Shown one piece after another: positions 1 to 61,861 of a stretch of DNA of 61,861 nt. Positions within the stretch are counted from its first letter, which is position 1, and each line of letters starts with the position of its first letter. The position numbers and the translations under genes are program-made. The stretch lies in assembly GCA_026989265.1 (NCBI GenBank), contig JALSJP010000017.1, positions 1 through 61,861 of the forward strand, given 5' to 3'. The stretch comes from Micavibrio sp. GTDB lineage: Bacteria > Pseudomonadota > Alphaproteobacteria > Micavibrionales > Micavibrionaceae. The notes under the pieces are model-generated. The model was not told where the DNA came from, searched no databases, and saw nothing but the letters and a program-made list of their open reading frames with translations.

Positions 1-822
1 GGCTGCCTTTTTCTTTATGTTATCGGGGTTTATTTCCATGATTAAATTGCGTACTTCTTGGCGAGCTGATATTTGAGACAAGGTAAGTCCCCCGTCCTGA
101 TCCTCTTTAAGATCAAGCAAAGTAAGACCCTTTAGGAACATTTCCTTAAATACAACGCGCTCCCCAAAACCATGAGCGAGTCTAAATCCTGCTAATTTTG
201 ATATTTCATTTAAGAGACGGGTTATGGTTTTGTTATTATTTGTGCTTAGGTGAGTCATGCGGTTTCTCATAACTATCCAGTCAATGGCTTTGCCGCTGCG
301 AGCTTTCTTAATATTTCGCTGCTCTTCCACCATTTGGGAATATATGGAAGGACCAACAACATCATAGTTTTTCATGTCTATATCAGCCAATAAATCAAGA
401 TCAATAAAGCTGTCATTCATGGGAGTTATCAGCGTATCGGCATAGCTATGAGCTAGCCTGCTTAAAAACGAATCCGTGCCGGGCGTATCTATAATTATAA
501 AGTCACAAACACGGTTTAGCTCATCCAAAGCCATCATTAAAAATGTCTCTTCTTCCATATGTTGCTTTTTAGTATTTTCTAGCTGGCTGCGCTGGATTGC
601 CATATGGGCGGGGCTTGGCAATTGCTCGTGATTGCGCGTGATAAAATCAAAACGCTTTTTAAGGTAGCGCGTAAGTGTTCCTTGCCTTGCATCAAGATCA
701 ATCGTTCCGACGCGGTATCCAAGCCTTAAAAGAGCAATAGCCGTATGCATTGCAGTGGTGGATTTACCCGATCCACCTTTTTCATTGCCAAAGACAATGA
801 TATGCGCTGTACTCTTTGCCAT
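1..822 (-). CDS. mipZ: Division-plane positioning ATPase MipZ (3' end beyond window)
   Basis: This is a ParA/MinD-type P-loop ATPase. The first 274 codons are visible and the C-terminus runs off the left edge. The deviant Walker A GNEKGGSGKSTTA is at about residues 12-24, followed by IDLDARQGT and the Walker B-like IIIDTPGTDS. The RNRMTHLSTNN stretch and the GFGERV-FKEMF-KGLTLLDL tail are typical of MipZ rather than ParA. In alphaproteobacteria MipZ binds ParB at the origin, forms a bipolar gradient and inhibits FtsZ away from midcell. The ATG is at 822. It is divergent from pepP. A TTAACC sequence in the 43-bp gap resembles a CtrA half-site, which is weak evidence. Confidence 0.9.
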   Translation of the reverse strand, partial: MAKSTAHIIVFGNEKGGSGKSTTAMHTAIALLRLGYRVGTIDLDARQGTLTRYLKKRFDFITRNHEQLPSPAHMAIQRSQLENTKKQHMEEETFLMMALDELNRVCDFIIIDTPGTDSFLSRLAHSYADTLITPMNDSFIDLDLLADIDMKNYDVVGPSIYSQMVEEQRNIKKARSGKAIDWIVMRNRMTHLSTNNNKTITRLLNEISKLAGFRLAHGFGERVVFKEMFLKGLTLLDLKEDQDGGLTLSQISARQEVRNLIMEINPDNIKKKAA

Positions 823-865
823 AGTAATATTAACCTTGATTCAAAAATTTAATGTGAGATACACC

Positions 866-2581
866 ATGCCAGAAAACAATAAGCGATATCAAGAAAGACT
901 TATGAATTTACGAAAAGAAATGAAAAAACATGGTTTGGATGGTTTCCTTATTCCGCGCACCGATGAATTTCAAGGGGAGTTTCTAGCCCCATATGCCGAG
1001 CGATTATCATGGCTAACTGGTTTTACGGGAAGCGCGGGCGCAGCCATTATATTACAGGATAAAGCCGCGGTTTTAAGTGATTCTCGATATAGCATACAGT
1101 TAAAGAATCAGGTTGGTAGCGAACTATATCACATTGATAACATAACAAAAATATCAGTTGGGCAGTGGCTATCTAATCATGCTATTGCAGGTGATAAAAT
1201 TGGTTATGATATGTGGTTATATACTAGTAAACAGCTAGAAAATATCAAAGAAAAAGCGGGCGGCATTGAGCTTGTTCCCATGGATATTAACCTTATTGAT
1301 AAAATATGGCACGATCAGCCCGATAAACCAAAATCCAACGTTACTGTGTTTCCTGATAATATCGCTGGGCAAAGCTCATTAGAAAAAAGGGAGGCTATAG
1401 CCAAAGATATAAAAGAGTGTGGCTGTGCGGCTTGCCTTATTACTTTGAGCGATTCTATATGCTGGCTGTTGAATATTAGGGGAGGGGATATAGATTACTC
1501 TCCGCTGGTTTTATCTTACGCTTTGCTATATGCGGATGGTTCGCTTGATTTATTCATTAATCGAGATATTGAAATTTTAGATGATGAAATCCGCATTTTC
1601 CCTATTGAGGAAATCACGCAAAGAATTAAAAGCATTAAGGGTAAAATCTGGGTAGATAGCTCTTCTGCCCCGCTTTGGTTTGAAAGCCTTGATATTGATA
1701 TATTAGATAGGCAAGATCCTTGCATTTTGCCTAAATCCATCAAAACCAGCGCTGAGCAAGATGCAGTGCGAGAAGCTCATATTCATGACGGCATTGCTAT
1801 GGTTAAATTCCTTAAATGGCTAGATGAGAGCAAAGAGCCTATGAGCGAGCTATCGGTAGAGGATAAACTCGAAGGCTTTCGCAGGGAAAATAGTGCATAT
1901 CTAGGGGCTAGCTTTGCAACAATAGCGGGCTTTGCAGAGCATGGGGCAATTGTCCATTATAGAGCTAATGAGCAAAGCAATAAATCTATTCAGGGCGACG
2001 GGCTTTTACTGGTCGATAGCGGCGGTCAGTATCGCTGGGGGACAACCGATATCACCCGCACCATTGCCATTGGAAATCCAACTCGCGAAATGCAGGAAAG
2101 CTACACGCTGGTCTTAAAAGGGCATATCGCTCTGGCTAATGCGGTTTTTCCAAAGGGGACAATTGGCAAAGATATTGACGCTCTTGCGCGCGCGCCATTG
2201 CAAGATGCTGGGCTTGATTATGCGCATGGCACAGGTCACGGAGTAGGGGTTTATCTTTGCGTGCATGAGTCTAGCTCTAATTTCTCACCGCGCGGGGAAG
2301 GTGAGCTGCAAGAAGCTATGCTTATATCTAATGAGCCTGCCTATTATAAAGAAGGTGAGTACGGCATTCGCATTGAAAGTATTGTGCTGGTGCAAAACAG
2401 CAACGAAGGTGATTTATGCTTTGAAACCGTAACCCTTGCGCCGTTTGATCCAAAATTAATTGTTATGGATATGCTTGATAACAAAGAAAAACGATGGTTA
2501 TCCCAGTATTCACAAAATGTAGTAGAAAAAACGTCACCATTTTTAAGTGCGGAGGAAGTTGCTTGGCTTAAAAAAATGTAA
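866..2581 (+). CDS. pepP: Xaa-Pro aminopeptidase (M24B family)
   Basis: This cytosolic dinuclear-metal aminopeptidase removes N-terminal residues preceding proline. The 571-aa length fits the long three-domain aminopeptidase P family: two creatinase-like N-terminal domains (IPRTDEFQGE and WLTGFTGSAG near the start) and a C-terminal pita-bread domain. Metal ligands are visible: the two Asp of LLVDSGG...GTTDITRT (about residues 383 and 394), His in HGTGHGVGVY (about 457), and Glu in NEPAYY and RIES (about 490 and 504). I place the start at ATG 866 (MPENNKRYQERL) because the reading frame further upstream only covers the reverse of mipZ. It is divergent from mipZ and appears monocistronic. Confidence 0.9.
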   Translation: MPENNKRYQERLMNLRKEMKKHGLDGFLIPRTDEFQGEFLAPYAERLSWLTGFTGSAGAAIILQDKAAVLSDSRYSIQLKNQVGSELYHIDNITKISVGQWLSNHAIAGDKIGYDMWLYTSKQLENIKEKAGGIELVPMDINLIDKIWHDQPDKPKSNVTVFPDNIAGQSSLEKREAIAKDIKECGCAACLITLSDSICWLLNIRGGDIDYSPLVLSYALLYADGSLDLFINRDIEILDDEIRIFPIEEITQRIKSIKGKIWVDSSSAPLWFESLDIDILDRQDPCILPKSIKTSAEQDAVREAHIHDGIAMVKFLKWLDESKEPMSELSVEDKLEGFRRENSAYLGASFATIAGFAEHGAIVHYRANEQSNKSIQGDGLLLVDSGGQYRWGTTDITRTIAIGNPTREMQESYTLVLKGHIALANAVFPKGTIGKDIDALARAPLQDAGLDYAHGTGHGVGVYLCVHESSSNFSPRGEGELQEAMLISNEPAYYKEGEYGIRIESIVLVQNSNEGDLCFETVTLAPFDPKLIVMDMLDNKEKRWLSQYSQNVVEKTSPFLSAEEVAWLKKM

Positions 2582-2682
2582 CATGAGGCTGTTGCAAGAT
2601 CAAAGATTTGTCATACTGAATTTATTTCAGCATCCATAAGTTATTGTAATATATAGATTACGAAGCGAGCTTAAGAAGGGTG

Positions 2683-2722
2683 ATTGAAAGTATGTGATTA
2701 TTCCCCCCCTCTCTCTTTCAAT
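2683..2722. promoter_or_regulatory. Hairpin with poly-C/CT tract in its loop, upstream of the surface-protein gene
   Basis: Eight-base inverted arms ATTGAAAG (2683-2690) and CTTTCAAT (2715-2722) enclose a C7 run (2703-2709) followed by TCTCTCT. The block ends 23 bp before the ATG at 2746. Such short homopolymer and dinucleotide tracts in surface-protein promoters are known slipped-strand targets. That role is inferred here. Confidence 0.4.
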
Positions 2723-2745
2723 ATTACTAACATACGTATATAGTC

Positions 2746-5115
2746 ATGAATGTTATGCGCCCATTACTTTTAAATATATCCATTATGATCACTCTTATGT
2801 CTTCATCTGCTTTGGCGGGTGAGAGGCTGCAAGGTCGCGCGGAGGTTAACCATCGTTATAGTCAAGACCGTGCTATTACTATGACCGAGTTTTGGGTGCC
2901 ATTTATGCAAGATGAAAAATCGGTGCTATATGGCGATCTTCGTATGATGGGCGATAATCAAGATAACCGTGAGGGAAATTTAGGGGTTGGCTACCGAAAA
3001 ATTACAAAGTTTGGTGGTTTTAAGGGTGTTATTGGCGCTCATGGCTGGATTGATCGCCGCATTACGGCGCGAGACTCTACATTTTACCAAGCCACAATCG
3101 GCGCAGAATGGTTAAGCGATAGCGTTGATATTTTGGTAAATGGATATATCCCATTATCTACCAAACGTATAATTGATGTGCCAAATACCAATCCGCAAGG
3201 CGCGGCCTTGGTTGGGACAGGCATCGTCGTTGATACGGATGGAAAAGTCACAGAAGAGCCGCTGGGCGGCTTTGACATAGAGTTTGGTTATCAAGTGCCG
3301 TTTTTAAAAACCCATACGGATAGTTTCCGGATTTATGGCGCGGGGTATTATTTTGACGGGGATAATAGTGAGAATGTTGCAGGCTGGCGCGCGCGTTTTA
3401 CTGCGGATATAAATTCAGATATTCAAATTGGGGCTCGCTTTCAACGCGATGATGAGCGCGGCTCTCAAGGTTTTTTAGAAGCAACTATCCGCTTTCCATT
3501 TGGGCAGAAAAAGAGTTATCGTGATCGCGGGCTTTATGCACGCCTTGATGATAGTCCAGTGCGCGATATTGACATTGTAACTGGCGAAAATGTAATTGAC
3601 AGCGGTCTGCGCGTGGCTGTGATTAACCAGACAACAGGCACGGCGCAAGAGGTTTTGCATGTTGATAATACAGCCAGCGGCGGCGGTGATGGCTCAGCGG
3701 AAAGCCCGTTTAACACTTTGGCGGGCGCACAAAGCGCGGCCTCGGCGCAAACAATTATATATGTTAATCGCGGAGATGGCACAAATACGGGGCAAAATGC
3801 GGGCATAGCCCTTAACCAAACAGGGCAGCAGCTAATCGGCTCTGGCTCTAACTTTATCTATGATAGCGGCAGGTTTAGCACTGCAAACGGCGAATCTCCA
3901 AAAGAGACTTTAATCAAAGCGGCGGGCGCAGCTCCAGTTATTAGCAATGCGGCGGGGGACGGCATAACCGTTACCGCCAATGATGTCACCGTATCAGGCA
4001 TCACAATTGATGGCGCAAGCGGTGATGGGATTGTGGTGACAGCCAATGGCGGCGCAGCATCGGCGCAAAATGTGACAATTGATAATATTACGGCGCAAAA
4101 TAACCGCTTTGGTGTTTATGTTTATGGCGCAAATGGCGGCAGTGTTTCTGCCAAGGTTCAAAACAGCGTAACGACCTCAAATGATCAGCACGGCATAGCG
4201 ATTTATGATGATACAAGCGGTACGTTTGATGCCGATCTTGGCGGCGGAGCAATGGGCAGCGTTGGTAATAATGTTTTGGCTGGTAACACGCTCGAGGATT
4301 TAGCCGTAGATATGGACGGGGCGGCGTTATCCGCCAAAAATAACTGGTGGGGGCAGGCTAGCGGCGCGGATACGGATACGCCCGACATCGGCATCGCCCC
4401 CCAAATCTATTACGGCGCACCTATTAATGATGGCTTGGTCGGTAACTGGACATTCGATAATGAATGGACAACCAACACAACCGCCTATGATAGATCGGGG
4501 CAGAGTAATGATGGAACGCTACAAGGCGGATTATCTTTGGCAGATAGCGTGGCGGGGCAGAATGGCGAGGCTTTGAACTTTGATGGAGTGAATGATTTTG
4601 TAGCAATAGGGGCAAGTAATTTATATATACCTGCGATAGGTTCATCAATCACAATATTGTCAGTTTTCAGCCCCACTTCTATTGCAGCAGGCATTCTCGA
4701 TGATCGGCTTGTTAATATTAGACGCAGCGCAGGATCCTCTACATTGATTCTTGCTGCAGGTGATGCAAATAATATAACATATTTCACTCAAACCACTGGT
4801 GCTGAAATATTGAATGACAGCATTATTAGCTTAGGGAGCTTTTATAGCAGTGCATTGTCTTATGATGGCTCTAATATAACAGGGTATGCCAATAGTGTAG
4901 CAGATTTAAATATGCAAGCAGCCTTGTTGGATGCAGGAAATAGCTCCCAAGCCTTGATTGGGTCTTTTACTGGGCTATCTAGTTACTTTAATGGTGCAAT
5001 AGATGACACCCGCATTTACAATCGCGCTCTCGGAGCAACAGAAATATCAGAAATCTACCGCATGGACACGTCAAGCACGGTGGATACTTCAAGCTTCCTC
5101 ACCGCCGCCCCTTAA
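2746..5115 (+). CDS. Inverse-autotransporter-type outer-membrane protein with beta-helix and LamG-like passenger
   Basis: A 789-aa secreted protein. A signal peptide (about residues 1-24, ending SSALA) is followed by an intimin/invasin-like inverse autotransporter beta-barrel (about 30-250: repeated GDLRMMGDNQDN, GVGYRK, GFDIEFGYQVPF, GARFQRDDERG and EATIRFPFG strands). Next is a right-handed beta-helix region (about 300-540: the VDNTASGGGDGSAESPFNTL opener, and repeated TVTANDVTVSGITI-type rungs). The C-terminal ~220 residues look like a LamG/concanavalin domain, beginning GLVGNWTFDNE and containing YDRSGQSNDGTLQGG and DDTRIYNRAL. The family inserts the barrel first and exports the C-terminal passenger, so this is probably an adhesin or surface-binding protein. 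The ligand is unknown. Confidence 0.75.
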   Translation: MNVMRPLLLNISIMITLMSSSALAGERLQGRAEVNHRYSQDRAITMTEFWVPFMQDEKSVLYGDLRMMGDNQDNREGNLGVGYRKITKFGGFKGVIGAHGWIDRRITARDSTFYQATIGAEWLSDSVDILVNGYIPLSTKRIIDVPNTNPQGAALVGTGIVVDTDGKVTEEPLGGFDIEFGYQVPFLKTHTDSFRIYGAGYYFDGDNSENVAGWRARFTADINSDIQIGARFQRDDERGSQGFLEATIRFPFGQKKSYRDRGLYARLDDSPVRDIDIVTGENVIDSGLRVAVINQTTGTAQEVLHVDNTASGGGDGSAESPFNTLAGAQSAASAQTIIYVNRGDGTNTGQNAGIALNQTGQQLIGSGSNFIYDSGRFSTANGESPKETLIKAAGAAPVISNAAGDGITVTANDVTVSGITIDGASGDGIVVTANGGAASAQNVTIDNITAQNNRFGVYVYGANGGSVSAKVQNSVTTSNDQHGIAIYDDTSGTFDADLGGGAMGSVGNNVLAGNTLEDLAVDMDGAALSAKNNWWGQASGADTDTPDIGIAPQIYYGAPINDGLVGNWTFDNEWTTNTTAYDRSGQSNDGTLQGGLSLADSVAGQNGEALNFDGVNDFVAIGASNLYIPAIGSSITILSVFSPTSIAAGILDDRLVNIRRSAGSSTLILAAGDANNITYFTQTTGAEILNDSIISLGSFYSSALSYDGSNITGYANSVADLNMQAALLDAGNSSQALIGSFTGLSSYFNGAIDDTRIYNRALGATEISEIYRMDTSSTVDTSSFLTAAP

Positions 5116-5127
5116 ATACACCACGTC

Positions 5128-5162
5128 ATTCCCGCGGCACTTCGAAGAAGTGCCGCGGGAAT
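5128..5162. repeat. REP-like perfect palindrome
   Basis: Perfect 16-bp arms (ATTCCCGCGGCACTTC, 5128-5143, and its complement at 5147-5162) around a 3-nt loop. It lies between two convergent genes, so it could also act in transcription termination. A degraded relative with the same CCCGCGGCACTTCGAAG core occurs at about 21611-21630, so this is a dispersed repeat. Confidence 0.75.
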
Positions 5163-5168
5163 CCATAA

Positions 5169-6362
5169 TCATTCCACCGCTTTTTCTACCGCTTTATATT
5201 TTTCGGGATGGAATTTCATTAAGGAAAACAATGTTCTATTCAATTTCGAATTTGCGTGCGCATTCCCAGATAAAAATTCTTGAATAACAAGTATATTGCC
5301 TTTGTACTTAGCTTCGAAGAATACCGTGGTTATATCGGGTAATTCTTCCGTTGGGGTTATAATTAACTTTGTCCTCATTGTTGTAACGCCATCAACCACT
5401 GTATTCTCGGTTTTTAGGTTATCTGCTCCTGCATTTTTAACAAATTTTGAAATATGACCAGAAAACAAAATTGATTGGATTTGTTTGTTTGAAAATTTCT
5501 TATTATTTTTATAGGAGTATATATTATATTGAACATTTTTCATCCTAACAGGGTCGTAAATTTGGAATCTCATTTTCCCGCGTTTAGGGTTGGCAGAAAA
5601 TTTAGGTAGCACTGGTGTATAGTCACTATTTTTAGGCGGCAACACAGCAGTGAATATATTGTTTTTTGATGTGTAATCTACCCATCCAACGCCAATTGGG
5701 TTTTCTTTTTTTGTAATGCCGTCATGCAGTTCCATTGAGTTGAAAAACTCCTCTGACTTGTATGAAAACATGGTGTTTGCAGGGCCACTAAGAACCTGTT
5801 CAACTTTTGAGTAATTAGTCATATAAACGGCTATTCTTAAATTTTGCTTTACCCCTTTTGATTTATATGAGATATGGAAGTTTTTACCTAGGAATCCATC
5901 ATGTTTTACGTCTTTGTTGGTTATTAATTTTCCACCCATTGCTTTTGCTGCTTGTTCATATTTATATACCTCCCTTTCTAAGGATTCCTTGACCTCCCTA
6001 TATGAGAGCTCTTCTCCAAATGTTTGAAGAGCTTTAACCAATATGCTTTTCTCCTTTTTTTGGGATTTGTTTTCATCTAGTGATGCAACTATTTCTAGTG
6101 TAAATGCGACCGTGTCTTTATTGAATTGGAATGGAAAAACTTTGTATTTATATTTTTTGGGAAACTTGGTTTCAAAAATATTTGTTATGGATTTATGGAT
6201 TTCCCAATGGATTTTATCATCCTTTTTTTTCTTTTTGCTAGCGGCGATTTCTCGTGAGCTTGATTTTTCATTATTGTCTTGTGCATAAGACGTAGCGGGA
6301 TAAGCGGCGAGCATGGCAAGGCATAAAAAAACCAAAAGACGAATAGAGTTATTTTTTTTCAT
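5169..6362 (-). CDS. Secreted protein of unknown function
   Basis: I do not recognise this 397-aa protein. A clear Sec signal peptide (KKNN n-region, hydrophobic LLVFLCLAMLAAY, cleavage near SYA-QD, about residue 27) predicts a periplasmic or secreted protein. A charged, Lys/Ser-rich linker (about 28-50) is followed by a mixed alpha/beta region with repeated pieces such as DKVHWEIH-like, VAFTLEIVASLDEN, and two weakly similar halves (EEFFNSMEL... and YNIYSYKN...). No cysteines suggest a lipobox. It sits convergently with the surface-protein gene and downstream of rpsU, but is separated from rpsU by a terminator. Confidence 0.6.
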   Translation of the reverse strand: MKKNNSIRLLVFLCLAMLAAYPATSYAQDNNEKSSSREIAASKKKKKDDKIHWEIHKSITNIFETKFPKKYKYKVFPFQFNKDTVAFTLEIVASLDENKSQKKEKSILVKALQTFGEELSYREVKESLEREVYKYEQAAKAMGGKLITNKDVKHDGFLGKNFHISYKSKGVKQNLRIAVYMTNYSKVEQVLSGPANTMFSYKSEEFFNSMELHDGITKKENPIGVGWVDYTSKNNIFTAVLPPKNSDYTPVLPKFSANPKRGKMRFQIYDPVRMKNVQYNIYSYKNNKKFSNKQIQSILFSGHISKFVKNAGADNLKTENTVVDGVTTMRTKLIITPTEELPDITTVFFEAKYKGNILVIQEFLSGNAHANSKLNRTLFSLMKFHPEKYKAVEKAVE

Positions 6363-6424
6363 GCTAAAATCCTTGTTTATGCAGGGTAGTAGATAATTCT
6401 ATCATATTAATGTGAAGTTATAAC

Positions 6425-6470
6425 AATAAAAAAAACCGCTAACAATATTTTGTAGCAGTTTTTTATTTTA
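6425..6470 (-). terminator. Rho-independent terminator after rpsU
   Basis: Stem arms 6433-6441 and 6453-6461 pair over nine positions (one G-T). On the minus strand the stem is followed by a T8 run (A-run 6428-6435 on plus). It lies 18 bp past the rpsU stop. The T-rich flank on the other side could make it act both ways. Confidence 0.7.
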
Positions 6471-6487
6471 TTTATTTATCTGGAAAA

Positions 6488-6703
6488 CTAATATCCGTCA
6501 CGATCGCGACGTTTACGTTCCATTTTACGACAACGTCGAATTGATTCCGCATCTTCACGGGCTCTCTTTTCAGAAGGCTTTTCGTAATGACGACGAAGTT
6601 TCATTTCGCGGAAGATACCCTCGCGCTGCATTTTCTTTTTCAAAACGCGCAAAGCTTGATCTACGTTGTTATCTCTAACGCTCACACTGACCACAGTGTT
6701 CAC
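6488..6703 (-). CDS. rpsU: 30S ribosomal protein S21
   Basis: The 71-aa protein is the usual length for bS21. It begins with [25 protein letters not shown], followed by the [20 protein letters not shown] block and a very basic C-terminus ([12 protein letters not shown]). It binds the 30S subunit near the anti-Shine-Dalgarno end of 16S rRNA and helps initiation. It appears monocistronic with its own terminator. Confidence 0.95.
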
Positions 6704-6797
6704 CTCTTTCTAATTTGTTTAAAATTAACAGTATCAAATAATACTTGCGAAACTATTAACATGCCCAAAATAATAAAGCAAAGTATTTGTAAGTATT

Positions 6798-8408
6798 TTA
6801 AGCAACCTTCAAATTCATAGCGGCGTTAATAAGTGTTTTGGTGTATTCGTGGGTAGGGTTATTAAATATATCCTCGGATTTTCCGCTTTCAATGACCTTG
6901 CCGTCTTTCATAACCAATATTTTATGGCTCATCGCGCGAACAACGCGCAGATCATGGCTTATGAACATATATGACAGGTTATGTTTATCTTGAAGCTCGC
7001 GCAATAAATCAACAATTTCCGCCTGCACTGATACATCTAACGCGCTTGTTGGCTCATCAAGTACAATAAATTCAGGCGCAAGCACTACCGCCCGCGCAAT
7101 GGCAATTCTTTGTCGCTGCCCCCCTGAAAATTCATGCGGATAGCGATGGCGCGTGTCAGGGTTCATATGCACATCTTCAAGAGCTTTAACAACCATATCA
7201 TCAAGCTCATCATTAGATAGATTGGTTTTGTGGAGTTTCAGCCCTTCGCTTATAATTTGTGCAATGCTCATACGCGGGGACAAGGAAGCGTACGGGTCTT
7301 GAAACACTATTTGCATATGCGAGCGAAGTGGGCGCATATCTTTTCGCCCTAAATCAGATATATTCTGCCCGTCAAATGTAATATCACCAGTGCTAGCAAG
7401 CAGCTTAATAACGGCTAGCCCCAAAGTAGTCTTGCCAGATCCAGACTCCCCAACAACGCCAAGAGTTTCCCCGCGTGCTATGTTTATGTTAATGCCATCA
7501 ACCGCCTTTATATGGCTTATAGCCTTTCCGAAGAAATTCTTCTTATTGGGGAAATGCACCTTTATATCATTGCCACTAATAAGGGTTTTAGCCGTGGTTT
7601 TTACAGCGCGAGCCGTGCCATTTGGCTGCGTAGATAGCAGCATTTTCGTATATTCGTGGCGGGGCTTTTTAAATAATGTCTTGGCATTATTAGTCTCTAG
7701 TAATTCCCCATGGCGCATAACGCATACTTTATCCGCCATTTTTTCAACCACGCTAAGGTCATGGGTGATAAGCAGCAAAGACATGTTGAGCTGTTTTTTC
7801 AAATCTTCCAGCAGCTCAAGGATTTGTGCTTGCACAGTAACGTCAAGCGCGGTCGTCGGCTCATCAGCAATGAGCAGCTCAGGATTATTCGCAAGAGCCA
7901 TAGCAATCATCACCCTTTGCTTTTGCCCACCCGAAAGCTCATGCGGATAGGCTTTGAGCCGCGTTTTAATGTTGGGAAGCCCTACCATATCGAGAAGCTC
8001 TAAAACCCTAGCCCTAGCCTTGTTCTTGCTCATTCCTTGATGGATTTTCAAAACCTCACCAATTTGCTTATCAATAGTATGGAGCGGATTTAGTGCGCTT
8101 TGAGGCTCTTGAAATATCATGCCGATTTGCTGCCCCCTAATAGTGCGCATATAGCTTTCGCCCTTATTCAAAAGCTCCTCGCCTTCGAATAAAATCGATG
8201 ATCCTTCGCGGTGATATGCAGCGGGATAGGGCAGTAACTTCATAGCCGAGAGCGCAGTAACAGATTTTCCAGAACCAGACTCGCCAACAATAGCGACCGT
8301 TTGCCCGCGCGTTATATCAAGGCTAACCCCTTTAACGGCGTGAAAATCTCCCGACGGAGTTTTAAACTCTACGTGTAAATTCTTGATTTCTAGTATTTTG
8401 TCTGTCAT
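6798..8408 (-). CDS. yejF: Dipeptide/microcin C-type ABC transporter, fused double ATP-binding protein
   Basis: A 536-aa protein with two complete ABC cassettes in tandem. Cassette 1 has Walker A GESGSGKS (about 39-46), signature LSGGQKQR (about 158-165) and Walker B LLIADEP. Cassette 2 has GESGSGKT (about 318-325), FSGGQRQR and FIVLDEP. Each cassette ends with an oligopeptide-transporter-type C-terminal motif (EYTKMLL / EYTKTLI). This layout is that of YejF and related fused ATPases driving peptide or microcin C uptake. The permease and binding-protein genes (yejABE) are not next to it, so the exact substrate is uncertain. It is divergent from the ThiE-like gene. Confidence 0.8.
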   Translation of the reverse strand: MTDKILEIKNLHVEFKTPSGDFHAVKGVSLDITRGQTVAIVGESGSGKSVTALSAMKLLPYPAAYHREGSSILFEGEELLNKGESYMRTIRGQQIGMIFQEPQSALNPLHTIDKQIGEVLKIHQGMSKNKARARVLELLDMVGLPNIKTRLKAYPHELSGGQKQRVMIAMALANNPELLIADEPTTALDVTVQAQILELLEDLKKQLNMSLLLITHDLSVVEKMADKVCVMRHGELLETNNAKTLFKKPRHEYTKMLLSTQPNGTARAVKTTAKTLISGNDIKVHFPNKKNFFGKAISHIKAVDGININIARGETLGVVGESGSGKTTLGLAVIKLLASTGDITFDGQNISDLGRKDMRPLRSHMQIVFQDPYASLSPRMSIAQIISEGLKLHKTNLSNDELDDMVVKALEDVHMNPDTRHRYPHEFSGGQRQRIAIARAVVLAPEFIVLDEPTSALDVSVQAEIVDLLRELQDKHNLSYMFISHDLRVVRAMSHKILVMKDGKVIESGKSEDIFNNPTHEYTKTLINAAMNLKVA

Positions 8409-8457
8409 TTATATTAGTATATATTTTGTTAAAGTAAAATCAAGGGAATGGCATATT

Positions 8458-9096
8458 ATGACTTTAAATAAGCCCACAAGCCCACCATGCGGAATTTATG
8501 TGCGGATAGATGATTTTTCAGATATGCAAGCGATCATAACTAGCTTTCGCCAGATGGCTATGGTAATTAATCGCACTTCTGATTATGAGAAAAACATGCA
8601 TGTGGTAGAACTCGTTTGTGATGCAAGCGATAGCAAAGTGGTAGAGCGCATAACCGACCTTGTCCCATTGATGCAATCTCAAGGCATAGTTGCTATCGTT
8701 AGCGGCAAAATGGATGATTTTGAATGCTATGGCGCGGATGGAATATTGCTTGAAAATCCTGATGAGATAAAGTGCGCGCGCGAAAAGCTTGGCGATGATG
8801 CTATTATTGGGCTTACTTGCGGAGCATCTAAAGATTCACCTAAAGGCATTGATTACGTTACTTTAAATGCTGACCCATCGTTAATAAGTGGGCATTGCTC
8901 GAAAACAGATATAATATGCGTAGCAATGGGCGATCATATTACAAAGGATAATTGCGTGGTTTTGGCTCGCGCTGGTGCAAGCTTCGTCGAAGTTTCAGAT
9001 TATATTTTTAACTACGAAAAAGGTACTATGCAAGCTACAGTAAATATACTTGATGCATTAGAACGCGCTGCGCAAGTACCTAAGAGTTTGAATTAA
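8458..9096 (+). CDS. Thiamine phosphate synthase-like (ThiE/TenI fold) protein
   Basis: A 212-aa TIM-barrel protein resembling ThiE. GADGILLENPDE matches the family's GADGVHLGQ loop, AIIGLTCGASKDS stands at the place of IIGvSthS, DYVTLNA at DYvgfGp, and the GAS-FVEVSDYIF end at the AVvsai strand. Several ThiE catalytic positions are changed, so it may be a diverged TenI-like protein or thiamine-phosphate synthase paralog rather than a true enzyme. The start is ATG 8458, since the open frame before it (from 8383) overlaps the divergent yejF start. No other thiamine genes are nearby. Confidence 0.55.
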   Translation: MTLNKPTSPPCGIYVRIDDFSDMQAIITSFRQMAMVINRTSDYEKNMHVVELVCDASDSKVVERITDLVPLMQSQGIVAIVSGKMDDFECYGADGILLENPDEIKCAREKLGDDAIIGLTCGASKDSPKGIDYVTLNADPSLISGHCSKTDIICVAMGDHITKDNCVVLARAGASFVEVSDYIFNYEKGTMQATVNILDALERAAQVPKSLN

Positions 9097-9142
9097 TTGC
9101 AATTTAATAAATGATATTTATGATTGGCGAACTTAAAGAAAA

Positions 9143-9182
9143 TTTTAGGGTAAAAACTATTCCTTTATTATTTGCCCTAAAA
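9143..9182. terminator. Inverted repeat between convergent genes, possible terminator
   Basis: TTTTAGGG (9143-9150) and CCCTAAAA (9175-9182) form 8-bp arms around a 24-nt AT-rich loop, midway between the convergent ThiE-like gene and flhG. There is no good T-run after the stem, so the terminator role is tentative. Confidence 0.35.
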
Positions 9183-9259
9183 GCACATTTATAGAAGTCG
9201 GATCGTTCATAATTATATTGTAGCGCAAAATATGCTGGCTTGTCTTTAATTTTGAGCAA

Positions 9260-10117
9260 TCACCCTTGCGCTTTGCTACGGCTTGCATTTTGCACATCAT
9301 TCCAAACTTTTTTAGCGATTTTTTCAACGTCCAGCGCAGCGTCAGCATTTGGCGAGCGTATAAGTATTGGAGTTTGTGAGCGTATAGTTTCTTTGACTTT
9401 TTTATCCACGCGGATCATTCCCGCAAGCGGCGGAGATATTTTCAAGAAATTCTCACATGCTTTAAGAAGGGTTTTATAAGTTTTTTCAGCCTCCCTAACG
9501 CTTGATGCCATATTCACCACTATATTCACATTTTTGGACATTCCCGCCGCATTGCCTAATTTTATAAACGCATAAGCATCGGTAAGTGACGTTGGCTCAT
9601 CCGTAGTGATAAGCAATGTCTGGCTAGCCGTAGCAGAAAGCATGCGCACAGTGCGATCAACCCCCGCGCCAAGATCGGCAACCACCACGTCATATTCGCT
9701 TGCAACGTCCATTAACTGGTCACGAAGCAATGCAAGCCGTTGAGATGGGAGCGCGGAAAGTGAAGCCTGTCCAGAGCGTCCAGCAACTATATCAAAATTG
9801 CCTTCCTCGTAGGTTTGTATAACCTTATCAAGCCCCAAACGCCCGCGAATAACATCGTTAAGATCACGCTTTGGCATAAGTCCAAGCTGCACATCAACAT
9901 TAGCAAGCCCAAGATCACCATCAAAAAGCAACACTTTTTTACCCATATTGCTTAAAGCATTAGCAAGAGTAATTGAAAACCAAGTTTTTCCAACCCCGCC
10001 CTTACCGCTTGCAACCGCGACTACATTTGTTCCGCGTTTAAAGGAGGTGCTGCCTGTTTGCGGTGCTTTTTCGCTCATATTATTACCCATAGATGTGCTA
10101 GCGGACTTTTCTGTCAT
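9260..10117 (-). CDS. flhG: Flagellar number regulator, MinD-like ATPase FlhG (FleN/YlxH)
   Basis: A 285-aa P-loop ATPase. After a ~28-residue polar N-terminal extension come the deviant Walker A ASGKGGVGKT (about 37-46), the LLFDGDLGLANVDVQLG block and DVVVADLGAGVDRTVR (Walker B area). These match FlhG/YlxH, which antagonises FlhF and limits flagellar number and placement. The ATG at 10117 overlaps the flhF stop by four bases (ATGA), indicating translational coupling. A shorter start at MGNNMSEK cannot be excluded. Confidence 0.9.
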   Translation of the reverse strand: MTEKSASTSMGNNMSEKAPQTGSTSFKRGTNVVAVASGKGGVGKTWFSITLANALSNMGKKVLLFDGDLGLANVDVQLGLMPKRDLNDVIRGRLGLDKVIQTYEEGNFDIVAGRSGQASLSALPSQRLALLRDQLMDVASEYDVVVADLGAGVDRTVRMLSATASQTLLITTDEPTSLTDAYAFIKLGNAAGMSKNVNIVVNMASSVREAEKTYKTLLKACENFLKISPPLAGMIRVDKKVKETIRSQTPILIRSPNADAALDVEKIAKKVWNDVQNASRSKAQG

Positions 10118-11151
10118 TGCTTTGTTCCTGTTCTTTGAAGCCCGTTTCTTGAGCTTTCAGATTGCATTATACCAGCTTTATTTAATCGCGGTACTAGTAA
10201 TTGTGAAAGATATTTGGGCGTAATAGGCATAAGCCCTTGCGCCACTTTTGGGGTGTTGCTTACATCGCAAAAGCTTAAATTACCGTGATGAGCCGCGGCA
10301 AGCATGCTCCCTAATCTGCGCGCAATATCAACGCGCGTTGGAAGTATTTCTGTTGCGCCGATAGCTGCAAAAACCCGCGCCATCTCTCCGGCTTCGTCTG
10401 CGTCAATGCCAGTAGGAAGCACAAGGACAGCGCGCATATCAGCCGCCCCGATAAGCTTTGCAAGTATTTTAACATCATCCTTATCAAATGGATTAAGCCC
10501 AGATGTATCAATTATAACCTGATCATAGGATTGCATCATATCATTGGATATAAAGCGCAAATCTTGCGGGCTATTGGCTTTTTGGAGCTTAATTTTTAGC
10601 AAATTAGTGAAAGCTTGGAGCTGTTCAACCCCGCCCGCGCGCATTGTATCGGTTGATATCACGCCAATATCAAGCCCGTTCATAACTCCTCGCGCTGCCA
10701 TTTTTGCAACTGCCAAAGTCTTGCCAGCACCTGGTGGTCCAACCATTATTATTGGCTTATTAAAGGCTGTTACTGGAAGCGGCGTATATGAGTATAGTTG
10801 TTCTAACGTGCAGATAAGCGCGGTTTTCAGGTCATCAAACCCCATAACCGTGGCGCAAGATATTATGTTATCCATGACATTTTCAGGAACGCAATGACGT
10901 AACATAATTTCCGTAAGCTCTTCGGCTATTGCATCGCTATCTTGCTCATCATCATATTGAAGCCAACTACTATCGCCTGCAACGCCATCATAGCCAATTT
11001 CAAAAGATGGCTCAATAGCGGCAGTAACGCGCACCCCGCCTTTGGCACGATCCTCGCCTGTTGCAACAATTATCGCCTCATCGCCAAGTGCCTCTCTTAT
11101 CATTTGCATTGCCTCTGTCATATTTTTGGCATGGAAAGTTTTTAATCTCAT
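10114..11151 (-). CDS. flhF: Flagellar biosynthesis GTPase FlhF
   Basis: A 345-aa SRP-type GTPase. The N-terminus MRLKTFHAKNMTEAMQMIRE with LGDEAIIVATGE is the characteristic FlhF start. The NG domain has P-loop VGPPGAGKT (about 142-150), the STDTMRAGGVEQL switch (G2), DQVIIDTSGLNP (G3), and VLPTGIDAD. It marks the pole or site for flagellar assembly and recruits FliF. It is the first gene of a flhF-flhG pair. About 276 bp with a dispersed palindrome separate it from flhA, so it may have its own promoter. Confidence 0.93.
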   Translation of the reverse strand: MRLKTFHAKNMTEAMQMIREALGDEAIIVATGEDRAKGGVRVTAAIEPSFEIGYDGVAGDSSWLQYDDEQDSDAIAEELTEIMLRHCVPENVMDNIISCATVMGFDDLKTALICTLEQLYSYTPLPVTAFNKPIIMVGPPGAGKTLAVAKMAARGVMNGLDIGVISTDTMRAGGVEQLQAFTNLLKIKLQKANSPQDLRFISNDMMQSYDQVIIDTSGLNPFDKDDVKILAKLIGAADMRAVLVLPTGIDADEAGEMARVFAAIGATEILPTRVDIARRLGSMLAAAHHGNLSFCDVSNTPKVAQGLMPITPKYLSQLLVPRLNKAGIMQSESSRNGLQRTGTKQ

Positions 11152-11345
11152 CTAGTGTTTTTCATTTTCATCTACTCGAATCAATGGCAATTATATGCAA
11201 TATCATTAACATATGCTAGGGGTATTAGTAATTTAACCCACTATACCTACTAAATAAAAATAACTATGCATCAACCACAAATAGACATAAATAGTAATCA
11301 GTGTGTGTCCGAGTTCATCTGCGGTAAGAAATTATGTTATTCTGA

Positions 11346-11385
11346 ATTCCAGCCTGCACTGCTACGCAGCACTTAGCGCTGGAAT
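11346..11385. repeat. Dispersed palindrome, ATTCCAGC...GCTGGAAT type
   Basis: Arms ATTCCAGC (11346-11353) and GCTGGAAT (11378-11385) enclose a further self-complementary core with GCTGC/GCAGC. The same arm sequence recurs at 58302-58321 and partly at 21566-21574. It sits in the flhF-flhA gap. Confidence 0.6.
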
Positions 11386-11427
11386 GACTTTAGAGATGGT
11401 AATGAAAATTTACACTTTTACAAATTA

Positions 11428-13545
11428 CTATATTTGTCCTACGGTTTTAATCTTTGCCTTTGGATGGACTTCGTTTTGGCTCATAACCATAGTTTGCGGG
11501 CGGAAACGCTCTATCACTGATCTAACATATGGGCGAATAAATGGCGAGGTTAGTAGTATCGGCGTTATACCTTGCGCCGCTAGCGCATCATATTGCTCAC
11601 GCACCGCCGTTATGAAATCTTGCAATTTGCTAGGCGGCATGGCTAGCTGCTTATCCTCACCATCACCAACCAAAGCTTCCATAAAGGCTTGATCCCAATC
11701 AGGGGATAGAGTTAGCAATATAAGGACTCCCGCAGCGTCAGTATTAGAGTTGCAAATCTGCCTAGCAAGCCGCGCCCTTACATGTTCTGTGATTTGGGGA
11801 ATGCTTTTTGTGAATGCCGTTGCCTCGGCAATACCTTCTAATATTGTGGGAAGGTCGCGCACAGATATACGTTCAGACAATAAAGATTGAAGAATTCGTT
11901 GTAAGCTCCCAACCGTTACTTGCGAGGGGATAACGTCGGCGACAAGTTTTTGATAATCCTCGGGCAACTCATTAAGTAACTTTTGTGTCTCTGCATAATT
12001 GAGTAAGTCGTGCATATTGTCTTTTATCATTTCTGTTATATGAGTTGTGATAACCGTTGGCGCGTCAACAACCGTATAGCCCTTGAAATGAGCTTCTTCC
12101 CTGTAATCTTCGCTAATCCACATTGCAGGAAGTCCAAATGTTGGCTCTGTCGTGCTTTCCCCTGGCATGTTGATAACGTCACCTGATGGATCCATACACA
12201 TAAGCATGTTAGGGCGAACATCGCCCCGCCCCGCCTCAATTTCCTTGATGCTAACTATGTAGTCATTCGCGGATAGCTGCAAATTATCTTGAATACGCAC
12301 AGCAGGCAGGACATATCCCATATCCTCGGCAAGTTGACGGCGAAGCCCCTTTATCTGATCGGTGAGCTTATTCCCTTCATCGCCCTGCACTAATGGAAGT
12401 AGCCCATATCCAAGTTCTAGCCTTATAATATCCATGGCAAGAGCTTTTGATATTGGCTCTTCCGCAACGGGGGCAGCGCCGCCTTCCTCTGCCGCCGCCT
12501 CTATATCACTATCTGCATTTTCATTTGCTAAATTATTTTGAAGCGCATAATAAGCCATAACGCCGGTAATAACAGAAAGAGTAAAGAATGGAATAAACGG
12601 GATAGCAGGCACAATCGCCAAAATAAACATAAGCACCGAACTCATTCCAAGCGCACTAGGGTATCTACCAAATTGCTTGAAAATTTCTTGATCGGCAGAG
12701 CCTTCAACGCCAGCTTTGGAAACCAGCAAACCAGCCGATACCGATATAACAAGCGCGGGGATTTGGCTAACTAGTCCATCGCCAATAGTTAATATAGTGT
12801 AGTTTGATGCGGCTTCTGCCAAGGTCATACCCTGCATAACTGTGCCAATAACTATGCCGCCAATAATATTAACAAACACAATTAGCAGACCAGCAATAGC
12901 GTCTCCGCGCACGAATTTAGCCGCGCCGTCCATTGCACCAAAAAATGTACTTTCGGATTCTAGTTTTTTGCGGCGATCACGCGATTCATCTTCTGTGATT
13001 ATGCCCGCAGATAAATCACTATCAATTGCCATTTGTTTACCTGGCATCGCGTCCAAGGCAAAACGTGCAGCAACCTCGGCTATACGACCAGAGCCTTTAG
13101 TGATAACAACGAAATTCACAATAACTAATATCGCAAAGACAATTGCGCCAATAACGTAGTTAGAGCCAATAATAAATGTTCCAAATGCCTCGATAATGCC
13201 GCCAGCCGCCGCGCTTCCCGTATGTCCATTTTCTAATATCAGGCGAGTAGAGGCAATATTCAAGCCAAGCCGCATAGTAGTAGTAACAAGCAATATAGTG
13301 GGAAATGTTGAAAATTCCAACGGCGTTTTGATGAATAAAACCGTCATTAATATTAATATTGAAAATGTAACTGATACAGCCAAACCGCCATCAAGCATCA
13401 TGGTTGGCATAGGCACAAGCATGAATAGGATGATTACAACGATCCCAAGCGCAAATAACACGTCGGTGCGCATAAGCGATGCCCCGCTAAATTCCATAGC
13501 GTTGGTTGAATTTTTTGGAGTTGTAGAAGGTAAATTATCAGCCAT
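11428..13545 (-). CDS. flhA: Flagellar export gate protein FlhA
   Basis: A 705-aa inner-membrane export protein. The N-terminal half has about eight membrane segments (LFALGIVVIILFMLVPMP, VSVTFSILILMTVLFI and so on), including the FHIPEP-family signature TRLGLNIASTRLIL and the conserved cytoplasmic loop DAMPGKQMAIDSDL. The C-terminal cytosolic domain (about 360-705) has EPTFGLPAMWI, ITTHITEMIK and the long helical region. FlhA is the export-gate ring that docks chaperone-substrate complexes. I start it at ATG 13545 (MADNLPSTT); the frame is open further to 13596, but an AGGG sequence precedes the internal ATG. Confidence 0.95.
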   Translation of the reverse strand: MADNLPSTTPKNSTNAMEFSGASLMRTDVLFALGIVVIILFMLVPMPTMMLDGGLAVSVTFSILILMTVLFIKTPLEFSTFPTILLVTTTMRLGLNIASTRLILENGHTGSAAAGGIIEAFGTFIIGSNYVIGAIVFAILVIVNFVVITKGSGRIAEVAARFALDAMPGKQMAIDSDLSAGIITEDESRDRRKKLESESTFFGAMDGAAKFVRGDAIAGLLIVFVNIIGGIVIGTVMQGMTLAEAASNYTILTIGDGLVSQIPALVISVSAGLLVSKAGVEGSADQEIFKQFGRYPSALGMSSVLMFILAIVPAIPFIPFFTLSVITGVMAYYALQNNLANENADSDIEAAAEEGGAAPVAEEPISKALAMDIIRLELGYGLLPLVQGDEGNKLTDQIKGLRRQLAEDMGYVLPAVRIQDNLQLSANDYIVSIKEIEAGRGDVRPNMLMCMDPSGDVINMPGESTTEPTFGLPAMWISEDYREEAHFKGYTVVDAPTVITTHITEMIKDNMHDLLNYAETQKLLNELPEDYQKLVADVIPSQVTVGSLQRILQSLLSERISVRDLPTILEGIAEATAFTKSIPQITEHVRARLARQICNSNTDAAGVLILLTLSPDWDQAFMEALVGDGEDKQLAMPPSKLQDFITAVREQYDALAAQGITPILLTSPFIRPYVRSVIERFRPQTMVMSQNEVHPKAKIKTVGQI

Positions 13546-13652
13546 ATATTTATGCAGCCCTAAGAACGTAGCAAAGAAGCCCTTACGCGAATGCAAAGAG
13601 CTATTTTATATTACATGCGCATTGTTAAATGTGCAATAGCCTGTCTTTTTAA

Positions 13653-13661
13653 GGGGGGGGG
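13653..13661. repeat. G9 homopolymer tract upstream of flhA
   Basis: Nine G in a row (C9 on the flhA coding strand) about 110 bp upstream of the flhA start. It is the longest G/C homopolymer I noticed in the window. Confidence 0.7.
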
Positions 13662-13672
13662 CGTAGATATTA

Positions 13673-13718
13673 TCTTGAACATGAAACGGAGAGATCTTGC
13701 AAGTTCAAGATCTCTCCG
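13673..13718. repeat. Dispersed repeat with 13-bp hairpin
   Basis: Arms CGGAGAGATCTTG (13687-13699) and CAAGATCTCTCCG (13706-13718) are perfectly complementary around a 6-nt loop. The left part (13673-13698) matches 21692-21717 at 23 of 26 positions, so this is a repeat family. It lies downstream of the 199-aa unknown gene and could terminate its transcript, although the T-run is poor. Confidence 0.7.
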
Positions 13719-13749
13719 CTTTGTTAGGAATTACATATGGTTTAGGTTT

Positions 13750-14349
13750 TTACTGACCCATGCCATTATATGGCAGTGGCGCAATTTTACTAGTTTCACT
13801 GAAGTCTGGCTCTTGTATTTTAAGGTCAATTGCATTATCCACAGGATTATCAGGCGCAACGCCATTAAATTGCGCGGCAGGCATTTTAGAAGCTTCAACT
13901 TGGAATATAGTTTCTGTCTTTACAAGCCCCTCAACCAAACGGTCATTTGGCTCAATACCCATTTCTTTTAAACCATCTTCAATTTTATTGGATGTTCCAG
14001 CATCAATTATCATTGGGTCATTATCAAAATATGCTATACCAACTTCTGATAATATGGTTAAAGTTTCCTCAAGGTCAACAACGCCATCTTCTATAATTGC
14101 TTTTGCACCCGGCATAACTTCAAGGAATTCTTTGCTGTTAACTAGACCTGCAAGACCGCCTGCTACCATATTATTAGCAGGTTCATCAAGGCTTATTCCA
14201 TCTTCAGTGATATTATCAATTACAGCTTGAATTACTAAAGGAAGCTCTTGCGCTTTTGCATCATCACTTAAAATATCGGGCAAAACGCCATTCTCCCATG
14301 TTGCTTCTGCTCTAGACTGTCTGTTATCACTGAATATCTTATCGCTCAT
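13750..14349 (-). CDS. Hypothetical protein in flagellar region
   Basis: An unrecognised 199-aa acidic soluble protein without signal peptide or membrane segment. It starts MSDKIFSDNRQSRAE and contains repeated acidic helices (DNITEDGISLDEP, AIIEDGVVDLEETL, SNKIEDGLKEMGIEPND) that look EF-hand-like in spacing but lack a clear Ca-binding loop. The start is ATG 14349 because a GAGGGTG ribosome-binding site lies 7 nt before it; the earlier ATG at 14364 overlaps that site. It lies between flbD and flhA on the same strand, so a flagellar link is possible but not shown. Confidence 0.55.
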   Translation of the reverse strand: MSDKIFSDNRQSRAEATWENGVLPDILSDDAKAQELPLVIQAVIDNITEDGISLDEPANNMVAGGLAGLVNSKEFLEVMPGAKAIIEDGVVDLEETLTILSEVGIAYFDNDPMIIDAGTSNKIEDGLKEMGIEPNDRLVEGLVKTETIFQVEASKMPAAQFNGVAPDNPVDNAIDLKIQEPDFSETSKIAPLPYNGMGQ

Positions 14350-14396
14350 AATTATCACCCTCATTTACTGTTAAAATACCATTATGGCAAAAAATC

Positions 14397-14404
14397 GGGG
14401 GGGG
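14397..14404. repeat. G8 homopolymer tract upstream of the unknown gene
   Basis: Eight G in a row (C8 on the coding strand), 48 bp before the start of the 199-aa unknown gene, within its probable promoter or leader. Confidence 0.65.
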
Positions 14405-14464
14405 TGCAAGGTTTTTTTTGAAATACTATAAAAACGACCATGCATATATCATCACATCAAGAGG

Positions 14465-14547
14465 TTTCAAAGCGCAGACCAATTAACTTAACGGTTAGGT
14501 AAGATGTGTTGAGCGAGGCAAAGTCTCTACGGCTTAATGCTTTGAAA
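14465..14547. other. Possible structured element enclosed by a 9-bp inverted repeat
   Basis: TTTCAAAGC (14465-14473) and GCTTTGAAA (14539-14547) are exact complements around a 65-nt interior that has smaller self-complementary pieces such as GAG/CTC. It lies in the 295-bp gene-free gap after flbD. It is not a tRNA: no T-loop or anticodon arm can be placed. It may be a small RNA or an attenuator. Confidence 0.3.
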
Positions 14548-14644
14548 GCACATAATACGCGCATTGAAAAATCAGGTACTCTTTTGCAGGCAAGAAATAA
14601 CGGAAGCAATCGACTTTTTATTTAAAGGATTCTAACTGCTTGTT

Positions 14645-15955
14645 CTAAGCCGCTTCATCTTTATATTGATTTAGCTTATTGCGTAGCGTGCGAATAGAAA
14701 TGCCAAGGATATTGGCGGCGTGCGTGCGATTGCCCAAGCAATGATCTAGGGTATTTATAATCATATCGCGCTCTACATCTGCGATAGTTCGACCAATCAT
14801 ATTTTGGTCAGCAGGAGTATCAGTCTTGGTTGCGGGGGTTATTTCCTCGGACAGACCATCACTTTGAATGAATATAGCCCCATCTTCTATCTCATCTTCG
14901 CAAGACATTAATATAGCGCGGTGCATGGTGTTTTCCAGCTCACGAATATTACCGCGCCAAGTGCAATTTTGCAGCTTAGTTATAGCTGCCTTTGAAATGT
15001 TTTTGCGAGCAACCCCATTTGCCTTTGCATATTTATCAGCAAACATCTGAGCGAGCCGCGCAATATCTGATGGGCGATCACGAAGTGGGGGCAGGGGGAT
15101 ATTAACAACGTTCAGCCTAAAATATAAATCTTCTCTAAAATCACCTTTTCTAACGGATTCTTCCAAATTCCTATTAGAAGTCGCCAAAATCCTAACATCA
15201 ACCTTTATATTGCCGCTTCCTCCAACTCTGGTAATCTCTTTCTCCTGAATAGCGCGAAGAAATTTAGCCTGTAGCAATGGGTGCATCTCGCTTACTTCAT
15301 CAAGCAATATTGTGCCTGTATGAGCTTCCTCAAATTTACCGATGCGCCGTCCGTTAGCTCCCGTAAATGCGCCTTTTTCATGCCCGAAAAGCTCTGACTC
15401 TAGCAAGTTTTCAGGAATAGCCGCGCAGTTAATGGCAATAAATGGGTTATCCTTGCGCTTTGATTTATTATGAATATAGCGCGACATAACCTCCTTGCCC
15501 GTGCCAGACTCGCCAGTGATAAGTATCGTCGCCTCGCTTGGTGCGATTTTGTCCGCCAATGATATAATTGGTTTCATAGACGGATCATCCGCAATCATAG
15601 AACTATCTTCTTGCGTAACCGCTTCTATAACGGCGGCTATAAGCTCAGGATCAGGGGGAAGGGGGAGATATTCTTTTGCTCCCAGCTCAATGGCTTTGAC
15701 GGCGGCGCGAGCGTCTGTCTCAATTCCGCAAGCAATAATGGGCATATGAATACGCTCATCCTTTAAGCGCTTAACAAATTCGCCGATTTTCTGCTTCACA
15801 TCAACCATAGCCAAGTCCGCGCTTTTGCCATTAAGCAGCGCGCCCATAGCTTGATCTATATCCTCACAATGCGTAACTTTAGCACCGCGTTTAAGCGCGA
15901 TTTTCCCTGCTAGGGAGATATGACCGTTTAAACGACCTATTATCATTAGCCTCAT
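14645..15955 (-). CDS. flbD: Flagellar sigma-54-dependent activator FlbD
   Basis: A 436-aa response-regulator-type activator. The N-terminal receiver-like domain (1-115) is degenerate around VDVK (Asp52). The AAA+ domain has Walker A GESGTGKE (148-155), the sigma-54-contacting GAFTGA loop (195-200) and GTILLDEVSEM (Walker B). The C-terminal Fis-type helix-turn-helix reads AANILGISIRTLRNKL. FlbD activates class III/IV flagellar promoters and represses early ones in Caulobacter, together with FliX (gene at 32297). It is the last gene of the fliF-fliG-fliH-fliN-motA-flbD run. The presence of GAFTGA fits the sigma-54 promoters seen before flgF, flgI and flgB. Confidence 0.92.
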   Translation of the reverse strand: MRLMIIGRLNGHISLAGKIALKRGAKVTHCEDIDQAMGALLNGKSADLAMVDVKQKIGEFVKRLKDERIHMPIIACGIETDARAAVKAIELGAKEYLPLPPDPELIAAVIEAVTQEDSSMIADDPSMKPIISLADKIAPSEATILITGESGTGKEVMSRYIHNKSKRKDNPFIAINCAAIPENLLESELFGHEKGAFTGANGRRIGKFEEAHTGTILLDEVSEMHPLLQAKFLRAIQEKEITRVGGSGNIKVDVRILATSNRNLEESVRKGDFREDLYFRLNVVNIPLPPLRDRPSDIARLAQMFADKYAKANGVARKNISKAAITKLQNCTWRGNIRELENTMHRAILMSCEDEIEDGAIFIQSDGLSEEITPATKTDTPADQNMIGRTIADVERDMIINTLDHCLGNRTHAANILGISIRTLRNKLNQYKDEAA

Positions 15956-15968
15956 GGTAGATGTTCCC

Positions 15969-16811
15969 TTAATTAAAATAATTAATGCGTTGAGAAGGTT
16001 GCATCAGAGCATTAATCATCATCTCTAAATTACGAGGATTTTCTTGACGAATAATAGATATAGCCGTTTTAAGAGCCATGGTTTTAGCCGCAACCTCATC
16101 CGCTGCATTTTTCTCTATTTTAGCAGCAAGGGGAGACATAACAACCGTTCCTAATATTGCGCCATAAAATGTGGTAAGCAATGCAACCGCCATGGCAGGG
16201 CCAATAGTATCAGGGTTTTCAAGGTTAGCTAGCATTTGCACCAATCCAACAAGCGTTCCTATAAGCCCCATAGCAGGGGCAATCTCGGAAGCCCTACGCA
16301 ATATGCTTGCCGCGCGTTTTTGACGTTCTTCTTCTATATCTATATTTTGCTGTAATATGCGTTTAACATCTTCTTCGTTATAGCCATCAATAACAATTCC
16401 TAAAGCTTGCTTCAAGAATGGCTCTTTGCTGGTTTCTTTTTCATAACCAGAAAGATATAGCAGGCCTTTTTTGCGAGCGATGGATGCAATATCCATAAGG
16501 CTTTTTGCGAATGCAGAAAAATTCCTTACGGGGCGAAACACTGATCGTGCAATTATCTTCATAGAGCTAGCAAGCTCCGCCCCCGTATATGATATAGATG
16601 TTGCAGTCATTGTCCCTAAAACAACAATAAGAACGGAGGGCATATTGAAAAACCTAGCATCACTTTGCCCAATAGCAATAGCACCAGCAATCAATGCAAA
16701 TGAAAGCACTATGCCTAATATTGTTGCAAAATCTAGTTTTGAAACTGGTAATGGCACGGATACATTTGGTATATTGCCGCCTTGTTGTTTTATATCTGCA
16801 TCGGAACTCAT
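15969..16811 (-). CDS. motA: Flagellar motor stator protein MotA (PomA-like)
   Basis: A 280-aa inner-membrane stator subunit with four membrane segments: about 28-46, 55-75, and the paired C-terminal segments containing APAMGLIGTLVGLVQML and AVALLTTFYGAILGTV. The cytoplasmic loop between TM2 and TM3 carries the charged region that contacts FliG. MotA works with MotB as the ion channel; motB lies 25 kb away (42207), so the stator genes are split between operons. It lies 32 bp after fliN and 13 bp before flbD. Confidence 0.9.
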   Translation of the reverse strand: MSSDADIKQQGGNIPNVSVPLPVSKLDFATILGIVLSFALIAGAIAIGQSDARFFNMPSVLIVVLGTMTATSISYTGAELASSMKIIARSVFRPVRNFSAFAKSLMDIASIARKKGLLYLSGYEKETSKEPFLKQALGIVIDGYNEEDVKRILQQNIDIEEERQKRAASILRRASEIAPAMGLIGTLVGLVQMLANLENPDTIGPAMAVALLTTFYGAILGTVVMSPLAAKIEKNAADEVAAKTMALKTAISIIRQENPRNLEMMINALMQPSQRINYFN

Positions 16812-16843
16812 GCTTTAAATATTATCCTTATATACTCATATAG

Positions 16844-17263
16844 TTATGTACGGTCAGATTTAACGATTTCTGTCATTGTAATACCAAGCCTGTCTTCGAC
16901 TACTACGACCTCGCCGCGTGCAACCAAACGGTTATTTACATATATATCAATAGCTTCGCCAACTTTACGGTCAAGCTCAATCACCGCTCCACGCCCAAGC
17001 TTTAAAAGCTGGCTTACTTGCATGGTAGAGCGCCCTAAAACTGCGGAAACATTAACAGGAATATCATAGATGGCCGTAACATCATTCGCCATAGGCTCGC
17101 CAATAGCGAATTTATTTTCATCGCTGCCCTGAAGCTCTGGCGCTTCTTCTATCTCATCAAGATTAAGGTCACTTCCTGCCGCTGCTGCTGGTGCTTCGTC
17201 AAACATGTTGTCGATATCACCTTGATCGGCGGTTTTGCCATTATCTGTTTCATCTGCCATCAT
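16844..17263 (-). CDS. fliN: Flagellar motor switch protein FliN
   Basis: A 139-aa protein with an acidic, Ala-rich N-terminal extension (1-60) and a C-terminal SpoA domain: IPVNVSAVLGRSTMQVSQLLKLGRGAVIELDRKVGEAIDIYVNNRLVARGEV split over the usual strands, ending RLGITMTEIV. FliN forms the lower C-ring with FliM and binds FliH. Its first ATG overlaps the fliH stop (ATGA). AGGAG lies 4 nt before that ATG and 7 nt before the second ATG (17260), so either may be used. Confidence 0.92.
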   Translation of the reverse strand: MMADETDNGKTADQGDIDNMFDEAPAAAAGSDLNLDEIEEAPELQGSDENKFAIGEPMANDVTAIYDIPVNVSAVLGRSTMQVSQLLKLGRGAVIELDRKVGEAIDIYVNNRLVARGEVVVVEDRLGITMTEIVKSDRT

Positions 17264-17922
17264 ATCTCTCCTGCTTCTTGCTTGCCTTCTTTATCATGAA
17301 CGCTAATGCCGCGATCTGCAAGTGCCTCTTTTATGATTTGAAGTGTTTTTTCAGCAATTTCATCACGGTTACATATGATCCCGCCATTCGGCCATGAAAT
17401 ATTACACTCACTTTTGCTTAGTTTGCTATTAGGTATCATCGTTATTTTTTTATTTAGATCACTTCCTATATCATTAATATTGTCTTTTACCTTCTCCAAT
17501 ATATCACTATGCATCTCTATTTGCACCTGAGACGGCGCATTATGTGTGGAAAGGGCGGTTTTTATGGCATTTTTAAGCTCTTCATTGCCGTTTTCTTGTG
17601 AATATAGCGGGAAAAGCTTACTAATTATAGATAGGCTAAGGTGAACTGCTTCGCTTTCATGCTCATTTGCTCTATCATGCTCGGCTGCGAATAATATGCC
17701 CATATCGCGCTCGATTTTTTGCAATAAACTAAGCGTAGCCTTGGTCAGTCCAGCTTCACTCTCTTTTATGCCTGCCTTAACGCCCTGTGCAAAAGCCTTG
17801 CTTTTCTCGGCTTCTAATTGGTCTTTTGTGAATTCAGGGAGTGCAATTTCCTCCTCTTCCATTCCGACGAGGGGGTCATCATCAAACATATTTTTATCAA
17901 ATAGAAATTTTTCACCATTCAT
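17260..17922 (-). CDS. fliH: Flagellar assembly protein FliH
   Basis: A 220-aa acidic, helical protein with the FliH plan: an N-terminal segment with DDPLVGMEEEEIALPEFT, a long helix (about 30-110, KDQLEAEKSKAFAQGVKAG then LSLLQKIERDM) and a C-terminal domain with VQIEMHSDILEKV and CNISWPNGGIICNRDEI. FliH regulates the FliI ATPase and links it to FliN. fliI itself is not in this window. It lies 2 bp after fliG and overlaps fliN by four bases. Confidence 0.85.
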   Translation of the reverse strand: MNGEKFLFDKNMFDDDPLVGMEEEEIALPEFTKDQLEAEKSKAFAQGVKAGIKESEAGLTKATLSLLQKIERDMGILFAAEHDRANEHESEAVHLSLSIISKLFPLYSQENGNEELKNAIKTALSTHNAPSQVQIEMHSDILEKVKDNINDIGSDLNKKITMIPNSKLSKSECNISWPNGGIICNRDEIAEKTLQIIKEALADRGISVHDKEGKQEAGEI

Positions 17923-17924
17923 AA

Positions 17925-18950
17925 TTATGCAATCATTTCATCATCTGAAGAACCTGTTGATATAGTTATCTCGCCGCGAGCTTCAAGGTCTTTTGTAACG
18001 CTAACGATATATTGTTGAGCTTCTTCCACTTCTTTAAGCCTAACAGGCCCCATAGCGCCCATATCTTCTTTCATGATTTTTGCCGCGCGTTCAGACATGT
18101 TAGAGAAAAACAGCTCTTTCAAAGAATCCGCCGCACCCTTCAAAGCCAATGGAAGCCTTTCTTTATCCATGGCTCTAATAACAGTTTGTATAGAAGCAGC
18201 ATCAAGATTAAGAAGATCTTCGAATGTAAACATTAAGCCACGTATTTTTTCAGCAGCGTCAGGCGCTTCTTTTTCAAGCTCATCCATGAAGCGGCTTTCC
18301 GTAGCGCGTTCCATATTATTAAATATCTCAGCTATAAGCTCATGAGAATCGCGGCGCTGCGTTTTGGCAAGGTTAGACATGAATTCTTTGCGCAGGGTTT
18401 TTTCGACTTCTTCTAAAATCTCCTTTTGCACTGTCTCCATTCTAAGCATACGATTTATCACTTCAAGAGCAAAGCCATCAGGCAATATAGACAAAACCCG
18501 CGCGGCGTGATCAGCCGTGACCTTAGAAAGCACAACAGCAACAGTTTGCGGATATTCTTTTTGCAAAAAATTAGCAAGAATTTCCTCATTAACATTACCA
18601 AGCTTTTCCCACATTGTTCGCCCAGCAGGTCCGCGTATTTCTTCCATAATGGCGTTGATTTTATCATCAGAAAGCCCTGATTTGGTAAGCATGCGTTCAG
18701 TGCTATCTTGTGACCCCACTAGAGTGTTTGTAGAACTCATTTGCTCAGAAAAATCAACAAAAAGTCGCTCAATCACATCGGGTCCAATTTTACCAAGGCT
18801 CGATATTATTTGTGACATTTCCAATATTTCATCATCATCCATAAGAGCAAAAAGCTGTGCGGTTTGCTCCTCACTTATGGATAGAAGGAAAATAGCCGCT
18901 TTTTCAGGGCCGGATAAGGATCTGTAGTCATCTCTTACACGCATATTCAT
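17925..18950 (-). CDS. fliG: Flagellar motor switch protein FliG
   Basis: At 341 aa it is the normal length. The N-domain begins [30 protein letters not shown]; the middle domain holds the EHPQ-type motif as [11 protein letters not shown] (about 126-136); the C-terminal torque domain includes [30 protein letters not shown] and [25 protein letters not shown] with the charged residues facing MotA. It forms the rotor ring on FliF. It is 3 bp downstream of fliF. Confidence 0.95.
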
Positions 18951-18953
18951 TTG

Positions 18954-20651
18954 TTACTGGCTCTCCTCTGACATCCAGCTTCTTAGGACTGATATAGTTT
19001 CATTGGGATAGCTATCCACTATCTGCTCAACTTTTTTAACAGTGGAGGCCTTTACTTTACCATCTATGCCTTGGATATTTATAAGCTCATCATCGCCTTC
19101 TTCTTCGCTATACATACCGCCAGACACAGCTATAGGCTGCCCATCTGCGCCGATTTGCACAGCGCCAGTTGCAGGCGGCGCAAGAGCAGGATTGGCAGGG
19201 GAGGCGGATAGTAATTCTTGTTGCAATATATCATCCAGACCAATAGATGGTTTTGATGATTCTAGAGCCATTAATTTTCCGACCATTGGCTGTAATATAA
19301 GCAGGACAACAAGTATAACCATAATCGCAATAACTATAATTTCAGCCGCATCAATTAAGCTGCTTTTCTCAAAACCAAAAATAAAACGTTCATCAACTAT
19401 TTCTTCTGCGGTTTCAGTAGTTGCAAATTGCAGATTGATAACTTCAAGAGCATCGCCGCGATCTTCGTTAAAACCAATAGCGGTGCGCACTAATGAGGTT
19501 ATTTTATCCATCTCTGCTTCTGGGCGTTCTTGATAGATTCTTTCGCCGTCTTCATTGGTTGTATATCTTCCATCTATTAAAACAGAAACATACAGTTTCT
19601 CAACATTTCCCGCTTGATGAACAGTGCTTCTTATGGTTTTACTTATTTCGTAATTAGTTACTTCTTCGTTGCGGCTATTTTCAGCGCTAGGAGATTGTGA
19701 GGTTAACAAATCCGCGCCAACGTTGGGGAGGTTGTTACCAACAGAAACGCTATCAGATAAAGGCTCTCTTTCCGTAGATGATTCTTGCGTCGCCTGAGTC
19801 GATCTTACCACCTGCCCTTCAGGGTTATAAAGCTCCTCACTTGTATTAGTGCGATCAAAATTCATATCCGCTGTAACTATTGCAGTTACTTTGCCGTAGC
19901 CAACTATTCGGCTAACTTGATCTTCGATTTTATTCTGCAAGCGGTTTTCATAGCTTTTGCGAAAATCTTCAGCTTTAATAGATTCCAAGCCTTCTTCCTC
20001 GGCTCCGCCTTTTGCGAGTAGCATACCATTGCTATCCACGACCGAAACACTTCGCGATTTTAGACCAGGAACGGCGGAGGCTATTAATGACTGCACTGAT
20101 ACAATTTGCTGCTTATCAACAACAGAACCTGAATTTACACCAAGTACAACACTAGCGGATGGCGGGCGTTTCTCGCGGCTAAATTTTTGTCTTTGGGGCA
20201 GCACAATATGAACGCGCGCACTTCTTATATTGTTTAGTGAGCTTATAGTTCTTGCAAGCTCACCCTCTAAAGCTCTTACTTGATTTATATTTTGCACGAA
20301 ATTAGTTGTACCAAAGCTCGACTGCTTATCAAAAAGCTCATAACCCATTGACCCGCCGTTAGGCAGCCCCGACTCTGCAAGCAACATTCGCGCGCGCCCA
20401 ACCTCATCACTAGGCACTAATATACGCGAGCCATCAGATGATATTTCATAAGCTACTTGGATTTCCTCTAACTTCGCCGCGACCGCACCAGAATCTATTG
20501 ATGATAAGTCAGTGTAGAGTAATTTCATCTCGGGCGTAGTTATTCGCATTGAAATGAAAACGAAGAACATTAGCAGCCCAAGAAGGATAGCACCCATAAC
20601 CCCTAGCCTTGCAGGACCTAGTTGATTTAATGTTGCAACAAAACTATTCAC
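18954..20651 (-). CDS. fliF: Flagellar MS-ring protein FliF
   Basis: A 565-aa MS-ring protein. TM1 is at about 19-38 (LLGLLMFFVFISM), followed by the secretin-like ring-building motifs (EIQVAYEISSDGSRILVP, ALEGELARTISSLNNIRSARVHIVLP), a long periplasmic region, TM2 at about 437-460 (IIVIAIMVILVVLLILQP) and a C-terminal FliG-binding tail. The start is GTG 20651, with AAGG about 8 nt upstream. It heads the fliFGHN-motA-flbD run. A CtrA-like box lies 114 bp upstream, matching the class II position of fliF in Caulobacter. Confidence 0.95.
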   Translation of the reverse strand: MNSFVATLNQLGPARLGVMGAILLGLLMFFVFISMRITTPEMKLLYTDLSSIDSGAVAAKLEEIQVAYEISSDGSRILVPSDEVGRARMLLAESGLPNGGSMGYELFDKQSSFGTTNFVQNINQVRALEGELARTISSLNNIRSARVHIVLPQRQKFSREKRPPSASVVLGVNSGSVVDKQQIVSVQSLIASAVPGLKSRSVSVVDSNGMLLAKGGAEEEGLESIKAEDFRKSYENRLQNKIEDQVSRIVGYGKVTAIVTADMNFDRTNTSEELYNPEGQVVRSTQATQESSTEREPLSDSVSVGNNLPNVGADLLTSQSPSAENSRNEEVTNYEISKTIRSTVHQAGNVEKLYVSVLIDGRYTTNEDGERIYQERPEAEMDKITSLVRTAIGFNEDRGDALEVINLQFATTETAEEIVDERFIFGFEKSSLIDAAEIIVIAIMVILVVLLILQPMVGKLMALESSKPSIGLDDILQQELLSASPANPALAPPATGAVQIGADGQPIAVSGGMYSEEEGDDELINIQGIDGKVKASTVKKVEQIVDSYPNETISVLRSWMSEESQ

Positions 20652-20764
20652 GTTATCTACACCTTGGCTTGTTATATGTTAGATCCCTAAGGAGGGTGGG
20701 GAACGTTATTATATTAACGCAGACCATATAATCTTACTGTAGTTTATATAATCTTGCAAACACC

Positions 20765-20785
20765 AATATTTATTAAAAGGTTAAT
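20765..20785 (-). promoter_or_regulatory. CtrA-like box upstream of fliF
   Basis: A 21-bp box identical at 20 of 21 positions to one before the flagellin gene (24846-24866). Its core on the plus strand is TTAT-TAAAAGG-TTAA (20770-20784), one mismatch from the CtrA consensus TTAA-N7-TTAA. It is also 150 bp upstream of the divergent FlaG-like gene. Confidence 0.55.
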
Positions 20786-20883
20786 ATTTTAAACTGTTTT
20801 GATGTTATACACGGCGCTTCCTGTTTTCCTTGACTTATAACTATGGGTGTTGTAATATGATAGTAGGGTAGTAGGCTTATAGT

Positions 20884-20898
20884 CCGTGAAGTTCACGG
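20884..20898. promoter_or_regulatory. Perfect palindrome in FlaG-like gene leader
   Basis: CCGTGAA-G-TTCACGG, 7-bp arms with one central base, 37 bp before the ATG at 20935. It may be a dimeric-regulator operator or a small hairpin; no regulator is assigned. Confidence 0.4.
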
Positions 20899-20934
20899 GT
20901 TTAGCCATAATTTTAGAAAGGTTAGGGATTCGCA

Positions 20935-21426
20935 ATGATTGAAGCGGTGAACTCATCAGTAGCAAATGCACAGATCTTGCGCGGGAGCGCAGAGCAGTTA
21001 AGTGCATCTAGTGTGGCTGTTAAGGCTGCACCTGTTGCTGTGAGCGAAGTTTCAGCACCTCCTAAAGCCCCTTATATTAGTCCTTATATATCCGTTGATA
21101 CGAAAAGCAATAAGGCTGTTCTTCAAATTAGAAATTCTGATACGGGTGAGGTTGAGCAACAATTCCCAACTAAGAGCCGTCTTGCTCAGTTAAGCCAACT
21201 CCAAGCCAAATATGAAAATACACAAAAAGTGCGTATATCTGATGATGCTCCTAAAAATATTGAGGTAGAGGCGTCAGAATCAAGCATTATTACGGTGCAG
21301 GATGTAACATCATCCGCCCCGTCTAATTCTTCATTGCCTACACCAGAAGTAGCCGCCGCGGCTTTATCCGCTGGTGCTCAATCAGGGCAAGCATCATTAT
21401 CCGCAGGCGTTAGCGTCTTTGCTTAA
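20935..21426 (+). CDS. FlaG-like flagellar protein
   Basis: A 163-aa protein. Residues about 50-90 (YISVDTKSNKAVLQIRN, then DTGEVEQQFP) match the small FlaG domain, whose usual motif is a VxVxDxxTGExIRQIP-like hairpin. The flanks are Ala/Ser-rich and disordered (ending LSAGAQSGQASLSAGVSVFA). FlaG proteins influence filament length or assembly. It stands alone on the plus strand, divergent from fliF, and is followed by a repeat-rich region. The assignment rests on one short motif, so it is moderate. Confidence 0.6.
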   Translation: MIEAVNSSVANAQILRGSAEQLSASSVAVKAAPVAVSEVSAPPKAPYISPYISVDTKSNKAVLQIRNSDTGEVEQQFPTKSRLAQLSQLQAKYENTQKVRISDDAPKNIEVEASESSIITVQDVTSSAPSNSSLPTPEVAAAALSAGAQSGQASLSAGVSVFA

Positions 21427-21462
21427 ATAAAAATCCTAATAAAGTCACTAAGATCATGAAGT

Positions 21463-21721
21463 TACTCAAAGTTCTTTAGCTCTCGCGTACTCTGCGGTTT
21501 AAGGTTTCTTTAGCATCCCCACCTCTATAGCATCTCCGAGCAATTGGAGACCCAGTTAGATTATGGATTCCAGCGACGGCGGAAATCCATAATATTCCTC
21601 ACCACGCCATCCCCGCGGCACTTCGAAGGAGTGCTAAAACGGCGGAAATCCAAACTATTCCAGCGCGAAGACACGAAGTCGCGAAGTGTCATCTCGAACA
21701 TGAAGTGGAGAGATCTTAAAT
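21463..21721. repeat. Mosaic of dispersed palindromes
   Basis: This part of the 576-bp space between the FlaG-like gene and flaF is built of repeat pieces. One holds the CTCTGCGGTTTAA sequence (complement of the CCGCAGAG near 58374). An imperfect palindrome runs TTATGGATT...AATCCATAA (21561-21592). A relic of the 5128 palindrome is at about 21611-21630. GACAC...GTGTC and the GGAGAGATCTT repeat (21692-21717, shared with 13673) follow. An open frame across it has no coding signal. Confidence 0.6.
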
Positions 21722-21771
21722 ACTGGCTACCTTTATCTGTTGCAAACCACTTGTTTGAGGATGTTTATGGC

Positions 21772-21949
21772 TGATACATATTAGAAGATAAAGGCTATGA
21801 TTCTGATGCGCAAAAATATAGAAATATTCTTTGGAAAACTTAAGGAAAACAAAAAATTAGCGTTGAGATACGATAAATCAGATGCTGCGTTTTTAGGGTT
21901 TATTGCTATGGGAGCAATTAAAATAATGCTAGGACTCATAATTAGCTAA
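21772..21949 (+). pseudogene. IS5-type transposase C-terminal remnant (frameshifted)
   Basis: Two overlapping frames give fragments of a DDE transposase. One reads ILEDKGYDSDA (21778-21810), resembling the ADKGYDSD motif around the second catalytic Asp. The other reads IEIFFGKLKENKKLALRYDK (about 21818-21877) and continues SDAAFLGFIAMGAIKIML to the stop at 21947, as in the IERFFgKLK...RYDKt C-terminus of IS5-group transposases. The motifs lie closer together than in an intact enzyme, so there is an internal deletion and frameshift. No terminal inverted repeats were identified. Confidence 0.7.
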
Positions 21950-22002
21950 CAGTGTCTAGTGAGCATAAAACAATTAACATATTAAAAAAAAGTTTACGGG
22001 GA

Positions 22003-22467
22003 TTACCCTGAAATGTCAGTCCGAGCGCCAGATGGTTGCTGTGGTTTTACGGGTGGTGGGGCGCTTTGCTGATTACGCGTCATAAGACCAGCTGCTATCT
22101 CGCGATTTATGTTTATCAATATATTAAGTTTTTCCTTTGCAGGCTTGGAAATGATTTCAAGTTCACGTTTGAATATAAAATTGGCTAGATTAACTATATT
22201 ACTCCGCAAATCATTTGGTCGCCCGCCATCTTTATTTTCAAGCGCAGTATCATAAAAAAGCAACCATATTTGGCGGTTATATGTAAGAGCTTCTTCGAGC
22301 TGATCTTTATTTCTATCATCCCAATTATTAATCAGGGCTTGAAGCTTGCGGTTAGATTTAAGTAATATGCGCCCCTCAAGCTCCCGCTGGTTAGTGGTAT
22401 GAGCTTGCGCATGATCATCATATGCACTTGTAGCTTTGGCATAAGGGTCGTTTCTATTTTGTGACAT
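22003..22467 (-). CDS. flaF: Flagellin synthesis regulator FlaF
   Basis: A 154-aa protein with the FlaF pattern: AYDDHAQAHTTNQRELEGRI at the N-terminus, then EALTYNRQIWLLFYDTAL, LRSNIVNLANFIF and LNILININREIAAGL. In Caulobacter FlaF is required for flagellin secretion and works with FlbT. I use ATG 22467, with AGGGAG 10 nt upstream, rather than the earlier in-frame ATG at 22494. It overlaps the end of flbT by 14 bp. The last ~20 residues are Pro/Gln-rich, an extension beyond the family core. Confidence 0.88.
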   Translation of the reverse strand: MSQNRNDPYAKATSAYDDHAQAHTTNQRELEGRILLKSNRKLQALINNWDDRNKDQLEEALTYNRQIWLLFYDTALENKDGGRPNDLRSNIVNLANFIFKRELEIISKPAKEKLNILININREIAAGLMTRNQQSAPPPVKPQQPSGARTDISG

Positions 22468-22843
22468 TTTCAATAAGCTCCCTTTCATGCTCAATTAATT
22501 GTTTTGCGATTTTCATCGCCTTGTAATAAGTACCGTTCATTATGTGATCGTTTATTTGCATGAAAAATATGGAAGTGGAGGGCGCGGCTTTTTGTATTTC
22601 ATTAACAGCGTCAAAATATTTATCTTGATAATCCTTTGGGCTGGGGGATATATACATGCATTGGATTATGAAATAGATTCTTTTGCAAGGGCTGTTAGCG
22701 TCTTCTTCTTGCATAATATCTTTTTGACGGATAATAGGGGCATCGCCAGCAATGTGAAGGCGCGTGCGCTGTGCGCTGTTTGTTATTACAGCCTCACCAA
22801 TTAGTATTTTTTCTTGGGGTTTCAGGTCGATTACTAGTGCCAT
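22454..22843 (-). CDS. flbT: Flagellin synthesis repressor FlbT
   Basis: A 129-aa protein, typical of FlbT: LVIDLKPQEKILIGEAVITN, the RTRLHIAGDAPIIRQKDIM core, YFIIQCMYI and DHIMNGTYYKAMKIAKQLIEHE. FlbT binds the flagellin mRNA leader and promotes its decay when assembly is incomplete. It forms an operon with flaF, immediately downstream of the flagellin gene. A possible sigma-54 element and a small hairpin lie in its leader. Confidence 0.9.
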   Translation of the reverse strand: MALVIDLKPQEKILIGEAVITNSAQRTRLHIAGDAPIIRQKDIMQEEDANSPCKRIYFIIQCMYISPSPKDYQDKYFDAVNEIQKAAPSTSIFFMQINDHIMNGTYYKAMKIAKQLIEHERELIENVTK

Positions 22844-22863
22844 GGATTTCTTCCTCTCTTAGA

Positions 22864-22982
22864 GCTTTCTACGATTAACTGTGGCATTGTTAAATTTCGT
22901 CTTACGTATAAAAAAATACGCTGCACCTCATTTGCCTAGCCACATCTAAACGTAGTGCGCTCTACACGCTTTCTGCGATTAA
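22864..22982. repeat. 15-bp imperfect direct repeat in flbT upstream region
   Basis: GCTTTCTACGATTAA (22864-22878) and GCTTTCTGCGATTAA (22968-22982) differ at one base and are 104 bp apart. They bracket the candidate sigma-54 element and a GTAT/ATAC hairpin around A7. Confidence 0.45.
22923..22937 (-). promoter_or_regulatory. Candidate sigma-54 promoter for flbT-flaF
   Basis: On the minus strand AGGCAAA-TGAG-GTGC: GG and GC are spaced by exactly 10 bases as sigma-54 requires, but the -24 element matches TGGCACG only as GGCA. It is about 80 bp before flbT. Confidence 0.35.
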
Positions 22983-23023
22983 ATATATAAATAAGTATAT
23001 CATATAATGCTATTTAATATAAA

Positions 23024-23058
23024 GCAAAAAATGGCGGAGAATTTCTTCCCCCGCCAAA
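23024..23058 (-). terminator. Terminator after flagellin
   Basis: Arms TGGCGG (23032-23037) and CCGCCA (23051-23056), extended by a wobble pair, with a T-run on the minus strand (A6 at 23026-23031 on plus). It lies 40 bp past the flagellin stop. Confidence 0.75.
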
Positions 23059-23095
23059 TTTTGAAAATATATAAATATTCTGTTTTCTTCTGAAA

Positions 23096-24775
23096 TTAGA
23101 ATAGTCGAAGAACAGCTTGCTGTGATTGCGATGCCAATGACAGGGATGTAACACCCAATGTCTGACGTGTTTGCAACGCTAGCAAGTTTGCACCTTCTTC
23201 GTTTTGATCCGCAACCGTAAGGTCATCCGCACCAGCTTTAAGAGTGTTTATTATGCTCTCTGTAAATGTTTGACGTGTTTGGATAATTGACAGATTATTT
23301 GCCAATGATGATCCAAATGATCTAACATCTGAAAGTGCGCTTCTTGACTGAGTGGCCGTAAGCTCAATAGCAGAAGAGGTTCTAAACGTTGCCTCATTAA
23401 GACCTAAGCCATTTGCAGTAAAGTTTTGTCCATTTGTGACAAGTGAGCTTGTATTATCTTCATTGAAGAAGGTTGTTAAGTTATCACCTTTCAGCAAATT
23501 AACACCACGATATTGAGCATCATTAACTAATGCGTCAATTTGCTCTCTCACACGGTTGTAATCAGCGGCAAGATCATCAAGAGACTCTGTTGAGCTGTTA
23601 AAGGCAATAACCGTATCAAGAATATCACCATCACTTGTAGTGGTACCTGGAGAATCTAACAGACCGCTTGGATCACCTAGACCAATATCAAATACAAGTG
23701 AAGCTACAAATGTAGTATCAGTGAGAGCTATCTCTACATTATCCACAGCATCCGATATGGATGTTATGCTAAATGTTCCAGTGGCACTGTCAAAGTTAGC
23801 AGATATAAGTGTGTTAACATCGTCATCTTGGTTTATTGCATCAACAAGATCTTGGAAGGTTGATGTTGCGGCAACTGTAAATGTTGCATTTTGCGTTGCA
23901 GAACCATCATCAACATTGACGTTGAAAACATCACCAGCTGCAAAGCCACCAAATATTGTCGTGCCATCACCATTTATGTATGTGCCAGTTAATAAATCGC
24001 CAGCCTCTACTGTATCGCCTGACCCTTCAAATAAGGCAACTGATGTGGCTGTGTTACCTGCAACAATAGTAGTAGCGGCAAGCGTTGTAGCATCACGAAC
24101 CTCATCTTCAAATGCATCACCAATACCAAGAGCTTGAAAACCAGCTAGTGTAATGCCTGTCGCACTATCTTGGATACGGAAAGTCCTTGCATTTGCACTT
24201 GATATTTCAAGAAACCCATCAGCAGTAACTGTGGCAGAAATTTCTCCTGCTTGGTTATCAGCAAAACCATTTGTGATTTTTGCAGCTAATGTATTTATGC
24301 TGTCATTTGTATTAATAGTGATGGTTTCTGTAATGCTAACACCAGCGTCATTAATGGTGGATATTGTGAACGTATCGCCATCAGCAATTCCTGTAAGCGT
24401 TGCGAGGTCATCTACATCACTTAAGTCAACATCACCAACTAATCGGGCTTCACCAGTGGATGAAGCAAGTTCATCACGAGCAGATCCAGCGATTGACTGA
24501 GACTGTTCAACAAGATTTGTAAGAGCTGTAATACCGTTATCAGCGGCTTCGATTGTGCGAATTGACTGCCCAACACCATCAAGAAGGCGTGATAAGTCGC
24601 TAGCGCGGTTATCAAGATTTTGCGCAGCAAAGAAGCTTGAAGGCCCATCAAGAGCAGAATTGATTTTCAAGCCTGTTGCAAGTCGGAGTTGAGTTTTATC
24701 GATAAGATTTTGAGTGCTTTGCAGTGACAGAAGATTATTTCTAAGGGCTGCGGTTAATACGACGTCTGAAGACAT
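23096..24775 (-). CDS. Flagellin
   Basis: A 559-aa flagellin. The conserved N-terminal helices (about 1-100: LTAALRNNLLSLQSTQNLID, LRLATGLKINSALDGPSSFF) and C-terminal helices (about 465-559: ADDLTVADQNEEGANLLALQ, then QTLGVTSLSLASQSQQAVLRLF) frame a variable, Thr/Asp-rich central region (about 110-380) that would be exposed on the filament. It polymerises outside the cell after export. The gene is single here, with its own terminator and a CtrA-like box 71 bp upstream. flbT-flaF follow it. AGGAAAGGA precedes the ATG. Confidence 0.93.
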   Translation of the reverse strand: MSSDVVLTAALRNNLLSLQSTQNLIDKTQLRLATGLKINSALDGPSSFFAAQNLDNRASDLSRLLDGVGQSIRTIEAADNGITALTNLVEQSQSIAGSARDELASSTGEARLVGDVDLSDVDDLATLTGIADGDTFTISTINDAGVSITETITINTNDSINTLAAKITNGFADNQAGEISATVTADGFLEISSANARTFRIQDSATGITLAGFQALGIGDAFEDEVRDATTLAATTIVAGNTATSVALFEGSGDTVEAGDLLTGTYINGDGTTIFGGFAAGDVFNVNVDDGSATQNATFTVAATSTFQDLVDAINQDDDVNTLISANFDSATGTFSITSISDAVDNVEIALTDTTFVASLVFDIGLGDPSGLLDSPGTTTSDGDILDTVIAFNSSTESLDDLAADYNRVREQIDALVNDAQYRGVNLLKGDNLTTFFNEDNTSSLVTNGQNFTANGLGLNEATFRTSSAIELTATQSRSALSDVRSFGSSLANNLSIIQTRQTFTESIINTLKAGADDLTVADQNEEGANLLALQTRQTLGVTSLSLASQSQQAVLRLF

Positions 24776-24845
24776 AGCGTGTTCCTTTCCTAGGTTGTAA
24801 TACTGAAATATCCTATTCCAGCTTTATACTCAATCATACTAGCAT

Positions 24846-24866
24846 AATATTTAATAAAAGGTTAAT
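24846..24866 (-). promoter_or_regulatory. CtrA-like box upstream of flagellin
   Basis: Exact TTAA-TAAAAGG-TTAA (24851-24865), matching the CtrA consensus TTAA-N7-TTAA, inside a 21-bp block conserved at 20/21 positions with the fliF upstream region. It is 71 bp before the ATG. No convincing sigma-54 or sigma-28 promoter was found here. Confidence 0.6.
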
Positions 24867-24904
24867 TTTATTTTTTATTCTATTAAGATTCATGTGTAAA
24901 AATA

Positions 24905-24957
24905 CCAAAAGGGGGATGTATCAAGGCTTGGTTTCTTCCAAATGCCCCGATACACCC
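24905..24957 (-). terminator. Terminator of the flgI-flgE operon
   Basis: A long imperfect stem: 24914-24922 pairs with 24949-24957 (8 of 9), with inner GGC/GCC and TTGG/CCAA pairs. On the minus strand it is followed by CCC and T-rich sequence (TTTTGGTATTTTT). It lies about 235 bp past the flgE stop and before the flagellin promoter. Confidence 0.65.
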
Positions 24958-25191
24958 GAGCTGTAAGGCTAATAAATGCTTTCTGCATTACTAACTTATC
25001 ACAGAGTTTCGGATACTGGGCTTTAGGGGTTAGGGATGCAGGGTAGCATTTTCCTAAAACCTAATATCCTAAATAGTTTCAGCGCCTATCCTGCTTACCT
25101 ATGGTTTTGATAGGTCTTCTATCTAAATCCTTTAGATGCCATCATTGCCATAGCAAGCGGGAGAATTGCTTTAAACTATATTCTTATTCTA
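24958..25191. other. Long flgE 3' region, no gene seen
   Basis: Together with the terminator and flagellin promoter this is a 416-bp gene-free stretch. It contains small hairpins, for example ACCTAT...ATAGGT (about 25100-25118), and repeated TTAGG/CCTAA words. On the minus strand it would be the 3' untranslated part of the flgE message. I see no open frame. Confidence 0.4.
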
Positions 25192-26937
25192 TTATCTAAG
25201 TTGCAGTAGCTCCTGTGTCATTTGATCCACTGTGTTGATAACCTTTGTTCCCGCCGAATAAGCGCGCTGCGTTACGATTAGCAGAGCAAATTCATCAGCC
25301 AAATCAACGTTAGAGCTTTCCAGAGTTGATGGTTCGATAAAACCCGCTCCGCCACTACCAGCCTCACGTAAGTTCTCTTCACCTGAATCTTCGGTTTTGC
25401 TGTAAGCCGTTCCAGAAATCTCGGCAAGCCCATTAGCATTAGAGAATGTGGTAAGCGGCAATTTATATAGGGTTGAGCTAGCGCCGTTAGAGAACTGCGC
25501 CACTACAAAGCCATCACGGTTAATCTCAATTCCTGTTCTAAGACCAAGCTCCGCTCCATTTTGATCGGAGAAAAGTACGGTATAGTCACTTGCAAACTGA
25601 GTGAATTTAGAGATGTCTATATTGATATTTTGGGCATCAGACCCATTGCCCCAATTGATTTGGCTTAACTCAACATCAATATTACCAGAAACATCGGCAG
25701 TTGCATTGATAGAGCCATCACCATTAAAGTTCAAAGTACCTCGGCTAAGCACGTTATTGCTGGGGTCTTTAACTGTCATTGTCCACCAGCCTTGAGAATT
25801 ATACTTTGGATCACCGGGAAGGAATTGCAGCGTAGGAAAGTCTTCAGTGCTGTATGGCGGCGTATCTGCTGGCGTACCGTTTGAAAATGTAGTGCCAGAC
25901 ATATTGTCCGAGGTGTAAGTGCCTGCGGCAAACCCTAGTGTCCCAAGTGCATTACCCGCACCTACTTCAGCTATTATAAAGTTTTCAGTTCCAAGCACGA
26001 ATTCATCATGTTGTAAAACAAGCTCGCCATTACTTCCTAAAAAGGCAGTCATGTCGGTTACATTTGTATTTATATCGTCTAATATATCACCAATATCATA
26101 GACCATAACATCAACCCCACCAGGAAGAGCCGCACCGTCAACGCCGCTTATTTGGTACACTCTGTTTGCCCCGCCATCGACTGATAATGTGAATTGGTCA
26201 GCATCAGTGATTCCCAAATCATCAACCATTCTATCTGTAGCCGTTAGAGAATTTCTTGTTGTGGCTTCCGTAGCAGCAGGACCATAAGTTTTAACAAATT
26301 CAAATGACATTGGCTGTGGATTTCCAAGCGTATCATATACGGTTAAGCTTCTTGTGAAATCCGCCGCCGCCGTTGTTGTACCTGCCAATAATTCATCAAT
26401 TTCATTGGCATCTAGATTTACGGCAAGGTCGGCTGTGCCTGTTGGTCTTGTAAGTCCGCCAAGGAACGCAACATCAACAGGGGCAAGCGATGTTAAATCC
26501 CCTTGGTTGGAAGGAAGGTCACCATTTTGATCAATGGGCCAGCCATAAAGGTAAAACCCCGCAGAGTTTTTCAAAAACCCTTGCGCATCTTCTGAAAATT
26601 GTCCGTTACGAGTATATAAAAACGGCGTTAGGGATGAATCATCTGAATCACGCTTTACCGAGAAAAAGCCATTACCAGAGATAGATGCATCCGTCCCCGA
26701 GGCTGATTGCGAGATGGAGCCTTGCTCTGTAACACGCTGAATACGGTTTGCGGTCACTGTTCCAGGGGAATATCTGCTTGTCCCGCCCTGAGTTGTAACA
26801 AGAGAGAAGAAGGATGCCTCTGATCTCTTAAATCCCGTCGTGTTAATATTGGCGATATTATTCGAGATAATAGCCGTGTTTTGTGATTGGGCGGTAAGCG
26901 CTGATACGCCTGTAAATAATGCTCCAAATAGTCCCAT
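25192..26937 (-). CDS. flgE: Flagellar hook protein FlgE
   Basis: A 581-aa hook subunit, longer than the ~400-aa enteric protein but usual for alphaproteobacteria. The N-terminus GLFGALFTGVSALTAQSQ with ISNNIANINTTGFKRSE is the rod/hook signature. The middle contains the FlgE domains (LTVYDTLGNPQPMSFEFVKT). The C-terminus SNVDLADEFALLIVTQRAY with TVDQMTQELLQLR is the matching helix. Last gene of the flgI-to-flgE run, 46 bp after flgD. Confidence 0.93.
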   Translation of the reverse strand: MGLFGALFTGVSALTAQSQNTAIISNNIANINTTGFKRSEASFFSLVTTQGGTSRYSPGTVTANRIQRVTEQGSISQSASGTDASISGNGFFSVKRDSDDSSLTPFLYTRNGQFSEDAQGFLKNSAGFYLYGWPIDQNGDLPSNQGDLTSLAPVDVAFLGGLTRPTGTADLAVNLDANEIDELLAGTTTAAADFTRSLTVYDTLGNPQPMSFEFVKTYGPAATEATTRNSLTATDRMVDDLGITDADQFTLSVDGGANRVYQISGVDGAALPGGVDVMVYDIGDILDDINTNVTDMTAFLGSNGELVLQHDEFVLGTENFIIAEVGAGNALGTLGFAAGTYTSDNMSGTTFSNGTPADTPPYSTEDFPTLQFLPGDPKYNSQGWWTMTVKDPSNNVLSRGTLNFNGDGSINATADVSGNIDVELSQINWGNGSDAQNINIDISKFTQFASDYTVLFSDQNGAELGLRTGIEINRDGFVVAQFSNGASSTLYKLPLTTFSNANGLAEISGTAYSKTEDSGEENLREAGSGGAGFIEPSTLESSNVDLADEFALLIVTQRAYSAGTKVINTVDQMTQELLQLR

Positions 26938-26983
26938 AGTCTTTCTCCTTTACGAATATTTCGTTAAAAATTAATATTATTGC

Positions 26984-27658
26984 TTATGGTTGACCCACTT
27001 CGCTTACTTTAATTACATTGCCAAGCGATACGGCTCGCTCTCCTACAAGTAAAAATGTTGATCCATTTTGAGTTTCAATGCCGCCAACATATCCTGTAAC
27101 AACAGTAGTAGAGGTAAGTGAGGCATTTTGCCCATCAGTTGCATCAACCCTAATTTCATATGTTCCAGATGGTTGAGCAACGCCATTTTTATCGTTGCCA
27201 TCCCAAATAAACTCCGTAACATCGGGGGAGCTTTCAACTTCTTGCGATAATATAAGTGTATTATCCTTGTCAAAAATATTAATTGTTGTGCTAACAGCCG
27301 CCCCATCAATGGAGTAATTTACTTTCACTGGTTTTGTGCCGTCAAAATACCCTTCAGAGCTTAAATAGCTAACGTCTTTTCCTACATAATTAAGTGATGA
27401 TGAAAATGACGAACCAAGATTAAGCGACACTAAGCTATCAAGTTTTGAATTAGCGTTAATTTGCTGCTCTACTCCTGCGAATGAAACAAGCTGGTTAGTA
27501 AATTCCGTGGAATCCATCGGCGATAATGGGTCTTGGTTTTGCAATTGAGTTGTTAGCAAAATCAAGAAATCATCAAAATCAGATGCTAATTGCGCGGATG
27601 ATCTTTGAGTGTTCTTTGCAAAATCAAGCGCACTATTTATATTTACATCATTTGCCAT
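26984..27658 (-). CDS. flgD: Hook assembly cap protein FlgD
   Basis: A 224-aa scaffold. The N-terminal motif FLILLTTQLQNQDPLSPMDS, then EFTNQLVSFAGVEQQ, is diagnostic. The rest holds the FlgD Tudor/FnIII-like region (VNIFDKDNTLILSQEVESSP, FIWDGNDKNGVAQPSGTYEI). FlgD caps the growing hook and is replaced by hook-filament junction proteins. It lies between fliK and flgE, the standard order for hook genes. Confidence 0.92.
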   Translation of the reverse strand: MANDVNINSALDFAKNTQRSSAQLASDFDDFLILLTTQLQNQDPLSPMDSTEFTNQLVSFAGVEQQINANSKLDSLVSLNLGSSFSSSLNYVGKDVSYLSSEGYFDGTKPVKVNYSIDGAAVSTTINIFDKDNTLILSQEVESSPDVTEFIWDGNDKNGVAQPSGTYEIRVDATDGQNASLTSTTVVTGYVGGIETQNGSTFLLVGERAVSLGNVIKVSEVGQP

Positions 27659-27685
27659 AGTTAATTTCCTTTCCTTATGCTGATA

Positions 27686-29611
27686 TTAAACCAGCACATT
27701 ATAATGCATACGCCCTGTTTGAGGGTCGATTTGCCAGTCCATTACTGTTTGTGTTAAATCTTCATCTAAATCATTGTTGTCCGAGCCATCACCAGCAGCA
27801 TTTTTGTCATTACCTCGCCCGCCATCATTGCCAAAATCATGATTATCATCGGCTAGCTCAAAGCTAAGATTTCCATCCGCATCAAGCCCCGCATTACTAA
27901 GTGCGCGCTGTAATATGTCCGTATCTTGTTTAAGCAGCATATATGTCTCGGGCTTTTCCGCCGTAAGGACTATCTTTGTAACATTGTCCTTGTCTATGCT
28001 CATTTTAACTTCAACGCGCCCAAGCTCTGGCGGATCAAGCCTAAGTTTTATATTTGTATCCTGCCCCGCCTTCAGAGCTTTTTGTATTGTCACCGATACC
28101 ATTTGAGTGGCAGGGTGATTTGCTCCCGCATTTTGCGCTTGTGTTGTTATATTTGTAAGGCTGCTTTGCAATTGCGTTAGACTGTTAGTAGTGACCGCAT
28201 TTTGCGCTGTTGCTGCATCAATAGCTAAACTAGAATTTTGAGCTAACCCGCTAGCTTGTAAGAAATTTTGCCCCGAGCTATTTTTAGCGACATCCTTTAG
28301 AGTAGCTTTAAATTCGGGCTTTGCTGCTTCGTCATGCTTAATGTCTTTGGCTTTAACATCTTTAATGTCATCTCTAATGTCATCTCTAATATTATCTCTA
28401 ATATTATCTCTAATGTCATATCGTGAGTCATATTTAGTTTCTGCCTTATCCTTTGCTACAAGCTCTTTAGGCGCGGCCGTTTCTAATTTTTCAGGAATAA
28501 GTTGTAATATTGCTTGCTCAGTATTTTTGCGCTCAACTTTTGCTTGTGCATTTATTTGCGCATTATTTGTGGGAGGGGTTAGAACAACGAACTGCGCAAC
28601 TAGGCTTTCCAATGCTTTCACATCTTCTTGGTTAAGCCCTTCATCCTTAGATTTTTGAATATATTCTTGTAGCTCGGTTATCTGCTCTGGCGTAAGGTTT
28701 GCGGTTATCGCAGGCGCGTCGCTTGTCGAGGAAATATTTTCTACCTCCTCAATCATAGGTATAAGTGAATTACCCTCTGATTCTGCCTCTTTTTTATCAC
28801 CAGCTTTATCCGTTGGTATCATCGCCAAAATAGAAATAATATTTTCGATTTTTTCAGGCTTTGTCTCTGGCTTAATATCTGGAGTTATAACTATTTGATC
28901 GCTTAATTGAACATCTTTTTCGCTAAGCTTTGTTTCATGGGCTTCTTCTTTAATAGGCTCTACTTTAATAGGCTCTACTTTAATAGGAGCAGTCTCAAAC
29001 TTTGTTTCAACATCTATTTCCACGGGCTTTGTTTCAATAATAGCTATTTCAGATGCTTCTTTTGTTGTAACAGTTATATCTGCTATTTGCTCTAGTGATG
29101 CTTTTCCTTGAGTCTGCTCATTTATTAGTTCCTTGATCTCTTCATTAAGTGCAGCAATATTAAGCAGATCAAGCGGAACATCGCTTTTTGAATCCGTCAC
29201 AGGAACGGAAACAGAAACCGCCGCTTGCTCTGTTTGAAATGCGTTTATTTGAAATGCGTTTAAATGCGTGTTATCAATGACTAGTTTTGTCAATAACGCT
29301 TGCACTGGCACGGCTATTGGCGCTGTAACAGGTTCTTCTAAGGTGCTTTTAAGCTTAACCTTATTATCTTGATTATCTTGAAGTTTATTATCTTGCTGGG
29401 AATTATCTTTTTCTTTAAGGGACTTCATCATTTCTTCGAATTTTTTATTTTGCTCGGAAGTTCTTTCCTCATTTTTGTAAGAGCGCACTTCTTCCCTAAC
29501 CTCATCCTTTTTTAAAGAGGTCGTGTAATCTCTTTTCGCGCCAATGTTGCTCGGCGGATCTATGAGGCTTTTTTGAAACCCAAATTGATCTATAGAAAAG
29601 TTGTTGCTCAT
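27686..29611 (-). CDS. fliK: Flagellar hook-length control protein FliK
   Basis: A 641-aa protein with a long, low-complexity N-terminal ruler region rich in Glu/Lys/Ile, and a C-terminal Flg_hook domain (about 515-600) containing IKLRLDPPELGRVEVKM, IVLTAEKPETYMLLKQD and ILQRALSNAGL. FliK measures the hook and switches export specificity through FlhB. The ruler contains short tandem repeats (KVEPI units; RDNIRD/RDDIRD units) encoded by near-perfect DNA repeats. It lies directly upstream of flgD. Confidence 0.88.
   Translation of the reverse strand: MSNNFSIDQFGFQKSLIDPPSNIGAKRDYTTSLKKDEVREEVRSYKNEERTSEQNKKFEEMMKSLKEKDNSQQDNKLQDNQDNKVKLKSTLEEPVTAPIAVPVQALLTKLVIDNTHLNAFQINAFQTEQAAVSVSVPVTDSKSDVPLDLLNIAALNEEIKELINEQTQGKASLEQIADITVTTKEASEIAIIETKPVEIDVETKFETAPIKVEPIKVEPIKEEAHETKLSEKDVQLSDQIVITPDIKPETKPEKIENIISILAMIPTDKAGDKKEAESEGNSLIPMIEEVENISSTSDAPAITANLTPEQITELQEYIQKSKDEGLNQEDVKALESLVAQFVVLTPPTNNAQINAQAKVERKNTEQAILQLIPEKLETAAPKELVAKDKAETKYDSRYDIRDNIRDNIRDDIRDDIKDVKAKDIKHDEAAKPEFKATLKDVAKNSSGQNFLQASGLAQNSSLAIDAATAQNAVTTNSLTQLQSSLTNITTQAQNAGANHPATQMVSVTIQKALKAGQDTNIKLRLDPPELGRVEVKMSIDKDNVTKIVLTAEKPETYMLLKQDTDILQRALSNAGLDADGNLSFELADDNHDFGNDGGRGNDKNAAGDGSDNNDLDEDLTQTVMDWQIDPQTGRMHYNVLV
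28358..28417. repeat. 12-bp tandem repeat inside fliK
   Basis: Five consecutive 12-bp units of ATCTYTAATRTY form (the unit at 28370-28381 is ATCTCTAATGTC), coding for the RDNIRDNIRDDIRD stretch. A second, 15-bp repeat (CTTTAATAGGCTCTA) occurs at about 28949-28985. Both keep the frame if copies are gained or lost. Confidence 0.8.
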
Positions 29612-29632
29612 CTTGTTTTTCCTAAAATTTCC

Positions 29633-30103
29633 CTAAACAGTTTCGCTTAAACCTGATGAAACGGGCTTTTTACTGCTAGTATTTGATATAGAACCGTTAT
29701 TGCCATAACTATAACCATTTTGTTTATGTGCATCGCGGATAGCTGCGCTGCGCAATTTATTGCCTAGGCTTTCTGTGCATTTTTGCATGCGCTCCAAAGA
29801 TTCCATGTTCTTGCGGGATATTTCTTGAAACTCCTCATAAATTTCTTGAAGCTTCCTCTTCATGGCAGGGCTGGTCTTGCTAACTTCGTTCTTGCGGTCT
29901 AGAATCTGCACCATGTTTTCGCGATATTCCTGCGCTATAACCAGTTTATTTTCTTGAAGAGATAAAAACTGCTCATTATCTATATTGTTCAATGCACTTG
30001 TTTCATCTTCATAAATACCGCCAAGTTTTTTGATTATGTGCGTCATTTCAAGTAACGCTGCATTTGTGTCTTTCGGTAGTGTTTGTGTCTGTTGCTGTGC
30101 CAT
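29633..30103 (-). CDS. FlgN-like flagellar protein, copy 2
   Basis: A 156-aa soluble helical protein of FlgN type: ALLEMTHIIKKLGGIYEDET, LNNIDNEQFLSLQENKLVIA, then a coiled region (KRKLQEIYEEFQEISRKNME). FlgN-like proteins are export chaperones for the hook-filament junction proteins FlgK/FlgL, which are not in this window. It follows another FlgN-like gene after 2 bp; the two share the layout DxNxALxE...ISxxKKLxxxxxxET. The C-terminal ~40 residues are Gly/Asn/Ser-rich. Confidence 0.6.
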   Translation of the reverse strand: MAQQQTQTLPKDTNAALLEMTHIIKKLGGIYEDETSALNNIDNEQFLSLQENKLVIAQEYRENMVQILDRKNEVSKTSPAMKRKLQEIYEEFQEISRKNMESLERMQKCTESLGNKLRSAAIRDAHKQNGYSYGNNGSISNTSSKKPVSSGLSETV

Positions 30104-30105
30104 TA

Positions 30106-30540
30106 TTATACCCTTTCCTCTGCTTGTGTGTTTTCATTGCTAAAGCTCACTCTTTGACCTAATTCTTGCACCGTAAAGAGTGTTGATTTTGTGTTTGCAG
30201 CGGCGCGATCCTTAAGCTTGCCGATTATAATATTGTTGCTTTGTGTCTTTTCCTTAAGCTCTGATTGATATTTATTAAGCTGAGTTAATAAGGATTTGTC
30301 TGCTCCCCTAAATTCTTCAAGGTGGGTTCTAAATTCTTCCGAGGCTTGCACGTAACGCTCTACTAGAATTTCCTTGTCTTGTCCGATGAAGGCAAAGCTT
30401 AGATGGTCATTTACAACCAAAGCCTGAGTTTCGCGATCTGTGAATTCCACCAATTTTTTGCTAAGGCTTATAAGTTCGCGCAAAGCTATATTTACATCCT
30501 TAGGTGGGGGTTTATTATTTTTATTTAACGCATTGTTCAT
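30106..30540 (-). CDS. FlgN-like flagellar protein, copy 1
   Basis: A 144-aa helical protein: KDVNIALRELISLSKKLVEF, DRETQALVVNDHLSFAFIGQ, DKEILVERYVQASEEFRTHL, then a coiled tail. Similar in layout to its downstream neighbour, so probably an ancient tandem duplication. Its position between the rod-binding flgJ-like gene and fliK fits a hook or junction export chaperone. The FlgN assignment rests on helical layout and context, not on a strong motif. Confidence 0.6.
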   Translation of the reverse strand: MNNALNKNNKPPPKDVNIALRELISLSKKLVEFTDRETQALVVNDHLSFAFIGQDKEILVERYVQASEEFRTHLEEFRGADKSLLTQLNKYQSELKEKTQSNNIIIGKLKDRAAANTKSTLFTVQELGQRVSFSNENTQAEERV

Positions 30541-30552
30541 TTACATATCTCC

Positions 30553-30897
30553 TTATATATTTCCTGTTGTTCTTGCTGCTTGCATATCTATAAGTTTGCT
30601 TTTCACTTGGTTTTGAATTCCTATAATATCTAGCGATGCAATTTCCTTGCCATATTCTTGCACCATCATGCTGCGGAAGATTTCTTCACCTTTTCCACCG
30701 CCAAATGTCTTATCAACTTCGATGCCCTCGAACATTGGCTTCATCATCTCGGCAATAAATACCGCCTCGAATTCGCGCGCACTGCTTTCTATGCGCTGCA
30801 TGTTTTTCGAAGCCATATTCGAGATAACAGATGCAGGGTCTTTTACTTGCGTTGCTTGCATAAGGGCTAGTGATGTTTGCGGGGTTATATTGCTCAT
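30553..30897 (-). CDS. flgJ: Rod-binding protein (FlgJ N-terminal domain type)
   Basis: A 114-aa protein equivalent to the N-terminal rod-capping domain of FlgJ. Visible are REFEAVFIAEMMKPMFEGIE, the GGGKGEEIFRSMMVQEYGKEIA motif and GIQNQVKSKLI. The peptidoglycan hydrolase domain of enteric FlgJ is absent, as is common in alphaproteobacteria; a separate muramidase would be needed. It starts 1 bp after flgI, so the two are translationally linked. Confidence 0.88.
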   Translation of the reverse strand: MSNITPQTSLALMQATQVKDPASVISNMASKNMQRIESSAREFEAVFIAEMMKPMFEGIEVDKTFGGGKGEEIFRSMMVQEYGKEIASLDIIGIQNQVKSKLIDMQAARTTGNI

Positions 30898-30898
30898 G

Positions 30899-32074
30899 CT
30901 ACATCACCTCTATTTCTGCTTGAAGTGCGCCTGCTGCTTTTATCGCTTGCAAGATTGTTATGATATCGCGAGGTTTTACGCCCAGTTTATTTAATCCCGT
31001 AACAAGGTCTTGTAGAGTAACCCCCGTATCAAGTACGGCTAGCTTTACATCCTCGCCAATATTGGCAGAAACATCAGTGCGCGGAACAATTACAGTATCG
31101 CCCTGATCGGCAAATGGGTTGGGCTGTGATACTTGTGGGGCTTCATTTATCTTAAGTGTAAGGCTGCCTTGCGCTATTGCTACGCTGCTAACCCGCACAT
31201 CTGCGCCCATTACTATAACGCCTGATCGCTCGCTTATTATTACTTTTGCGGGCTGGTCTGGTTGAATGGGGAGCTGCTCTATATCTGTGATAAGATCAAC
31301 AATCGTGCCGTCATAATTATTTGGAAGGCGCAGCATAACACTTGCTGAGTTCTCGGCTTTAGCAAGCCTTGCATTTGTAAATCCATTAATAGCCTGAGCA
31401 ATGCGGCGCGACGTTGTAAAATCAGGATTTTTAAGCGACAGCCTAATATGTTGCAAATCTTCAAGCTTAAAGCCAATCTCGCGCTCAACTATACCGCCAT
31501 TTGGAATGCGTCCCGCAGTTGGGATATTTTGAGTTATAGACGCTGCATCCCCTTCAATGGAAAAGCCGGCAATATTCACCTCTCCTTGCGCAACAGCGTA
31601 AGCATTGCCATCTGCCGCTATTAATGGAGTGACAAGCAATGTCCCACCTTGCAGGGATTTTGCATCACCAAGCGCAGATACGCTTACATCTATTTTCGCG
31701 CCCTGATTAGTAAATGGGGGCAGGGTGGCTGTAACTATTACGGCGGCAACATTTCCAGTATTTACATTCTCGCCGCGTATATTAACGCCAAGGCGCTCTA
31801 GCATCGCAATAAGGCTTTGCTTTGTGAATGGTGAGTTATTAAGCCCATCGCCAGTGCCATTAAGCCCAACAACCAAGCCATATCCTACAAGCTGGTTATC
31901 TCTAACGCCTTCTATATTAATAATGTCTTTTATTCGCGAAGTTTTAGCTTCCGCATTATAAGAAGGAATAAGCAGCGATACTCCGACGACCAATGTAAGC
32001 CCTAAATTCTTCAGGATTGGTGCGCCGGAGGTAGGCGGAGGGTATTTATGATTTTTTTGTTTAAAACTAAACAT
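30899..32074 (-). CDS. flgI: Flagellar P-ring protein FlgI
   Basis: A 391-aa periplasmic protein. A signal peptide (about residues 22-43, ending NAEA) is preceded by a longer-than-usual polar N-terminus, so the true start could be internal. Family motifs: RIKDIINIEGVRDNQLVGYG, VVGLNGTGDG, FTKQSLIAMLERLGVN, GTLLVTPLIAADGNAYAVAQG and LVTGLNKLGVKPRDIITILQ. It forms the bushing in the peptidoglycan layer. First gene of the flgI-flgJ-flgN-flgN-fliK-flgD-flgE run. A strong sigma-54 element lies 58 bp upstream. Confidence 0.95.
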   Translation of the reverse strand: MFSFKQKNHKYPPPTSGAPILKNLGLTLVVGVSLLIPSYNAEAKTSRIKDIINIEGVRDNQLVGYGLVVGLNGTGDGLNNSPFTKQSLIAMLERLGVNIRGENVNTGNVAAVIVTATLPPFTNQGAKIDVSVSALGDAKSLQGGTLLVTPLIAADGNAYAVAQGEVNIAGFSIEGDAASITQNIPTAGRIPNGGIVEREIGFKLEDLQHIRLSLKNPDFTTSRRIAQAINGFTNARLAKAENSASVMLRLPNNYDGTIVDLITDIEQLPIQPDQPAKVIISERSGVIVMGADVRVSSVAIAQGSLTLKINEAPQVSQPNPFADQGDTVIVPRTDVSANIGEDVKLAVLDTGVTLQDLVTGLNKLGVKPRDIITILQAIKAAGALQAEIEVM

Positions 32075-32131
32075 TATCTTTTCAAAACTCTCTTTTTCTT
32101 TTCGCTACTTAACTTTACTGTTTGATACCTT

Positions 32132-32146
32132 GCGAAAGTCGTGCCA
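32132..32146 (-). promoter_or_regulatory. Sigma-54 promoter of the flgI operon
   Basis: On the minus strand TGGCACG-ACTT-TCGC: a full -24 element and the GC of -12 with exact GG-N10-GC spacing. It would start transcription about 45 bp before the flgI ATG. Confidence 0.75.
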
Positions 32147-32185
32147 GTTTTTATTTGTTGCTTTTTACCGTTATTATAGGCGGGA

Positions 32186-32200
32186 GGGCGGCGTTTTTGC
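32186..32200 (+). promoter_or_regulatory. Candidate sigma-54 promoter before fliX
   Basis: GGGC-GGCGTTT-TTGC on the plus strand keeps GG-N10-GC with TTGC at -12 but lacks the CACG of the -24 box. It is 97 bp before fliX. In Caulobacter fliX belongs to an earlier class, so this is uncertain. Confidence 0.25.
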
Positions 32201-32296
32201 CTTTTAAGCCGCTAGCTAGGCAAATATTACCTGCTTGCCCAAAATGTGAATTGGTGCGATTATATATAATGTAACAATGATGAAGGTGACTATATT

Positions 32297-32740
32297 ATGA
32301 AAGTTGGCGGAACTAAAGGGTCTAGCGGTACTTCAGGCACTAAAAAACCATCACATTCTAGCGGTGATTCAAATGTGGATTTCAGCCAGTTTGTAAATAG
32401 CGGAGCAAGCGAGACGGCAAGCGCGGGCGCTACGCAATCAATAGCCCAGCTTGATGTTTTGCTTGCCGCTCAAGAAGTCGAAGACCCAATGCAACGCGCG
32501 GCAAGAAATAAAATGCGCGCTCGTAGTAACAATATTTTAGAAAAGCTCGACCAAATTCGCCTTAAAATGCTTGGCGGGGATTTAACTATTGGACATATGC
32601 TTGATGTTGCCGATGTTGTGGCATCTCACCGTGATCGGATTGATGATCCAACCCTTACCTCTATAATGGATGAAATAGATTTACGCGCACAAGTTGAAAT
32701 CGCTAAAATGAAATATGCGATGGAACATAAAACTGTTTGA
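32297..32740 (+). CDS. fliX: Flagellar assembly regulator FliX
   Basis: A 147-aa protein with the FliX plan: a Gly/Ser-rich N-terminus (MKVGGTKGSSGTSGTKK), then FSQFVNSGAS, IAQLDVLLAAQEVEDPMQRA and a conserved C-terminal half (ILEKLDQIRLKMLGGDLTIG and RIDDPTLTSIMDEIDLRAQV). FliX binds FlbD and couples its activity to assembly of the early basal body. It is divergent from flgI, with GAAGGTGA before the ATG. Confidence 0.88.
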   Translation: MKVGGTKGSSGTSGTKKPSHSSGDSNVDFSQFVNSGASETASAGATQSIAQLDVLLAAQEVEDPMQRAARNKMRARSNNILEKLDQIRLKMLGGDLTIGHMLDVADVVASHRDRIDDPTLTSIMDEIDLRAQVEIAKMKYAMEHKTV

Positions 32741-32813
32741 TAAATTATCTTGTTTTTATATCCTAAAGCTATTATATTCCTTCAACTTTAATATAAATAT
32801 GTTCAGTAGATAA

Positions 32814-32827
32814 GCCTTATATAAGGC
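32814..32827. promoter_or_regulatory. 14-bp palindrome in dksA leader
   Basis: Perfect GCCTTATATAAGGC 14 bp before the dksA ATG, just upstream of the AAAGGA ribosome-binding site. Possible operator or RNA hairpin; no regulator known. Confidence 0.4.
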
Positions 32828-32841
32828 AAAAGGACAAGTAA

Positions 32842-33270
32842 ATGACAACAATAAATAGTGTGACACTCCCAATTGATTATGACCCTGAAAATGATAAGGG
32901 TGAGTTTATGAATCCTCAAATGAAGGAATATTTCCGCCTGCAACTTATTGCTTGGCGTGAGGATTTGTTAAGGGAATCTGAAAGCACAATTCAAGATACA
33001 TTGCAAAGCACGGAGCTGCAAAAACCTGATGTTGCTGACCGCGCGGCGGCAGAAACTGACCACGCGCTTGAACTCCGCACTCGTGATAGAGAGCGTAAGT
33101 TGATCTCTAAGATTAACTCTACAATCGCTAAGATTGATGAAGATGAATATGGTTATTGCGACGAAACGGGAGAGCCGATATCTATCGGTCGCCTGAAAGC
33201 ACGTCCAATCGCTACACTAAGCCTTGAAGCGCAAGAACGCCATGAGCGCATGGAAAAAACTCAGGCATAA
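32842..33270 (+). CDS. dksA: RNA polymerase-binding transcription factor DksA
   Basis: A 142-aa DksA: EYFRLQLIAWREDLLRESES, the coiled-coil tip region DVADRAAAETDHALELRTRD and the globular end YGYCDETGEPISIGRLKARP. Only one of the four zinc-site cysteines remains (Cys in GYCDE); the others are Thr, Leu/Ser and Glu. This one-cysteine form is usual in alphaproteobacteria and does not need zinc. It binds the RNA polymerase secondary channel with ppGpp. It is 101 bp downstream of fliX. Confidence 0.92.
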   Translation: MTTINSVTLPIDYDPENDKGEFMNPQMKEYFRLQLIAWREDLLRESESTIQDTLQSTELQKPDVADRAAAETDHALELRTRDRERKLISKINSTIAKIDEDEYGYCDETGEPISIGRLKARPIATLSLEAQERHERMEKTQA

Positions 33271-33303
33271 TTTTTCTTGCTTTGTTTATTGTTTTGCTAT
33301 GAA

Positions 33304-33319
33304 TGTTTCACGTGAAACA
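33304..33319. other. parS: parS chromosome-partition site
   Basis: A perfect 16-bp palindrome TGTTTCACGTGAAACA, which fits the conserved chromosomal parS consensus bound by ParB. A half-site TGTTTCACG follows at 33338-33346. ParB and MipZ partner at such sites, and mipZ is present at the window edge. parS sites usually cluster near the replication origin. Confidence 0.85.
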
Positions 33320-33419
33320 AAGGTAGAACACTCACCTGTTTCACGGCTATATTTATGACCGATTAAGATTGCTTAGGTTATAGCGTTATCTGGAATGACG
33401 TGGTTGCGGGGGTAACAAA

Positions 33420-33452
33420 GCTTGCGACTGCAAGCTCGCGGACAATTCCGCG
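33420..33452 (+). repeat. Double-hairpin element, copy 1
   Basis: Two adjacent 6-bp hairpins joined by one T: GCTTGC-GACT-GCAAGC (33420-33435) and CGCGGA-CAAT-TCCGCG (33437-33452). It lies between dksA and the end of flgH and is repeated identically 48 bp downstream. Confidence 0.8.
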
Positions 33453-33467
33453 TTTTTAAACTAACAA

Positions 33468-33500
33468 GCTTGCGACTGCAAGCTCGCGGACAATTCCGCG
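33468..33500 (+). repeat. Double-hairpin element, copy 2
   Basis: Identical to copy 1 over 34 bp, followed by CTCTTTTAAAT. A third, sequence-diverged but structurally equal copy is at 56984-57016. It ends 10 bp before the flgH stop, so it may also lie at the end of the flgF-flgH message. Confidence 0.8.
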
Positions 33501-33510
33501 CTCTTTTAAA

Positions 33511-34257
33511 TCAAAAAGGAAATAATATATCATATAGCTGCTGCCCATATCGAGGTTGCTGCATATCCAAAATCTGTCCTTGACCGCCATATATGATGCG
33601 GGCTTCGGCTATTTGGTCATATGACACTGTGTTATTTACCGAAACATCTTCTGGTCTTATAACCCCATCAACTTGCAGCAATCTTTTCTCGAAATTAACT
33701 CGGACTTCTTGCTTGCCGTGAATAACCATATTGCCATTAGGAAGTATTTGCGTAATAAGCGCGGCAAGGCGCAGTTTCACATCTTCATTGCGCTTAATCC
33801 TGCCTGTACCCTTATGTAAAGATGCGGCGTCAAAATCGGCAAGACTTGTGTTGGTTACGGCCTCTGGCAAAATTGTGTTTAATGTTTGCTCAAGACCAAA
33901 TAGATTATCTAGCCCTGCGGTTTCATCGCTTGTGCGCTTGCGTTCGGTCTCATTCCTCATATTAGCTTCGTCTTCTATATCGATCATGACGGTAATTATA
34001 TCGCCAACATCATTTCCGCGTTGATCTTCAAAGAATGTAGTGCGGTTGCTCTGCCATAGTGAATTATTAAGCTTTGTCACTTTTTTAGGGTTAGGCATAG
34101 GCAGACTAACTGGTTGATAGTTTGGATCAGTCATGGGGTTTGTGATTTTAGCCATGTCAGGGGCTTTGCCGATATTAGCAATGCGATCAGCCGTAGAGCA
34201 AGCTCCAAGCATAGAGCATGTCATTAATGCTATGATAGTTGTTTTTATATTGCTCAT
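33511..34257 (-). CDS. flgH: Flagellar L-ring lipoprotein FlgH
   Basis: A 248-aa outer-membrane lipoprotein. The lipobox is LGAC with Cys20. Family motifs: SLWQSNRTTFFEDQRGNDVG, DIITVMIDIEDEANMRNETE, TGRIKRNEDVKLRLAALITQ, ILPNGNMVIHGKQEVRVN and the C-terminal GQGQILDMQQPRYGQQ. With FlgI it forms the LP-ring. Last gene of flgF-flgG-flgA-flgH. Confidence 0.94.
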   Translation of the reverse strand: MSNIKTTIIALMTCSMLGACSTADRIANIGKAPDMAKITNPMTDPNYQPVSLPMPNPKKVTKLNNSLWQSNRTTFFEDQRGNDVGDIITVMIDIEDEANMRNETERKRTSDETAGLDNLFGLEQTLNTILPEAVTNTSLADFDAASLHKGTGRIKRNEDVKLRLAALITQILPNGNMVIHGKQEVRVNFEKRLLQVDGVIRPEDVSVNNTVSYDQIAEARIIYGGQGQILDMQQPRYGQQLYDILFPF

Positions 34258-34270
34258 TTTAAGACCTTTC

Positions 34271-35206
34271 CTAATTTTGCATTACCGCAACTTCGTTATC
34301 ACCTGTAACAATGGCTTGCAGTGTTTTGTTGCTCAAAGTGTTCACCACGCGAATAACATCGCCTTTCGCTCCATTTTCAAGTGCTTTTACTTGCGTTGTT
34401 AAGCTCATAGCCCCGCTATTTAGTGATAGCATTACAAGTGACCCGCGCTTTATAATTTGCGTGGCGGTTATGTCGGTTTGCTTTATGGGGCGACCTGCAA
34501 TAATCATTCTACGCGCGGTCATTCCTATAATTTGGCTCGCATCCGCGATTGTATCTCTTGAGAATGCCCGCTCTTTTATTTTGACATATTCAATATCGCG
34601 GCTTTGTATAGTTCTTCCATGCTGCACATTAGTAGATAGCACTGGAACTGTTATAACGGGCTGTATTTGCCCTTTTATATTAAATTGTTGAATAGGGTTT
34701 TCAGCCGATGGCGCAACGATTGTAACTTCAAATTTTTTGCGCGAGGCATCAAGACTCAAATTTGTGATAGCCATGCTTGCTGGCTGGTCATATGGCAATA
34801 TAATTTTGTGATATTGGCTTGGTATATTAATTTCATAATCACCATATATATTTTCTTCATATAAAGCCGTGTAGATGGTTTCCTTTATTTGGTCATATTC
34901 TATAACAGTTGCAGCGCGGCGCAAGGTGACTTTGTCTGAGTTGCTAGCAGGTCTCCATGGTAAGTCCATAGCCATAGCAATGCGGAGCAATGTCCGCGCA
35001 TTTAATACCATATCTTTATTTGGGTTAGGGGCATTACCTAGCACTTTATCATCCCCGCGCGGAAGGTCATAAAACACATCACCAAGCGTAATTACATTGC
35101 TTGTTATGATGCTGTTTTCCTTTATCCCTACGGCGTTAGCCACATTGAAAGGCAGGATCATTGCACATATAATTGATGATATAATATTTATCTTTAATGC
35201 TTTCAT
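34271..35206 (-). CDS. flgA: P-ring assembly chaperone FlgA
   Basis: A 311-aa periplasmic protein with signal peptide (about 1-25, ending VANA). The N-terminal part includes ITLGDVFYDLPRGDD, and the C-terminal SAF domain (about 185-305) has VQHGRTIQSRDIEYVKIKER, GMTARRMIIAGRPIKQTDIT and LENGAKGDVIRVVNTLSNKT. FlgA helps FlgI polymerise around the rod. The order flgF-flgG-flgA-flgH is the alphaproteobacterial one. Confidence 0.9.
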   Translation of the reverse strand: MKALKINIISSIICAMILPFNVANAVGIKENSIITSNVITLGDVFYDLPRGDDKVLGNAPNPNKDMVLNARTLLRIAMAMDLPWRPASNSDKVTLRRAATVIEYDQIKETIYTALYEENIYGDYEINIPSQYHKIILPYDQPASMAITNLSLDASRKKFEVTIVAPSAENPIQQFNIKGQIQPVITVPVLSTNVQHGRTIQSRDIEYVKIKERAFSRDTIADASQIIGMTARRMIIAGRPIKQTDITATQIIKRGSLVMLSLNSGAMSLTTQVKALENGAKGDVIRVVNTLSNKTLQAIVTGDNEVAVMQN

Positions 35207-35242
35207 AATATCGCCTTTCTTTAGTTTTGGTTATCTAGTTAT

Positions 35243-36028
35243 TTATCTAAGCTGAGCTACTGACCTTAGCATTTCATCGCTTGTTGAAATTACTTTGGAG
35301 TTCATTTCATATGAGCGTTGCGCCGTTATTAGGGAGGTTATTTCGGAGACAACATCAACATTGGATTGCTCTAAAGATCCTTGCTCTATTGCTCCGAACT
35401 GTCCTTGACTGGCAATTCCCGTTATAGGAGTTCCTGAGGCAGTGGTCTCTATATAGAAGTTACCCCCTGTTGCTTCTAGCCCTGCTGGGTTGATGAAATC
35501 AACCAACTGTATCTGCCCTAAATCCTGCACTGCCGCTTGCCCTTGAATGCTAGCTAGGACTTGCCCTTCTTGGTTAATGTCAATGCTTAACGCATTTTCA
35601 GGTATGGTTATGCCGGGATCTACTAAATAGCCATGAACCGTGACAAGCTCGCCATTTTCATTGATTTGGAACGTGCCGTCCCGCGTATATGATAATGTCC
35701 CGTCAGGCATGCTTACTTGAAAAAATCCGCGCCCTAATAACGCTAAATCAAGCTCATTATTTGTTTGCAGCACCGTGCCTTGGGAATGCATGCGGTATAT
35801 TGCGCCGCCCTTAACGCCAAGCCCGACTTGCAAGCCCGATGGAACGGTAGTTCCCGCGTCCGAAGAAGTCGATCCTGGGCGATTGATGTTTTGATACATT
35901 AAATCTTGAAATGCTGCGCGTTGCTTTTTATATCCTGTGGTGGTCATGTTGGCTATATTATTGGATATAACATCAACATTAAGCTGTTGAGCCATCATTC
36001 CAGTTGCGCCTATATTTAGTGATTTCAT
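35243..36028 (-). CDS. flgG: Distal rod protein FlgG
   Basis: 261 aa, the standard length. N-terminus MKSLNIGATGMMAQQLNVDV with ISNNIANMTTTGYKKQRAAF; the centre includes GRGFFQVSMPDGTLSYTRDG; the C-terminus has SNVDVVSEITSLITAQRSYE and ISTSDEMLRSVAQL. FlgG builds the distal rod passing through the LP-ring. It starts 11 bp after flgF. Confidence 0.95.
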   Translation of the reverse strand: MKSLNIGATGMMAQQLNVDVISNNIANMTTTGYKKQRAAFQDLMYQNINRPGSTSSDAGTTVPSGLQVGLGVKGGAIYRMHSQGTVLQTNNELDLALLGRGFFQVSMPDGTLSYTRDGTFQINENGELVTVHGYLVDPGITIPENALSIDINQEGQVLASIQGQAAVQDLGQIQLVDFINPAGLEATGGNFYIETTASGTPITGIASQGQFGAIEQGSLEQSNVDVVSEITSLITAQRSYEMNSKVISTSDEMLRSVAQLR

Positions 36029-36039
36029 GTCCTAAACTC

Positions 36040-36759
36040 CTAGCTTTTGGTTAGTTTTTGTATGGCAGAGCGCAAGCGCTCATGCTCGCCCTCTAGTAAT
36101 TTTTGCGTAGATTGATATTGCCTTAATATTTCGATCATTCTTGTCATCTCAAGAATAGAGTTCACATTTGAGCCCTCTAAAAACCCTTGCTTTACCATGG
36201 TTTTCATTGCGGGATTTGCTGCGCCTTCAGTTGTAAAAATGTTATTTCCGACGGCTTCAAGCTCTTGCACATTGTCAAATTCAACGATTTGCAACTGCCC
36301 GATTTGACCATTTTGATCTGATATCACGCCTTTTTCATCAATTGATATTTCAGTAGAGCTACTTGGTATTGTGATAGGTCCGCCTTGCCCTAGCATTGGA
36401 AACCCAGCAGAGTTTACCAGCGTTCCTTCCGCGGTTTTTTGGAAATTACCGTCGCGAGTATATCCAGTCCCTCCATCAGGCATTTCAACGCTCATAAAGC
36501 CTGCGCCATTTAGGGCTACATTAAAGGGGTTACCCGTTTGCTCTATTGATCCTGCTGCTGTTTTTTGGTATTGACCATAATCTTGCACGAATGATAGGGG
36601 GTCGCCATTATATCTTGGGTCTGATAGATATTCCTTAAAGAGTGGGCTTTGTCCGCGAAATCCCGTCGTATTCATATTGGCAATATTATTAGCAACAATA
36701 CTCATATTGTTCTTTAGCGCCATTTGTCTTGATAGACCTATATATATACTATTTTCCAT
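36040..36759 (-). CDS. flgF: Proximal rod protein FlgF
   Basis: A 239-aa rod protein. N-terminus ENSIYIGLSRQMALKNNMSI with VANNIANMNTTGFRGQSPLF; FlgF-type GAGFMSVEMPDGGTGYTRDG; C-terminal EGSNVNSILEMTRMIEILRQ followed by a Gln/Glu-rich helix. First gene of its operon. A near-consensus sigma-54 promoter lies about 45 bp before the ATG. Confidence 0.93.
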   Translation of the reverse strand: MENSIYIGLSRQMALKNNMSIVANNIANMNTTGFRGQSPLFKEYLSDPRYNGDPLSFVQDYGQYQKTAAGSIEQTGNPFNVALNGAGFMSVEMPDGGTGYTRDGNFQKTAEGTLVNSAGFPMLGQGGPITIPSSSTEISIDEKGVISDQNGQIGQLQIVEFDNVQELEAVGNNIFTTEGAANPAMKTMVKQGFLEGSNVNSILEMTRMIEILRQYQSTQKLLEGEHERLRSAIQKLTKS

Positions 36760-36802
36760 TGCCGTATTTTCTCTTTAAATATAATTACTCTTCATTAGCA
36801 AT

Positions 36803-36817
36803 GCATGTAGCGTGCCA
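36803..36817 (-). promoter_or_regulatory. Sigma-54 promoter of the flgF operon
   Basis: On the minus strand TGGCACG-CTAC-ATGC: an exact -24 element and the GC of -12 with GG-N10-GC spacing. The predicted start is about 30 bp before the flgF ATG. This is the best sigma-54 match in the window. Confidence 0.8.
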
Positions 36818-36999
36818 AAAGAAAATATTGTTTTATTACAGTTGGTTATCTTTGGTATGGCAGTTTTAATATATGGTGCTATTGATATATCTGTGGCAGT
36901 ATTTTCCTATTAGGGCGCAAATTCTTGATTAGACGTGGGCGCTTGTTTGTCTTATAGTTGTTTGTGAATCTAAACTAACTTTATAATGAGATAATAATT

Positions 37000-37626
37000 A
37001 TGGTAGATGAAGAAGATAAGCTTGATGATGAAATTGAGGAAAATGGTGAGTCTGAAGACGGAGAAGACGGAGAAGAGGGCGAGGGTAAGAAAGGCGGCAA
37101 GAAAAAGCTGCTAATGATTATTGTGCCTATTTTACTGCTTATTGGCGGCGGCGCTGGTGCTTATTTTACTGGCATGCTTGACTCGCTACTTGGCGCTCCC
37201 GCTCCTATTGAGGGTGAAGAAGGCGAACATGCCGAGGGTGATGGCGATAAGGAAAAGTCAAAAGACAAGAAAAAAGGCGAGAAGAAAAAAGGTAAAGACG
37301 GCGAATATGAAGAGGCTGCGGAATCTGCGTTTCTTGCCATTCCCACTATAATGGTTAATCTTAATACAGAAGATGGCACGCCAAGATATTTGCGCCTTAC
37401 CGTTCAACTTGAAATGGAAGAAATCGGGGATAAAGACGCGGTGCAGCTAATTATTCCGCGCGTTATCGACCAATTCCAAACTTATTTGCGAGAGCTTAGG
37501 GTTCGCGATTTAAGGGGGTCTGCTGGTATATACCGATTGCAAATGGAATTGCTTTGGCGCGTTAATCAGGCAACAGCCCCGATAGAAATTAAGGATGTTT
37601 TATTTCAGGAAATCCTTATACAATAG
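37000..37626 (+). CDS. fliL: Flagellar basal body-associated protein FliL
   Basis: A 208-aa inner-membrane protein: a very acidic N-terminus, one membrane segment (about 39-58, LLMIIVPILLLIGGGAGAYF), a charged Lys/Glu linker (about 68-105), then the FliL domain (FLAIPTIMVNLNTEDGTPRY, LRLTVQLEMEE, RVIDQFQTYLRELRVRDLRG, INxVLFQEILIQ-like end). FliL rings surround the stator and stabilise its active form. First gene of fliL-fliM-DUF6468-motE. The acidic N-terminal domain is longer than in enteric FliL. Confidence 0.9.
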   Translation: MVDEEDKLDDEIEENGESEDGEDGEEGEGKKGGKKKLLMIIVPILLLIGGGAGAYFTGMLDSLLGAPAPIEGEEGEHAEGDGDKEKSKDKKKGEKKKGKDGEYEEAAESAFLAIPTIMVNLNTEDGTPRYLRLTVQLEMEEIGDKDAVQLIIPRVIDQFQTYLRELRVRDLRGSAGIYRLQMELLWRVNQATAPIEIKDVLFQEILIQ

Positions 37627-37727
37627 CTGTTATTTCGTATAATATAGGCGATATGGCATGTATTTTGCTTATATAACTTATAGATATAAGCAAAAGTTAA
37701 AACATTAAAGTTAAAGCAGTTGTTATT

Positions 37728-38867
37728 ATGAGCGATACAGACACAGAAGAACTCTCGCAGATGAGCGATGAAGAACAGGCCATGATGGATGAGTGGGCTG
37801 CTATGGCTGATGATGGCGATGGTGATGCTTCAGAAGAAAGCGATAGCGCGGAAGCTAGCGTGGAAGCCAGTGATGGCGGCGTTGAGGATGACGGAAGTAC
37901 GCGCATTCTCAACCAAGAGGAAATAGACAGTCTGCTTGGCTTTGATGATGAGGGCGCGGGAGACGGCGAAACTTCTGGCGTTATGGCTTTGGTCAACTCT
38001 GCTATGGTCAATTATGAGCGCCTTCCCATGCTCGATATTGTCTTTGACCGCTTGGTGCGCCTCATGTCTACATCTTTGCGTAACCTTACGGGCGATAATG
38101 TTGAAGTTAGCTTAGATCAAGTCTCAACGGTGCGCTTTGGTGATTATATTAACTCTATCCCGCTTCCTGCTATGCTTTCAGTGTTTAAGGCAGAGGAATG
38201 GGATAATAACGGGCTTATGGTCACAGATAGTGCGCTTATTTACTCAATCGTCGATGTTCTTCTTGGCGGTCGCAAAGGGGAGTCATCTATCCGCATAGAA
38301 GGTCGCCCCTACACTACTATCGAAAGTAAGCTTGTTGAAAAAATGGTTCATATAGCGTTAACTGATCTTTCATCTGCTTTTGACCCTCTATCACCAGTTA
38401 GCTTTAACCTTGATAGGGTGGAAACAAACCCAAGATTTGCTACAATTACTCAAAGTGGTAATGCTTGCGTTATTACGCGTTTGCGCGTGGATATGGGAGA
38501 GCGCGGCGGGCGCGTTGAGATTTTAATCCCCTATGCTACGCTTGAGCCTATTCGTGAGCTTTTATTGCAAATGTTTATGGGCGAGAAATTCGGTCGTGAT
38601 TCTATATGGGAGAATCACCTCACCGAAGAGCTTCATAAAACCGATGTGCAACTGCAAGCTGTACTTGGTGAGATGTCCGTTCCGCTGGGGGAAATGCTTA
38701 ACTGGAAAGTTGGCGATCAAATAATGCTAAATAGCTTTGTCAACGAAGATGTTGAGCTGCGCTGCGGTGATTTCCCAATGTTTAAAGGTCCTGTTGGTCA
38801 AAAACAAGAGCATATAGCCGTGCGCGTTGAGGATTATATAGCATCTGAAGAGGGCAGGGATTTATGA
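37728..38867 (+). CDS. fliM: Flagellar motor switch protein FliM
   Basis: A 379-aa switch protein. After an acidic ~60-residue extension comes ILNQEEIDSLLGF (about 64-76), the EIDALL-type peptide that binds CheY-P. The CheC-like middle domain has LPMLDIVFDRLVRLMSTSLR and YINSIPLPAML. The C-terminal SpoA domain includes LGEMSVPLGEMLNWKVGDQI and LRCGDFPMFKG. The acidic extension before the CheY-binding peptide is unusual, as the peptide is normally at the very N-terminus. The stop overlaps the next gene by four bases. Confidence 0.94.
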   Translation: MSDTDTEELSQMSDEEQAMMDEWAAMADDGDGDASEESDSAEASVEASDGGVEDDGSTRILNQEEIDSLLGFDDEGAGDGETSGVMALVNSAMVNYERLPMLDIVFDRLVRLMSTSLRNLTGDNVEVSLDQVSTVRFGDYINSIPLPAMLSVFKAEEWDNNGLMVTDSALIYSIVDVLLGGRKGESSIRIEGRPYTTIESKLVEKMVHIALTDLSSAFDPLSPVSFNLDRVETNPRFATITQSGNACVITRLRVDMGERGGRVEILIPYATLEPIRELLLQMFMGEKFGRDSIWENHLTEELHKTDVQLQAVLGEMSVPLGEMLNWKVGDQIMLNSFVNEDVELRCGDFPMFKGPVGQKQEHIAVRVEDYIASEEGRDL

Positions 38868-39529
38868 GCGGAGAGCTAATATCTTTGATTTTAGATGTTG
38901 TTATATTGGGCTTTCTTATCGCCACGATATTTTATGCAATTCGCCTTTCTAAAAGCCTAAGTGATTTCAAAGCCCACCGCCGTGAATTTAACGGTGTGAT
39001 TACAAGTCTTTTATCCAGCATAGATCAAGCTGAACGCTCCGTTCATAGCTTAAAACAAGTTAGCGTCCATGAAGCAGCCGAGCTTGAAAGGCTTATAAAG
39101 CAATCAAAATTAATGTTTGAAGACCTTCAGATAATTAATGAAGCTGGCGAAAATATGGCTAAACGGCTTGAAAAACTAGCCGAGGAAAACAGGAAAATAG
39201 CGCAAAAATCTCACAGATCATTTGGTGATAATGATGATGGTAAAATCCACTCAAAAGTGCCGTTTAAATCTAAATCTAGATCAAAAAAAGATTACAAATC
39301 AACACTTAAGGCAGTTGATAAAGATGATAATATGCCATCATTCATGATACAAGATCGTGAATTTGATAATGATTTTGGTGGCGGTGATGCCCAAAACAAC
39401 ATGGCTGATGACCTGCACAGTGAGATGCCAAATGACCTGCAAAGCAAGGCAGAGCAAGAGTTATTCGCCGCCCTTCATAATAATGAGCGTAACAATAAGC
39501 GTAAATCTCCTAAAAGGGGGGGCAGCTAA
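38864..39529 (+). CDS. DUF6468-type flagellar operon protein
   Basis: A 221-aa protein with one N-terminal membrane segment (about 5-25, ISLILDVVILGFLIATIFYA) followed by a conserved helical region (RLSKSLSDFKAHRREFNGVI, LLSSIDQAERSVHSLKQVSV, EAAELERLIKQSKLMFEDLQ) and a basic, disordered tail. This arrangement is the DUF6468 family seen after fliM in alphaproteobacteria; its function is unknown. It overlaps fliM by 4 bp and abuts the MotE-like gene, so an inner-membrane motor-associated role is likely. Confidence 0.75.
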   Translation: MSGELISLILDVVILGFLIATIFYAIRLSKSLSDFKAHRREFNGVITSLLSSIDQAERSVHSLKQVSVHEAAELERLIKQSKLMFEDLQIINEAGENMAKRLEKLAEENRKIAQKSHRSFGDNDDGKIHSKVPFKSKSRSKKDYKSTLKAVDKDDNMPSFMIQDREFDNDFGGGDAQNNMADDLHSEMPNDLQSKAEQELFAALHNNERNNKRKSPKRGGS

Positions 39530-40216
39530 ATGGGCGGGGCTTTTAAATTATTACCTTTATTGATTATGGTGGCTATATTATCGCTTTCCGTGCGATTGAC
39601 AGAGGTGTTTACAGGAATATCAAATATTTCAAGTACCGCCTTTGCGGAAGCTAAGAAAAAGCCAGAGTCAGATAAAGAGTCAGAGGCTAAAGCAGAGCCA
39701 GAACCAAAAGCAGAGCCAGAGCCTAAAGAAGATATTAAGGTCGTCGATGATAAGAGCGCAAAATCACCTAAATGGAGAGATGCTAGCGACTCGGATACTG
39801 GGCTTGCTGGCGTTAAGTTTGAGCTGTTCAAAGATTTATCAAAGCGGCGCGATTTGCTAGACGCTCAAGAAAGAGATATAAATATCCGTGAGGCTCTTTT
39901 AAAAGCAGCAAAGCAAGAGCTAGCGCGTAAATACCAAGAGCTATCTAAGCTGCGCAACGAAATAGAGGGACTGCTGAAAAACCAGTCCGAAGAAGAAGAT
40001 GCGCGCATAAATAGCCTCGTTAAAATTTACGAGGGTATGAAACCTAAAGATTCCGCGCGCATATTTGATACTCTTGACCTTGATGTACTTTTATCTGTTA
40101 TCTCAAGAATGTCCGAACGTAAGGTCTCACCAGTGCTTGCCGCCATGAATCCAGAGCGCGTGCGCACCATTACCATCATGCTAGCCGAGCAAAAAACACT
40201 ACCTACATTAAGATGA
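39530..40216 (+). CDS. motE: MotE-like flagellar motor chaperone
   Basis: A 228-aa protein. A signal or anchor segment (about 5-25) and an acidic Glu/Lys/Pro repeat stretch (KAEPEPKAEPEPK) are followed by a long coiled coil (about 95-150, KRRDLLDAQERDINIREALL) and a C-terminal MgtE-N-like helical domain (LVKIYEGMKPKDSARIFDTL, MSERKVSPVLAAMNPER). MotE family proteins are periplasmic stator chaperones in rhizobia, acting on MotC. It begins at the first base after the preceding gene. Confidence 0.75.
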   Translation: MGGAFKLLPLLIMVAILSLSVRLTEVFTGISNISSTAFAEAKKKPESDKESEAKAEPEPKAEPEPKEDIKVVDDKSAKSPKWRDASDSDTGLAGVKFELFKDLSKRRDLLDAQERDINIREALLKAAKQELARKYQELSKLRNEIEGLLKNQSEEEDARINSLVKIYEGMKPKDSARIFDTLDLDVLLSVISRMSERKVSPVLAAMNPERVRTITIMLAEQKTLPTLR

Positions 40217-40408
40217 TTTGTTGTAAATTGTATATTTCCCCTTCACTTTATGTTTAGCTTGTATAATATTAAAGTTAGCTTGGTGTTTTTTTTGTAACGC
40301 TTACTATCTGTTAACTATTTATACGCATAATGCTGTTTGTAGGCGTTATATCTAGTTTCACTTGTGTATTTTTAAGTTCTTAACGCCTTTAACAATTAGG
40401 AGACGAAA

Positions 40409-40798
40409 TTGGCTGTAGATATGAATATGAATGTGTTGATTGTTGATGATTATACAACGATGCTACGTATTATCAAAAACCTATTAAAGCAACTTGGTTT
40501 TAATAATATTGATGAAGCAACTGACGGCACGATGGCTCTTGAAAAGGTTAAATCAAAAACTTATGGGCTTGTGATTTCCGATTGGAATATGGAGCCTATG
40601 ACTGGATTTGAATTTCTAAAGCAAGTCCGCGCAGCAGATGCCCCTTATAAAACTGTTCCATTTATTATGGTGACTGCCGAAAGTAAGACTGAAAATGTTA
40701 TTGCGGCAAAGCAAGCGGGCGTTAATAACTATATTGTTAAGCCATTTAATGCAGAAACTCTTAAAACAAAGATAGGTGCAGTTTTAGGCGAGTTTTAG
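40409..40798 (+). CDS. cheY: Chemotaxis response regulator CheY
   Basis: A 129-aa single receiver domain. Acidic pocket from LIVDDYTTM, phospho-acceptor Asp in VISDWNMEPM (about 59), Thr in MVTAES (about 89) and Lys in YIVKPF (about 111). CheY-P binds FliM to change rotation. The start is TTG 40409, since AGGAG stands 6 nt before it, while the next ATG (40421) is too far from that site. It sits in a cheY-cheZ pair inside the motor region, not in a che cluster. Confidence 0.92.
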   Translation: MAVDMNMNVLIVDDYTTMLRIIKNLLKQLGFNNIDEATDGTMALEKVKSKTYGLVISDWNMEPMTGFEFLKQVRAADAPYKTVPFIMVTAESKTENVIAAKQAGVNNYIVKPFNAETLKTKIGAVLGEF

Positions 40799-40835
40799 AG
40801 GTTAGAATTTATTGAAATAGCTATAGGGTAAAAAC

Positions 40836-41453
40836 ATGTCAGAAATAGAGACAAAAACTCAAGAAACATCAGGTGATAAAAAAGAGCGAATAGTTAGTAT
40901 TATTAGCTCTGTCATTGATAAAGTTGGAAGAAATGAACAAGTTTCATTGACGGGCATTTTGACAGAGCTTCGGGATCTACTCCTTGTTATTGAGGAAATG
41001 CGCCGTGATATGGGGGTGGTTCGTCCTTTTGATATTACGGGTAAGCATATACCGGGTGCTACTGATGAGCTTAGCGCAATTGTTGATGCAACGTCGGAGG
41101 CAACGGGAACGATTATGGATTGCTGCGATGTTATTTTAGAAAAATCTGGTGCAGTTGGCGGGGAAAATGGTGATGCTATCACTGCTGAGGTAATGAAAAT
41201 ATTCGAAGCTTGTTCATTCCAAGATGTAACGGGGCAGCGCGTTTCTAAGGTTGTTAAGACATTCAGTGATATTGAAGAGAAAATTGATAGGCTTGTATCC
41301 GTGCTAGGGGTTAAAGTTTCAGGAACTTCTGAGGAAGAGGACGCTAGATCAGAAGATGAAAAGCTTCTTAATGGTCCGCAAATGGCAGATCAAGCAATTT
41401 CACAAGATGATATTGATAAATTATTAGCAGAGCTTGACGGCGTTGCTGAGTAA
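40836..41453 (+). CDS. cheZ: CheY-P phosphatase CheZ
   Basis: A 205-aa helical protein. ATDELSAIVDATSEATGTIM and FEACSFQDVTGQRVSKVVKT match CheZ, the second holding the catalytic Gln (FQDVTGQR, about 130). The acidic linker ends in ISQDDIDKLLAEL (about 188-200), which probably binds CheY and looks like the CheY-binding peptide of FliM. CheZ dephosphorylates CheY-P. It lies 37 bp after cheY. Confidence 0.88.
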   Translation: MSEIETKTQETSGDKKERIVSIISSVIDKVGRNEQVSLTGILTELRDLLLVIEEMRRDMGVVRPFDITGKHIPGATDELSAIVDATSEATGTIMDCCDVILEKSGAVGGENGDAITAEVMKIFEACSFQDVTGQRVSKVVKTFSDIEEKIDRLVSVLGVKVSGTSEEEDARSEDEKLLNGPQMADQAISQDDIDKLLAELDGVAE

Positions 41454-41519
41454 ATAATAGCAAATTACTATAATTATGCCCTATCGCTTTTTGTTTATGA
41501 TTGAGTTATATTATAAAGC

Positions 41520-42188
41520 ATGGCAAACCAATTCCTATCGCTAGCTTTATTCCTGATGTTATTAGCATTCTTTATAGTGATGAACGCATCCTCTAATTAT
41601 GAGGAAACAAAAGCTCGCCCAGTTATGAACAGCATAGCTCTAGCATTTTCGGGCGAAGTTTCGGATAATGCACGTGCGCCCACGCCTAAAAAAAATCACC
41701 TTACCGCAATTGGTGAAGGCGATACGCTAGAGGATTTGGAAGGGCTTTTTAATGCTCATATGGCAGGATTTAAGGTGTCTAGCAATAGGCTAGGCACTGT
41801 TATGCATGTCCAAACATCTATTGGTGAATTTGAAAATGCAATTGATGTTATGGGCGTTGATTATAATGAGGTTGAGCTTGGCGGGGAGGGGGCCTTTCTC
41901 ATGACGATGGTTACCCTCTTGCGCTCAAAGAAAAAATCCATGCCATATCGCGTTGATATGGTTATTAATATTCCAAAAGACCCCGCTGTTTTTCAAAAAC
42001 AAAATAAAGACGAATTTATGCTAAATCTAAAACGCGTTAGTGGGTTTGCTAAAACTTTGGAAGAGGCAGGATTGCCAAAGAAAATGGTAAGTGCAGGGCT
42101 TGCAAAAGGTGACGCGGGCATGATCGATTTGTACTTTTATCGCTACAAGCCAATAGATTTTCCATCCAATATAGTTAATGAGAAATAA
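41520..42188 (+). CDS. MotB-like protein lacking the ion-carrying aspartate
   Basis: A 222-aa protein with one N-terminal membrane segment (LSLALFLMLLAFFIVMNASS) that aligns with the MotB channel helix, but Ala stands at the place of the proton/sodium-binding Asp. The C-terminal part (LNLKRVSGFAKTLEEAGLPK, MVSAGLAKGDAGMIDLYFY) resembles a shortened OmpA/MotB peptidoglycan-binding domain. It sits directly before motB, so it may be a non-conducting partner or regulator of the stator. An in-frame stop lies just before the ATG, which fixes the start; no clear ribosome-binding site is seen. Confidence 0.65.
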   Translation: MANQFLSLALFLMLLAFFIVMNASSNYEETKARPVMNSIALAFSGEVSDNARAPTPKKNHLTAIGEGDTLEDLEGLFNAHMAGFKVSSNRLGTVMHVQTSIGEFENAIDVMGVDYNEVELGGEGAFLMTMVTLLRSKKKSMPYRVDMVINIPKDPAVFQKQNKDEFMLNLKRVSGFAKTLEEAGLPKKMVSAGLAKGDAGMIDLYFYRYKPIDFPSNIVNEK

Positions 42189-42206
42189 GGGGAGGGGAAA
42201 AAGCCT

Positions 42207-43016
42207 ATGGATAAAGACGAAAATTATGATATTAACTCCGATAAAGTGGTGCTTGCCCCCGCAATTACTGAGGATATCCAATCTATTATCCGCAAAAGTG
42301 AAAATGACAACCAAAAAGCCCCTTTGTGGCTTATTACATTTACTGATGTTATGGCTCTTATGCTTACATTTTTTGTTTTGCTTTATGCCATGTCTGTTCC
42401 TGAGCCTGAAAAATGGAAGGCTATTTCTGTATCGCTAGGCAGTAAGTTCAAGGATGAGGGCGCAAAACCTTATAATATGGGGTCTCAAGATGTTATATCT
42501 ATTGATAAAATATCAAGCTCAAAGGCGCTGGATTTAAGTTATCTCAAGGTTTTAGTTGCTAATTTATTAAAGTCAAAAGGGATAGAAGATGTCCTTATAT
42601 TCCAAAATGCTAACCGTCTTATAATATCTTTGCCGTCTGAACTTTTGTTTGAAAGCGGTAGTGCGAGTATGAATTTGCAAGGTAAAAAGATGCTTTTTTC
42701 CTTAGGCGGAGCGCTATCCCGCGTGAAAAATCGCATTGAAATAGTGGGGCATACAGACCCGCAGCCCATAACATCTTCTCGCGGAGATTATAAAACTAAC
42801 TGGGAGCTATCACTAGCAAGAAGCTCTGCCGTGGCATCTATCCTTAGAGAGGTGGGATATGACCGCCATATAACAGTAAAGGGCGCATCTAGCGCGCGTT
42901 ATGATGAATTATCAGAAGATATAGATGAGGATAAGCGTCATGATCTCTCACGGCGTGTCGATATTATTTTAATGGATGATGCAGGTTTTAGAGCAAAGCT
43001 TTATAGCTTGCAATAA
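42207..43016 (+). CDS. motB: Flagellar motor stator protein MotB
   Basis: A 269-aa stator subunit. The membrane helix LITFTDVMALMLTFFVLLYA carries the essential Asp (Asp47). A linker/plug region (KWKAISVSLGSKFKDEG) is followed by the OmpA-like peptidoglycan-binding domain (IEIVGHTDPQPITSS, NWELSLARSSAVASILREVG, RRVDIIL). It couples ion flow to torque with MotA (gene at 15969). GGAGGGG lies upstream of the ATG. It is preceded by a MotB-like paralog. Confidence 0.93.
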   Translation: MDKDENYDINSDKVVLAPAITEDIQSIIRKSENDNQKAPLWLITFTDVMALMLTFFVLLYAMSVPEPEKWKAISVSLGSKFKDEGAKPYNMGSQDVISIDKISSSKALDLSYLKVLVANLLKSKGIEDVLIFQNANRLIISLPSELLFESGSASMNLQGKKMLFSLGGALSRVKNRIEIVGHTDPQPITSSRGDYKTNWELSLARSSAVASILREVGYDRHITVKGASSARYDELSEDIDEDKRHDLSRRVDIILMDDAGFRAKLYSLQ

Positions 43017-43055
43017 CACTAGATCATGAGGCTTAGCTATGGCATTATTAAAAGC

Positions 43056-46016
43056 ATGAAAAGTCGTTTCTTCTTAATATCTTTGTTTATATATCTTTTA
43101 TTACCCGCTCAATTGCTTGCACAGGATAATATTCCGTTAAGAGCAAGCGAGCGAGACGGCTACTCACGCTTGACTTTTGGGTGGAAAGATAATGTTAAAT
43201 ATGAGGTAGATAGATCAGAAAATGGTAAGCTCCTAGTTAGCTTCGATAATTTAGATAGTAGTGCAAATCTTAAATTACCTGAAATTGATTTGACACTGCT
43301 TGATAATGTTTTCTCTGTCGAAATAATATCAAAAGAGCCGTTAAAAATCGCCATAACCATCCCCAAGACCAGTGATGTAAGAGATTTTAAAATCGGCAAT
43401 CGCGTTGTTTTTGATGTTTATGACCCTAAAAACCACCCTAAAAAGATAATCAAAGAAGAGCCAAGGCCCAAATTAAAGCTTAAGGCCGCTCCGCCTGCTA
43501 TCGTACTTGTTCCTGAGCATTTGCCAGAAAAAAAGCATGTAGAGAAAAATATCATTAAAAAGCCGCCAGAAAAAAAGCATGTAAATAAGGTGTTAGATAA
43601 AGTGGTTAAGGACGATAACCACGTTATATCCATGCGATCAGTTGAGTCTCTTAATGTAGCGGCATTTGAGAATTATGGAGATTTGTGGCTGGTCATAGGG
43701 GGCGGTTACTCTCCGCCTAGTTTCAGTAGTCCACAAAAAAGCCTGTTCTCCAAGTTTGAAAATTATTCTATTGAGGGCGCAAATATATACCAAATAAGCT
43801 TGCCCAAACATCAGCATCTTAACATGAAGGCAAAAGGCGGAGGTCTTGTTTGGGATTTAATTATGGGAGCCAATATAAAAGAACTTTCTCCCATTAAAGT
43901 AAAATCAACATTATCTAGTAAAACCTCATTGCGCGGCGGGAGCGTATTTATAGAATTAGAAGGCGTTAGCGATATTGTTACTATTCAAGATATCGTTACG
44001 GGGCAGACTTTAAAAGTGGCGTTAGTTAGTCAAGCTTCAAAAAATTCTATCCCGCCGCTTTCTTATGTTGATTTCGACATATTGCGCTCACCGATGGGGC
44101 TTGCTGTGCGCCCAAAAACTGATGATTTGAGCGTCAACATAGTAGGTGGCGGCATTGAGATATCAAGTGCTAGCGGGCTTGCGCTGGCATCCATAAAAAA
44201 TATGGGCGAGGCACATATGTTTGCAGAGCGCGCAGCCAAGCAGCAATTATTTAACGCATCTGTCAGTAAGAAAGCAGGCGTAGATCATAAGCAAAAACAG
44301 GATAATTACTTTAGGTTTAATGAATGGGCAATGGGAAGCGCGGCGGAGCTTAATCAAAATGAGAATATTTTGCTCTCTGGCATTCATGATAAATCAGAGG
44401 CAAGAAGGATTGAGGACTTGCTCGCACTTGGTAAAATGTTTCTATCGCACGGGCGCGGGGCGGAGGCTTTAGGATATTTTAACTATGCACAATCGGAACT
44501 GCTTGAGCTGGAACATAGCGCAGAGTTTATGGCTTTGCGCGCGCTATCCAAGGCTTTGGATTGGAAAAGCGACACCGCCCTTGATGATTTTTTATTTAAA
44601 GGGTTAGAGGATTATGACGAAGTAAAATACTGGAAATCCTATGTCCTTGCTGATTTAGGTGATTGGGCGCAAGCTGCATCAATTCTTCCTAAAGATTATA
44701 CACCGATTTATGATTATCCAGCGCAAATAGGAAATCGCCTTGCCCTTGTTTTGGCTGAGGTTAATTTAAGAGACGGTAATGTCGGTAAAGCAGGCGAACT
44801 TATGGCATTGCTTGAAAGCCGCAGTGACACTCTTTTTGATCCGCAAAAAGCATATTTGAAATATTTGCGCGGCGAAGCTTTTCGGCAAAAGGGAAAGACT
44901 GATAAAACCAAAAAGATATGGGGAGAGCTTTCCAAGGATAAGGATGACTTATATAGAACAAAATCGAGGCTGGCTCTTGCTATTTTGTTGAAAAATTCGG
45001 ATGAGATTAAAAATAATGAGGTGATAGATCGCTTGGAGCGCCTAAGATACGCTTGGCGCGGTGATGAGCTTGAGGCGCAAATTCATTATTGGTTGGGTAA
45101 GGCATATTTTAAGGATGATAATTATATAAAAGGTCTTGCTCTTATGCGTGATGCCGCATCTGTTGCAGGTGATATAGCATTGGGGCGGCGCATCACCGAC
45201 CATATGTCACGCGCATTTTCAGATTTTTATTTGAAAAGCGATATAAAAGATGTCTCGCCAATTGACGCGGTAACTCTTTATGAGCAGTTTAGGGAGCTTA
45301 CCCCTGTTGGTGATGAAGGCGATAAAATAATTCAAAAACTTGCAGAGCAGATGGTGCGCGCTGATTTATTGGGGCGAGCAACAAAGCTCTTGCGCCATCA
45401 AGTTGAGCATAGGCTTAAAGGCAATGACAAGATGCGCGTTGCCATAAGGCTTGCAGCGATAGAGCTTATAAATAAGCAGCCTCAAAAGGCAATGAACGCG
45501 CTTGGCACTGCTTCGTCTGAACTGCGATTTATTTCTAATAGTGATGATAAAGCGCGGGCTATTAACGAAATTGCATTGCTTAAAATCAGGGCTTATTCAC
45601 AAAATAAGCAGTTCGATAAGGCATTATCCCTGCTTGAAAATTTGAGAGTAGATCAAAATGTAAACCGCCTTAGAGCCGATATTGCTTGGCAAGCAAAATA
45701 CTGGGAAGAGGCGGCGGACGCGCTTGGCGCGGTTATTACAGATGAAAATATATCCATGACGCGCCCATTATTGAAAGAGCAAGAAGAGCTTATATTAAAT
45801 AGAGCAATAGCCCTAAACCTTGGTAATGACCGCATTGCTCTTTCTAATATGAGGAAGAAATATAGTGATTTAATGCTGCAAACTAATAAGGCTCGCCAGT
45901 TTGAGGTTATAACGCGCACGCGAAGTAGCAGCGTATTAGCTGATCGCGAAACTTTATTATCCGTTGTATCAGAGGTTGATTTGTTTAAGAATTTCCTTGA
46001 TAGCTATCGCGATTAG
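43056..46016 (+). CDS. Large periplasmic TPR protein linked to motB
   Basis: A 986-aa exported protein; the frame is open from ATG 43026 (996 aa), but the start at 43056 gives a cleaner signal peptide (KSRFFLISLFIYLLLPAQLLA). The N-terminal ~110 residues (YSRLTFGWKDNVKYEVDRSE, IGNRVVFDVYDPK) look like an AMIN-type beta domain. A Lys/Pro-rich linker (about 130-185) has a repeated PEKKHV motif. A second beta region and a long C-terminal TPR-like solenoid (from about 440: LLALGKMFLSHGRGAEALGY) follow. The AMIN-like and solenoid parts suggest peptidoglycan or motor scaffolding. The function is unproven; it lies 39 bp after motB. Confidence 0.7.
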   Translation: MKSRFFLISLFIYLLLPAQLLAQDNIPLRASERDGYSRLTFGWKDNVKYEVDRSENGKLLVSFDNLDSSANLKLPEIDLTLLDNVFSVEIISKEPLKIAITIPKTSDVRDFKIGNRVVFDVYDPKNHPKKIIKEEPRPKLKLKAAPPAIVLVPEHLPEKKHVEKNIIKKPPEKKHVNKVLDKVVKDDNHVISMRSVESLNVAAFENYGDLWLVIGGGYSPPSFSSPQKSLFSKFENYSIEGANIYQISLPKHQHLNMKAKGGGLVWDLIMGANIKELSPIKVKSTLSSKTSLRGGSVFIELEGVSDIVTIQDIVTGQTLKVALVSQASKNSIPPLSYVDFDILRSPMGLAVRPKTDDLSVNIVGGGIEISSASGLALASIKNMGEAHMFAERAAKQQLFNASVSKKAGVDHKQKQDNYFRFNEWAMGSAAELNQNENILLSGIHDKSEARRIEDLLALGKMFLSHGRGAEALGYFNYAQSELLELEHSAEFMALRALSKALDWKSDTALDDFLFKGLEDYDEVKYWKSYVLADLGDWAQAASILPKDYTPIYDYPAQIGNRLALVLAEVNLRDGNVGKAGELMALLESRSDTLFDPQKAYLKYLRGEAFRQKGKTDKTKKIWGELSKDKDDLYRTKSRLALAILLKNSDEIKNNEVIDRLERLRYAWRGDELEAQIHYWLGKAYFKDDNYIKGLALMRDAASVAGDIALGRRITDHMSRAFSDFYLKSDIKDVSPIDAVTLYEQFRELTPVGDEGDKIIQKLAEQMVRADLLGRATKLLRHQVEHRLKGNDKMRVAIRLAAIELINKQPQKAMNALGTASSELRFISNSDDKARAINEIALLKIRAYSQNKQFDKALSLLENLRVDQNVNRLRADIAWQAKYWEEAADALGAVITDENISMTRPLLKEQEELILNRAIALNLGNDRIALSNMRKKYSDLMLQTNKARQFEVITRTRSSSVLADRETLLSVVSEVDLFKNFLDSYRD

Positions 46017-46082
46017 TAATATATTTGTATATTTAAATAATATAGTTTATAATATTAGTTCATATGTAAAAGGGTTTTAAAA

Positions 46083-46430
46083 ATGGTTGATGTGAAAAAT
46101 AGAAGCAAAGATATTGCCATTATGGGCAAGGGAATTAGGCATGATAAAGAACTAATTGACGAATTATGTCAGGTTGTTAGTCGCGTTTCTGATAAACGTG
46201 CAATAGTTAACGCCAATTCTAACAATAAAGCCACATTCACAAATATATCAGAAGCCCAAAAAGATGACGTTAGAATTGCTTTAGAGCTATTTATTTTAAG
46301 AAACCCTGATAAGCAGATTAGCTTAAAAAATTCGCCATTGGCTAATGAATTTGGCGGTGCTTGTGATCCTACGGAGGAAGTGGTTGAGATTGCTGTTCCA
46401 AGGCATTATGAGCTGGTCCCGCTAAATTGA
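46083..46430 (+). CDS. Hypothetical small protein
   Basis: An unrecognised 115-aa basic soluble protein (MVDVKNRSKDIAIMGKGIRH...), no signal peptide, no membrane segment. AAGGG lies 8-10 nt before the ATG. It sits between the motB-linked TPR gene and convergent fliP. Contains LFILRNPDKQISLKNSPLAN and a C-terminal EEVVEIAVPRHYELVPLN. A flagellar role is only suggested by position. Confidence 0.5.
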   Translation: MVDVKNRSKDIAIMGKGIRHDKELIDELCQVVSRVSDKRAIVNANSNNKATFTNISEAQKDDVRIALELFILRNPDKQISLKNSPLANEFGGACDPTEEVVEIAVPRHYELVPLN

Positions 46431-46463
46431 ACAGTGATAATAATTATATACTGTAATATATAT

Positions 46464-47231
46464 CTAACCTACTCCCACAGTTGTAAAGCTCTGCACCAGT
46501 GATCCAGATATTAAGTGCCATCCATCAACAAGAACGAAGAATATAATCTTAAATGGCAGTGACACAGTAACAGGCGGCAGCATCATCATACCCATGGACA
46601 TCAAGATAGAGGCGATCACTAGATCGATAATCAGAAATGGCAGGAATATCATAAAGCCAATCTCAAATGCTCTGCGAAGTTCAGATATCATGAAAGATGG
46701 AATAAGGATTTGCAGCGGCACATCTTTAACATCTTCATAAGGACCCGTTTCACTTAAATCTATAAACAGCCCCAAATCATCATCACGAACATGCAAAAGC
46801 ATAAACTCTTTGAATGGCTGGGTAGTGCGCTCAAACGCTTCTATCTCGTCGATTTCCTCATTAATAAGCGGGACAACGCCCTGTTCATACGCGGCTTTCA
46901 ATGTTGGAGCCATAATGAAAAACGTCAAAAATAACGCTAGCGATATCATAACTGTATTTGGCGGAGTTTGCTGTATTCCTATGGCGGTTCGCATGAATGA
47001 CAGCACCACAACAATGCGAGTAAATGACGTCATCATTATAAGGATGGACGGTGCAAGCGATAATATAGTAAGCAGTGCAACCATTTGAACAATGCGCCCT
47101 GTCACTGTTCCGTCGCTATCTTGCCCTAAATCTATGGATATATTTTGCGCAAAAGCGGGGTTAGATATTATTCCAACTAGAAAAATAACTATACCAATTA
47201 GACTAAGGCTTTTTAAAAACTTGCTATGCAT
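46464..47231 (-). CDS. fliP: Flagellar export gate protein FliP
   Basis: A 255-aa membrane protein with signal-like N-terminus (cleavage near AFA-QN), then TM segments with the FliP signatures LLTILSLAPSILIMMTSFTR, IVVVLSFMRTAIGIQQTPPN and the C-terminal IGFMIFLPFLIIDLVIASIL followed by MGMMMLPPVTVSLPFK. FliP pentamers form the export gate with FliQ and FliR. The start is ATG 47231; the frame is open six codons further. It follows fliO. Confidence 0.94.
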   Translation of the reverse strand: MHSKFLKSLSLIGIVIFLVGIISNPAFAQNISIDLGQDSDGTVTGRIVQMVALLTILSLAPSILIMMTSFTRIVVVLSFMRTAIGIQQTPPNTVMISLALFLTFFIMAPTLKAAYEQGVVPLINEEIDEIEAFERTTQPFKEFMLLHVRDDDLGLFIDLSETGPYEDVKDVPLQILIPSFMISELRRAFEIGFMIFLPFLIIDLVIASILMSMGMMMLPPVTVSLPFKIIFFVLVDGWHLISGSLVQSFTTVGVG

Positions 47232-47275
47232 GAGGCAATCATAGCGCAATGATGGAGCATAATTTAAGTGCTAGC

Positions 47276-47599
47276 TTATGATTTAGAAAAACCATCCACA
47301 ATATCTGTATTTTCACCTATATTGCTAGCAATTACAGTTTCGCCATTTTGCCCCAAAATAACTAAATGCTCTTTATCATCACATTTAATGATAGCCAAAC
47401 GCCTGCGCGGATCAAGCGGCAGGGACTCCACGATTTTTAAGCGGCGTTTTTCACTGGTTTTTATTGATGCATTAGTAGCTAAGCCTAGCTTTTTAAGCAG
47501 CATAGCCAGCCCCCCCATAAGCAAAAGCACAAACAATAAAGCCATAGCAAGGCGCAAAAATTGCGGCAAAATCTCTGGGGTTGATGTAAGTGTGTCCAT
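47276..47599 (-). CDS. fliO: Flagellar biosynthesis protein FliO
   Basis: A 107-aa protein with one membrane segment (about 14-36, LRLAMALLFVLLLMGGLAML) and a C-terminal FliO domain (RRLKIVESLPLDPRRRLAII, KCDDKEHLVILGQNGETVI). FliO assists FliP complex assembly. It precedes fliP by 45 bp on the same strand. Confidence 0.87.
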   Translation of the reverse strand: MDTLTSTPEILPQFLRLAMALLFVLLLMGGLAMLLKKLGLATNASIKTSEKRRLKIVESLPLDPRRRLAIIKCDDKEHLVILGQNGETVIASNIGENTDIVDGFSKS

Positions 47600-47764
47600 A
47601 TCTATGTCTTATCATTGGCGCACCATATGTTCAAGTGTTCAATATTTTCTTGCTATTTACATATTAGACATATTACATAATGTAAGAAATAAAATTGGAG
47701 AGTTGAAATGAATAATGAATTTACTGGTGCATCTACAAATCAAAGATATTAAAATTATGAAGAA

Positions 47765-48292
47765 TTGCCGATCCCAACCAAAGAAGTAGTTGATATCATG
47801 TGTGGCAAATCTGCAAGCCTTACGGGTGGCGAGGGCGCAACGGATTACAGCTCAGAGGAAGGCGGTCTTCCCGAAGGCTTTCGCATTGAAGATATTGGCG
47901 AAAATCATGAAAATTATACTATTGCAGATATGTATAATGCCCTTCGCGCCGCTGGCTTTTCGGGGCAGCAATCACATGGTTTTATAGAAATTAACCTTAA
48001 ATTGATTGATATCAGTTATAACAAACATAAGCACGAAACATTCCTTGATGGTGGTTTTATGCTTGTGTCACCATTAGAAATCTCAGCGACATCTAGATTG
48101 GGAGTTGATTTTGGTTCATGTTCTGATGCTACTGTAACTGATGTTGAGAGTAAGACAGAAAATTATTTAACTAAGCTACTAGATTGTTTTGGATTGGCTA
48201 CAATTAAATTAAATCTCGACCGGATAAATTATGGATATGCCAATACTCTTCCTATTGAAATATTAAATGCGTCCGCTAGTATGGAGCGCTGA
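47765..48292 (+). CDS. Unknown paralog family member A, probably interrupted
   Basis: I do not recognise this family. The 175-aa frame from TTG 47765 matches the protein at 58425 nearly end to end (SASL, the LPEGFRIEDIG block, NYTIADMYNALRAAGFSGQQ, SRLGVDFGSCSDA, SKTENYLTKLLDCFG). A better start exists at ATG 47708, with GGAGAG 7 nt before it, in the same frame; it reads MNNEFTGASTNQRY and then hits TAA at 47750-47752. So it is either nonsense-interrupted or re-initiated at TTG 47765, which lacks its own ribosome-binding site. It is followed after 1 bp by member C. Confidence 0.55.
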   Translation: MPIPTKEVVDIMCGKSASLTGGEGATDYSSEEGGLPEGFRIEDIGENHENYTIADMYNALRAAGFSGQQSHGFIEINLKLIDISYNKHKHETFLDGGFMLVSPLEISATSRLGVDFGSCSDATVTDVESKTENYLTKLLDCFGLATIKLNLDRINYGYANTLPIEILNASASMER

Positions 48293-48293
48293 A

Positions 48294-48814
48294 ATGGACT
48301 TTTATTCAATAACATTACCAGAGCAATCTAAAATAATTCTCGATATCATTTACGGCAATCATAAGCGTGATACTGATAATGATATAGATTATACTACCAC
48401 CGATGATAAGCTTCATGAAAGTTTTAGGTTGGAAAATATTGAAACGGGTGAATATTCTGTGGCGCATATATATAATGCTCTTCGCAATGAAGGTATGAAT
48501 AAGATTGATGTGTTTAACCTTGTTTGAATTTTGAATTGCTCGGAATGGCGCAAATTGCTTATGCTGCACAAGATTATGAAGAAACTGGAATTGCCTTGTT
48601 TTTACAGGGCATTCCCGAATCCTCCACTGCGCGAATGGGTTTTGATACTAATTTAAAGCCAGAAATTGTACTTGATTTAGAGGGTCGCGCTAGAAATGTT
48701 TTATCAGAAATATTAAAAGATCATGGTTTAGATGCGCTTACTTTACACAGTGAGGATATTAAGCTCCAATATCTTAACTTCAATGATAATTCTATACCAC
48801 AGCCAGAGATTTAG
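48294..48814 (+). pseudogene. Unknown paralog family member C, frameshifted
   Basis: Two frames together make a distant third member of the family. Frame one (48294-48527, 77 aa) has SFRLENIETGEYSVAHIYNA, LRNEGMNKIDVFNL; frame two (from 48524) continues LLGMAQIAYAAQDYEETGIA, TARMGFDTNLKPEIVLDLEG and NVLSEILKDHGLDALTL. They align with the N- and C-terminal halves of members A and B. The frames overlap by TTGA, so a one-base shift would join them. It is either broken, or two coupled short proteins. GGAG stands 7 nt before ATG 48294, inside the end of member A. Confidence 0.55.
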
Positions 48815-48818
48815 AATG

Positions 48819-49175
48819 TTATTCTTTACTAAAAGGGTCATCGCGCCCATTTGCTTGATAGACATAGGATAGCACCTCGCCCACCGCCATAAAAGCCTCT
48901 GATGGGATGGGGCTATCTAGCTCGATAGTGGTTAATAGCTCGGCGAGATCACTATCTTTGCGGACTTTTATTCCATTATCAAAGGCTAGCTCTAATATTT
49001 TTTCGGCAATTTTGCCCCGCCCCGCCGCAGCAATATGCGGAACTTTTTTCCCGCCATGAGAATCTTTCAGAGCAACGGCGGTTTTTTTCTTCGGAATCAC
49101 CCTTGTATTAGAGGGGGTTAAGTCCTTTTCACCGCTTTTGATATATTTATCGTTATATCCATCGCTCATTGGCAT
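48819..49175 (-). CDS. FhlB-like protein (FlhB cytoplasmic-domain homolog)
   Basis: A 118-aa soluble protein similar to the C-terminal switch domain of FlhB: KKKTAVALKDSHGGKKVPHI, GKIAEKILELAFDNGIKVRK, DSDLAELLTTIELDSPIPSE, FMAVGEVLSYVYQANG. The NPTH autocleavage site is missing. FhlB proteins can partly replace the FlhB C-domain in export-specificity switching. ATG 49175 and 49169 are both possible; the sigma-54 promoter for flgB overlaps this start region. Confidence 0.8.
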   Translation of the reverse strand: MPMSDGYNDKYIKSGEKDLTPSNTRVIPKKKTAVALKDSHGGKKVPHIAAAGRGKIAEKILELAFDNGIKVRKDSDLAELLTTIELDSPIPSEAFMAVGEVLSYVYQANGRDDPFSKE

Positions 49176-49184
49176 GTTTCCTGC
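49170..49184 (+). promoter_or_regulatory. Sigma-54 promoter of the flgB operon
   Basis: TGGCATG-TTTC-CTGC on the plus strand with exact GG-N10-GC spacing, one mismatch in the -24 heptamer. It is 41 bp before the flgB ATG, the same distance class as at flgF. It overlaps the divergent fhlB-like start. Confidence 0.75.
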
Positions 49185-49225
49185 ATTGCTTGTTATGAGT
49201 AGTTATTATACAGGATTAAAGAGAT

Positions 49226-49636
49226 ATGACGATACAAGATATAGGACTTTTTCAAGCCATTGGCGCAAAAATGAATTACCTTAATCAAAGGCAAAGCGTT
49301 CTTGCTCAAAATGTTGCTAATGCTGATACCCCTAGTTATCGCCCGAAAGACCTTGTTGAGGTTGACTTTTCAACCATGCTTAAAACCGAGATGGGCGGAA
49401 ATAAGGTTAAAACTGTATCAATAGCCGCTACAGATGCGCAGCATTTAGGTGGCTCTAACAACATGGATATGGATGCAAAAAAGCAGCGCAACACTTATGA
49501 AGTCGCGCCCGCTGGTAATGCTGTAATCATGGAAGAGCAGCTGATAAAATCGGGCAAAAACACAATGGATTATAATTTAATGCTTAATGTTTATCAAAAA
49601 CAAGTGTCAATGTTCCGCATTGCCTTGGGAAGATAG
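49226..49636 (+). CDS. flgB: Proximal rod protein FlgB
   Basis: A 136-aa rod protein: LFQAIGAKMNYLNQRQSVLA with QNVANADTPSYRPKDLVEVD (rod signature) and C-terminal MEEQLIKSGKNTMDYNLMLN, VYQKQVSMFRIALG. It forms the proximal rod next to FliE. AGGATTAAAGAG precedes the ATG. First gene of flgB-flgC-fliE-fliQ-fliR-flhB. Confidence 0.93.
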   Translation: MTIQDIGLFQAIGAKMNYLNQRQSVLAQNVANADTPSYRPKDLVEVDFSTMLKTEMGGNKVKTVSIAATDAQHLGGSNNMDMDAKKQRNTYEVAPAGNAVIMEEQLIKSGKNTMDYNLMLNVYQKQVSMFRIALGR

Positions 49637-49648
49637 GGGGTTTTACAA

Positions 49649-50068
49649 ATGAGTAGCAACGATATTTTAAATGCAATGACAATTTCTGCAAATGGAATGA
49701 GAGCGCAAGGAGCGCGTATTCGCGTTATATCTGAAAATATAGCCAATGCAGGTACAACGGGCTTGACCGCTGGCTCTGACCCATATGCTCGACAGACTAT
49801 AAGCTTTAAAAATGAGCTTGACCGTGAGCTTGGCATTAGGCTTGTTGAGGTTGATAAAATCGGCGTTGACAGGAAATCAGATTTTAAGCTTAAATATAAT
49901 CCCGATCACCCTGCCGCGAATGAAGGTGGATACGTGAAAATGCCTAATGTTAATACCATGATAGAGATGATGGATGTTAAGGAGGCACAGCGTTCATATG
50001 AAGCAAATTTAGGAATGATAGAACAAACAAGAGCAATGATCTCACGGACAATAGATTTACTACGTTAG
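49649..50068 (+). CDS. flgC: Proximal rod protein FlgC
   Basis: A 139-aa rod protein. N-terminus LNAMTISANGMRAQGARIRV with ISENIANAGTTG; middle DPYARQTISFKNELD and YNPDHPAANEGGYVKMPNVN, an FlgC-typical motif; C-terminus MMDVKEAQRSYEANLGMIEQ. It lies 12 bp after flgB. Confidence 0.94.
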   Translation: MSSNDILNAMTISANGMRAQGARIRVISENIANAGTTGLTAGSDPYARQTISFKNELDRELGIRLVEVDKIGVDRKSDFKLKYNPDHPAANEGGYVKMPNVNTMIEMMDVKEAQRSYEANLGMIEQTRAMISRTIDLLR

Positions 50069-50086
50069 TTAATTGAGTGTATAATG

Positions 50087-50177
50087 AGGACGGAAAAATT
50101 AAAAGAGTGATTTGTATTTATAATGCAAATTGTACCGAGCAAGTGCGAGGCGTCCGTTAGGACGGAAAAATTAAAAG
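50087..50177. repeat. Duplicated leader between flgC and fliE, with hairpin
   Basis: AGGACGGAAAAATTAAAAG occurs at 50087-50105 and again at 50159-50177. Between them lies the hairpin CGTCC-GTTA-GGACG (50151-50164), which partly uses the second repeat. The second repeat supplies the AAAAGGA ribosome-binding area of fliE. Confidence 0.55.
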
Positions 50178-50186
50178 GAATAAAAT

Positions 50187-50531
50187 ATGGCAATCGGCGG
50201 AGTAGTAAATCCTAATGCAGCAATAAGCGCATATTCTAATTCTCAGAATATAACAGGGGTTGGCGCTATTACTAAGAGCAATCCTATCGCTAGCAATATT
50301 AATAGCAGCTCAGAGCCGTCTTTTGCTGATTTGATGAAGCAAGGCGTTACGCAATCAGTAGATACTTTGAGGGCTGGTGAGACCATGTCCGCCAAGGCAA
50401 TTACTGGTGAAGCAAATATCACCGATGTTGTGCAGGCTGTAACCTCGGCGGAAATAACCTTGCAAACGCTTGTATCTGTGCGTGATAAAATGATTTCCGC
50501 ATATCAAGATATTATGCGCATGCCTATTTAG
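50187..50531 (+). CDS. fliE: Flagellar hook-basal body protein FliE
   Basis: A 114-aa rod adaptor between MS-ring and rod. The N-terminal ~45 residues are Asn/Ser-rich; the C-terminal part is conserved: FADLMKQGVTQSVDTLRAGE, ITGEANITDVVQAVTSAEIT, LQTLVSVRDKMISAYQDIMR. It is the first export substrate and links FliF to FlgB. Confidence 0.92.
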   Translation: MAIGGVVNPNAAISAYSNSQNITGVGAITKSNPIASNINSSSEPSFADLMKQGVTQSVDTLRAGETMSAKAITGEANITDVVQAVTSAEITLQTLVSVRDKMISAYQDIMRMPI

Positions 50532-50621
50532 ACTTAGTCCTTATATATAATTTTGTGGTTTAATTTACAACTATTGCAGTTGGCGGTTTTGCGCACGCAA
50601 ATTACCTGATAGCATCGGCAT

Positions 50622-50891
50622 ATGGATGATGTACAAATAATGGAAACAGCCCGCCAAGCCTTGCTTATTACTATGCAAATAAGTGCGCCTGTTCTTATTG
50701 TTGGGCTTGTGGTTGGGGTAGCTATTGCTTTGCTGCAAGCTTTGACACAAATTCAAGAAATCACGCTGGTTTTCGTTCCTAAGATCATGGCTATATTCTT
50801 CTCCATGTTCTTGTTTTTGCCATGGATGCTGAATGTCCTTGTTGTGTTTATGGAGAATTTGGCGGATTTAATAGTTGGCGGCGGGGGGTAG
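50622..50891 (+). CDS. fliQ: Flagellar export gate protein FliQ
   Basis: An 89-aa protein of normal length, two membrane helices: VQIMETARQALLITMQISAP with VLIVGLVVGVAIALLQALTQ, then IQEITLVFVPKIMAIFFSMF. Part of the FliPQR gate. It ends 9 bp before fliR, beside a G6 run at its stop. Confidence 0.94.
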   Translation: MDDVQIMETARQALLITMQISAPVLIVGLVVGVAIALLQALTQIQEITLVFVPKIMAIFFSMFLFLPWMLNVLVVFMENLADLIVGGGG

Positions 50892-50900
50892 AAGCTGCCC

Positions 50901-51674
50901 ATGCAAAGCGCGCTTGAAATTTTCCTTACTACGGGCATATTGGCATTCATGCTTACATTTGCGCGCCTTGGCACAGCATTAATGATTATGCCTGGTTTTG
51001 GTGATTCATTCGTATCAGAGCGGCTTCGCCTTCATATAGCGCTTGCCGTGTCATTTGTGTTATTTCCTCTTGTTATGGATTATGTTCCATCTCCTATACC
51101 TTCTACTTTTGTGCTGGTCACACTGATAGGTATAGAGGTGGTTATTGGCTTGCTTATTGGCACAGTTGCGCGGATTTTTATGACCGCCCTTGATACAGCG
51201 GGGATGATAATTTCCATGCAATCAGGGCTATCTAATGCCCAAGTATTTAACCCATCATTAGCAGCTCAAGGCTCTGTAATGGGAGCATTTTTGTCTGTTA
51301 CGGGCGTGTTGCTTCTATTTATAACGGATTTGCACCATCTATTAATCACAGGGCTGATTGAAAGCTATGAGCTGTTTCCACTTGGCTTTATGCCCGATAC
51401 TGGCTCTATGGCGGAATTGATATCTCAAGCTGTGACTTCTAGTTTCCAAATAGGTGTTAAACTAGCTGCGCCGTTTATTGTAATGACACTGCTGATTTAC
51501 GTAGGGATGGGGGTTTTATCCCGCCTTATGCCGCAAATTCAGGTGTTTATGGTCGCATTGCCGCTGCAAATATTACTGTCAATAGCCTTGTTTACTTTGG
51601 TTCTAACAGCCTTATTCTCCTTCTGGTTAGGTGAATTCGAAGCCTCCATGCTATTTTTCTTGTCAGGAGGGTAA
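50901..51674 (+). CDS. fliR: Flagellar export gate protein FliR
   Basis: A 257-aa membrane protein with about six segments. Motifs: FARLGTALMIMPGFGDSFVS, RLRLHIALAVSFVLFPL, TLIGIEVVIGLLIGTVARIF and GLSNAQVFNPSLAAQGS. One FliR completes the FliP5Q4R1 gate. Its stop is 6 bp before the flhB ATG. Confidence 0.94.
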   Translation: MQSALEIFLTTGILAFMLTFARLGTALMIMPGFGDSFVSERLRLHIALAVSFVLFPLVMDYVPSPIPSTFVLVTLIGIEVVIGLLIGTVARIFMTALDTAGMIISMQSGLSNAQVFNPSLAAQGSVMGAFLSVTGVLLLFITDLHHLLITGLIESYELFPLGFMPDTGSMAELISQAVTSSFQIGVKLAAPFIVMTLLIYVGMGVLSRLMPQIQVFMVALPLQILLSIALFTLVLTALFSFWLGEFEASMLFFLSGG

Positions 51675-51680
51675 TATAAT

Positions 51681-52757
51681 ATGTCAGGTGAAAACCAAGA
51701 CGACGATTCCCAAAAAACCGAAGAACCCACCCCCAAGAAACTGGAGGAAGGGAGGAAACGCGGGCAAATTGCTATGTCGCGTGAGGTTAATAATTGGGTG
51801 ATGCTGTTTGCTGGCACTATGGTAATTGCAGCATTCGGAGCATCCATGATGACTCAATTATCCAATATTATGCGCGTGTATATTGAGCAAGCCCACGCGC
51901 TGCCTTCTATGCCAGGGGGGCTTGGCGTTGTGCTTGGTGCGGGGTTTAAAGAGGTTATCAAGGTAATGTTTATGCCATTCTTGCTCTTGATGATAGCAGC
52001 GTTCCTTGCTCCATTTATTCAAGTTGGCCCTTTATTCGCGCCCGGTGTTATTAAGCCAGATTTTAGCAAGGTTTCCATTTTTAAAGGCTTTACGCGGCTG
52101 TTTTCCATGCGCTCTATTGTAGAGCTAATAAAGGGTATTTTGAAGATCGGGGCGGTTGGTATGGTTGCCGCTATTATAATTTCACCATATTTTGATAAGT
52201 TCGAGCATTTGATAGATATGCCCATTATCATGGTGATGAGTGAGCTTGGTTATCTTTTTATTAAAATGATGGTTGGTGTTTTAATTATATTAATAGTGAT
52301 AGCGGTTATAGATTTAGTTTATCAACGCGCTGAATATAATAAGAAAATGCGGATGAGCCGTCAGGAAATCAAAGACGAATTCAAGCAATCAGAGGGTGAT
52401 CCTCATGTTAGAGCAAAACTCCGCCAATTAAGGGCAGAGCGCGGGCGTCAGCGCATGATGCAATCAGTGCCTGATGCGGACGTTGTTATCACTAACCCTA
52501 CTCATTACTCTATCGCGCTGAAATATGATCCTGATGAAATGCCGGCCCCTGTTGTTATTGCAAAAGGGATGGATGATCTTGCTCTCCGCATTCGTGAGGT
52601 TGCAAAAGAGCATGATATCGTATTATATGAGAATGTACCGCTCGCAAGGGCTTTGTACGATGTTGCGGAAATCGATGAGATGATTCCAACCGAGCATTTT
52701 AAGGCTGTTGCGGAAATTATCTCTTACGTTTTCAAATTAAAGAAAACTATTAGCTAG
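51681..52757 (+). CDS. flhB: Flagellar export switch protein FlhB
   Basis: A 358-aa protein. N-terminus KTEEPTPKKLEEGRKRGQIA, four membrane segments, then the cytoplasmic domain with the autocleavage site NPTH (in VITNPTHYSIALKYD, about 272-275) and VAKGMDDLALRIREVAKEHD, IVLYENVPLARALYD. It switches export from rod/hook to filament substrates with FliK. A separate FhlB-like homolog of its C-domain is encoded 2.5 kb away. Confidence 0.95.
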   Translation: MSGENQDDDSQKTEEPTPKKLEEGRKRGQIAMSREVNNWVMLFAGTMVIAAFGASMMTQLSNIMRVYIEQAHALPSMPGGLGVVLGAGFKEVIKVMFMPFLLLMIAAFLAPFIQVGPLFAPGVIKPDFSKVSIFKGFTRLFSMRSIVELIKGILKIGAVGMVAAIIISPYFDKFEHLIDMPIIMVMSELGYLFIKMMVGVLIILIVIAVIDLVYQRAEYNKKMRMSRQEIKDEFKQSEGDPHVRAKLRQLRAERGRQRMMQSVPDADVVITNPTHYSIALKYDPDEMPAPVVIAKGMDDLALRIREVAKEHDIVLYENVPLARALYDVAEIDEMIPTEHFKAVAEIISYVFKLKKTIS

Positions 52758-52786
52758 CGAATTATTATAAATAAAAAGGATATTAC

Positions 52787-54445
52787 ATGCGAATTTTATT
52801 GACTGCCTTATTGACCGTTACGGCTTTATCATCATTGCCCGCGATGGCAAAAGACATTCCAGTTGAGAGCAAGATAATATCTGCTACGGTTTATAATGAT
52901 CGGGCAAAATTAACGCGCAGCGCGAAAATTGAAATACCAGCGGGATCGCATAATTTGGTGTTTAGCGGTCTGCCCGTAAGTATTTATACTGATTCCCTTC
53001 GCATGGATGGGAGTTCTCGGGCAAATGTGGAGTTTGGCGCACTTAGCCATAAGCGCGATAATCACCTTGATTATGTTGTGCCTAAGGAAAATGAGCTTAA
53101 TAAGCAAATCAGAGACTTACAAGACACAAAAAAGCTTTATCAGATAGAAAAAAAAGCATTGCAATCAGGCAGGGCATTTCTTGAGAGTTTGGGAAAGCAA
53201 GCAGCTCTTCGTTCTAATGAGGATATAGCGCAAATTAACCTAAAGCCTGAAAGCTGGGCAGCGGCAAGTGATAGCATCACCGTTAAAACCTTAGAAAACA
53301 TGAGGTTAGATCACGAGCTTAATATAAAAACCCGCACGATAAATGAGCAAATAGCTAAGCTTCAAAATGAGTTGCGCGGGCTTAGAACTGGGCAGAAGCA
53401 GAGCTATAGCGTTACTATTCCTTTTGAATCTGATAAGGCAACCACACTTAATATAGATTTAAGCTACCAATTGCCGAATGTTGGATGGCAACCAATATAT
53501 GATGCGCGTTTGGATGTTAAAACTGCCAAGCTGGAGCTTGTGCAATATGGCTCTATCTGGCAACAAACAGGTGAGGATTGGTCAAATATTGCCCTAACCC
53601 TTTCTACTGCTCAGCCAAGCAGAGGGGCAAGCCTGCCAAAGTTAAGTACGCATTGGGTGTCTTTATTTGATAAACGAATTAAACAACGTGGCTTTTCTGG
53701 CAGGGAAATGGCAATGGCGGAAATGGTGGCAGACAGCGCTGCGCCAGTTATGGCTATGTCACTTTCAAAATCTGCCCCGCGTAAAGCTAAGATTAGAGCT
53801 GCGCAAATTAGTGCAGATGGCTTTATAGGTGAGTATAAAATTGTAGCTTTATCAAATGTACCATCTGATGGAACGCGCACTAAATTACTTATTGGAAGCT
53901 TTGAAACTGAAAATACGCTGCAACTCCAAATCAAGCCACAAATCAGCAATGATGCTTATCTTGTTGTTAATACAAAGCTAAAAGGAGACGCGCCAATATT
54001 AGCAGGGCAAGTTAGCTTATTTCGTAATGGCTCATATATAGGCAAGGGATATTTGCCTATGATGCGCCCCGAAGATACAGAGGAGCTAGCCTTTGGCATA
54101 GATGATAATGTAAGAGTAACTCGCAACACCCTTAAGAATAAGAGCAGCGAAAGTGGACTTATTTCAAAAGAAAGCGTTATCGAACGTAATTTTGTAACTG
54201 AAATTAAAAATCTTCATAAAAAACAGATAGATGTGGCTGTTATTGAAACTGTTCCTGTATCAAAAGATGAGCGTATTCGCATTGAGATATTAAAGGATAA
54301 GACAACAAGTGGCTATGAAACTGATTTGGATGATGCAAAAGGTGTTACTCGCTGGCTTAAAACATTAAAGCCACAAGAAAGCACCAAAGTTAATTTAGGC
54401 TGGAAAGTTAGCTGGTCAAAAGGTGAAAATATTTCAGGGCTTTAG
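52787..54445 (+). CDS. DUF4139 (mucoidy inhibitor A-like) secreted protein
   Basis: A 552-aa periplasmic or envelope protein with signal peptide (ending PAMA, about 21). The N-terminal part (VESKIISATVYNDRAKLTRS, HNLVFSGLPVSIYTDSLRMD) is DUF4140-like, a coiled coil follows (about 100-200), then DUF4139: LSYQLPNVGWQPIYDARLDV, LVQYGSIWQQTGEDWSNIAL and a C-terminal beta-rich part (KVNLGWKVSWSKGE). The family is widespread but of unclear function. It lies 29 bp after flhB and 4 bp before cckA, so likely co-transcribed with cckA. Confidence 0.82.
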   Translation: MRILLTALLTVTALSSLPAMAKDIPVESKIISATVYNDRAKLTRSAKIEIPAGSHNLVFSGLPVSIYTDSLRMDGSSRANVEFGALSHKRDNHLDYVVPKENELNKQIRDLQDTKKLYQIEKKALQSGRAFLESLGKQAALRSNEDIAQINLKPESWAAASDSITVKTLENMRLDHELNIKTRTINEQIAKLQNELRGLRTGQKQSYSVTIPFESDKATTLNIDLSYQLPNVGWQPIYDARLDVKTAKLELVQYGSIWQQTGEDWSNIALTLSTAQPSRGASLPKLSTHWVSLFDKRIKQRGFSGREMAMAEMVADSAAPVMAMSLSKSAPRKAKIRAAQISADGFIGEYKIVALSNVPSDGTRTKLLIGSFETENTLQLQIKPQISNDAYLVVNTKLKGDAPILAGQVSLFRNGSYIGKGYLPMMRPEDTEELAFGIDDNVRVTRNTLKNKSSESGLISKESVIERNFVTEIKNLHKKQIDVAVIETVPVSKDERIRIEILKDKTTSGYETDLDDAKGVTRWLKTLKPQESTKVNLGWKVSWSKGENISGL

Positions 54446-54449
54446 TTAA

Positions 54450-56957
54450 ATGAAAATTGACCATTTAGAATTTATTAAGCGCCATCATAATCGAGGAGCG
54501 GCTGCAGGAGAAAAGGGCAGCCGCCGCGTTTTAGGCTCGGCGATTATAATATCTATCCTATCGCTTTACTTTGTGCTTATGATTTTCCTAGTGCATGTCG
54601 CAAGCGTAGATAAAACTACAATAATATTTTCAGCCTTTGTGTTTATTACGGCTACTTTGGTGGCTTTTGCAGCAAGGCGCGCGCAATATCTGCAAGCCAA
54701 GCAAGAAAGCGAGCTTGTGCTTTTAAAGGAAGTATTAGAGGGAAGCAGAGGTGGTCGGCTTGTAACTGATATAAATGATAAAACTATCTATTATAATCAG
54801 CGTTTTACTAAAACATGCTATGGCGCAGATACTGATCCATCATACGATAGATTGCTGGAAATGTTTTCTTCAAATAATAAGGCGGCTGCTTTGTTTAATG
54901 CTTTATCTGATCAAGCGCATCGCGGGCTAACTGATTCTATAGAGTTATATTGTGCCAAGCGTGATTATGAGGGTTGGTATAATGTAACGGCTCAACCAGT
55001 ATCGGGGCATCATGGAATTATTCATTGGAGGATTGATAATGTCACCGATAAATATACTTCGGATAGCGCAATAAGGGAAGAGCGTGAAAAGCTTATTGAT
55101 TTTACGGATAATGCGCCAGTTGGGTTCTTCTCCGTTGATGAGAACGGCAAGTTTATTTTCGCAAATGCTACTTTTGCGCGTTGGCTTGGCGCTGATTTAA
55201 AGCATTTGCTTGATGGAGCGCTTTTGCACACATATCTAATGTCACCGCCAAAAAATGGCAGCCCATATGATTTAATTGATGGCGGCGGCGAATCACAGAT
55301 AGCCACAATAGAGATGAAGGGCGCGTTTGGTAAGGCGTTTTTTGCTTCAATAAGACAAAACATTGTTTGCAATAATGATGGGACACTTAGGACAAGAGCT
55401 GTTGCCACTGACCTTACGCATGAGCAAGAAATGCATCGCGCCCTAAAAGCCTCAGAAGATCGCTTTAAACGTTTCTACGAAGAAGCTCCGCTTGGTATTG
55501 TTTTGGTTAGTGAGCATGGCTTGATCGAAGATTGTAACTCTCAATTTGCCAAGATGGTTGGGCGGGGTGCTAAAGACTTGGTCGATAAGCATTTCAAGCT
55601 GTTAATTGGCGATGATGATAGGGATAGCGTTGTATCTGCACTGAAAGCTATGGATAAGGGGGAGTATTTGGATGGCTCTTTAGAGGTTTCTTTATGCGCC
55701 GATAATGATGAGATTAAAACCGCGCAACTTCACGCAAGGCGAACTATAGAGGGCGGCGGCGTTGTATTGCATTTCATTGATGTGACAGATAAAAAATCAC
55801 TGGAAGAGCAGTTCGTGCAATCGCAAAAAATGCAAGCGGTAGGGCAGTTAGCGGGCGGCATAGCTCATGACTTTAATAATTTGCTAACGGCTATTATTGG
55901 GTTTTGTGATCTATTATTATTGCGCCATAAAGCAGGTGATCCATCTTTTGGTGATATAATGCAAATCCAGCAAAACTCTAATAGAGCGGCAAATCTAGTG
56001 CGCCAGCTATTGGCTTTTTCGCGCCAGCAAACTTTGCGCCAAAGGGTTCATGATGTAACTGATATATTGAGCGAGCTTTCACATCTTATACGCCGTTTAA
56101 TCGGTGCTAATATTGAGCTTGAGATGATACATGGCTCTGACCTTGGGCTTGTAAAAGTTGATGAGGGTCAGATGGAGCAAGTCCTTATTAATCTTGCTGT
56201 TAATGCGCGTGATGCTATGAGAGATAATGGCGGTGGCAAACTCATAATTACAACAGAAAACCATACAAGCCACAAGCCTAAGGAAGTTATGCAAGAGGAA
56301 ATGCCAGCAGGGCATTGGGTTATGATTAAGGTCACAGATACGGGCTGCGGCATACCAAAGAAAAATATGAAACATATTCTTGAGCCGTTCTTTACTACAA
56401 AAGATGTTGGCGAGGGAACAGGGCTTGGGCTTGCGACCGTATATGGTATTATCCGCCAAAGTGGAGGCTTTCTCGATATTGAAAGCAAAATAGGCAATGG
56501 GACTACCTTTATTATATATCTTCCAAAATCAAATGAGGTAGAAGAAGAAATAGAGGCGGTAACAGAAAAAGCCGCCATAAAAGACCTTACAGGAACTGAA
56601 TGTATTTTATTGGTGGAGGACGAAGACGCGGTTCGTACATTCTCGCAGCGTGCTTTAACCAATAAAGGATATGAGGTTATTTCCGCAGAAGATGGCGTTC
56701 GCGCCCTTGCCCTATATGAGCAAGAGGGGCAAAAGCAAATAGACTTGCTTATAACGGACGTTGTTATGCCTGAAATGGATGGGCCAACGCTTGCTCAACG
56801 TGTGCGCCAGCACAGCCCAGAGCTTAAAATTATTTTTATGTCGGGATATACAGAGGATAAACTTAAAGATTATATGGGCGATAACACTTACTTTTTGCCA
56901 AAGCCATTTACATTAAAAGTACTTGCCGCCAAGGTTAAAGAAGTTTTGGAGGGGTAG
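54450..56957 (+). CDS. cckA: Cell-cycle hybrid histidine kinase CckA
   Basis: An 835-aa membrane hybrid kinase. Two membrane segments (about 28-48 and 54-73), then PAS-like domains (about 85-190, 205-320, 335-450; NAPVGFFSVDENGKFIFANA and EEAPLGIVLVSEHGLIEDCN), HisKA with His473 in GGIAHDFNNLLTAIIGF, HATPase with NLAVNARDAM, DTGCGIPKKN and GTGLGLATVYGI, and a C-terminal receiver with Asp770 (LITDVVMPEMDGP). This is the CckA layout; CckA phosphorylates CtrA through ChpT. Gene order flhB - DUF4139 - cckA - recA puts it at the flagellar island edge, and CtrA-like boxes occur before fliF and flagellin. Confidence 0.87.
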   Translation: MKIDHLEFIKRHHNRGAAAGEKGSRRVLGSAIIISILSLYFVLMIFLVHVASVDKTTIIFSAFVFITATLVAFAARRAQYLQAKQESELVLLKEVLEGSRGGRLVTDINDKTIYYNQRFTKTCYGADTDPSYDRLLEMFSSNNKAAALFNALSDQAHRGLTDSIELYCAKRDYEGWYNVTAQPVSGHHGIIHWRIDNVTDKYTSDSAIREEREKLIDFTDNAPVGFFSVDENGKFIFANATFARWLGADLKHLLDGALLHTYLMSPPKNGSPYDLIDGGGESQIATIEMKGAFGKAFFASIRQNIVCNNDGTLRTRAVATDLTHEQEMHRALKASEDRFKRFYEEAPLGIVLVSEHGLIEDCNSQFAKMVGRGAKDLVDKHFKLLIGDDDRDSVVSALKAMDKGEYLDGSLEVSLCADNDEIKTAQLHARRTIEGGGVVLHFIDVTDKKSLEEQFVQSQKMQAVGQLAGGIAHDFNNLLTAIIGFCDLLLLRHKAGDPSFGDIMQIQQNSNRAANLVRQLLAFSRQQTLRQRVHDVTDILSELSHLIRRLIGANIELEMIHGSDLGLVKVDEGQMEQVLINLAVNARDAMRDNGGGKLIITTENHTSHKPKEVMQEEMPAGHWVMIKVTDTGCGIPKKNMKHILEPFFTTKDVGEGTGLGLATVYGIIRQSGGFLDIESKIGNGTTFIIYLPKSNEVEEEIEAVTEKAAIKDLTGTECILLVEDEDAVRTFSQRALTNKGYEVISAEDGVRALALYEQEGQKQIDLLITDVVMPEMDGPTLAQRVRQHSPELKIIFMSGYTEDKLKDYMGDNTYFLPKPFTLKVLAAKVKEVLEG

Positions 56958-56963
56958 AATCTA

Positions 56964-57016
56964 TTCCGCGCTCTTAAATTAAAGCGTTCGACTGGACGCT
57001 CGTGGCTAATGCCACG
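56964..57016 (+). repeat. Double-hairpin element, copy 3 plus a partial copy
   Basis: Complete copy 56984-57016: GCGTTC-GACT-GGACGC (one G-T pair) then T, then CGTGGC-TAAT-GCCACG. It has the same lengths and GACT loop as the copies at 33420 and 33468, but most stem bases differ in a compensating way. A partial copy just before it (TTCCGCGCTCTTAAATT, from 56964) keeps the right half of the second hairpin. It directly follows the cckA stop. Confidence 0.75.
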
Positions 57017-57031
57017 CTCTTGAATTATAAA

Positions 57032-57046
57032 GTTCTATTTTTGTTC
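57032..57046. promoter_or_regulatory. SOS (LexA) box of recA
   Basis: GTTC-TATTTTT-GTTC matches the alphaproteobacterial LexA site GTTC-N7-GTTC exactly. A TTGACA -35 hexamer lies at 57054-57059; no strong -10 was found at 17 bp. Confidence 0.8.
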
Positions 57047-57197
57047 TTTTCGCTTGACATTAGGGTAAAACAAGAACATTGTGTTGTGTATAAGCTGGTT
57101 TTTAAGAGCTATTATGATTTACACAAGACATATAACTATGCGAAAAAGGACTATAGATATGAGCGTTACACCATTGCACAAGGATAAGGAAAAAAAT

Positions 57198-58247
57198 ATG
57201 ACACAGAATAATGCTGAAAAGCAAAAAGCTTTGGACGCTGCGCTTTCTCAAATTGAGCGCGCTTTTGGTAAAGGCTCTATCATGAAGCTTAATGAGGGGG
57301 CTTCTATGAATGTTGAGACCGTTTCAACTGGCTCACTTGGACTTGATATTGGACTTGGAGTTGGCGGTCTGCCGCGTGGACGCATTATTGAGATTTATGG
57401 ACCTGAAAGCTCGGGTAAAACAACGTTGGCGTTGCACGCTATTGCCGAGGCTCAAAAAACAGGCGGAACATGCGCTATCGTTGATGCGGAACATGCTCTT
57501 GACCCTGCTTATGCTAAAAAGCTTGGCGTTGATGTTGATAATCTTTTGATATCACAGCCCGATGCGGGGGAGCAAGCCTTGGAAATCGTGGATACATTGG
57601 TGCGTTCGGGCGCGTTAGATGTTTTGGTTATAGATTCTGTTGCGGCGCTTGTTCCGCGCGCGGAACTTGAAGGCGATATGGGGGATAGCCATATGGGATT
57701 GCAGGCGCGCCTTATGTCCCAAGCGTTGCGTAAGCTTACAGGCTCTATATCACGCTCGCGTACTATTGTTATATTCATTAACCAAATCCGCATGAAAATT
57801 GGGGTTATGTTTGGCTCTCCTGAAACTACTACGGGCGGCAATGCCTTGAAATTTTATGCATCGGTTCGACTTGATATTCGACGTATTGGCGCGATAAAAA
57901 ACAAGGATGAGATTGTTGGCAACCAAACCCGCGTTAAGGTTGTCAAAAATAAAATGGCACCTCCTTTCCGTCAAATTGAATTTGATATCATGTATGGTCA
58001 AGGCATCTCTAAATTGGGGGAGCTTATTGACTTGGGCGTTAAGGCGGAACTTGTGGAGAAGGCTGGCTCTTGGTTCTCCTATGATGGGGAGCGCATAGGA
58101 CAAGGACGTGAGAACGTGAAGAATTATTTGCGTGAACACCCTGAAATGGCAGAAAAACTTGAAAAACAGATACGCGAAAATGCAGGGCTTATTTCTGATA
58201 ATATGCTGTCTGGTAAGGAAAAACCTGCAAATGATTCTGATGAGTAG
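57198..58247 (+). CDS. recA: Recombinase RecA
   Basis: A 349-aa RecA. Walker A GPESSGKT (68-75), [40 protein letters not shown], the L2-type [20 protein letters not shown], and the C-terminal acidic tail ([11 protein letters not shown]...). The start is ATG 57198, preceded by AAGGATAAGGA; the longer open frame to 57081 runs through the promoter and SOS box and is not coding. It performs strand exchange and LexA cleavage stimulation. Confidence 0.97.
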
Positions 58248-58301
58248 AGAAAACTAGTTTTAAGCTGCCTTTTATTTTTTAAGACAAAGAAATAAATAGT
58301 C

Positions 58302-58356
58302 ATTCCAGCGTAGGCTGGAATCCATAATGTAACTGGATTCCCAATTTCTTGGGAAT
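58302..58356. repeat. Two tandem dispersed palindromes after recA
   Basis: ATTCCAGC-GTAG-GCTGGAAT (58302-58321) and ATTCCCAA-TTTC-TTGGGAAT (58337-58356), each with perfect 8-bp arms and 4-nt loop. The first shares its arms with 11346-11385. Confidence 0.75.
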
Positions 58357-58424
58357 GCTAAAGGAAATTTGAACCGCAGAGACGCGGAAAATACAAATAC
58401 CCATAAGTTATAGTGGTTTAACTT

Positions 58425-58946
58425 ATGAATATCCCAACTAAAAAAGTAGTTGCTATTATGTATGGTAGATCTGCAAGCCTTGCGGATGCAAAGGATTATA
58501 CTTCAGAGGAAGACGGTCTTCCCGAAGGCTTTCGCATTGAAGATATTGGCAATCATGAAAATTACGCTATTGCAGATATGTATAATGGGCTTCGCGGCGC
58601 TGGTTTTTCGGAACAGCACTCCCTTGGTTTGATTATGGTTAATTGTCAATTGATGGAGATAGCTTATGAAATACATACTTTAAAAACATGTATGGATCTA
58701 ACGGCAACTGTGGTTTCTAGGTCAAGTGTATCACCGACATCTAGATTGGGAGTTGATTTTAGTTCATGTTCTGATGCTGTTATAAATGATATTGAGAGTA
58801 AGACAGAAAATTCTTTAACTAAGCTACTAGATTGTTTTGGGTCAAATACAGCATTGTTAGGTTATGGTTGGCTTGTGCAGGAACATTACGCCTACCTTTG
58901 TCCATCAAAATCAAAAGATGCTACCCCATCAGAAAATAATATGTAG
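58425..58946 (+). CDS. Unknown paralog family member B (intact)
   Basis: An unrecognised 173-aa soluble protein, the only uninterrupted member of a three-member family (others at 47708 and 48294). It begins MNIPTKKVVAIMYGRSASLA and carries the conserved block LPEGFRIEDIGNHENYAIAD followed by MYNGLRGAGFSEQ, then LTATVV, SRLGVDFSSCSDAVINDIES and LTKLLDCFG. No signal peptide, membrane segment or known motif. No good ribosome-binding site is seen. It lies between recA and smpB, 35 kb from no other cluster gene of obvious relation. Confidence 0.6.
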   Translation: MNIPTKKVVAIMYGRSASLADAKDYTSEEDGLPEGFRIEDIGNHENYAIADMYNGLRGAGFSEQHSLGLIMVNCQLMEIAYEIHTLKTCMDLTATVVSRSSVSPTSRLGVDFSSCSDAVINDIESKTENSLTKLLDCFGSNTALLGYGWLVQEHYAYLCPSKSKDATPSENNM

Positions 58947-59024
58947 AGCATACAGGATTATATATAGATCTTTATTCTAATAATACCCTAACGTCGCATT
59001 TAGGTCATTAAACTGTTCCATAAT

Positions 59025-59522
59025 CTACTCACGGGAAGTTTTTAGTAGCCGTTGTTTTTGCTTTCCCCAATCGCGATTTTTCTCAGTTTGGCGTTTATCA
59101 TGCTGCTTTTTACCTTTAGCAAGAGCAATTTCCAGCTTGGCTTTGCCATGTTCATTAAAATATATTTTGGTGGCAACCATGGTCATGCCTTGCCTAGCAA
59201 TCGCGCCCATAATTTTCCCTATTTCACGTTTATGAAGCAGTAACTTACGTGGGCGAGTTGTATGATGTTGTAGGTGAACTCCTGCTTGTGAATATTCGGA
59301 TATATTAAGATTGAAAATCCAAACCTCACCATCTTTTACGCCGACATATGATTCCTTGATAGAGCATTGACTAAGGCGCAAGGATTTAACTTCACTGCCT
59401 TTTAGCATTATGCCCGCCTCAAATATATCCAAAATTTCATAATCAAATCGCGCTTTTTTATTCTCCGCAACCGTTTGACTGGTGGAAATCATGCCTGACT
59501 TTGTTTTTTTCTTTTTTGCCAT
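59025..59522 (-). CDS. smpB: SsrA-binding protein SmpB
   Basis: A 165-aa SmpB: VAENKKARFDYEILDIFEAG, IMLKGSEVKSLRLSQCSIKE, SYVGVKDGEVWIFNLNISEY, RKLLLHKREIGKIMGAIARQ, GKAKLEIALAKGKKQHDKRQ with the basic C-terminal tail. It binds tmRNA for trans-translation rescue of stalled ribosomes. The tmRNA gene is not in the window. It starts 18 bp after the dapA stop. Confidence 0.95.
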   Translation of the reverse strand: MAKKKKTKSGMISTSQTVAENKKARFDYEILDIFEAGIMLKGSEVKSLRLSQCSIKESYVGVKDGEVWIFNLNISEYSQAGVHLQHHTTRPRKLLLHKREIGKIMGAIARQGMTMVATKIYFNEHGKAKLEIALAKGKKQHDKRQTEKNRDWGKQKQRLLKTSRE

Positions 59523-59540
59523 GATATCCTTAAACCCGCT

Positions 59541-60419
59541 TTATTGTGCTTTTATGCCTGCAAAATCGAGAGCAGCTTCGACTTTTTCGCGCGCCATTTT
59601 AGAGGCAGGAAGAAGAGGTCTTCGCACATCCCCCTCACATATCCCCAAAATGCTAGCGGCATATTTAACAGGTGCGGGGCTGCTCTCACAAAATAGATCA
59701 CGGGCAAGTGGAACAAGCCTATCGCGTAATTTTTCAAATGTTTCAAGGTCACTATGAGCCCAAGCATTTTGCAGATCAGCGCATTCTTTTGGCGCGATAT
59801 TTGATAAAACAGAAATGCAGCCAGCGCCGCCTTGAGCCAAAAATGCTCCTGCTGTTATATCATCACCTGAAAGTTGGCAGAAATCCCTGCCAATTTCATG
59901 GCGCGTAATAAGAGGGCGCGATAGGTCGCCCGCAGCGTCCTTAACTCCAACAATATTAGGCAGTTTTGCAAGATTTGCCATGGTCTCAACATCCATATCA
60001 ATAACGCATCGCCCTGGTATATTGTAAATAATGATAGGTATATGCACCTCATCATGAATAGCTCTGTAATGCTCATACATTCCTGCTTGAGTTGGTTTAT
60101 TGTAATATGGAGTAACTATCAGCGCGGCATTCGCACCCACTTCTTTTACATAAGCGGTAAGCCTTATTGCTTCTCTTGTGGAGTTCGAGCCACTTCCTGC
60201 AATAATTGGAATTCTTCCCTTGACGATATCAACTGTGCGTTTAACAATAGCCATATGCTCATCATGAGATAATGTCGGGGATTCCCCAGTAGTGCCACAG
60301 GGAACTAATGCATGCGTGCCTTTTTCAATTTGCCATTCAATAAGGTTTTCAAATGCCTTCCAGTCAATTTCTCCATTTTTAAACGGAGTTATAAGGGCGG
60401 TTATCGATCCATGAAACAT
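59541..60419 (-). CDS. dapA: 4-hydroxy-tetrahydrodipicolinate synthase
   Basis: A 292-aa class I aldolase-type enzyme condensing pyruvate with aspartate semialdehyde on the lysine/diaminopimelate pathway. Schiff-base Lys at about 160 (IVGVKDAAGD), catalytic Tyr at about 132 (IIIYNIPGR), Thr43-Thr44 in PCGTTGESPTL, and Tyr at about 106 (TPYYNKPTQ). Two-gene unit with smpB. It is divergent from the lytic transglycosylase with only 21 bp between the two start codons. Confidence 0.96.
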   Translation of the reverse strand: MFHGSITALITPFKNGEIDWKAFENLIEWQIEKGTHALVPCGTTGESPTLSHDEHMAIVKRTVDIVKGRIPIIAGSGSNSTREAIRLTAYVKEVGANAALIVTPYYNKPTQAGMYEHYRAIHDEVHIPIIIYNIPGRCVIDMDVETMANLAKLPNIVGVKDAAGDLSRPLITRHEIGRDFCQLSGDDITAGAFLAQGGAGCISVLSNIAPKECADLQNAWAHSDLETFEKLRDRLVPLARDLFCESSPAPVKYAASILGICEGDVRRPLLPASKMAREKVEAALDFAGIKAQ

Positions 60420-60440
60420 AGCAATACTTTCTTATTTAAG

Positions 60441-61861
60441 ATGGATGTTAATTTATCGCGCTATCGGTTTTTTAGCAAGCATAGCTTGGTTCTAATAGCA
60501 ATTTTATTAATGAGTTTTCCAGCAAAGGCAAGTGAAAGCCCTGTTAATCGCTTGCAAAGCTCTAATGCTAAGCATCTTACAATCGATGCCCTAAAGCATA
60601 TAAAGCAAAATAATTGGGACGCCGCGCGAGCAAAAATAGCACAAAGTAAAGACCCGCTTGCTTCTAAAATTTATTACTGGCTTCTTTTAAATAATACAAA
60701 CAAAGCCAAATGGACAAATGATTTGTTTATACGGCTTTCTCGATTTATCCGCCAAAACCCCGAATGGCCTGATATATCAAAAATGAAGCTACGCGCGGAA
60801 GGTGCTATGCCTGAAACACTGGCTAGCTCAGAGGTTTTGGCGTGGTATGATGATTTCCCGCCTAAAACCACTTACGGGATGAGGCGTTATATGGATGCTA
60901 TGATTATAGAAGGAAAGCTAGCTAAAGCGCGCGCATTTCTGGCCGACTGGTGGGCTAGCACCTTAATCTCACGCAACCAGCAACGTGAGATTTTCAAAAA
61001 ATATGGCAGTTTTTTAACTCTAGATGCCCATAAAAAGCGTTTTGACGCCCTTCTTTATAAAGGGCATTACGAGAGCGTCCTTGGCGTAGCAGGCGTTTTA
61101 GGGCAAGGATATCCAGAGTTAGCGCGCGCAAGGATAGCCTTGGCAGAAAACAAAAATGCGGGACTATCTAAATTAATTGATAAAGTGCCGTCTTATCTTA
61201 GAAATGATGCAGGGCTTTTATATGAGCGGCTTCGCTGGCGACGCAAGATGGATGTTGATATTGGAGCGCTTGAGATATTGGCAAATACTCCTGATGCCTC
61301 GGAAATACAAAACCCGAAAGCATGGTGGGGCGAGCGTCACATTATGATCCGCAGGCTTCTTGAGGATGGCAGGTATAATCAAGCATATATGCTCGTGAAT
61401 AACCATATACAAAAAGAGGGTTTCTCATATGCACAAGCGCAGTGGCTAGCTGGCTGGATGGCTCTAAGATTTGTGAATAAACCAGAGCAAGCATTAATGC
61501 GTTTTTCTTCTATGTATAAAAAGGTAAAAACACCAGTAAGCAAGGCGCGCGCTGCATATTGGGCGGGCAGGGCTGCTCAAGAGTTAAAGCAACATGATTT
61601 GGCACATGATTGGTATGAACGTGCAGCCCCCTTTAAAACGGTGTTTTATGGGCAGCTAGCAGGAGCGGCTCTTTCGCGCAAAAATAAGCTATCAAGCTCT
61701 AGCCTGCCGAAATTATCGAGATCAGATAAGCGCAGCTATAATAAAAATGAGCTTGTTCAAGCATATAATTTATTTGGAGCAGCAGGCATGACTAATAAAT
61801 CACATAGATTTCTTCATGCATTCATTAATAGCACAGGCACGCCAAAAGCATATATGTTCGC
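60441..61861 (+). CDS. slt: Soluble lytic murein transglycosylase (3' end beyond window)
   Basis: The first ~473 residues are visible. A signal peptide (about 1-30, LVLIAILLMSFPAKA) is followed by a long alpha-superhelical (TPR-like) region: IKQNNWDAARAKIAQSKDPL, FIRLSRFIRQNPEWPDI, AWWGERHIMIRRLLEDGRYN, YAQAQWLAGWMALRF and ARAAYWAGRAAQELKQHD, as in the Slt70 U and L domains. The catalytic lysozyme-like domain should follow past the right edge. It cleaves glycan strands to 1,6-anhydro products in the periplasm. Confidence 0.88.
   Translation, partial: MDVNLSRYRFFSKHSLVLIAILLMSFPAKASESPVNRLQSSNAKHLTIDALKHIKQNNWDAARAKIAQSKDPLASKIYYWLLLNNTNKAKWTNDLFIRLSRFIRQNPEWPDISKMKLRAEGAMPETLASSEVLAWYDDFPPKTTYGMRRYMDAMIIEGKLAKARAFLADWWASTLISRNQQREIFKKYGSFLTLDAHKKRFDALLYKGHYESVLGVAGVLGQGYPELARARIALAENKNAGLSKLIDKVPSYLRNDAGLLYERLRWRRKMDVDIGALEILANTPDASEIQNPKAWWGERHIMIRRLLEDGRYNQAYMLVNNHIQKEGFSYAQAQWLAGWMALRFVNKPEQALMRFSSMYKKVKTPVSKARAAYWAGRAAQELKQHDLAHDWYERAAPFKTVFYGQLAGAALSRKNKLSSSSLPKLSRSDKRSYNKNELVQAYNLFGAAGMTNKSHRFLHAFINSTGTPKAYMF

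Follow-up and report, generated by a model that had tools for sequence, protein, structure and literature searches.

The short double hairpins of the window, a 61,861-nt stretch of a Micavibrio contig (JALSJP010000017.1), belong to a repeat family wider than first noted, which is best read as mobile and structure-recognised rather than as a dedicated RNA regulator. We put the probability that these are small non-coding mobile repeats, paired short hairpins recognised by their shape and loops, at roughly 0.6. The element is a 33-nt double hairpin of the form N6-GACT-N6', T, CGN4-NAAT-N4'CG. Across the family, the core opens with hairpin 1, which has 6 bp and a GACY loop; after a single T comes hairpin 2, also of 6 bp, which in most copies starts with CG and has an NAAT or NAGT loop. 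YTYTT and then an A/T-rich spacer mostly follow. The boundaries mostly fall between AAA and G on the left and between CG and YTYTT on the right, and head-to-tail arrays with a unit of 45–49 nt are frequent.

Three copies lie in the window, each made of a 6-bp stem with a 4-nt loop, one T, and a second 6-bp stem with a 4-nt loop (Table 1). The coordinates and structures given by the first-pass annotation were exact, including the identity of copies 1 and 2, and its partial fourth copy corresponds to the remnant unit. Compared with copies 1 and 2, copy 3 has other stem bases, all of them paired; it keeps GACT, carries TAAT in place of CAAT and is followed by CTCTT. Only 10 nt separate the end of copy 2 from the end of the flgH-like ORF.

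Table 1. Double-hairpin copies in the window and the genes around them; the names flgH-like, sensor histidine kinase-like and recA-like are presumed.
Feature	Position	Strand	Description
dksA-like gene	32842..33270	+	Context, upstream of copies 1 and 2
Copy 1	33420..33452	+	GCTTGC-GACT-GCAAGC, T, CGCGGA-CAAT-TCCGCG; 60.3 bits (covariance model)
A/T-rich spacer between copies 1 and 2	33453..33467	+	
Copy 2	33468..33500	+	Identical to copy 1 letter for letter; 60.0 bits
flgH-like gene	33511..34257	-	Context, convergent with copies 1 and 2
Sensor histidine kinase-like ORF	54450..56957	+	Context, precedes copy 3
Remnant unit	56964..56975	+	3' arm of hairpin 2 with one loop base, followed by CTCTT
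Copy 3	56984..57016	+	GCGTTC-GACT-GGACGC (one T-G pair), T, CGTGGC-TAAT-GCCACG; 56.0 bits
recA-like ORF	57081..58247	+	Context, follows copy 3; the ORF probably begins further in

Perfect 6+6 double hairpins with GAC. and.A[AG]T loops occurred three times in the window and not once in 30 dinucleotide shuffles, and with any loops six times against a shuffle mean of 1.3 (maximum 5). RNA folding gave z-scores of -4.96 (33411-33514) and -3.00 (56960-57030) for the plus strand, and of -4.35 and -2.02, respectively, for the minus strand. The predicted fold at 56984 is the double hairpin. At 33.4 kb, the identical copies 1 and 2 pair with each other in the lowest-energy prediction, and this fold alone does not support a double hairpin there. 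No Rfam family reached its gathering score within the window; at the other loci given, Rfam matches were to rRNA, tRNA, tmRNA, 6S and RNase P RNA only, and none to the element.

Because a pattern search allowing three mismatches was not above chance (20 found vs 22.5 expected; 594 overall vs 666 for the reversed pattern), we adopted a covariance model. The genome-wide search, which the first-pass annotation had proposed, with stem-breaking copies or none beyond its own as the refuting outcomes, returned 53 matches at E ≤ 4.2e-6, many of them further copies that keep their stems. Six of the 104 same-family genomes searched and two of the 385 in a class sample had a match at E ≤ 1e-6, the source genome being counted in both. 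The carriers are G000, G010, G007, G002, G004 and G021. The 98 same-family genomes without a match at this threshold, some of which hold weaker ones, include five members of the genus at least 91% complete. Some species of the genus carry copies and others do not. The exact pattern was found in eight stretches of the genome collection, five of them Micavibrio or alphaproteobacterial; the stretches L118, L120 and L124 were judged to be chance, as was a match in a viral scan (L116). A second, longer repeat family is also present, to which L242 belongs.

That structure rather than sequence is kept, as the first-pass annotation had argued, was borne out in the larger alignments. Among 54 distinct copies with highly variable stems, 97% of stem cells pair, compared with 65% after shuffling; a further count gave 98.7% vs 68.3%, with 10 of the 12 pairs changed on both sides. 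The stems vary with compensation, whereas loops and linker are constant. On the reported strand, 17 G-T face only 5 A-C pairs (p=0.017; the tail and wobble counts cover 84 of 86 copies, without two chance matches that begin with CATTGC and GCGTGA). Since G-T pairs outnumber A-C pairs, the importance of the folded plus strand is supported. The earlier claim that the RNA form matters holds insofar as the structure is strand-specific; the bias fits a folded single DNA strand as well as it does RNA. The same bias bears on neutral palindrome repair, in which template switching would copy one hairpin arm onto the other, so that covariation would arise without selection and arrays would be passive satellites. 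One copy in a phage-derived cluster, with the first loop inverted (GGTC for GACC), is what hairpin inversion predicts. However, this process predicts no excess of G-T over A-C pairs and leaves the dispersal, the loop conservation and the in-frame coding copies described below unexplained. Already weakened, it appears very improbable.

Within one phage-derived cluster of about 20 kb lie 32 of the 53 matches, all sense to its genes; 21 of 21 phage-cluster sites counted (G000, G010, L125) are in sense, and 9 of 10 phage arrays in genome G000 run into AGGA. An origin in the phage lineage was considered and rejected: among the best 80 of 596 capsid-gene relatives, there was no convincing copy (top score 20.1 bits). 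The uniform orientation relative to genes that the first-pass annotation had anticipated is confined to this cluster. Outside it, twelve curated copies lie 9–17 nt from a tRNA, 6S or RNase P RNA end, eight antisense at 3' ends and four sense at 5' ends, and rRNA copies occur in both orientations. In a set of 17 hand-curated non-phage sites, with the recA start set at 57162, the right end of the element is 5–19 nt from a gene or RNA boundary in 15 (mode 14). The exceptions, at 145 nt (the 57.0-kb copy) and 397 nt (a 16S leader), count against a mobile repeat, as do L108 and L109, outside the set, at 93 and 74 nt from the nearest tRNA. The set also omits the second long repeat family including L242, the remaining copies in rRNA spacers of G000 and G010 (pairs arranged head to head, and the G010 leader copy), L240, for which no boundary is known, and L243, which runs into a Shine-Dalgarno-like GAGGAG.

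Such positions would also be expected of a functional RNA boundary element, whose hairpins and A/U-rich linker set the ends of mRNAs and ncRNAs by processing or stabilisation, and which selection keeps next to tRNAs, to 6S and RNase P RNA, and at Shine-Dalgarno sites of the phage cluster. The 9–17 nt distances, the phage arrays running into AGGA, the sense-only orientation there and the G-T bias agree with this, and so does retention at orthologous sites: the tRNA-Leu(tag) site carries two units in both G000 and G010, hairpin 1 differing between them by four compensated pair changes, and the 6S site element is common to G000 and G007. Sense-only orientation, Shine-Dalgarno adjacency and retention weigh against the mobile-repeat reading. 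Nevertheless, 98 of the 104 same-family genomes lack a match at the threshold above, though some have weaker ones; by eye, only 1 of 20 readable genomes has the element at the RNase P 3' flank and 2 of 19 at 6S; orientation is mixed outside the phage cluster; and copies lie in frame within leuS and a phage hydrolase. We regard a boundary element as a tentative alternative, clearly the less probable one.

Several sites follow a tRNA, 6S or RNase P RNA or lie where a gene ends at its 3' side, which would suit intrinsic terminators, possibly bidirectional, duplicated and dispersed. Both 33.4-kb copies score as terminator-like (2 found vs 0.7 in shuffles), and by a loose count at least 5 T in 8 follow hairpin 2 in 37 of 84 copies and hairpin 1 on the other strand in 75 of 84. 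Yet the 57.0-kb copy is not terminator-like, the sense T-tract fails in 47 of 84, copies lie within rRNA operons and, along the direction of transcription, within the phage cluster, and termination requires neither constant GACT/NAAT loops nor a second hairpin, which makes this explanation unlikely. Antitermination signals include the boxA-like CGCTCTT and put, a double hairpin. A Nus-factor signal (hairpin plus boxA-like sequence) or a put-like double hairpin was attractive on the rRNA-spacer copies; copies in the phage cluster and the CG followed by YTYTT in most copies point the same way. But exact CGCTCTT is found in only 9 of 84 copies, and the boxA reading was dropped on these tail counts; with the rRNA copies pointing either way and the G005 spacer free of them, antitermination is largely refuted and hardly credible.

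A mobile repeat is favoured by copies lying in frame within leuS and within a phage hydrolase, and by an rRNA spacer in G005 that is free of the element. In leuS of G002, in-frame copies add a net 84 nt relative to orthologues, made up of a 35-nt core with 1 nt more and a single tandem unit of 48 nt (spacer 13 nt). The short form was seen in 10 of the 11 orthologues compared, G003 having a different insert there (12 loci were entered; all but G038 matched the search expression). The phage hydrolase of G010 contains an in-frame 33-nt core and a 12-nt duplication of local sequence, while that of G000 is the short form without the element. G000 and G010 carry the element in the rRNA spacer; the whole spacer of G005 and the covered part of that of G009 have none. 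All these comparisons of occupied and empty sites are between species. The unlike coding insertions, with 12 nt duplicated in the hydrolase but about 1 nt at the first core in leuS, count against mobility. Flanks are site-specific: the outer left flank resembles the outer right flank, and the inner spacer the right spacer, more closely within one site than across sites (0 of 1000 permutations in both comparisons; 53 of 1000 for single-unit sites alone). The number of matches in the genome, the covariation, the patchy occurrence, the compensated changes at the tRNA-Leu(tag) site and the right-end distances of the 17-site set speak for mobility as well.

As a mobile repeat, the element would be copied by a trans-acting activity that recognises the single strand in its folded state, whether RNA or ssDNA. 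New cores would land next to A-rich sites resembling AAAG or AATG, in many cases directly abutting a boundary whose integrity matters (an RNA end, Shine-Dalgarno sequence or stop codon). Arrays would grow by duplication of core plus local flank, with older units eroding on their left side. Any influence on nearby RNAs, such as a 3'-end hairpin, processing or weak termination, may be a by-product, perhaps recruited in the phage cluster. Mobilisation by RAYT or reverse transcriptase was rejected, no intact enzyme having been found in the genome: no Y1 transposase scored above the cut-off there, only a 32-aa fragment below it, and none of five stretches around Y1 matches contained a copy of the element. 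Reverse transcriptase searches found none in G000, G010, G002, G004 and G021, and one partial match in G007. That neither enzyme turned up in the genome speaks against mobility. It is possible, if rather doubtful, that copying goes through an intermediate, RNA or single-stranded, which is joined where mature RNAs end, the tRNA, 6S and RNase P RNA 3' ends serving as the junction in a primer-like role. This would explain why the element's 3' end lies about one spacer from the RNA end at the 12 curated sites, the antisense copies at 3' ends and sense copies at 5' ends, and the shedding of array units at the 5' side; the two sites lying 74 and 93 nt from a tRNA do not fit. As no reverse transcriptase was found in the genome, the enzyme would have to be of a kind not recognised so far or come from an outside source.

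Rickettsia palindromic elements are alphaproteobacterial palindromes that also occur in frame inside genes, but are much longer and of another structure. They share with the Micavibrio element the class of the host and the in-frame copies. REP/BIME/REPIN sequences are short dispersed palindromes occurring singly, as inverted dimers or in clusters, which according to a passage in PMC3733652 bear GTAG or CGTC at one end, CGTC families also without transposase association. The Micavibrio element is likewise short, dispersed and palindromic; it differs in lacking such a tag, in being a T-joined pair of hairpins whose stems vary while the loops are kept, and, from REP/REPIN with RAYT, in a genome without an intact Y1 transposase.

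The first-pass annotation knew no named family of this form; the double-hairpin elements of fungal mitochondria (Allomyces, Schizosaccharomyces) have it. In PMC2800124 and PMC10085805, these are described as two adjacent hairpins, mostly intergenic with some in rRNA genes, optional between relatives and thought to be mobile. The Micavibrio element is best read as resembling them, and would work like them: it has two adjacent stem-loops and optional sites in related genomes (in the rRNA spacer, beside RNase P RNA and 6S, in leuS and in the hydrolase). This likeness is one of form and would fall short of sequence kinship. In contrast to the mitochondrial elements, it resides in a bacterial chromosome, among bacterial rRNA and housekeeping genes, forms tandem arrays, has conserved GACY and NAAT loops, and lies near RNA ends and in frame in proteins. 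Flanking duplications are reported absent in Allomyces (PMC2800124), whereas the G010 hydrolase shows one of 12 nt and the first leuS core about 1 nt. GC-rich palindromes flanking tRNA genes in Neurospora mitochondria, going by a title cited in PMC2800124, share the tRNA adjacency.

A mobile-repeat family would contrast with the cultured M. aeruginosavorus ARL-13, described in PMC3189940 as devoid of mobile elements and with few repeats; the repeats counted there had to reach 50 bp and 97% identity, so units this short would have escaped notice. Mobile double hairpins are already known from mitochondrial genomes (PMC2800124, PMC10085805). In a bacterial family of dozens of copies, which offers orthologous sites with compensated changes, element-free sites and in-frame insertions, their spread can be tested by comparing strains.

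The first-pass annotation had placed three full copies of a double hairpin and one remnant in the window, and all four positions were borne out when the sequence was read again. Three perfect copies with the characteristic loops compare with none in 30 shuffled windows, so their occurrence by chance is unlikely. Folded as a single RNA, the identical pair at 33.4 kb is predicted to prefer pairing of copy with copy; therefore, the case for a double hairpin rests on comparing copies.

A covariance model built from 19 copies was run against the 1.74-Mb genome (G000) and gave 53 matches at E<=4.2e-6. A few of these, at the end of contig C2 and the start of contig C13, may be the same DNA counted twice, because similar arrays sharing one left flank stand at both contig ends. 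Three contigs terminate inside or near arrays (C2 at its end, C13 at its start and C24 at its end), and with contigs ending in this way the copy number is probably underestimated. In the first alignment (A1), 98.7% of stem cells were paired (68.3% in shuffles), both sides had changed in 10 of 12 pairs, and the covariation score was 0.774 vs 0.181 after shuffling. Across 54 distinct copies, 97.1% of stem cells were paired (65.1% shuffled) and double-changed cells numbered 195 vs 61 (maximum 80 in 500 shuffles). Hairpin 1 has 27 distinct arm pairs and hairpin 2 has 25, over which G-T outnumbered A-C wobbles 17 to 5 (p=0.017). Among 86 collected copies, two of which are chance, the linker T was present in 83, and loop 1 read GACT in 69, GACC in 15 and GACG in 2, loop 2 NAAT in 71 and NAGT in 15, loop counts that hold only within the GAC and.A[AG]T motifs by which copies were chosen. 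Variable stems, constant loops and linker, and strand-biased wobble pairs together mean that the folded plus strand is read by something, as RNA or single-stranded DNA.

Units, each a core plus an A/T-rich spacer, follow head to tail with a period of 45-49 nt, and adjacent units may carry different stem types (e.g., C13:4559-4884). Each array has its own spacers. Inner and right spacers were more alike within than between sites, as were outer left and outer right flanks (0 of 1000 permutations each); at single-unit sites alone, the within-site likeness of flanks was reached in 53 of 1000. By eye, a unit remnant begins at least 14 of 41 arrays, one of them in the window. In rRNA spacers, units are also found as head-to-head pairs.

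A phage-type cluster of ~20 kb holds 32 of the 53 matches, all in the sense of its genes. Counted as sites, all were sense in G000 (10), in G010 (8) and in the viral contig L125 (3), the strand of an inverted-loop copy being assigned from the stronger match there. AGGA directly follows nine of the ten G000 cluster arrays. No convincing copy was found in the best 80 of 596 relatives of the phage in IMG/VR. This podovirus-type cluster (portal, capsid, tail, terminase, hydrolase, holin) occurs in G000, G010 and G002, adjoining the same orotate phosphoribosyltransferase-like gene in all three; what we take to be an NAD kinase-like gene also lies beside it in G000 and G002. The cluster looks vertically inherited and may be a phage that has been domesticated, or a gene transfer agent; the G010 holin matches the gene-transfer-release holin family of Pfam. 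Several related phages have, by eye, another palindromic repeat, around GCTTACGTAT...ATACGC, 3' of their capsid gene.

Locations of element copies, clusters and related repeats
Feature	Genome	Location	Remark
Full copies	G000	window 33420-33452, 33468-33500, 56984-57016	
Remnant	G000	window 56964-56975	
Phage-type cluster	G000	C2:95.7-107.5 kb + C13:1-8.3 kb (L096, L031)	portal, capsid, tail, tail fibre, hydrolase, terminase, holin
Phage-type cluster	G010	L106/L114	
Phage-type cluster	G002	L111/L347/L348	
Cluster copy	G000	L096 14279-14336	first loop inverted (GGTC); additional hairpin within loop 2
GCTTACGTAT-type repeat		L096 after 14153, L106, L112, L127, L137, L155	
Longer family	G001	L245-L248	
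Longer family	G002	L111 5570/6699	
Longer family	G004	L112 2530/4476	
Longer family	G008	L250	
Longer family	G010	L242 2039	
Longer family	G028	L218 2075	

Outside the cluster, G000 copies adjoin tRNA-Leu (two), tRNA-His, tRNA-Ala, 6S and RNase P RNA genes, lying antisense with their right end facing the RNA. Some copies in G010 and G012 are sense and immediately 5' of tRNAs. The right gap was 5-19 nt at 15 of 17 curated sites (mode 14), the exceptions being the copy at 57.0 kb, 145 nt ahead of recA, and a 16S leader copy (397 nt); L108 (93 nt) and L109 (74 nt) are further exceptions outside this count. At 11 of 13 sites measurable on both sides, the right gap was the shorter (p=0.022). The element could be a terminator at some sites, but not at every site. 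A boxA signal was not conserved (9 of 84 copies).

At E<=1e-6, matches were found in 6 of 104 genomes of the family (five from a single genus; the sixth is G021) and in 2 of 385 of the class sample (G000, G021), under stricter filters that lost some weak matches. Weaker matches occurred in G001, G008, G012 and others, some belonging to a second, longer family that has the GACY hairpin 1 in common, followed by a different hairpin and, mostly, a GCNTNCGTGGCGTTTGAACGC-like sequence. Mitochondrial double-hairpin elements are described as having two hairpins, lying mostly between genes or in rRNA genes, and being potentially mobile; those of Allomyces are without flanking duplication, and an RNA route is possible (PMC2800124, PMC10085805). 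REP classes are defined by GTAG and CGTC end tags (PMC3733652), which the element here lacks. Titles and abstract openings of open-access papers described no bacterial double-hairpin family.

Gene content supported neither a route through Y1/RAYT, the transposase tied to REP elements, nor one through reverse transcriptase, and five stretches around Y1 matches contained no copy. Since both routes are unsupported, termination fits some sites only and boxA is not conserved, the reading we prefer is a mobile element whose influence on RNA ends is incidental, though perhaps recruited in places.

Individual sites differ in occupancy. The element is absent from the G005 rRNA spacer and the visible part of that of G009; by eye, it is present 3' of RNase P RNA in G000 only among 20 readable flanks, and beside 6S in G000 and G007 among 19. 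G002 leuS contains two tandem units in frame, a net gain of 84 nt (35-nt core + 1 nt, plus a 48-nt unit) at a position occupied by five residues in 10 of 11 orthologues compared; G003 leuS (L328) carries an unrelated repeat-like in-frame insert at the same position. The G010 phage hydrolase has a single core and a 12-nt duplication in frame past its sixth codon, and that of G000 is the short form without this insert. The tRNA-Leu(tag)/trigger-factor site has two units in both G000 and G010, with flanks 79-82% identical and hairpin 1 stems differing by four compensated changes. Judging from the element-free sites and in-frame inserts, together with this compensated shared site, the element appears to be mobile and also to be retained under constraint on its structure.
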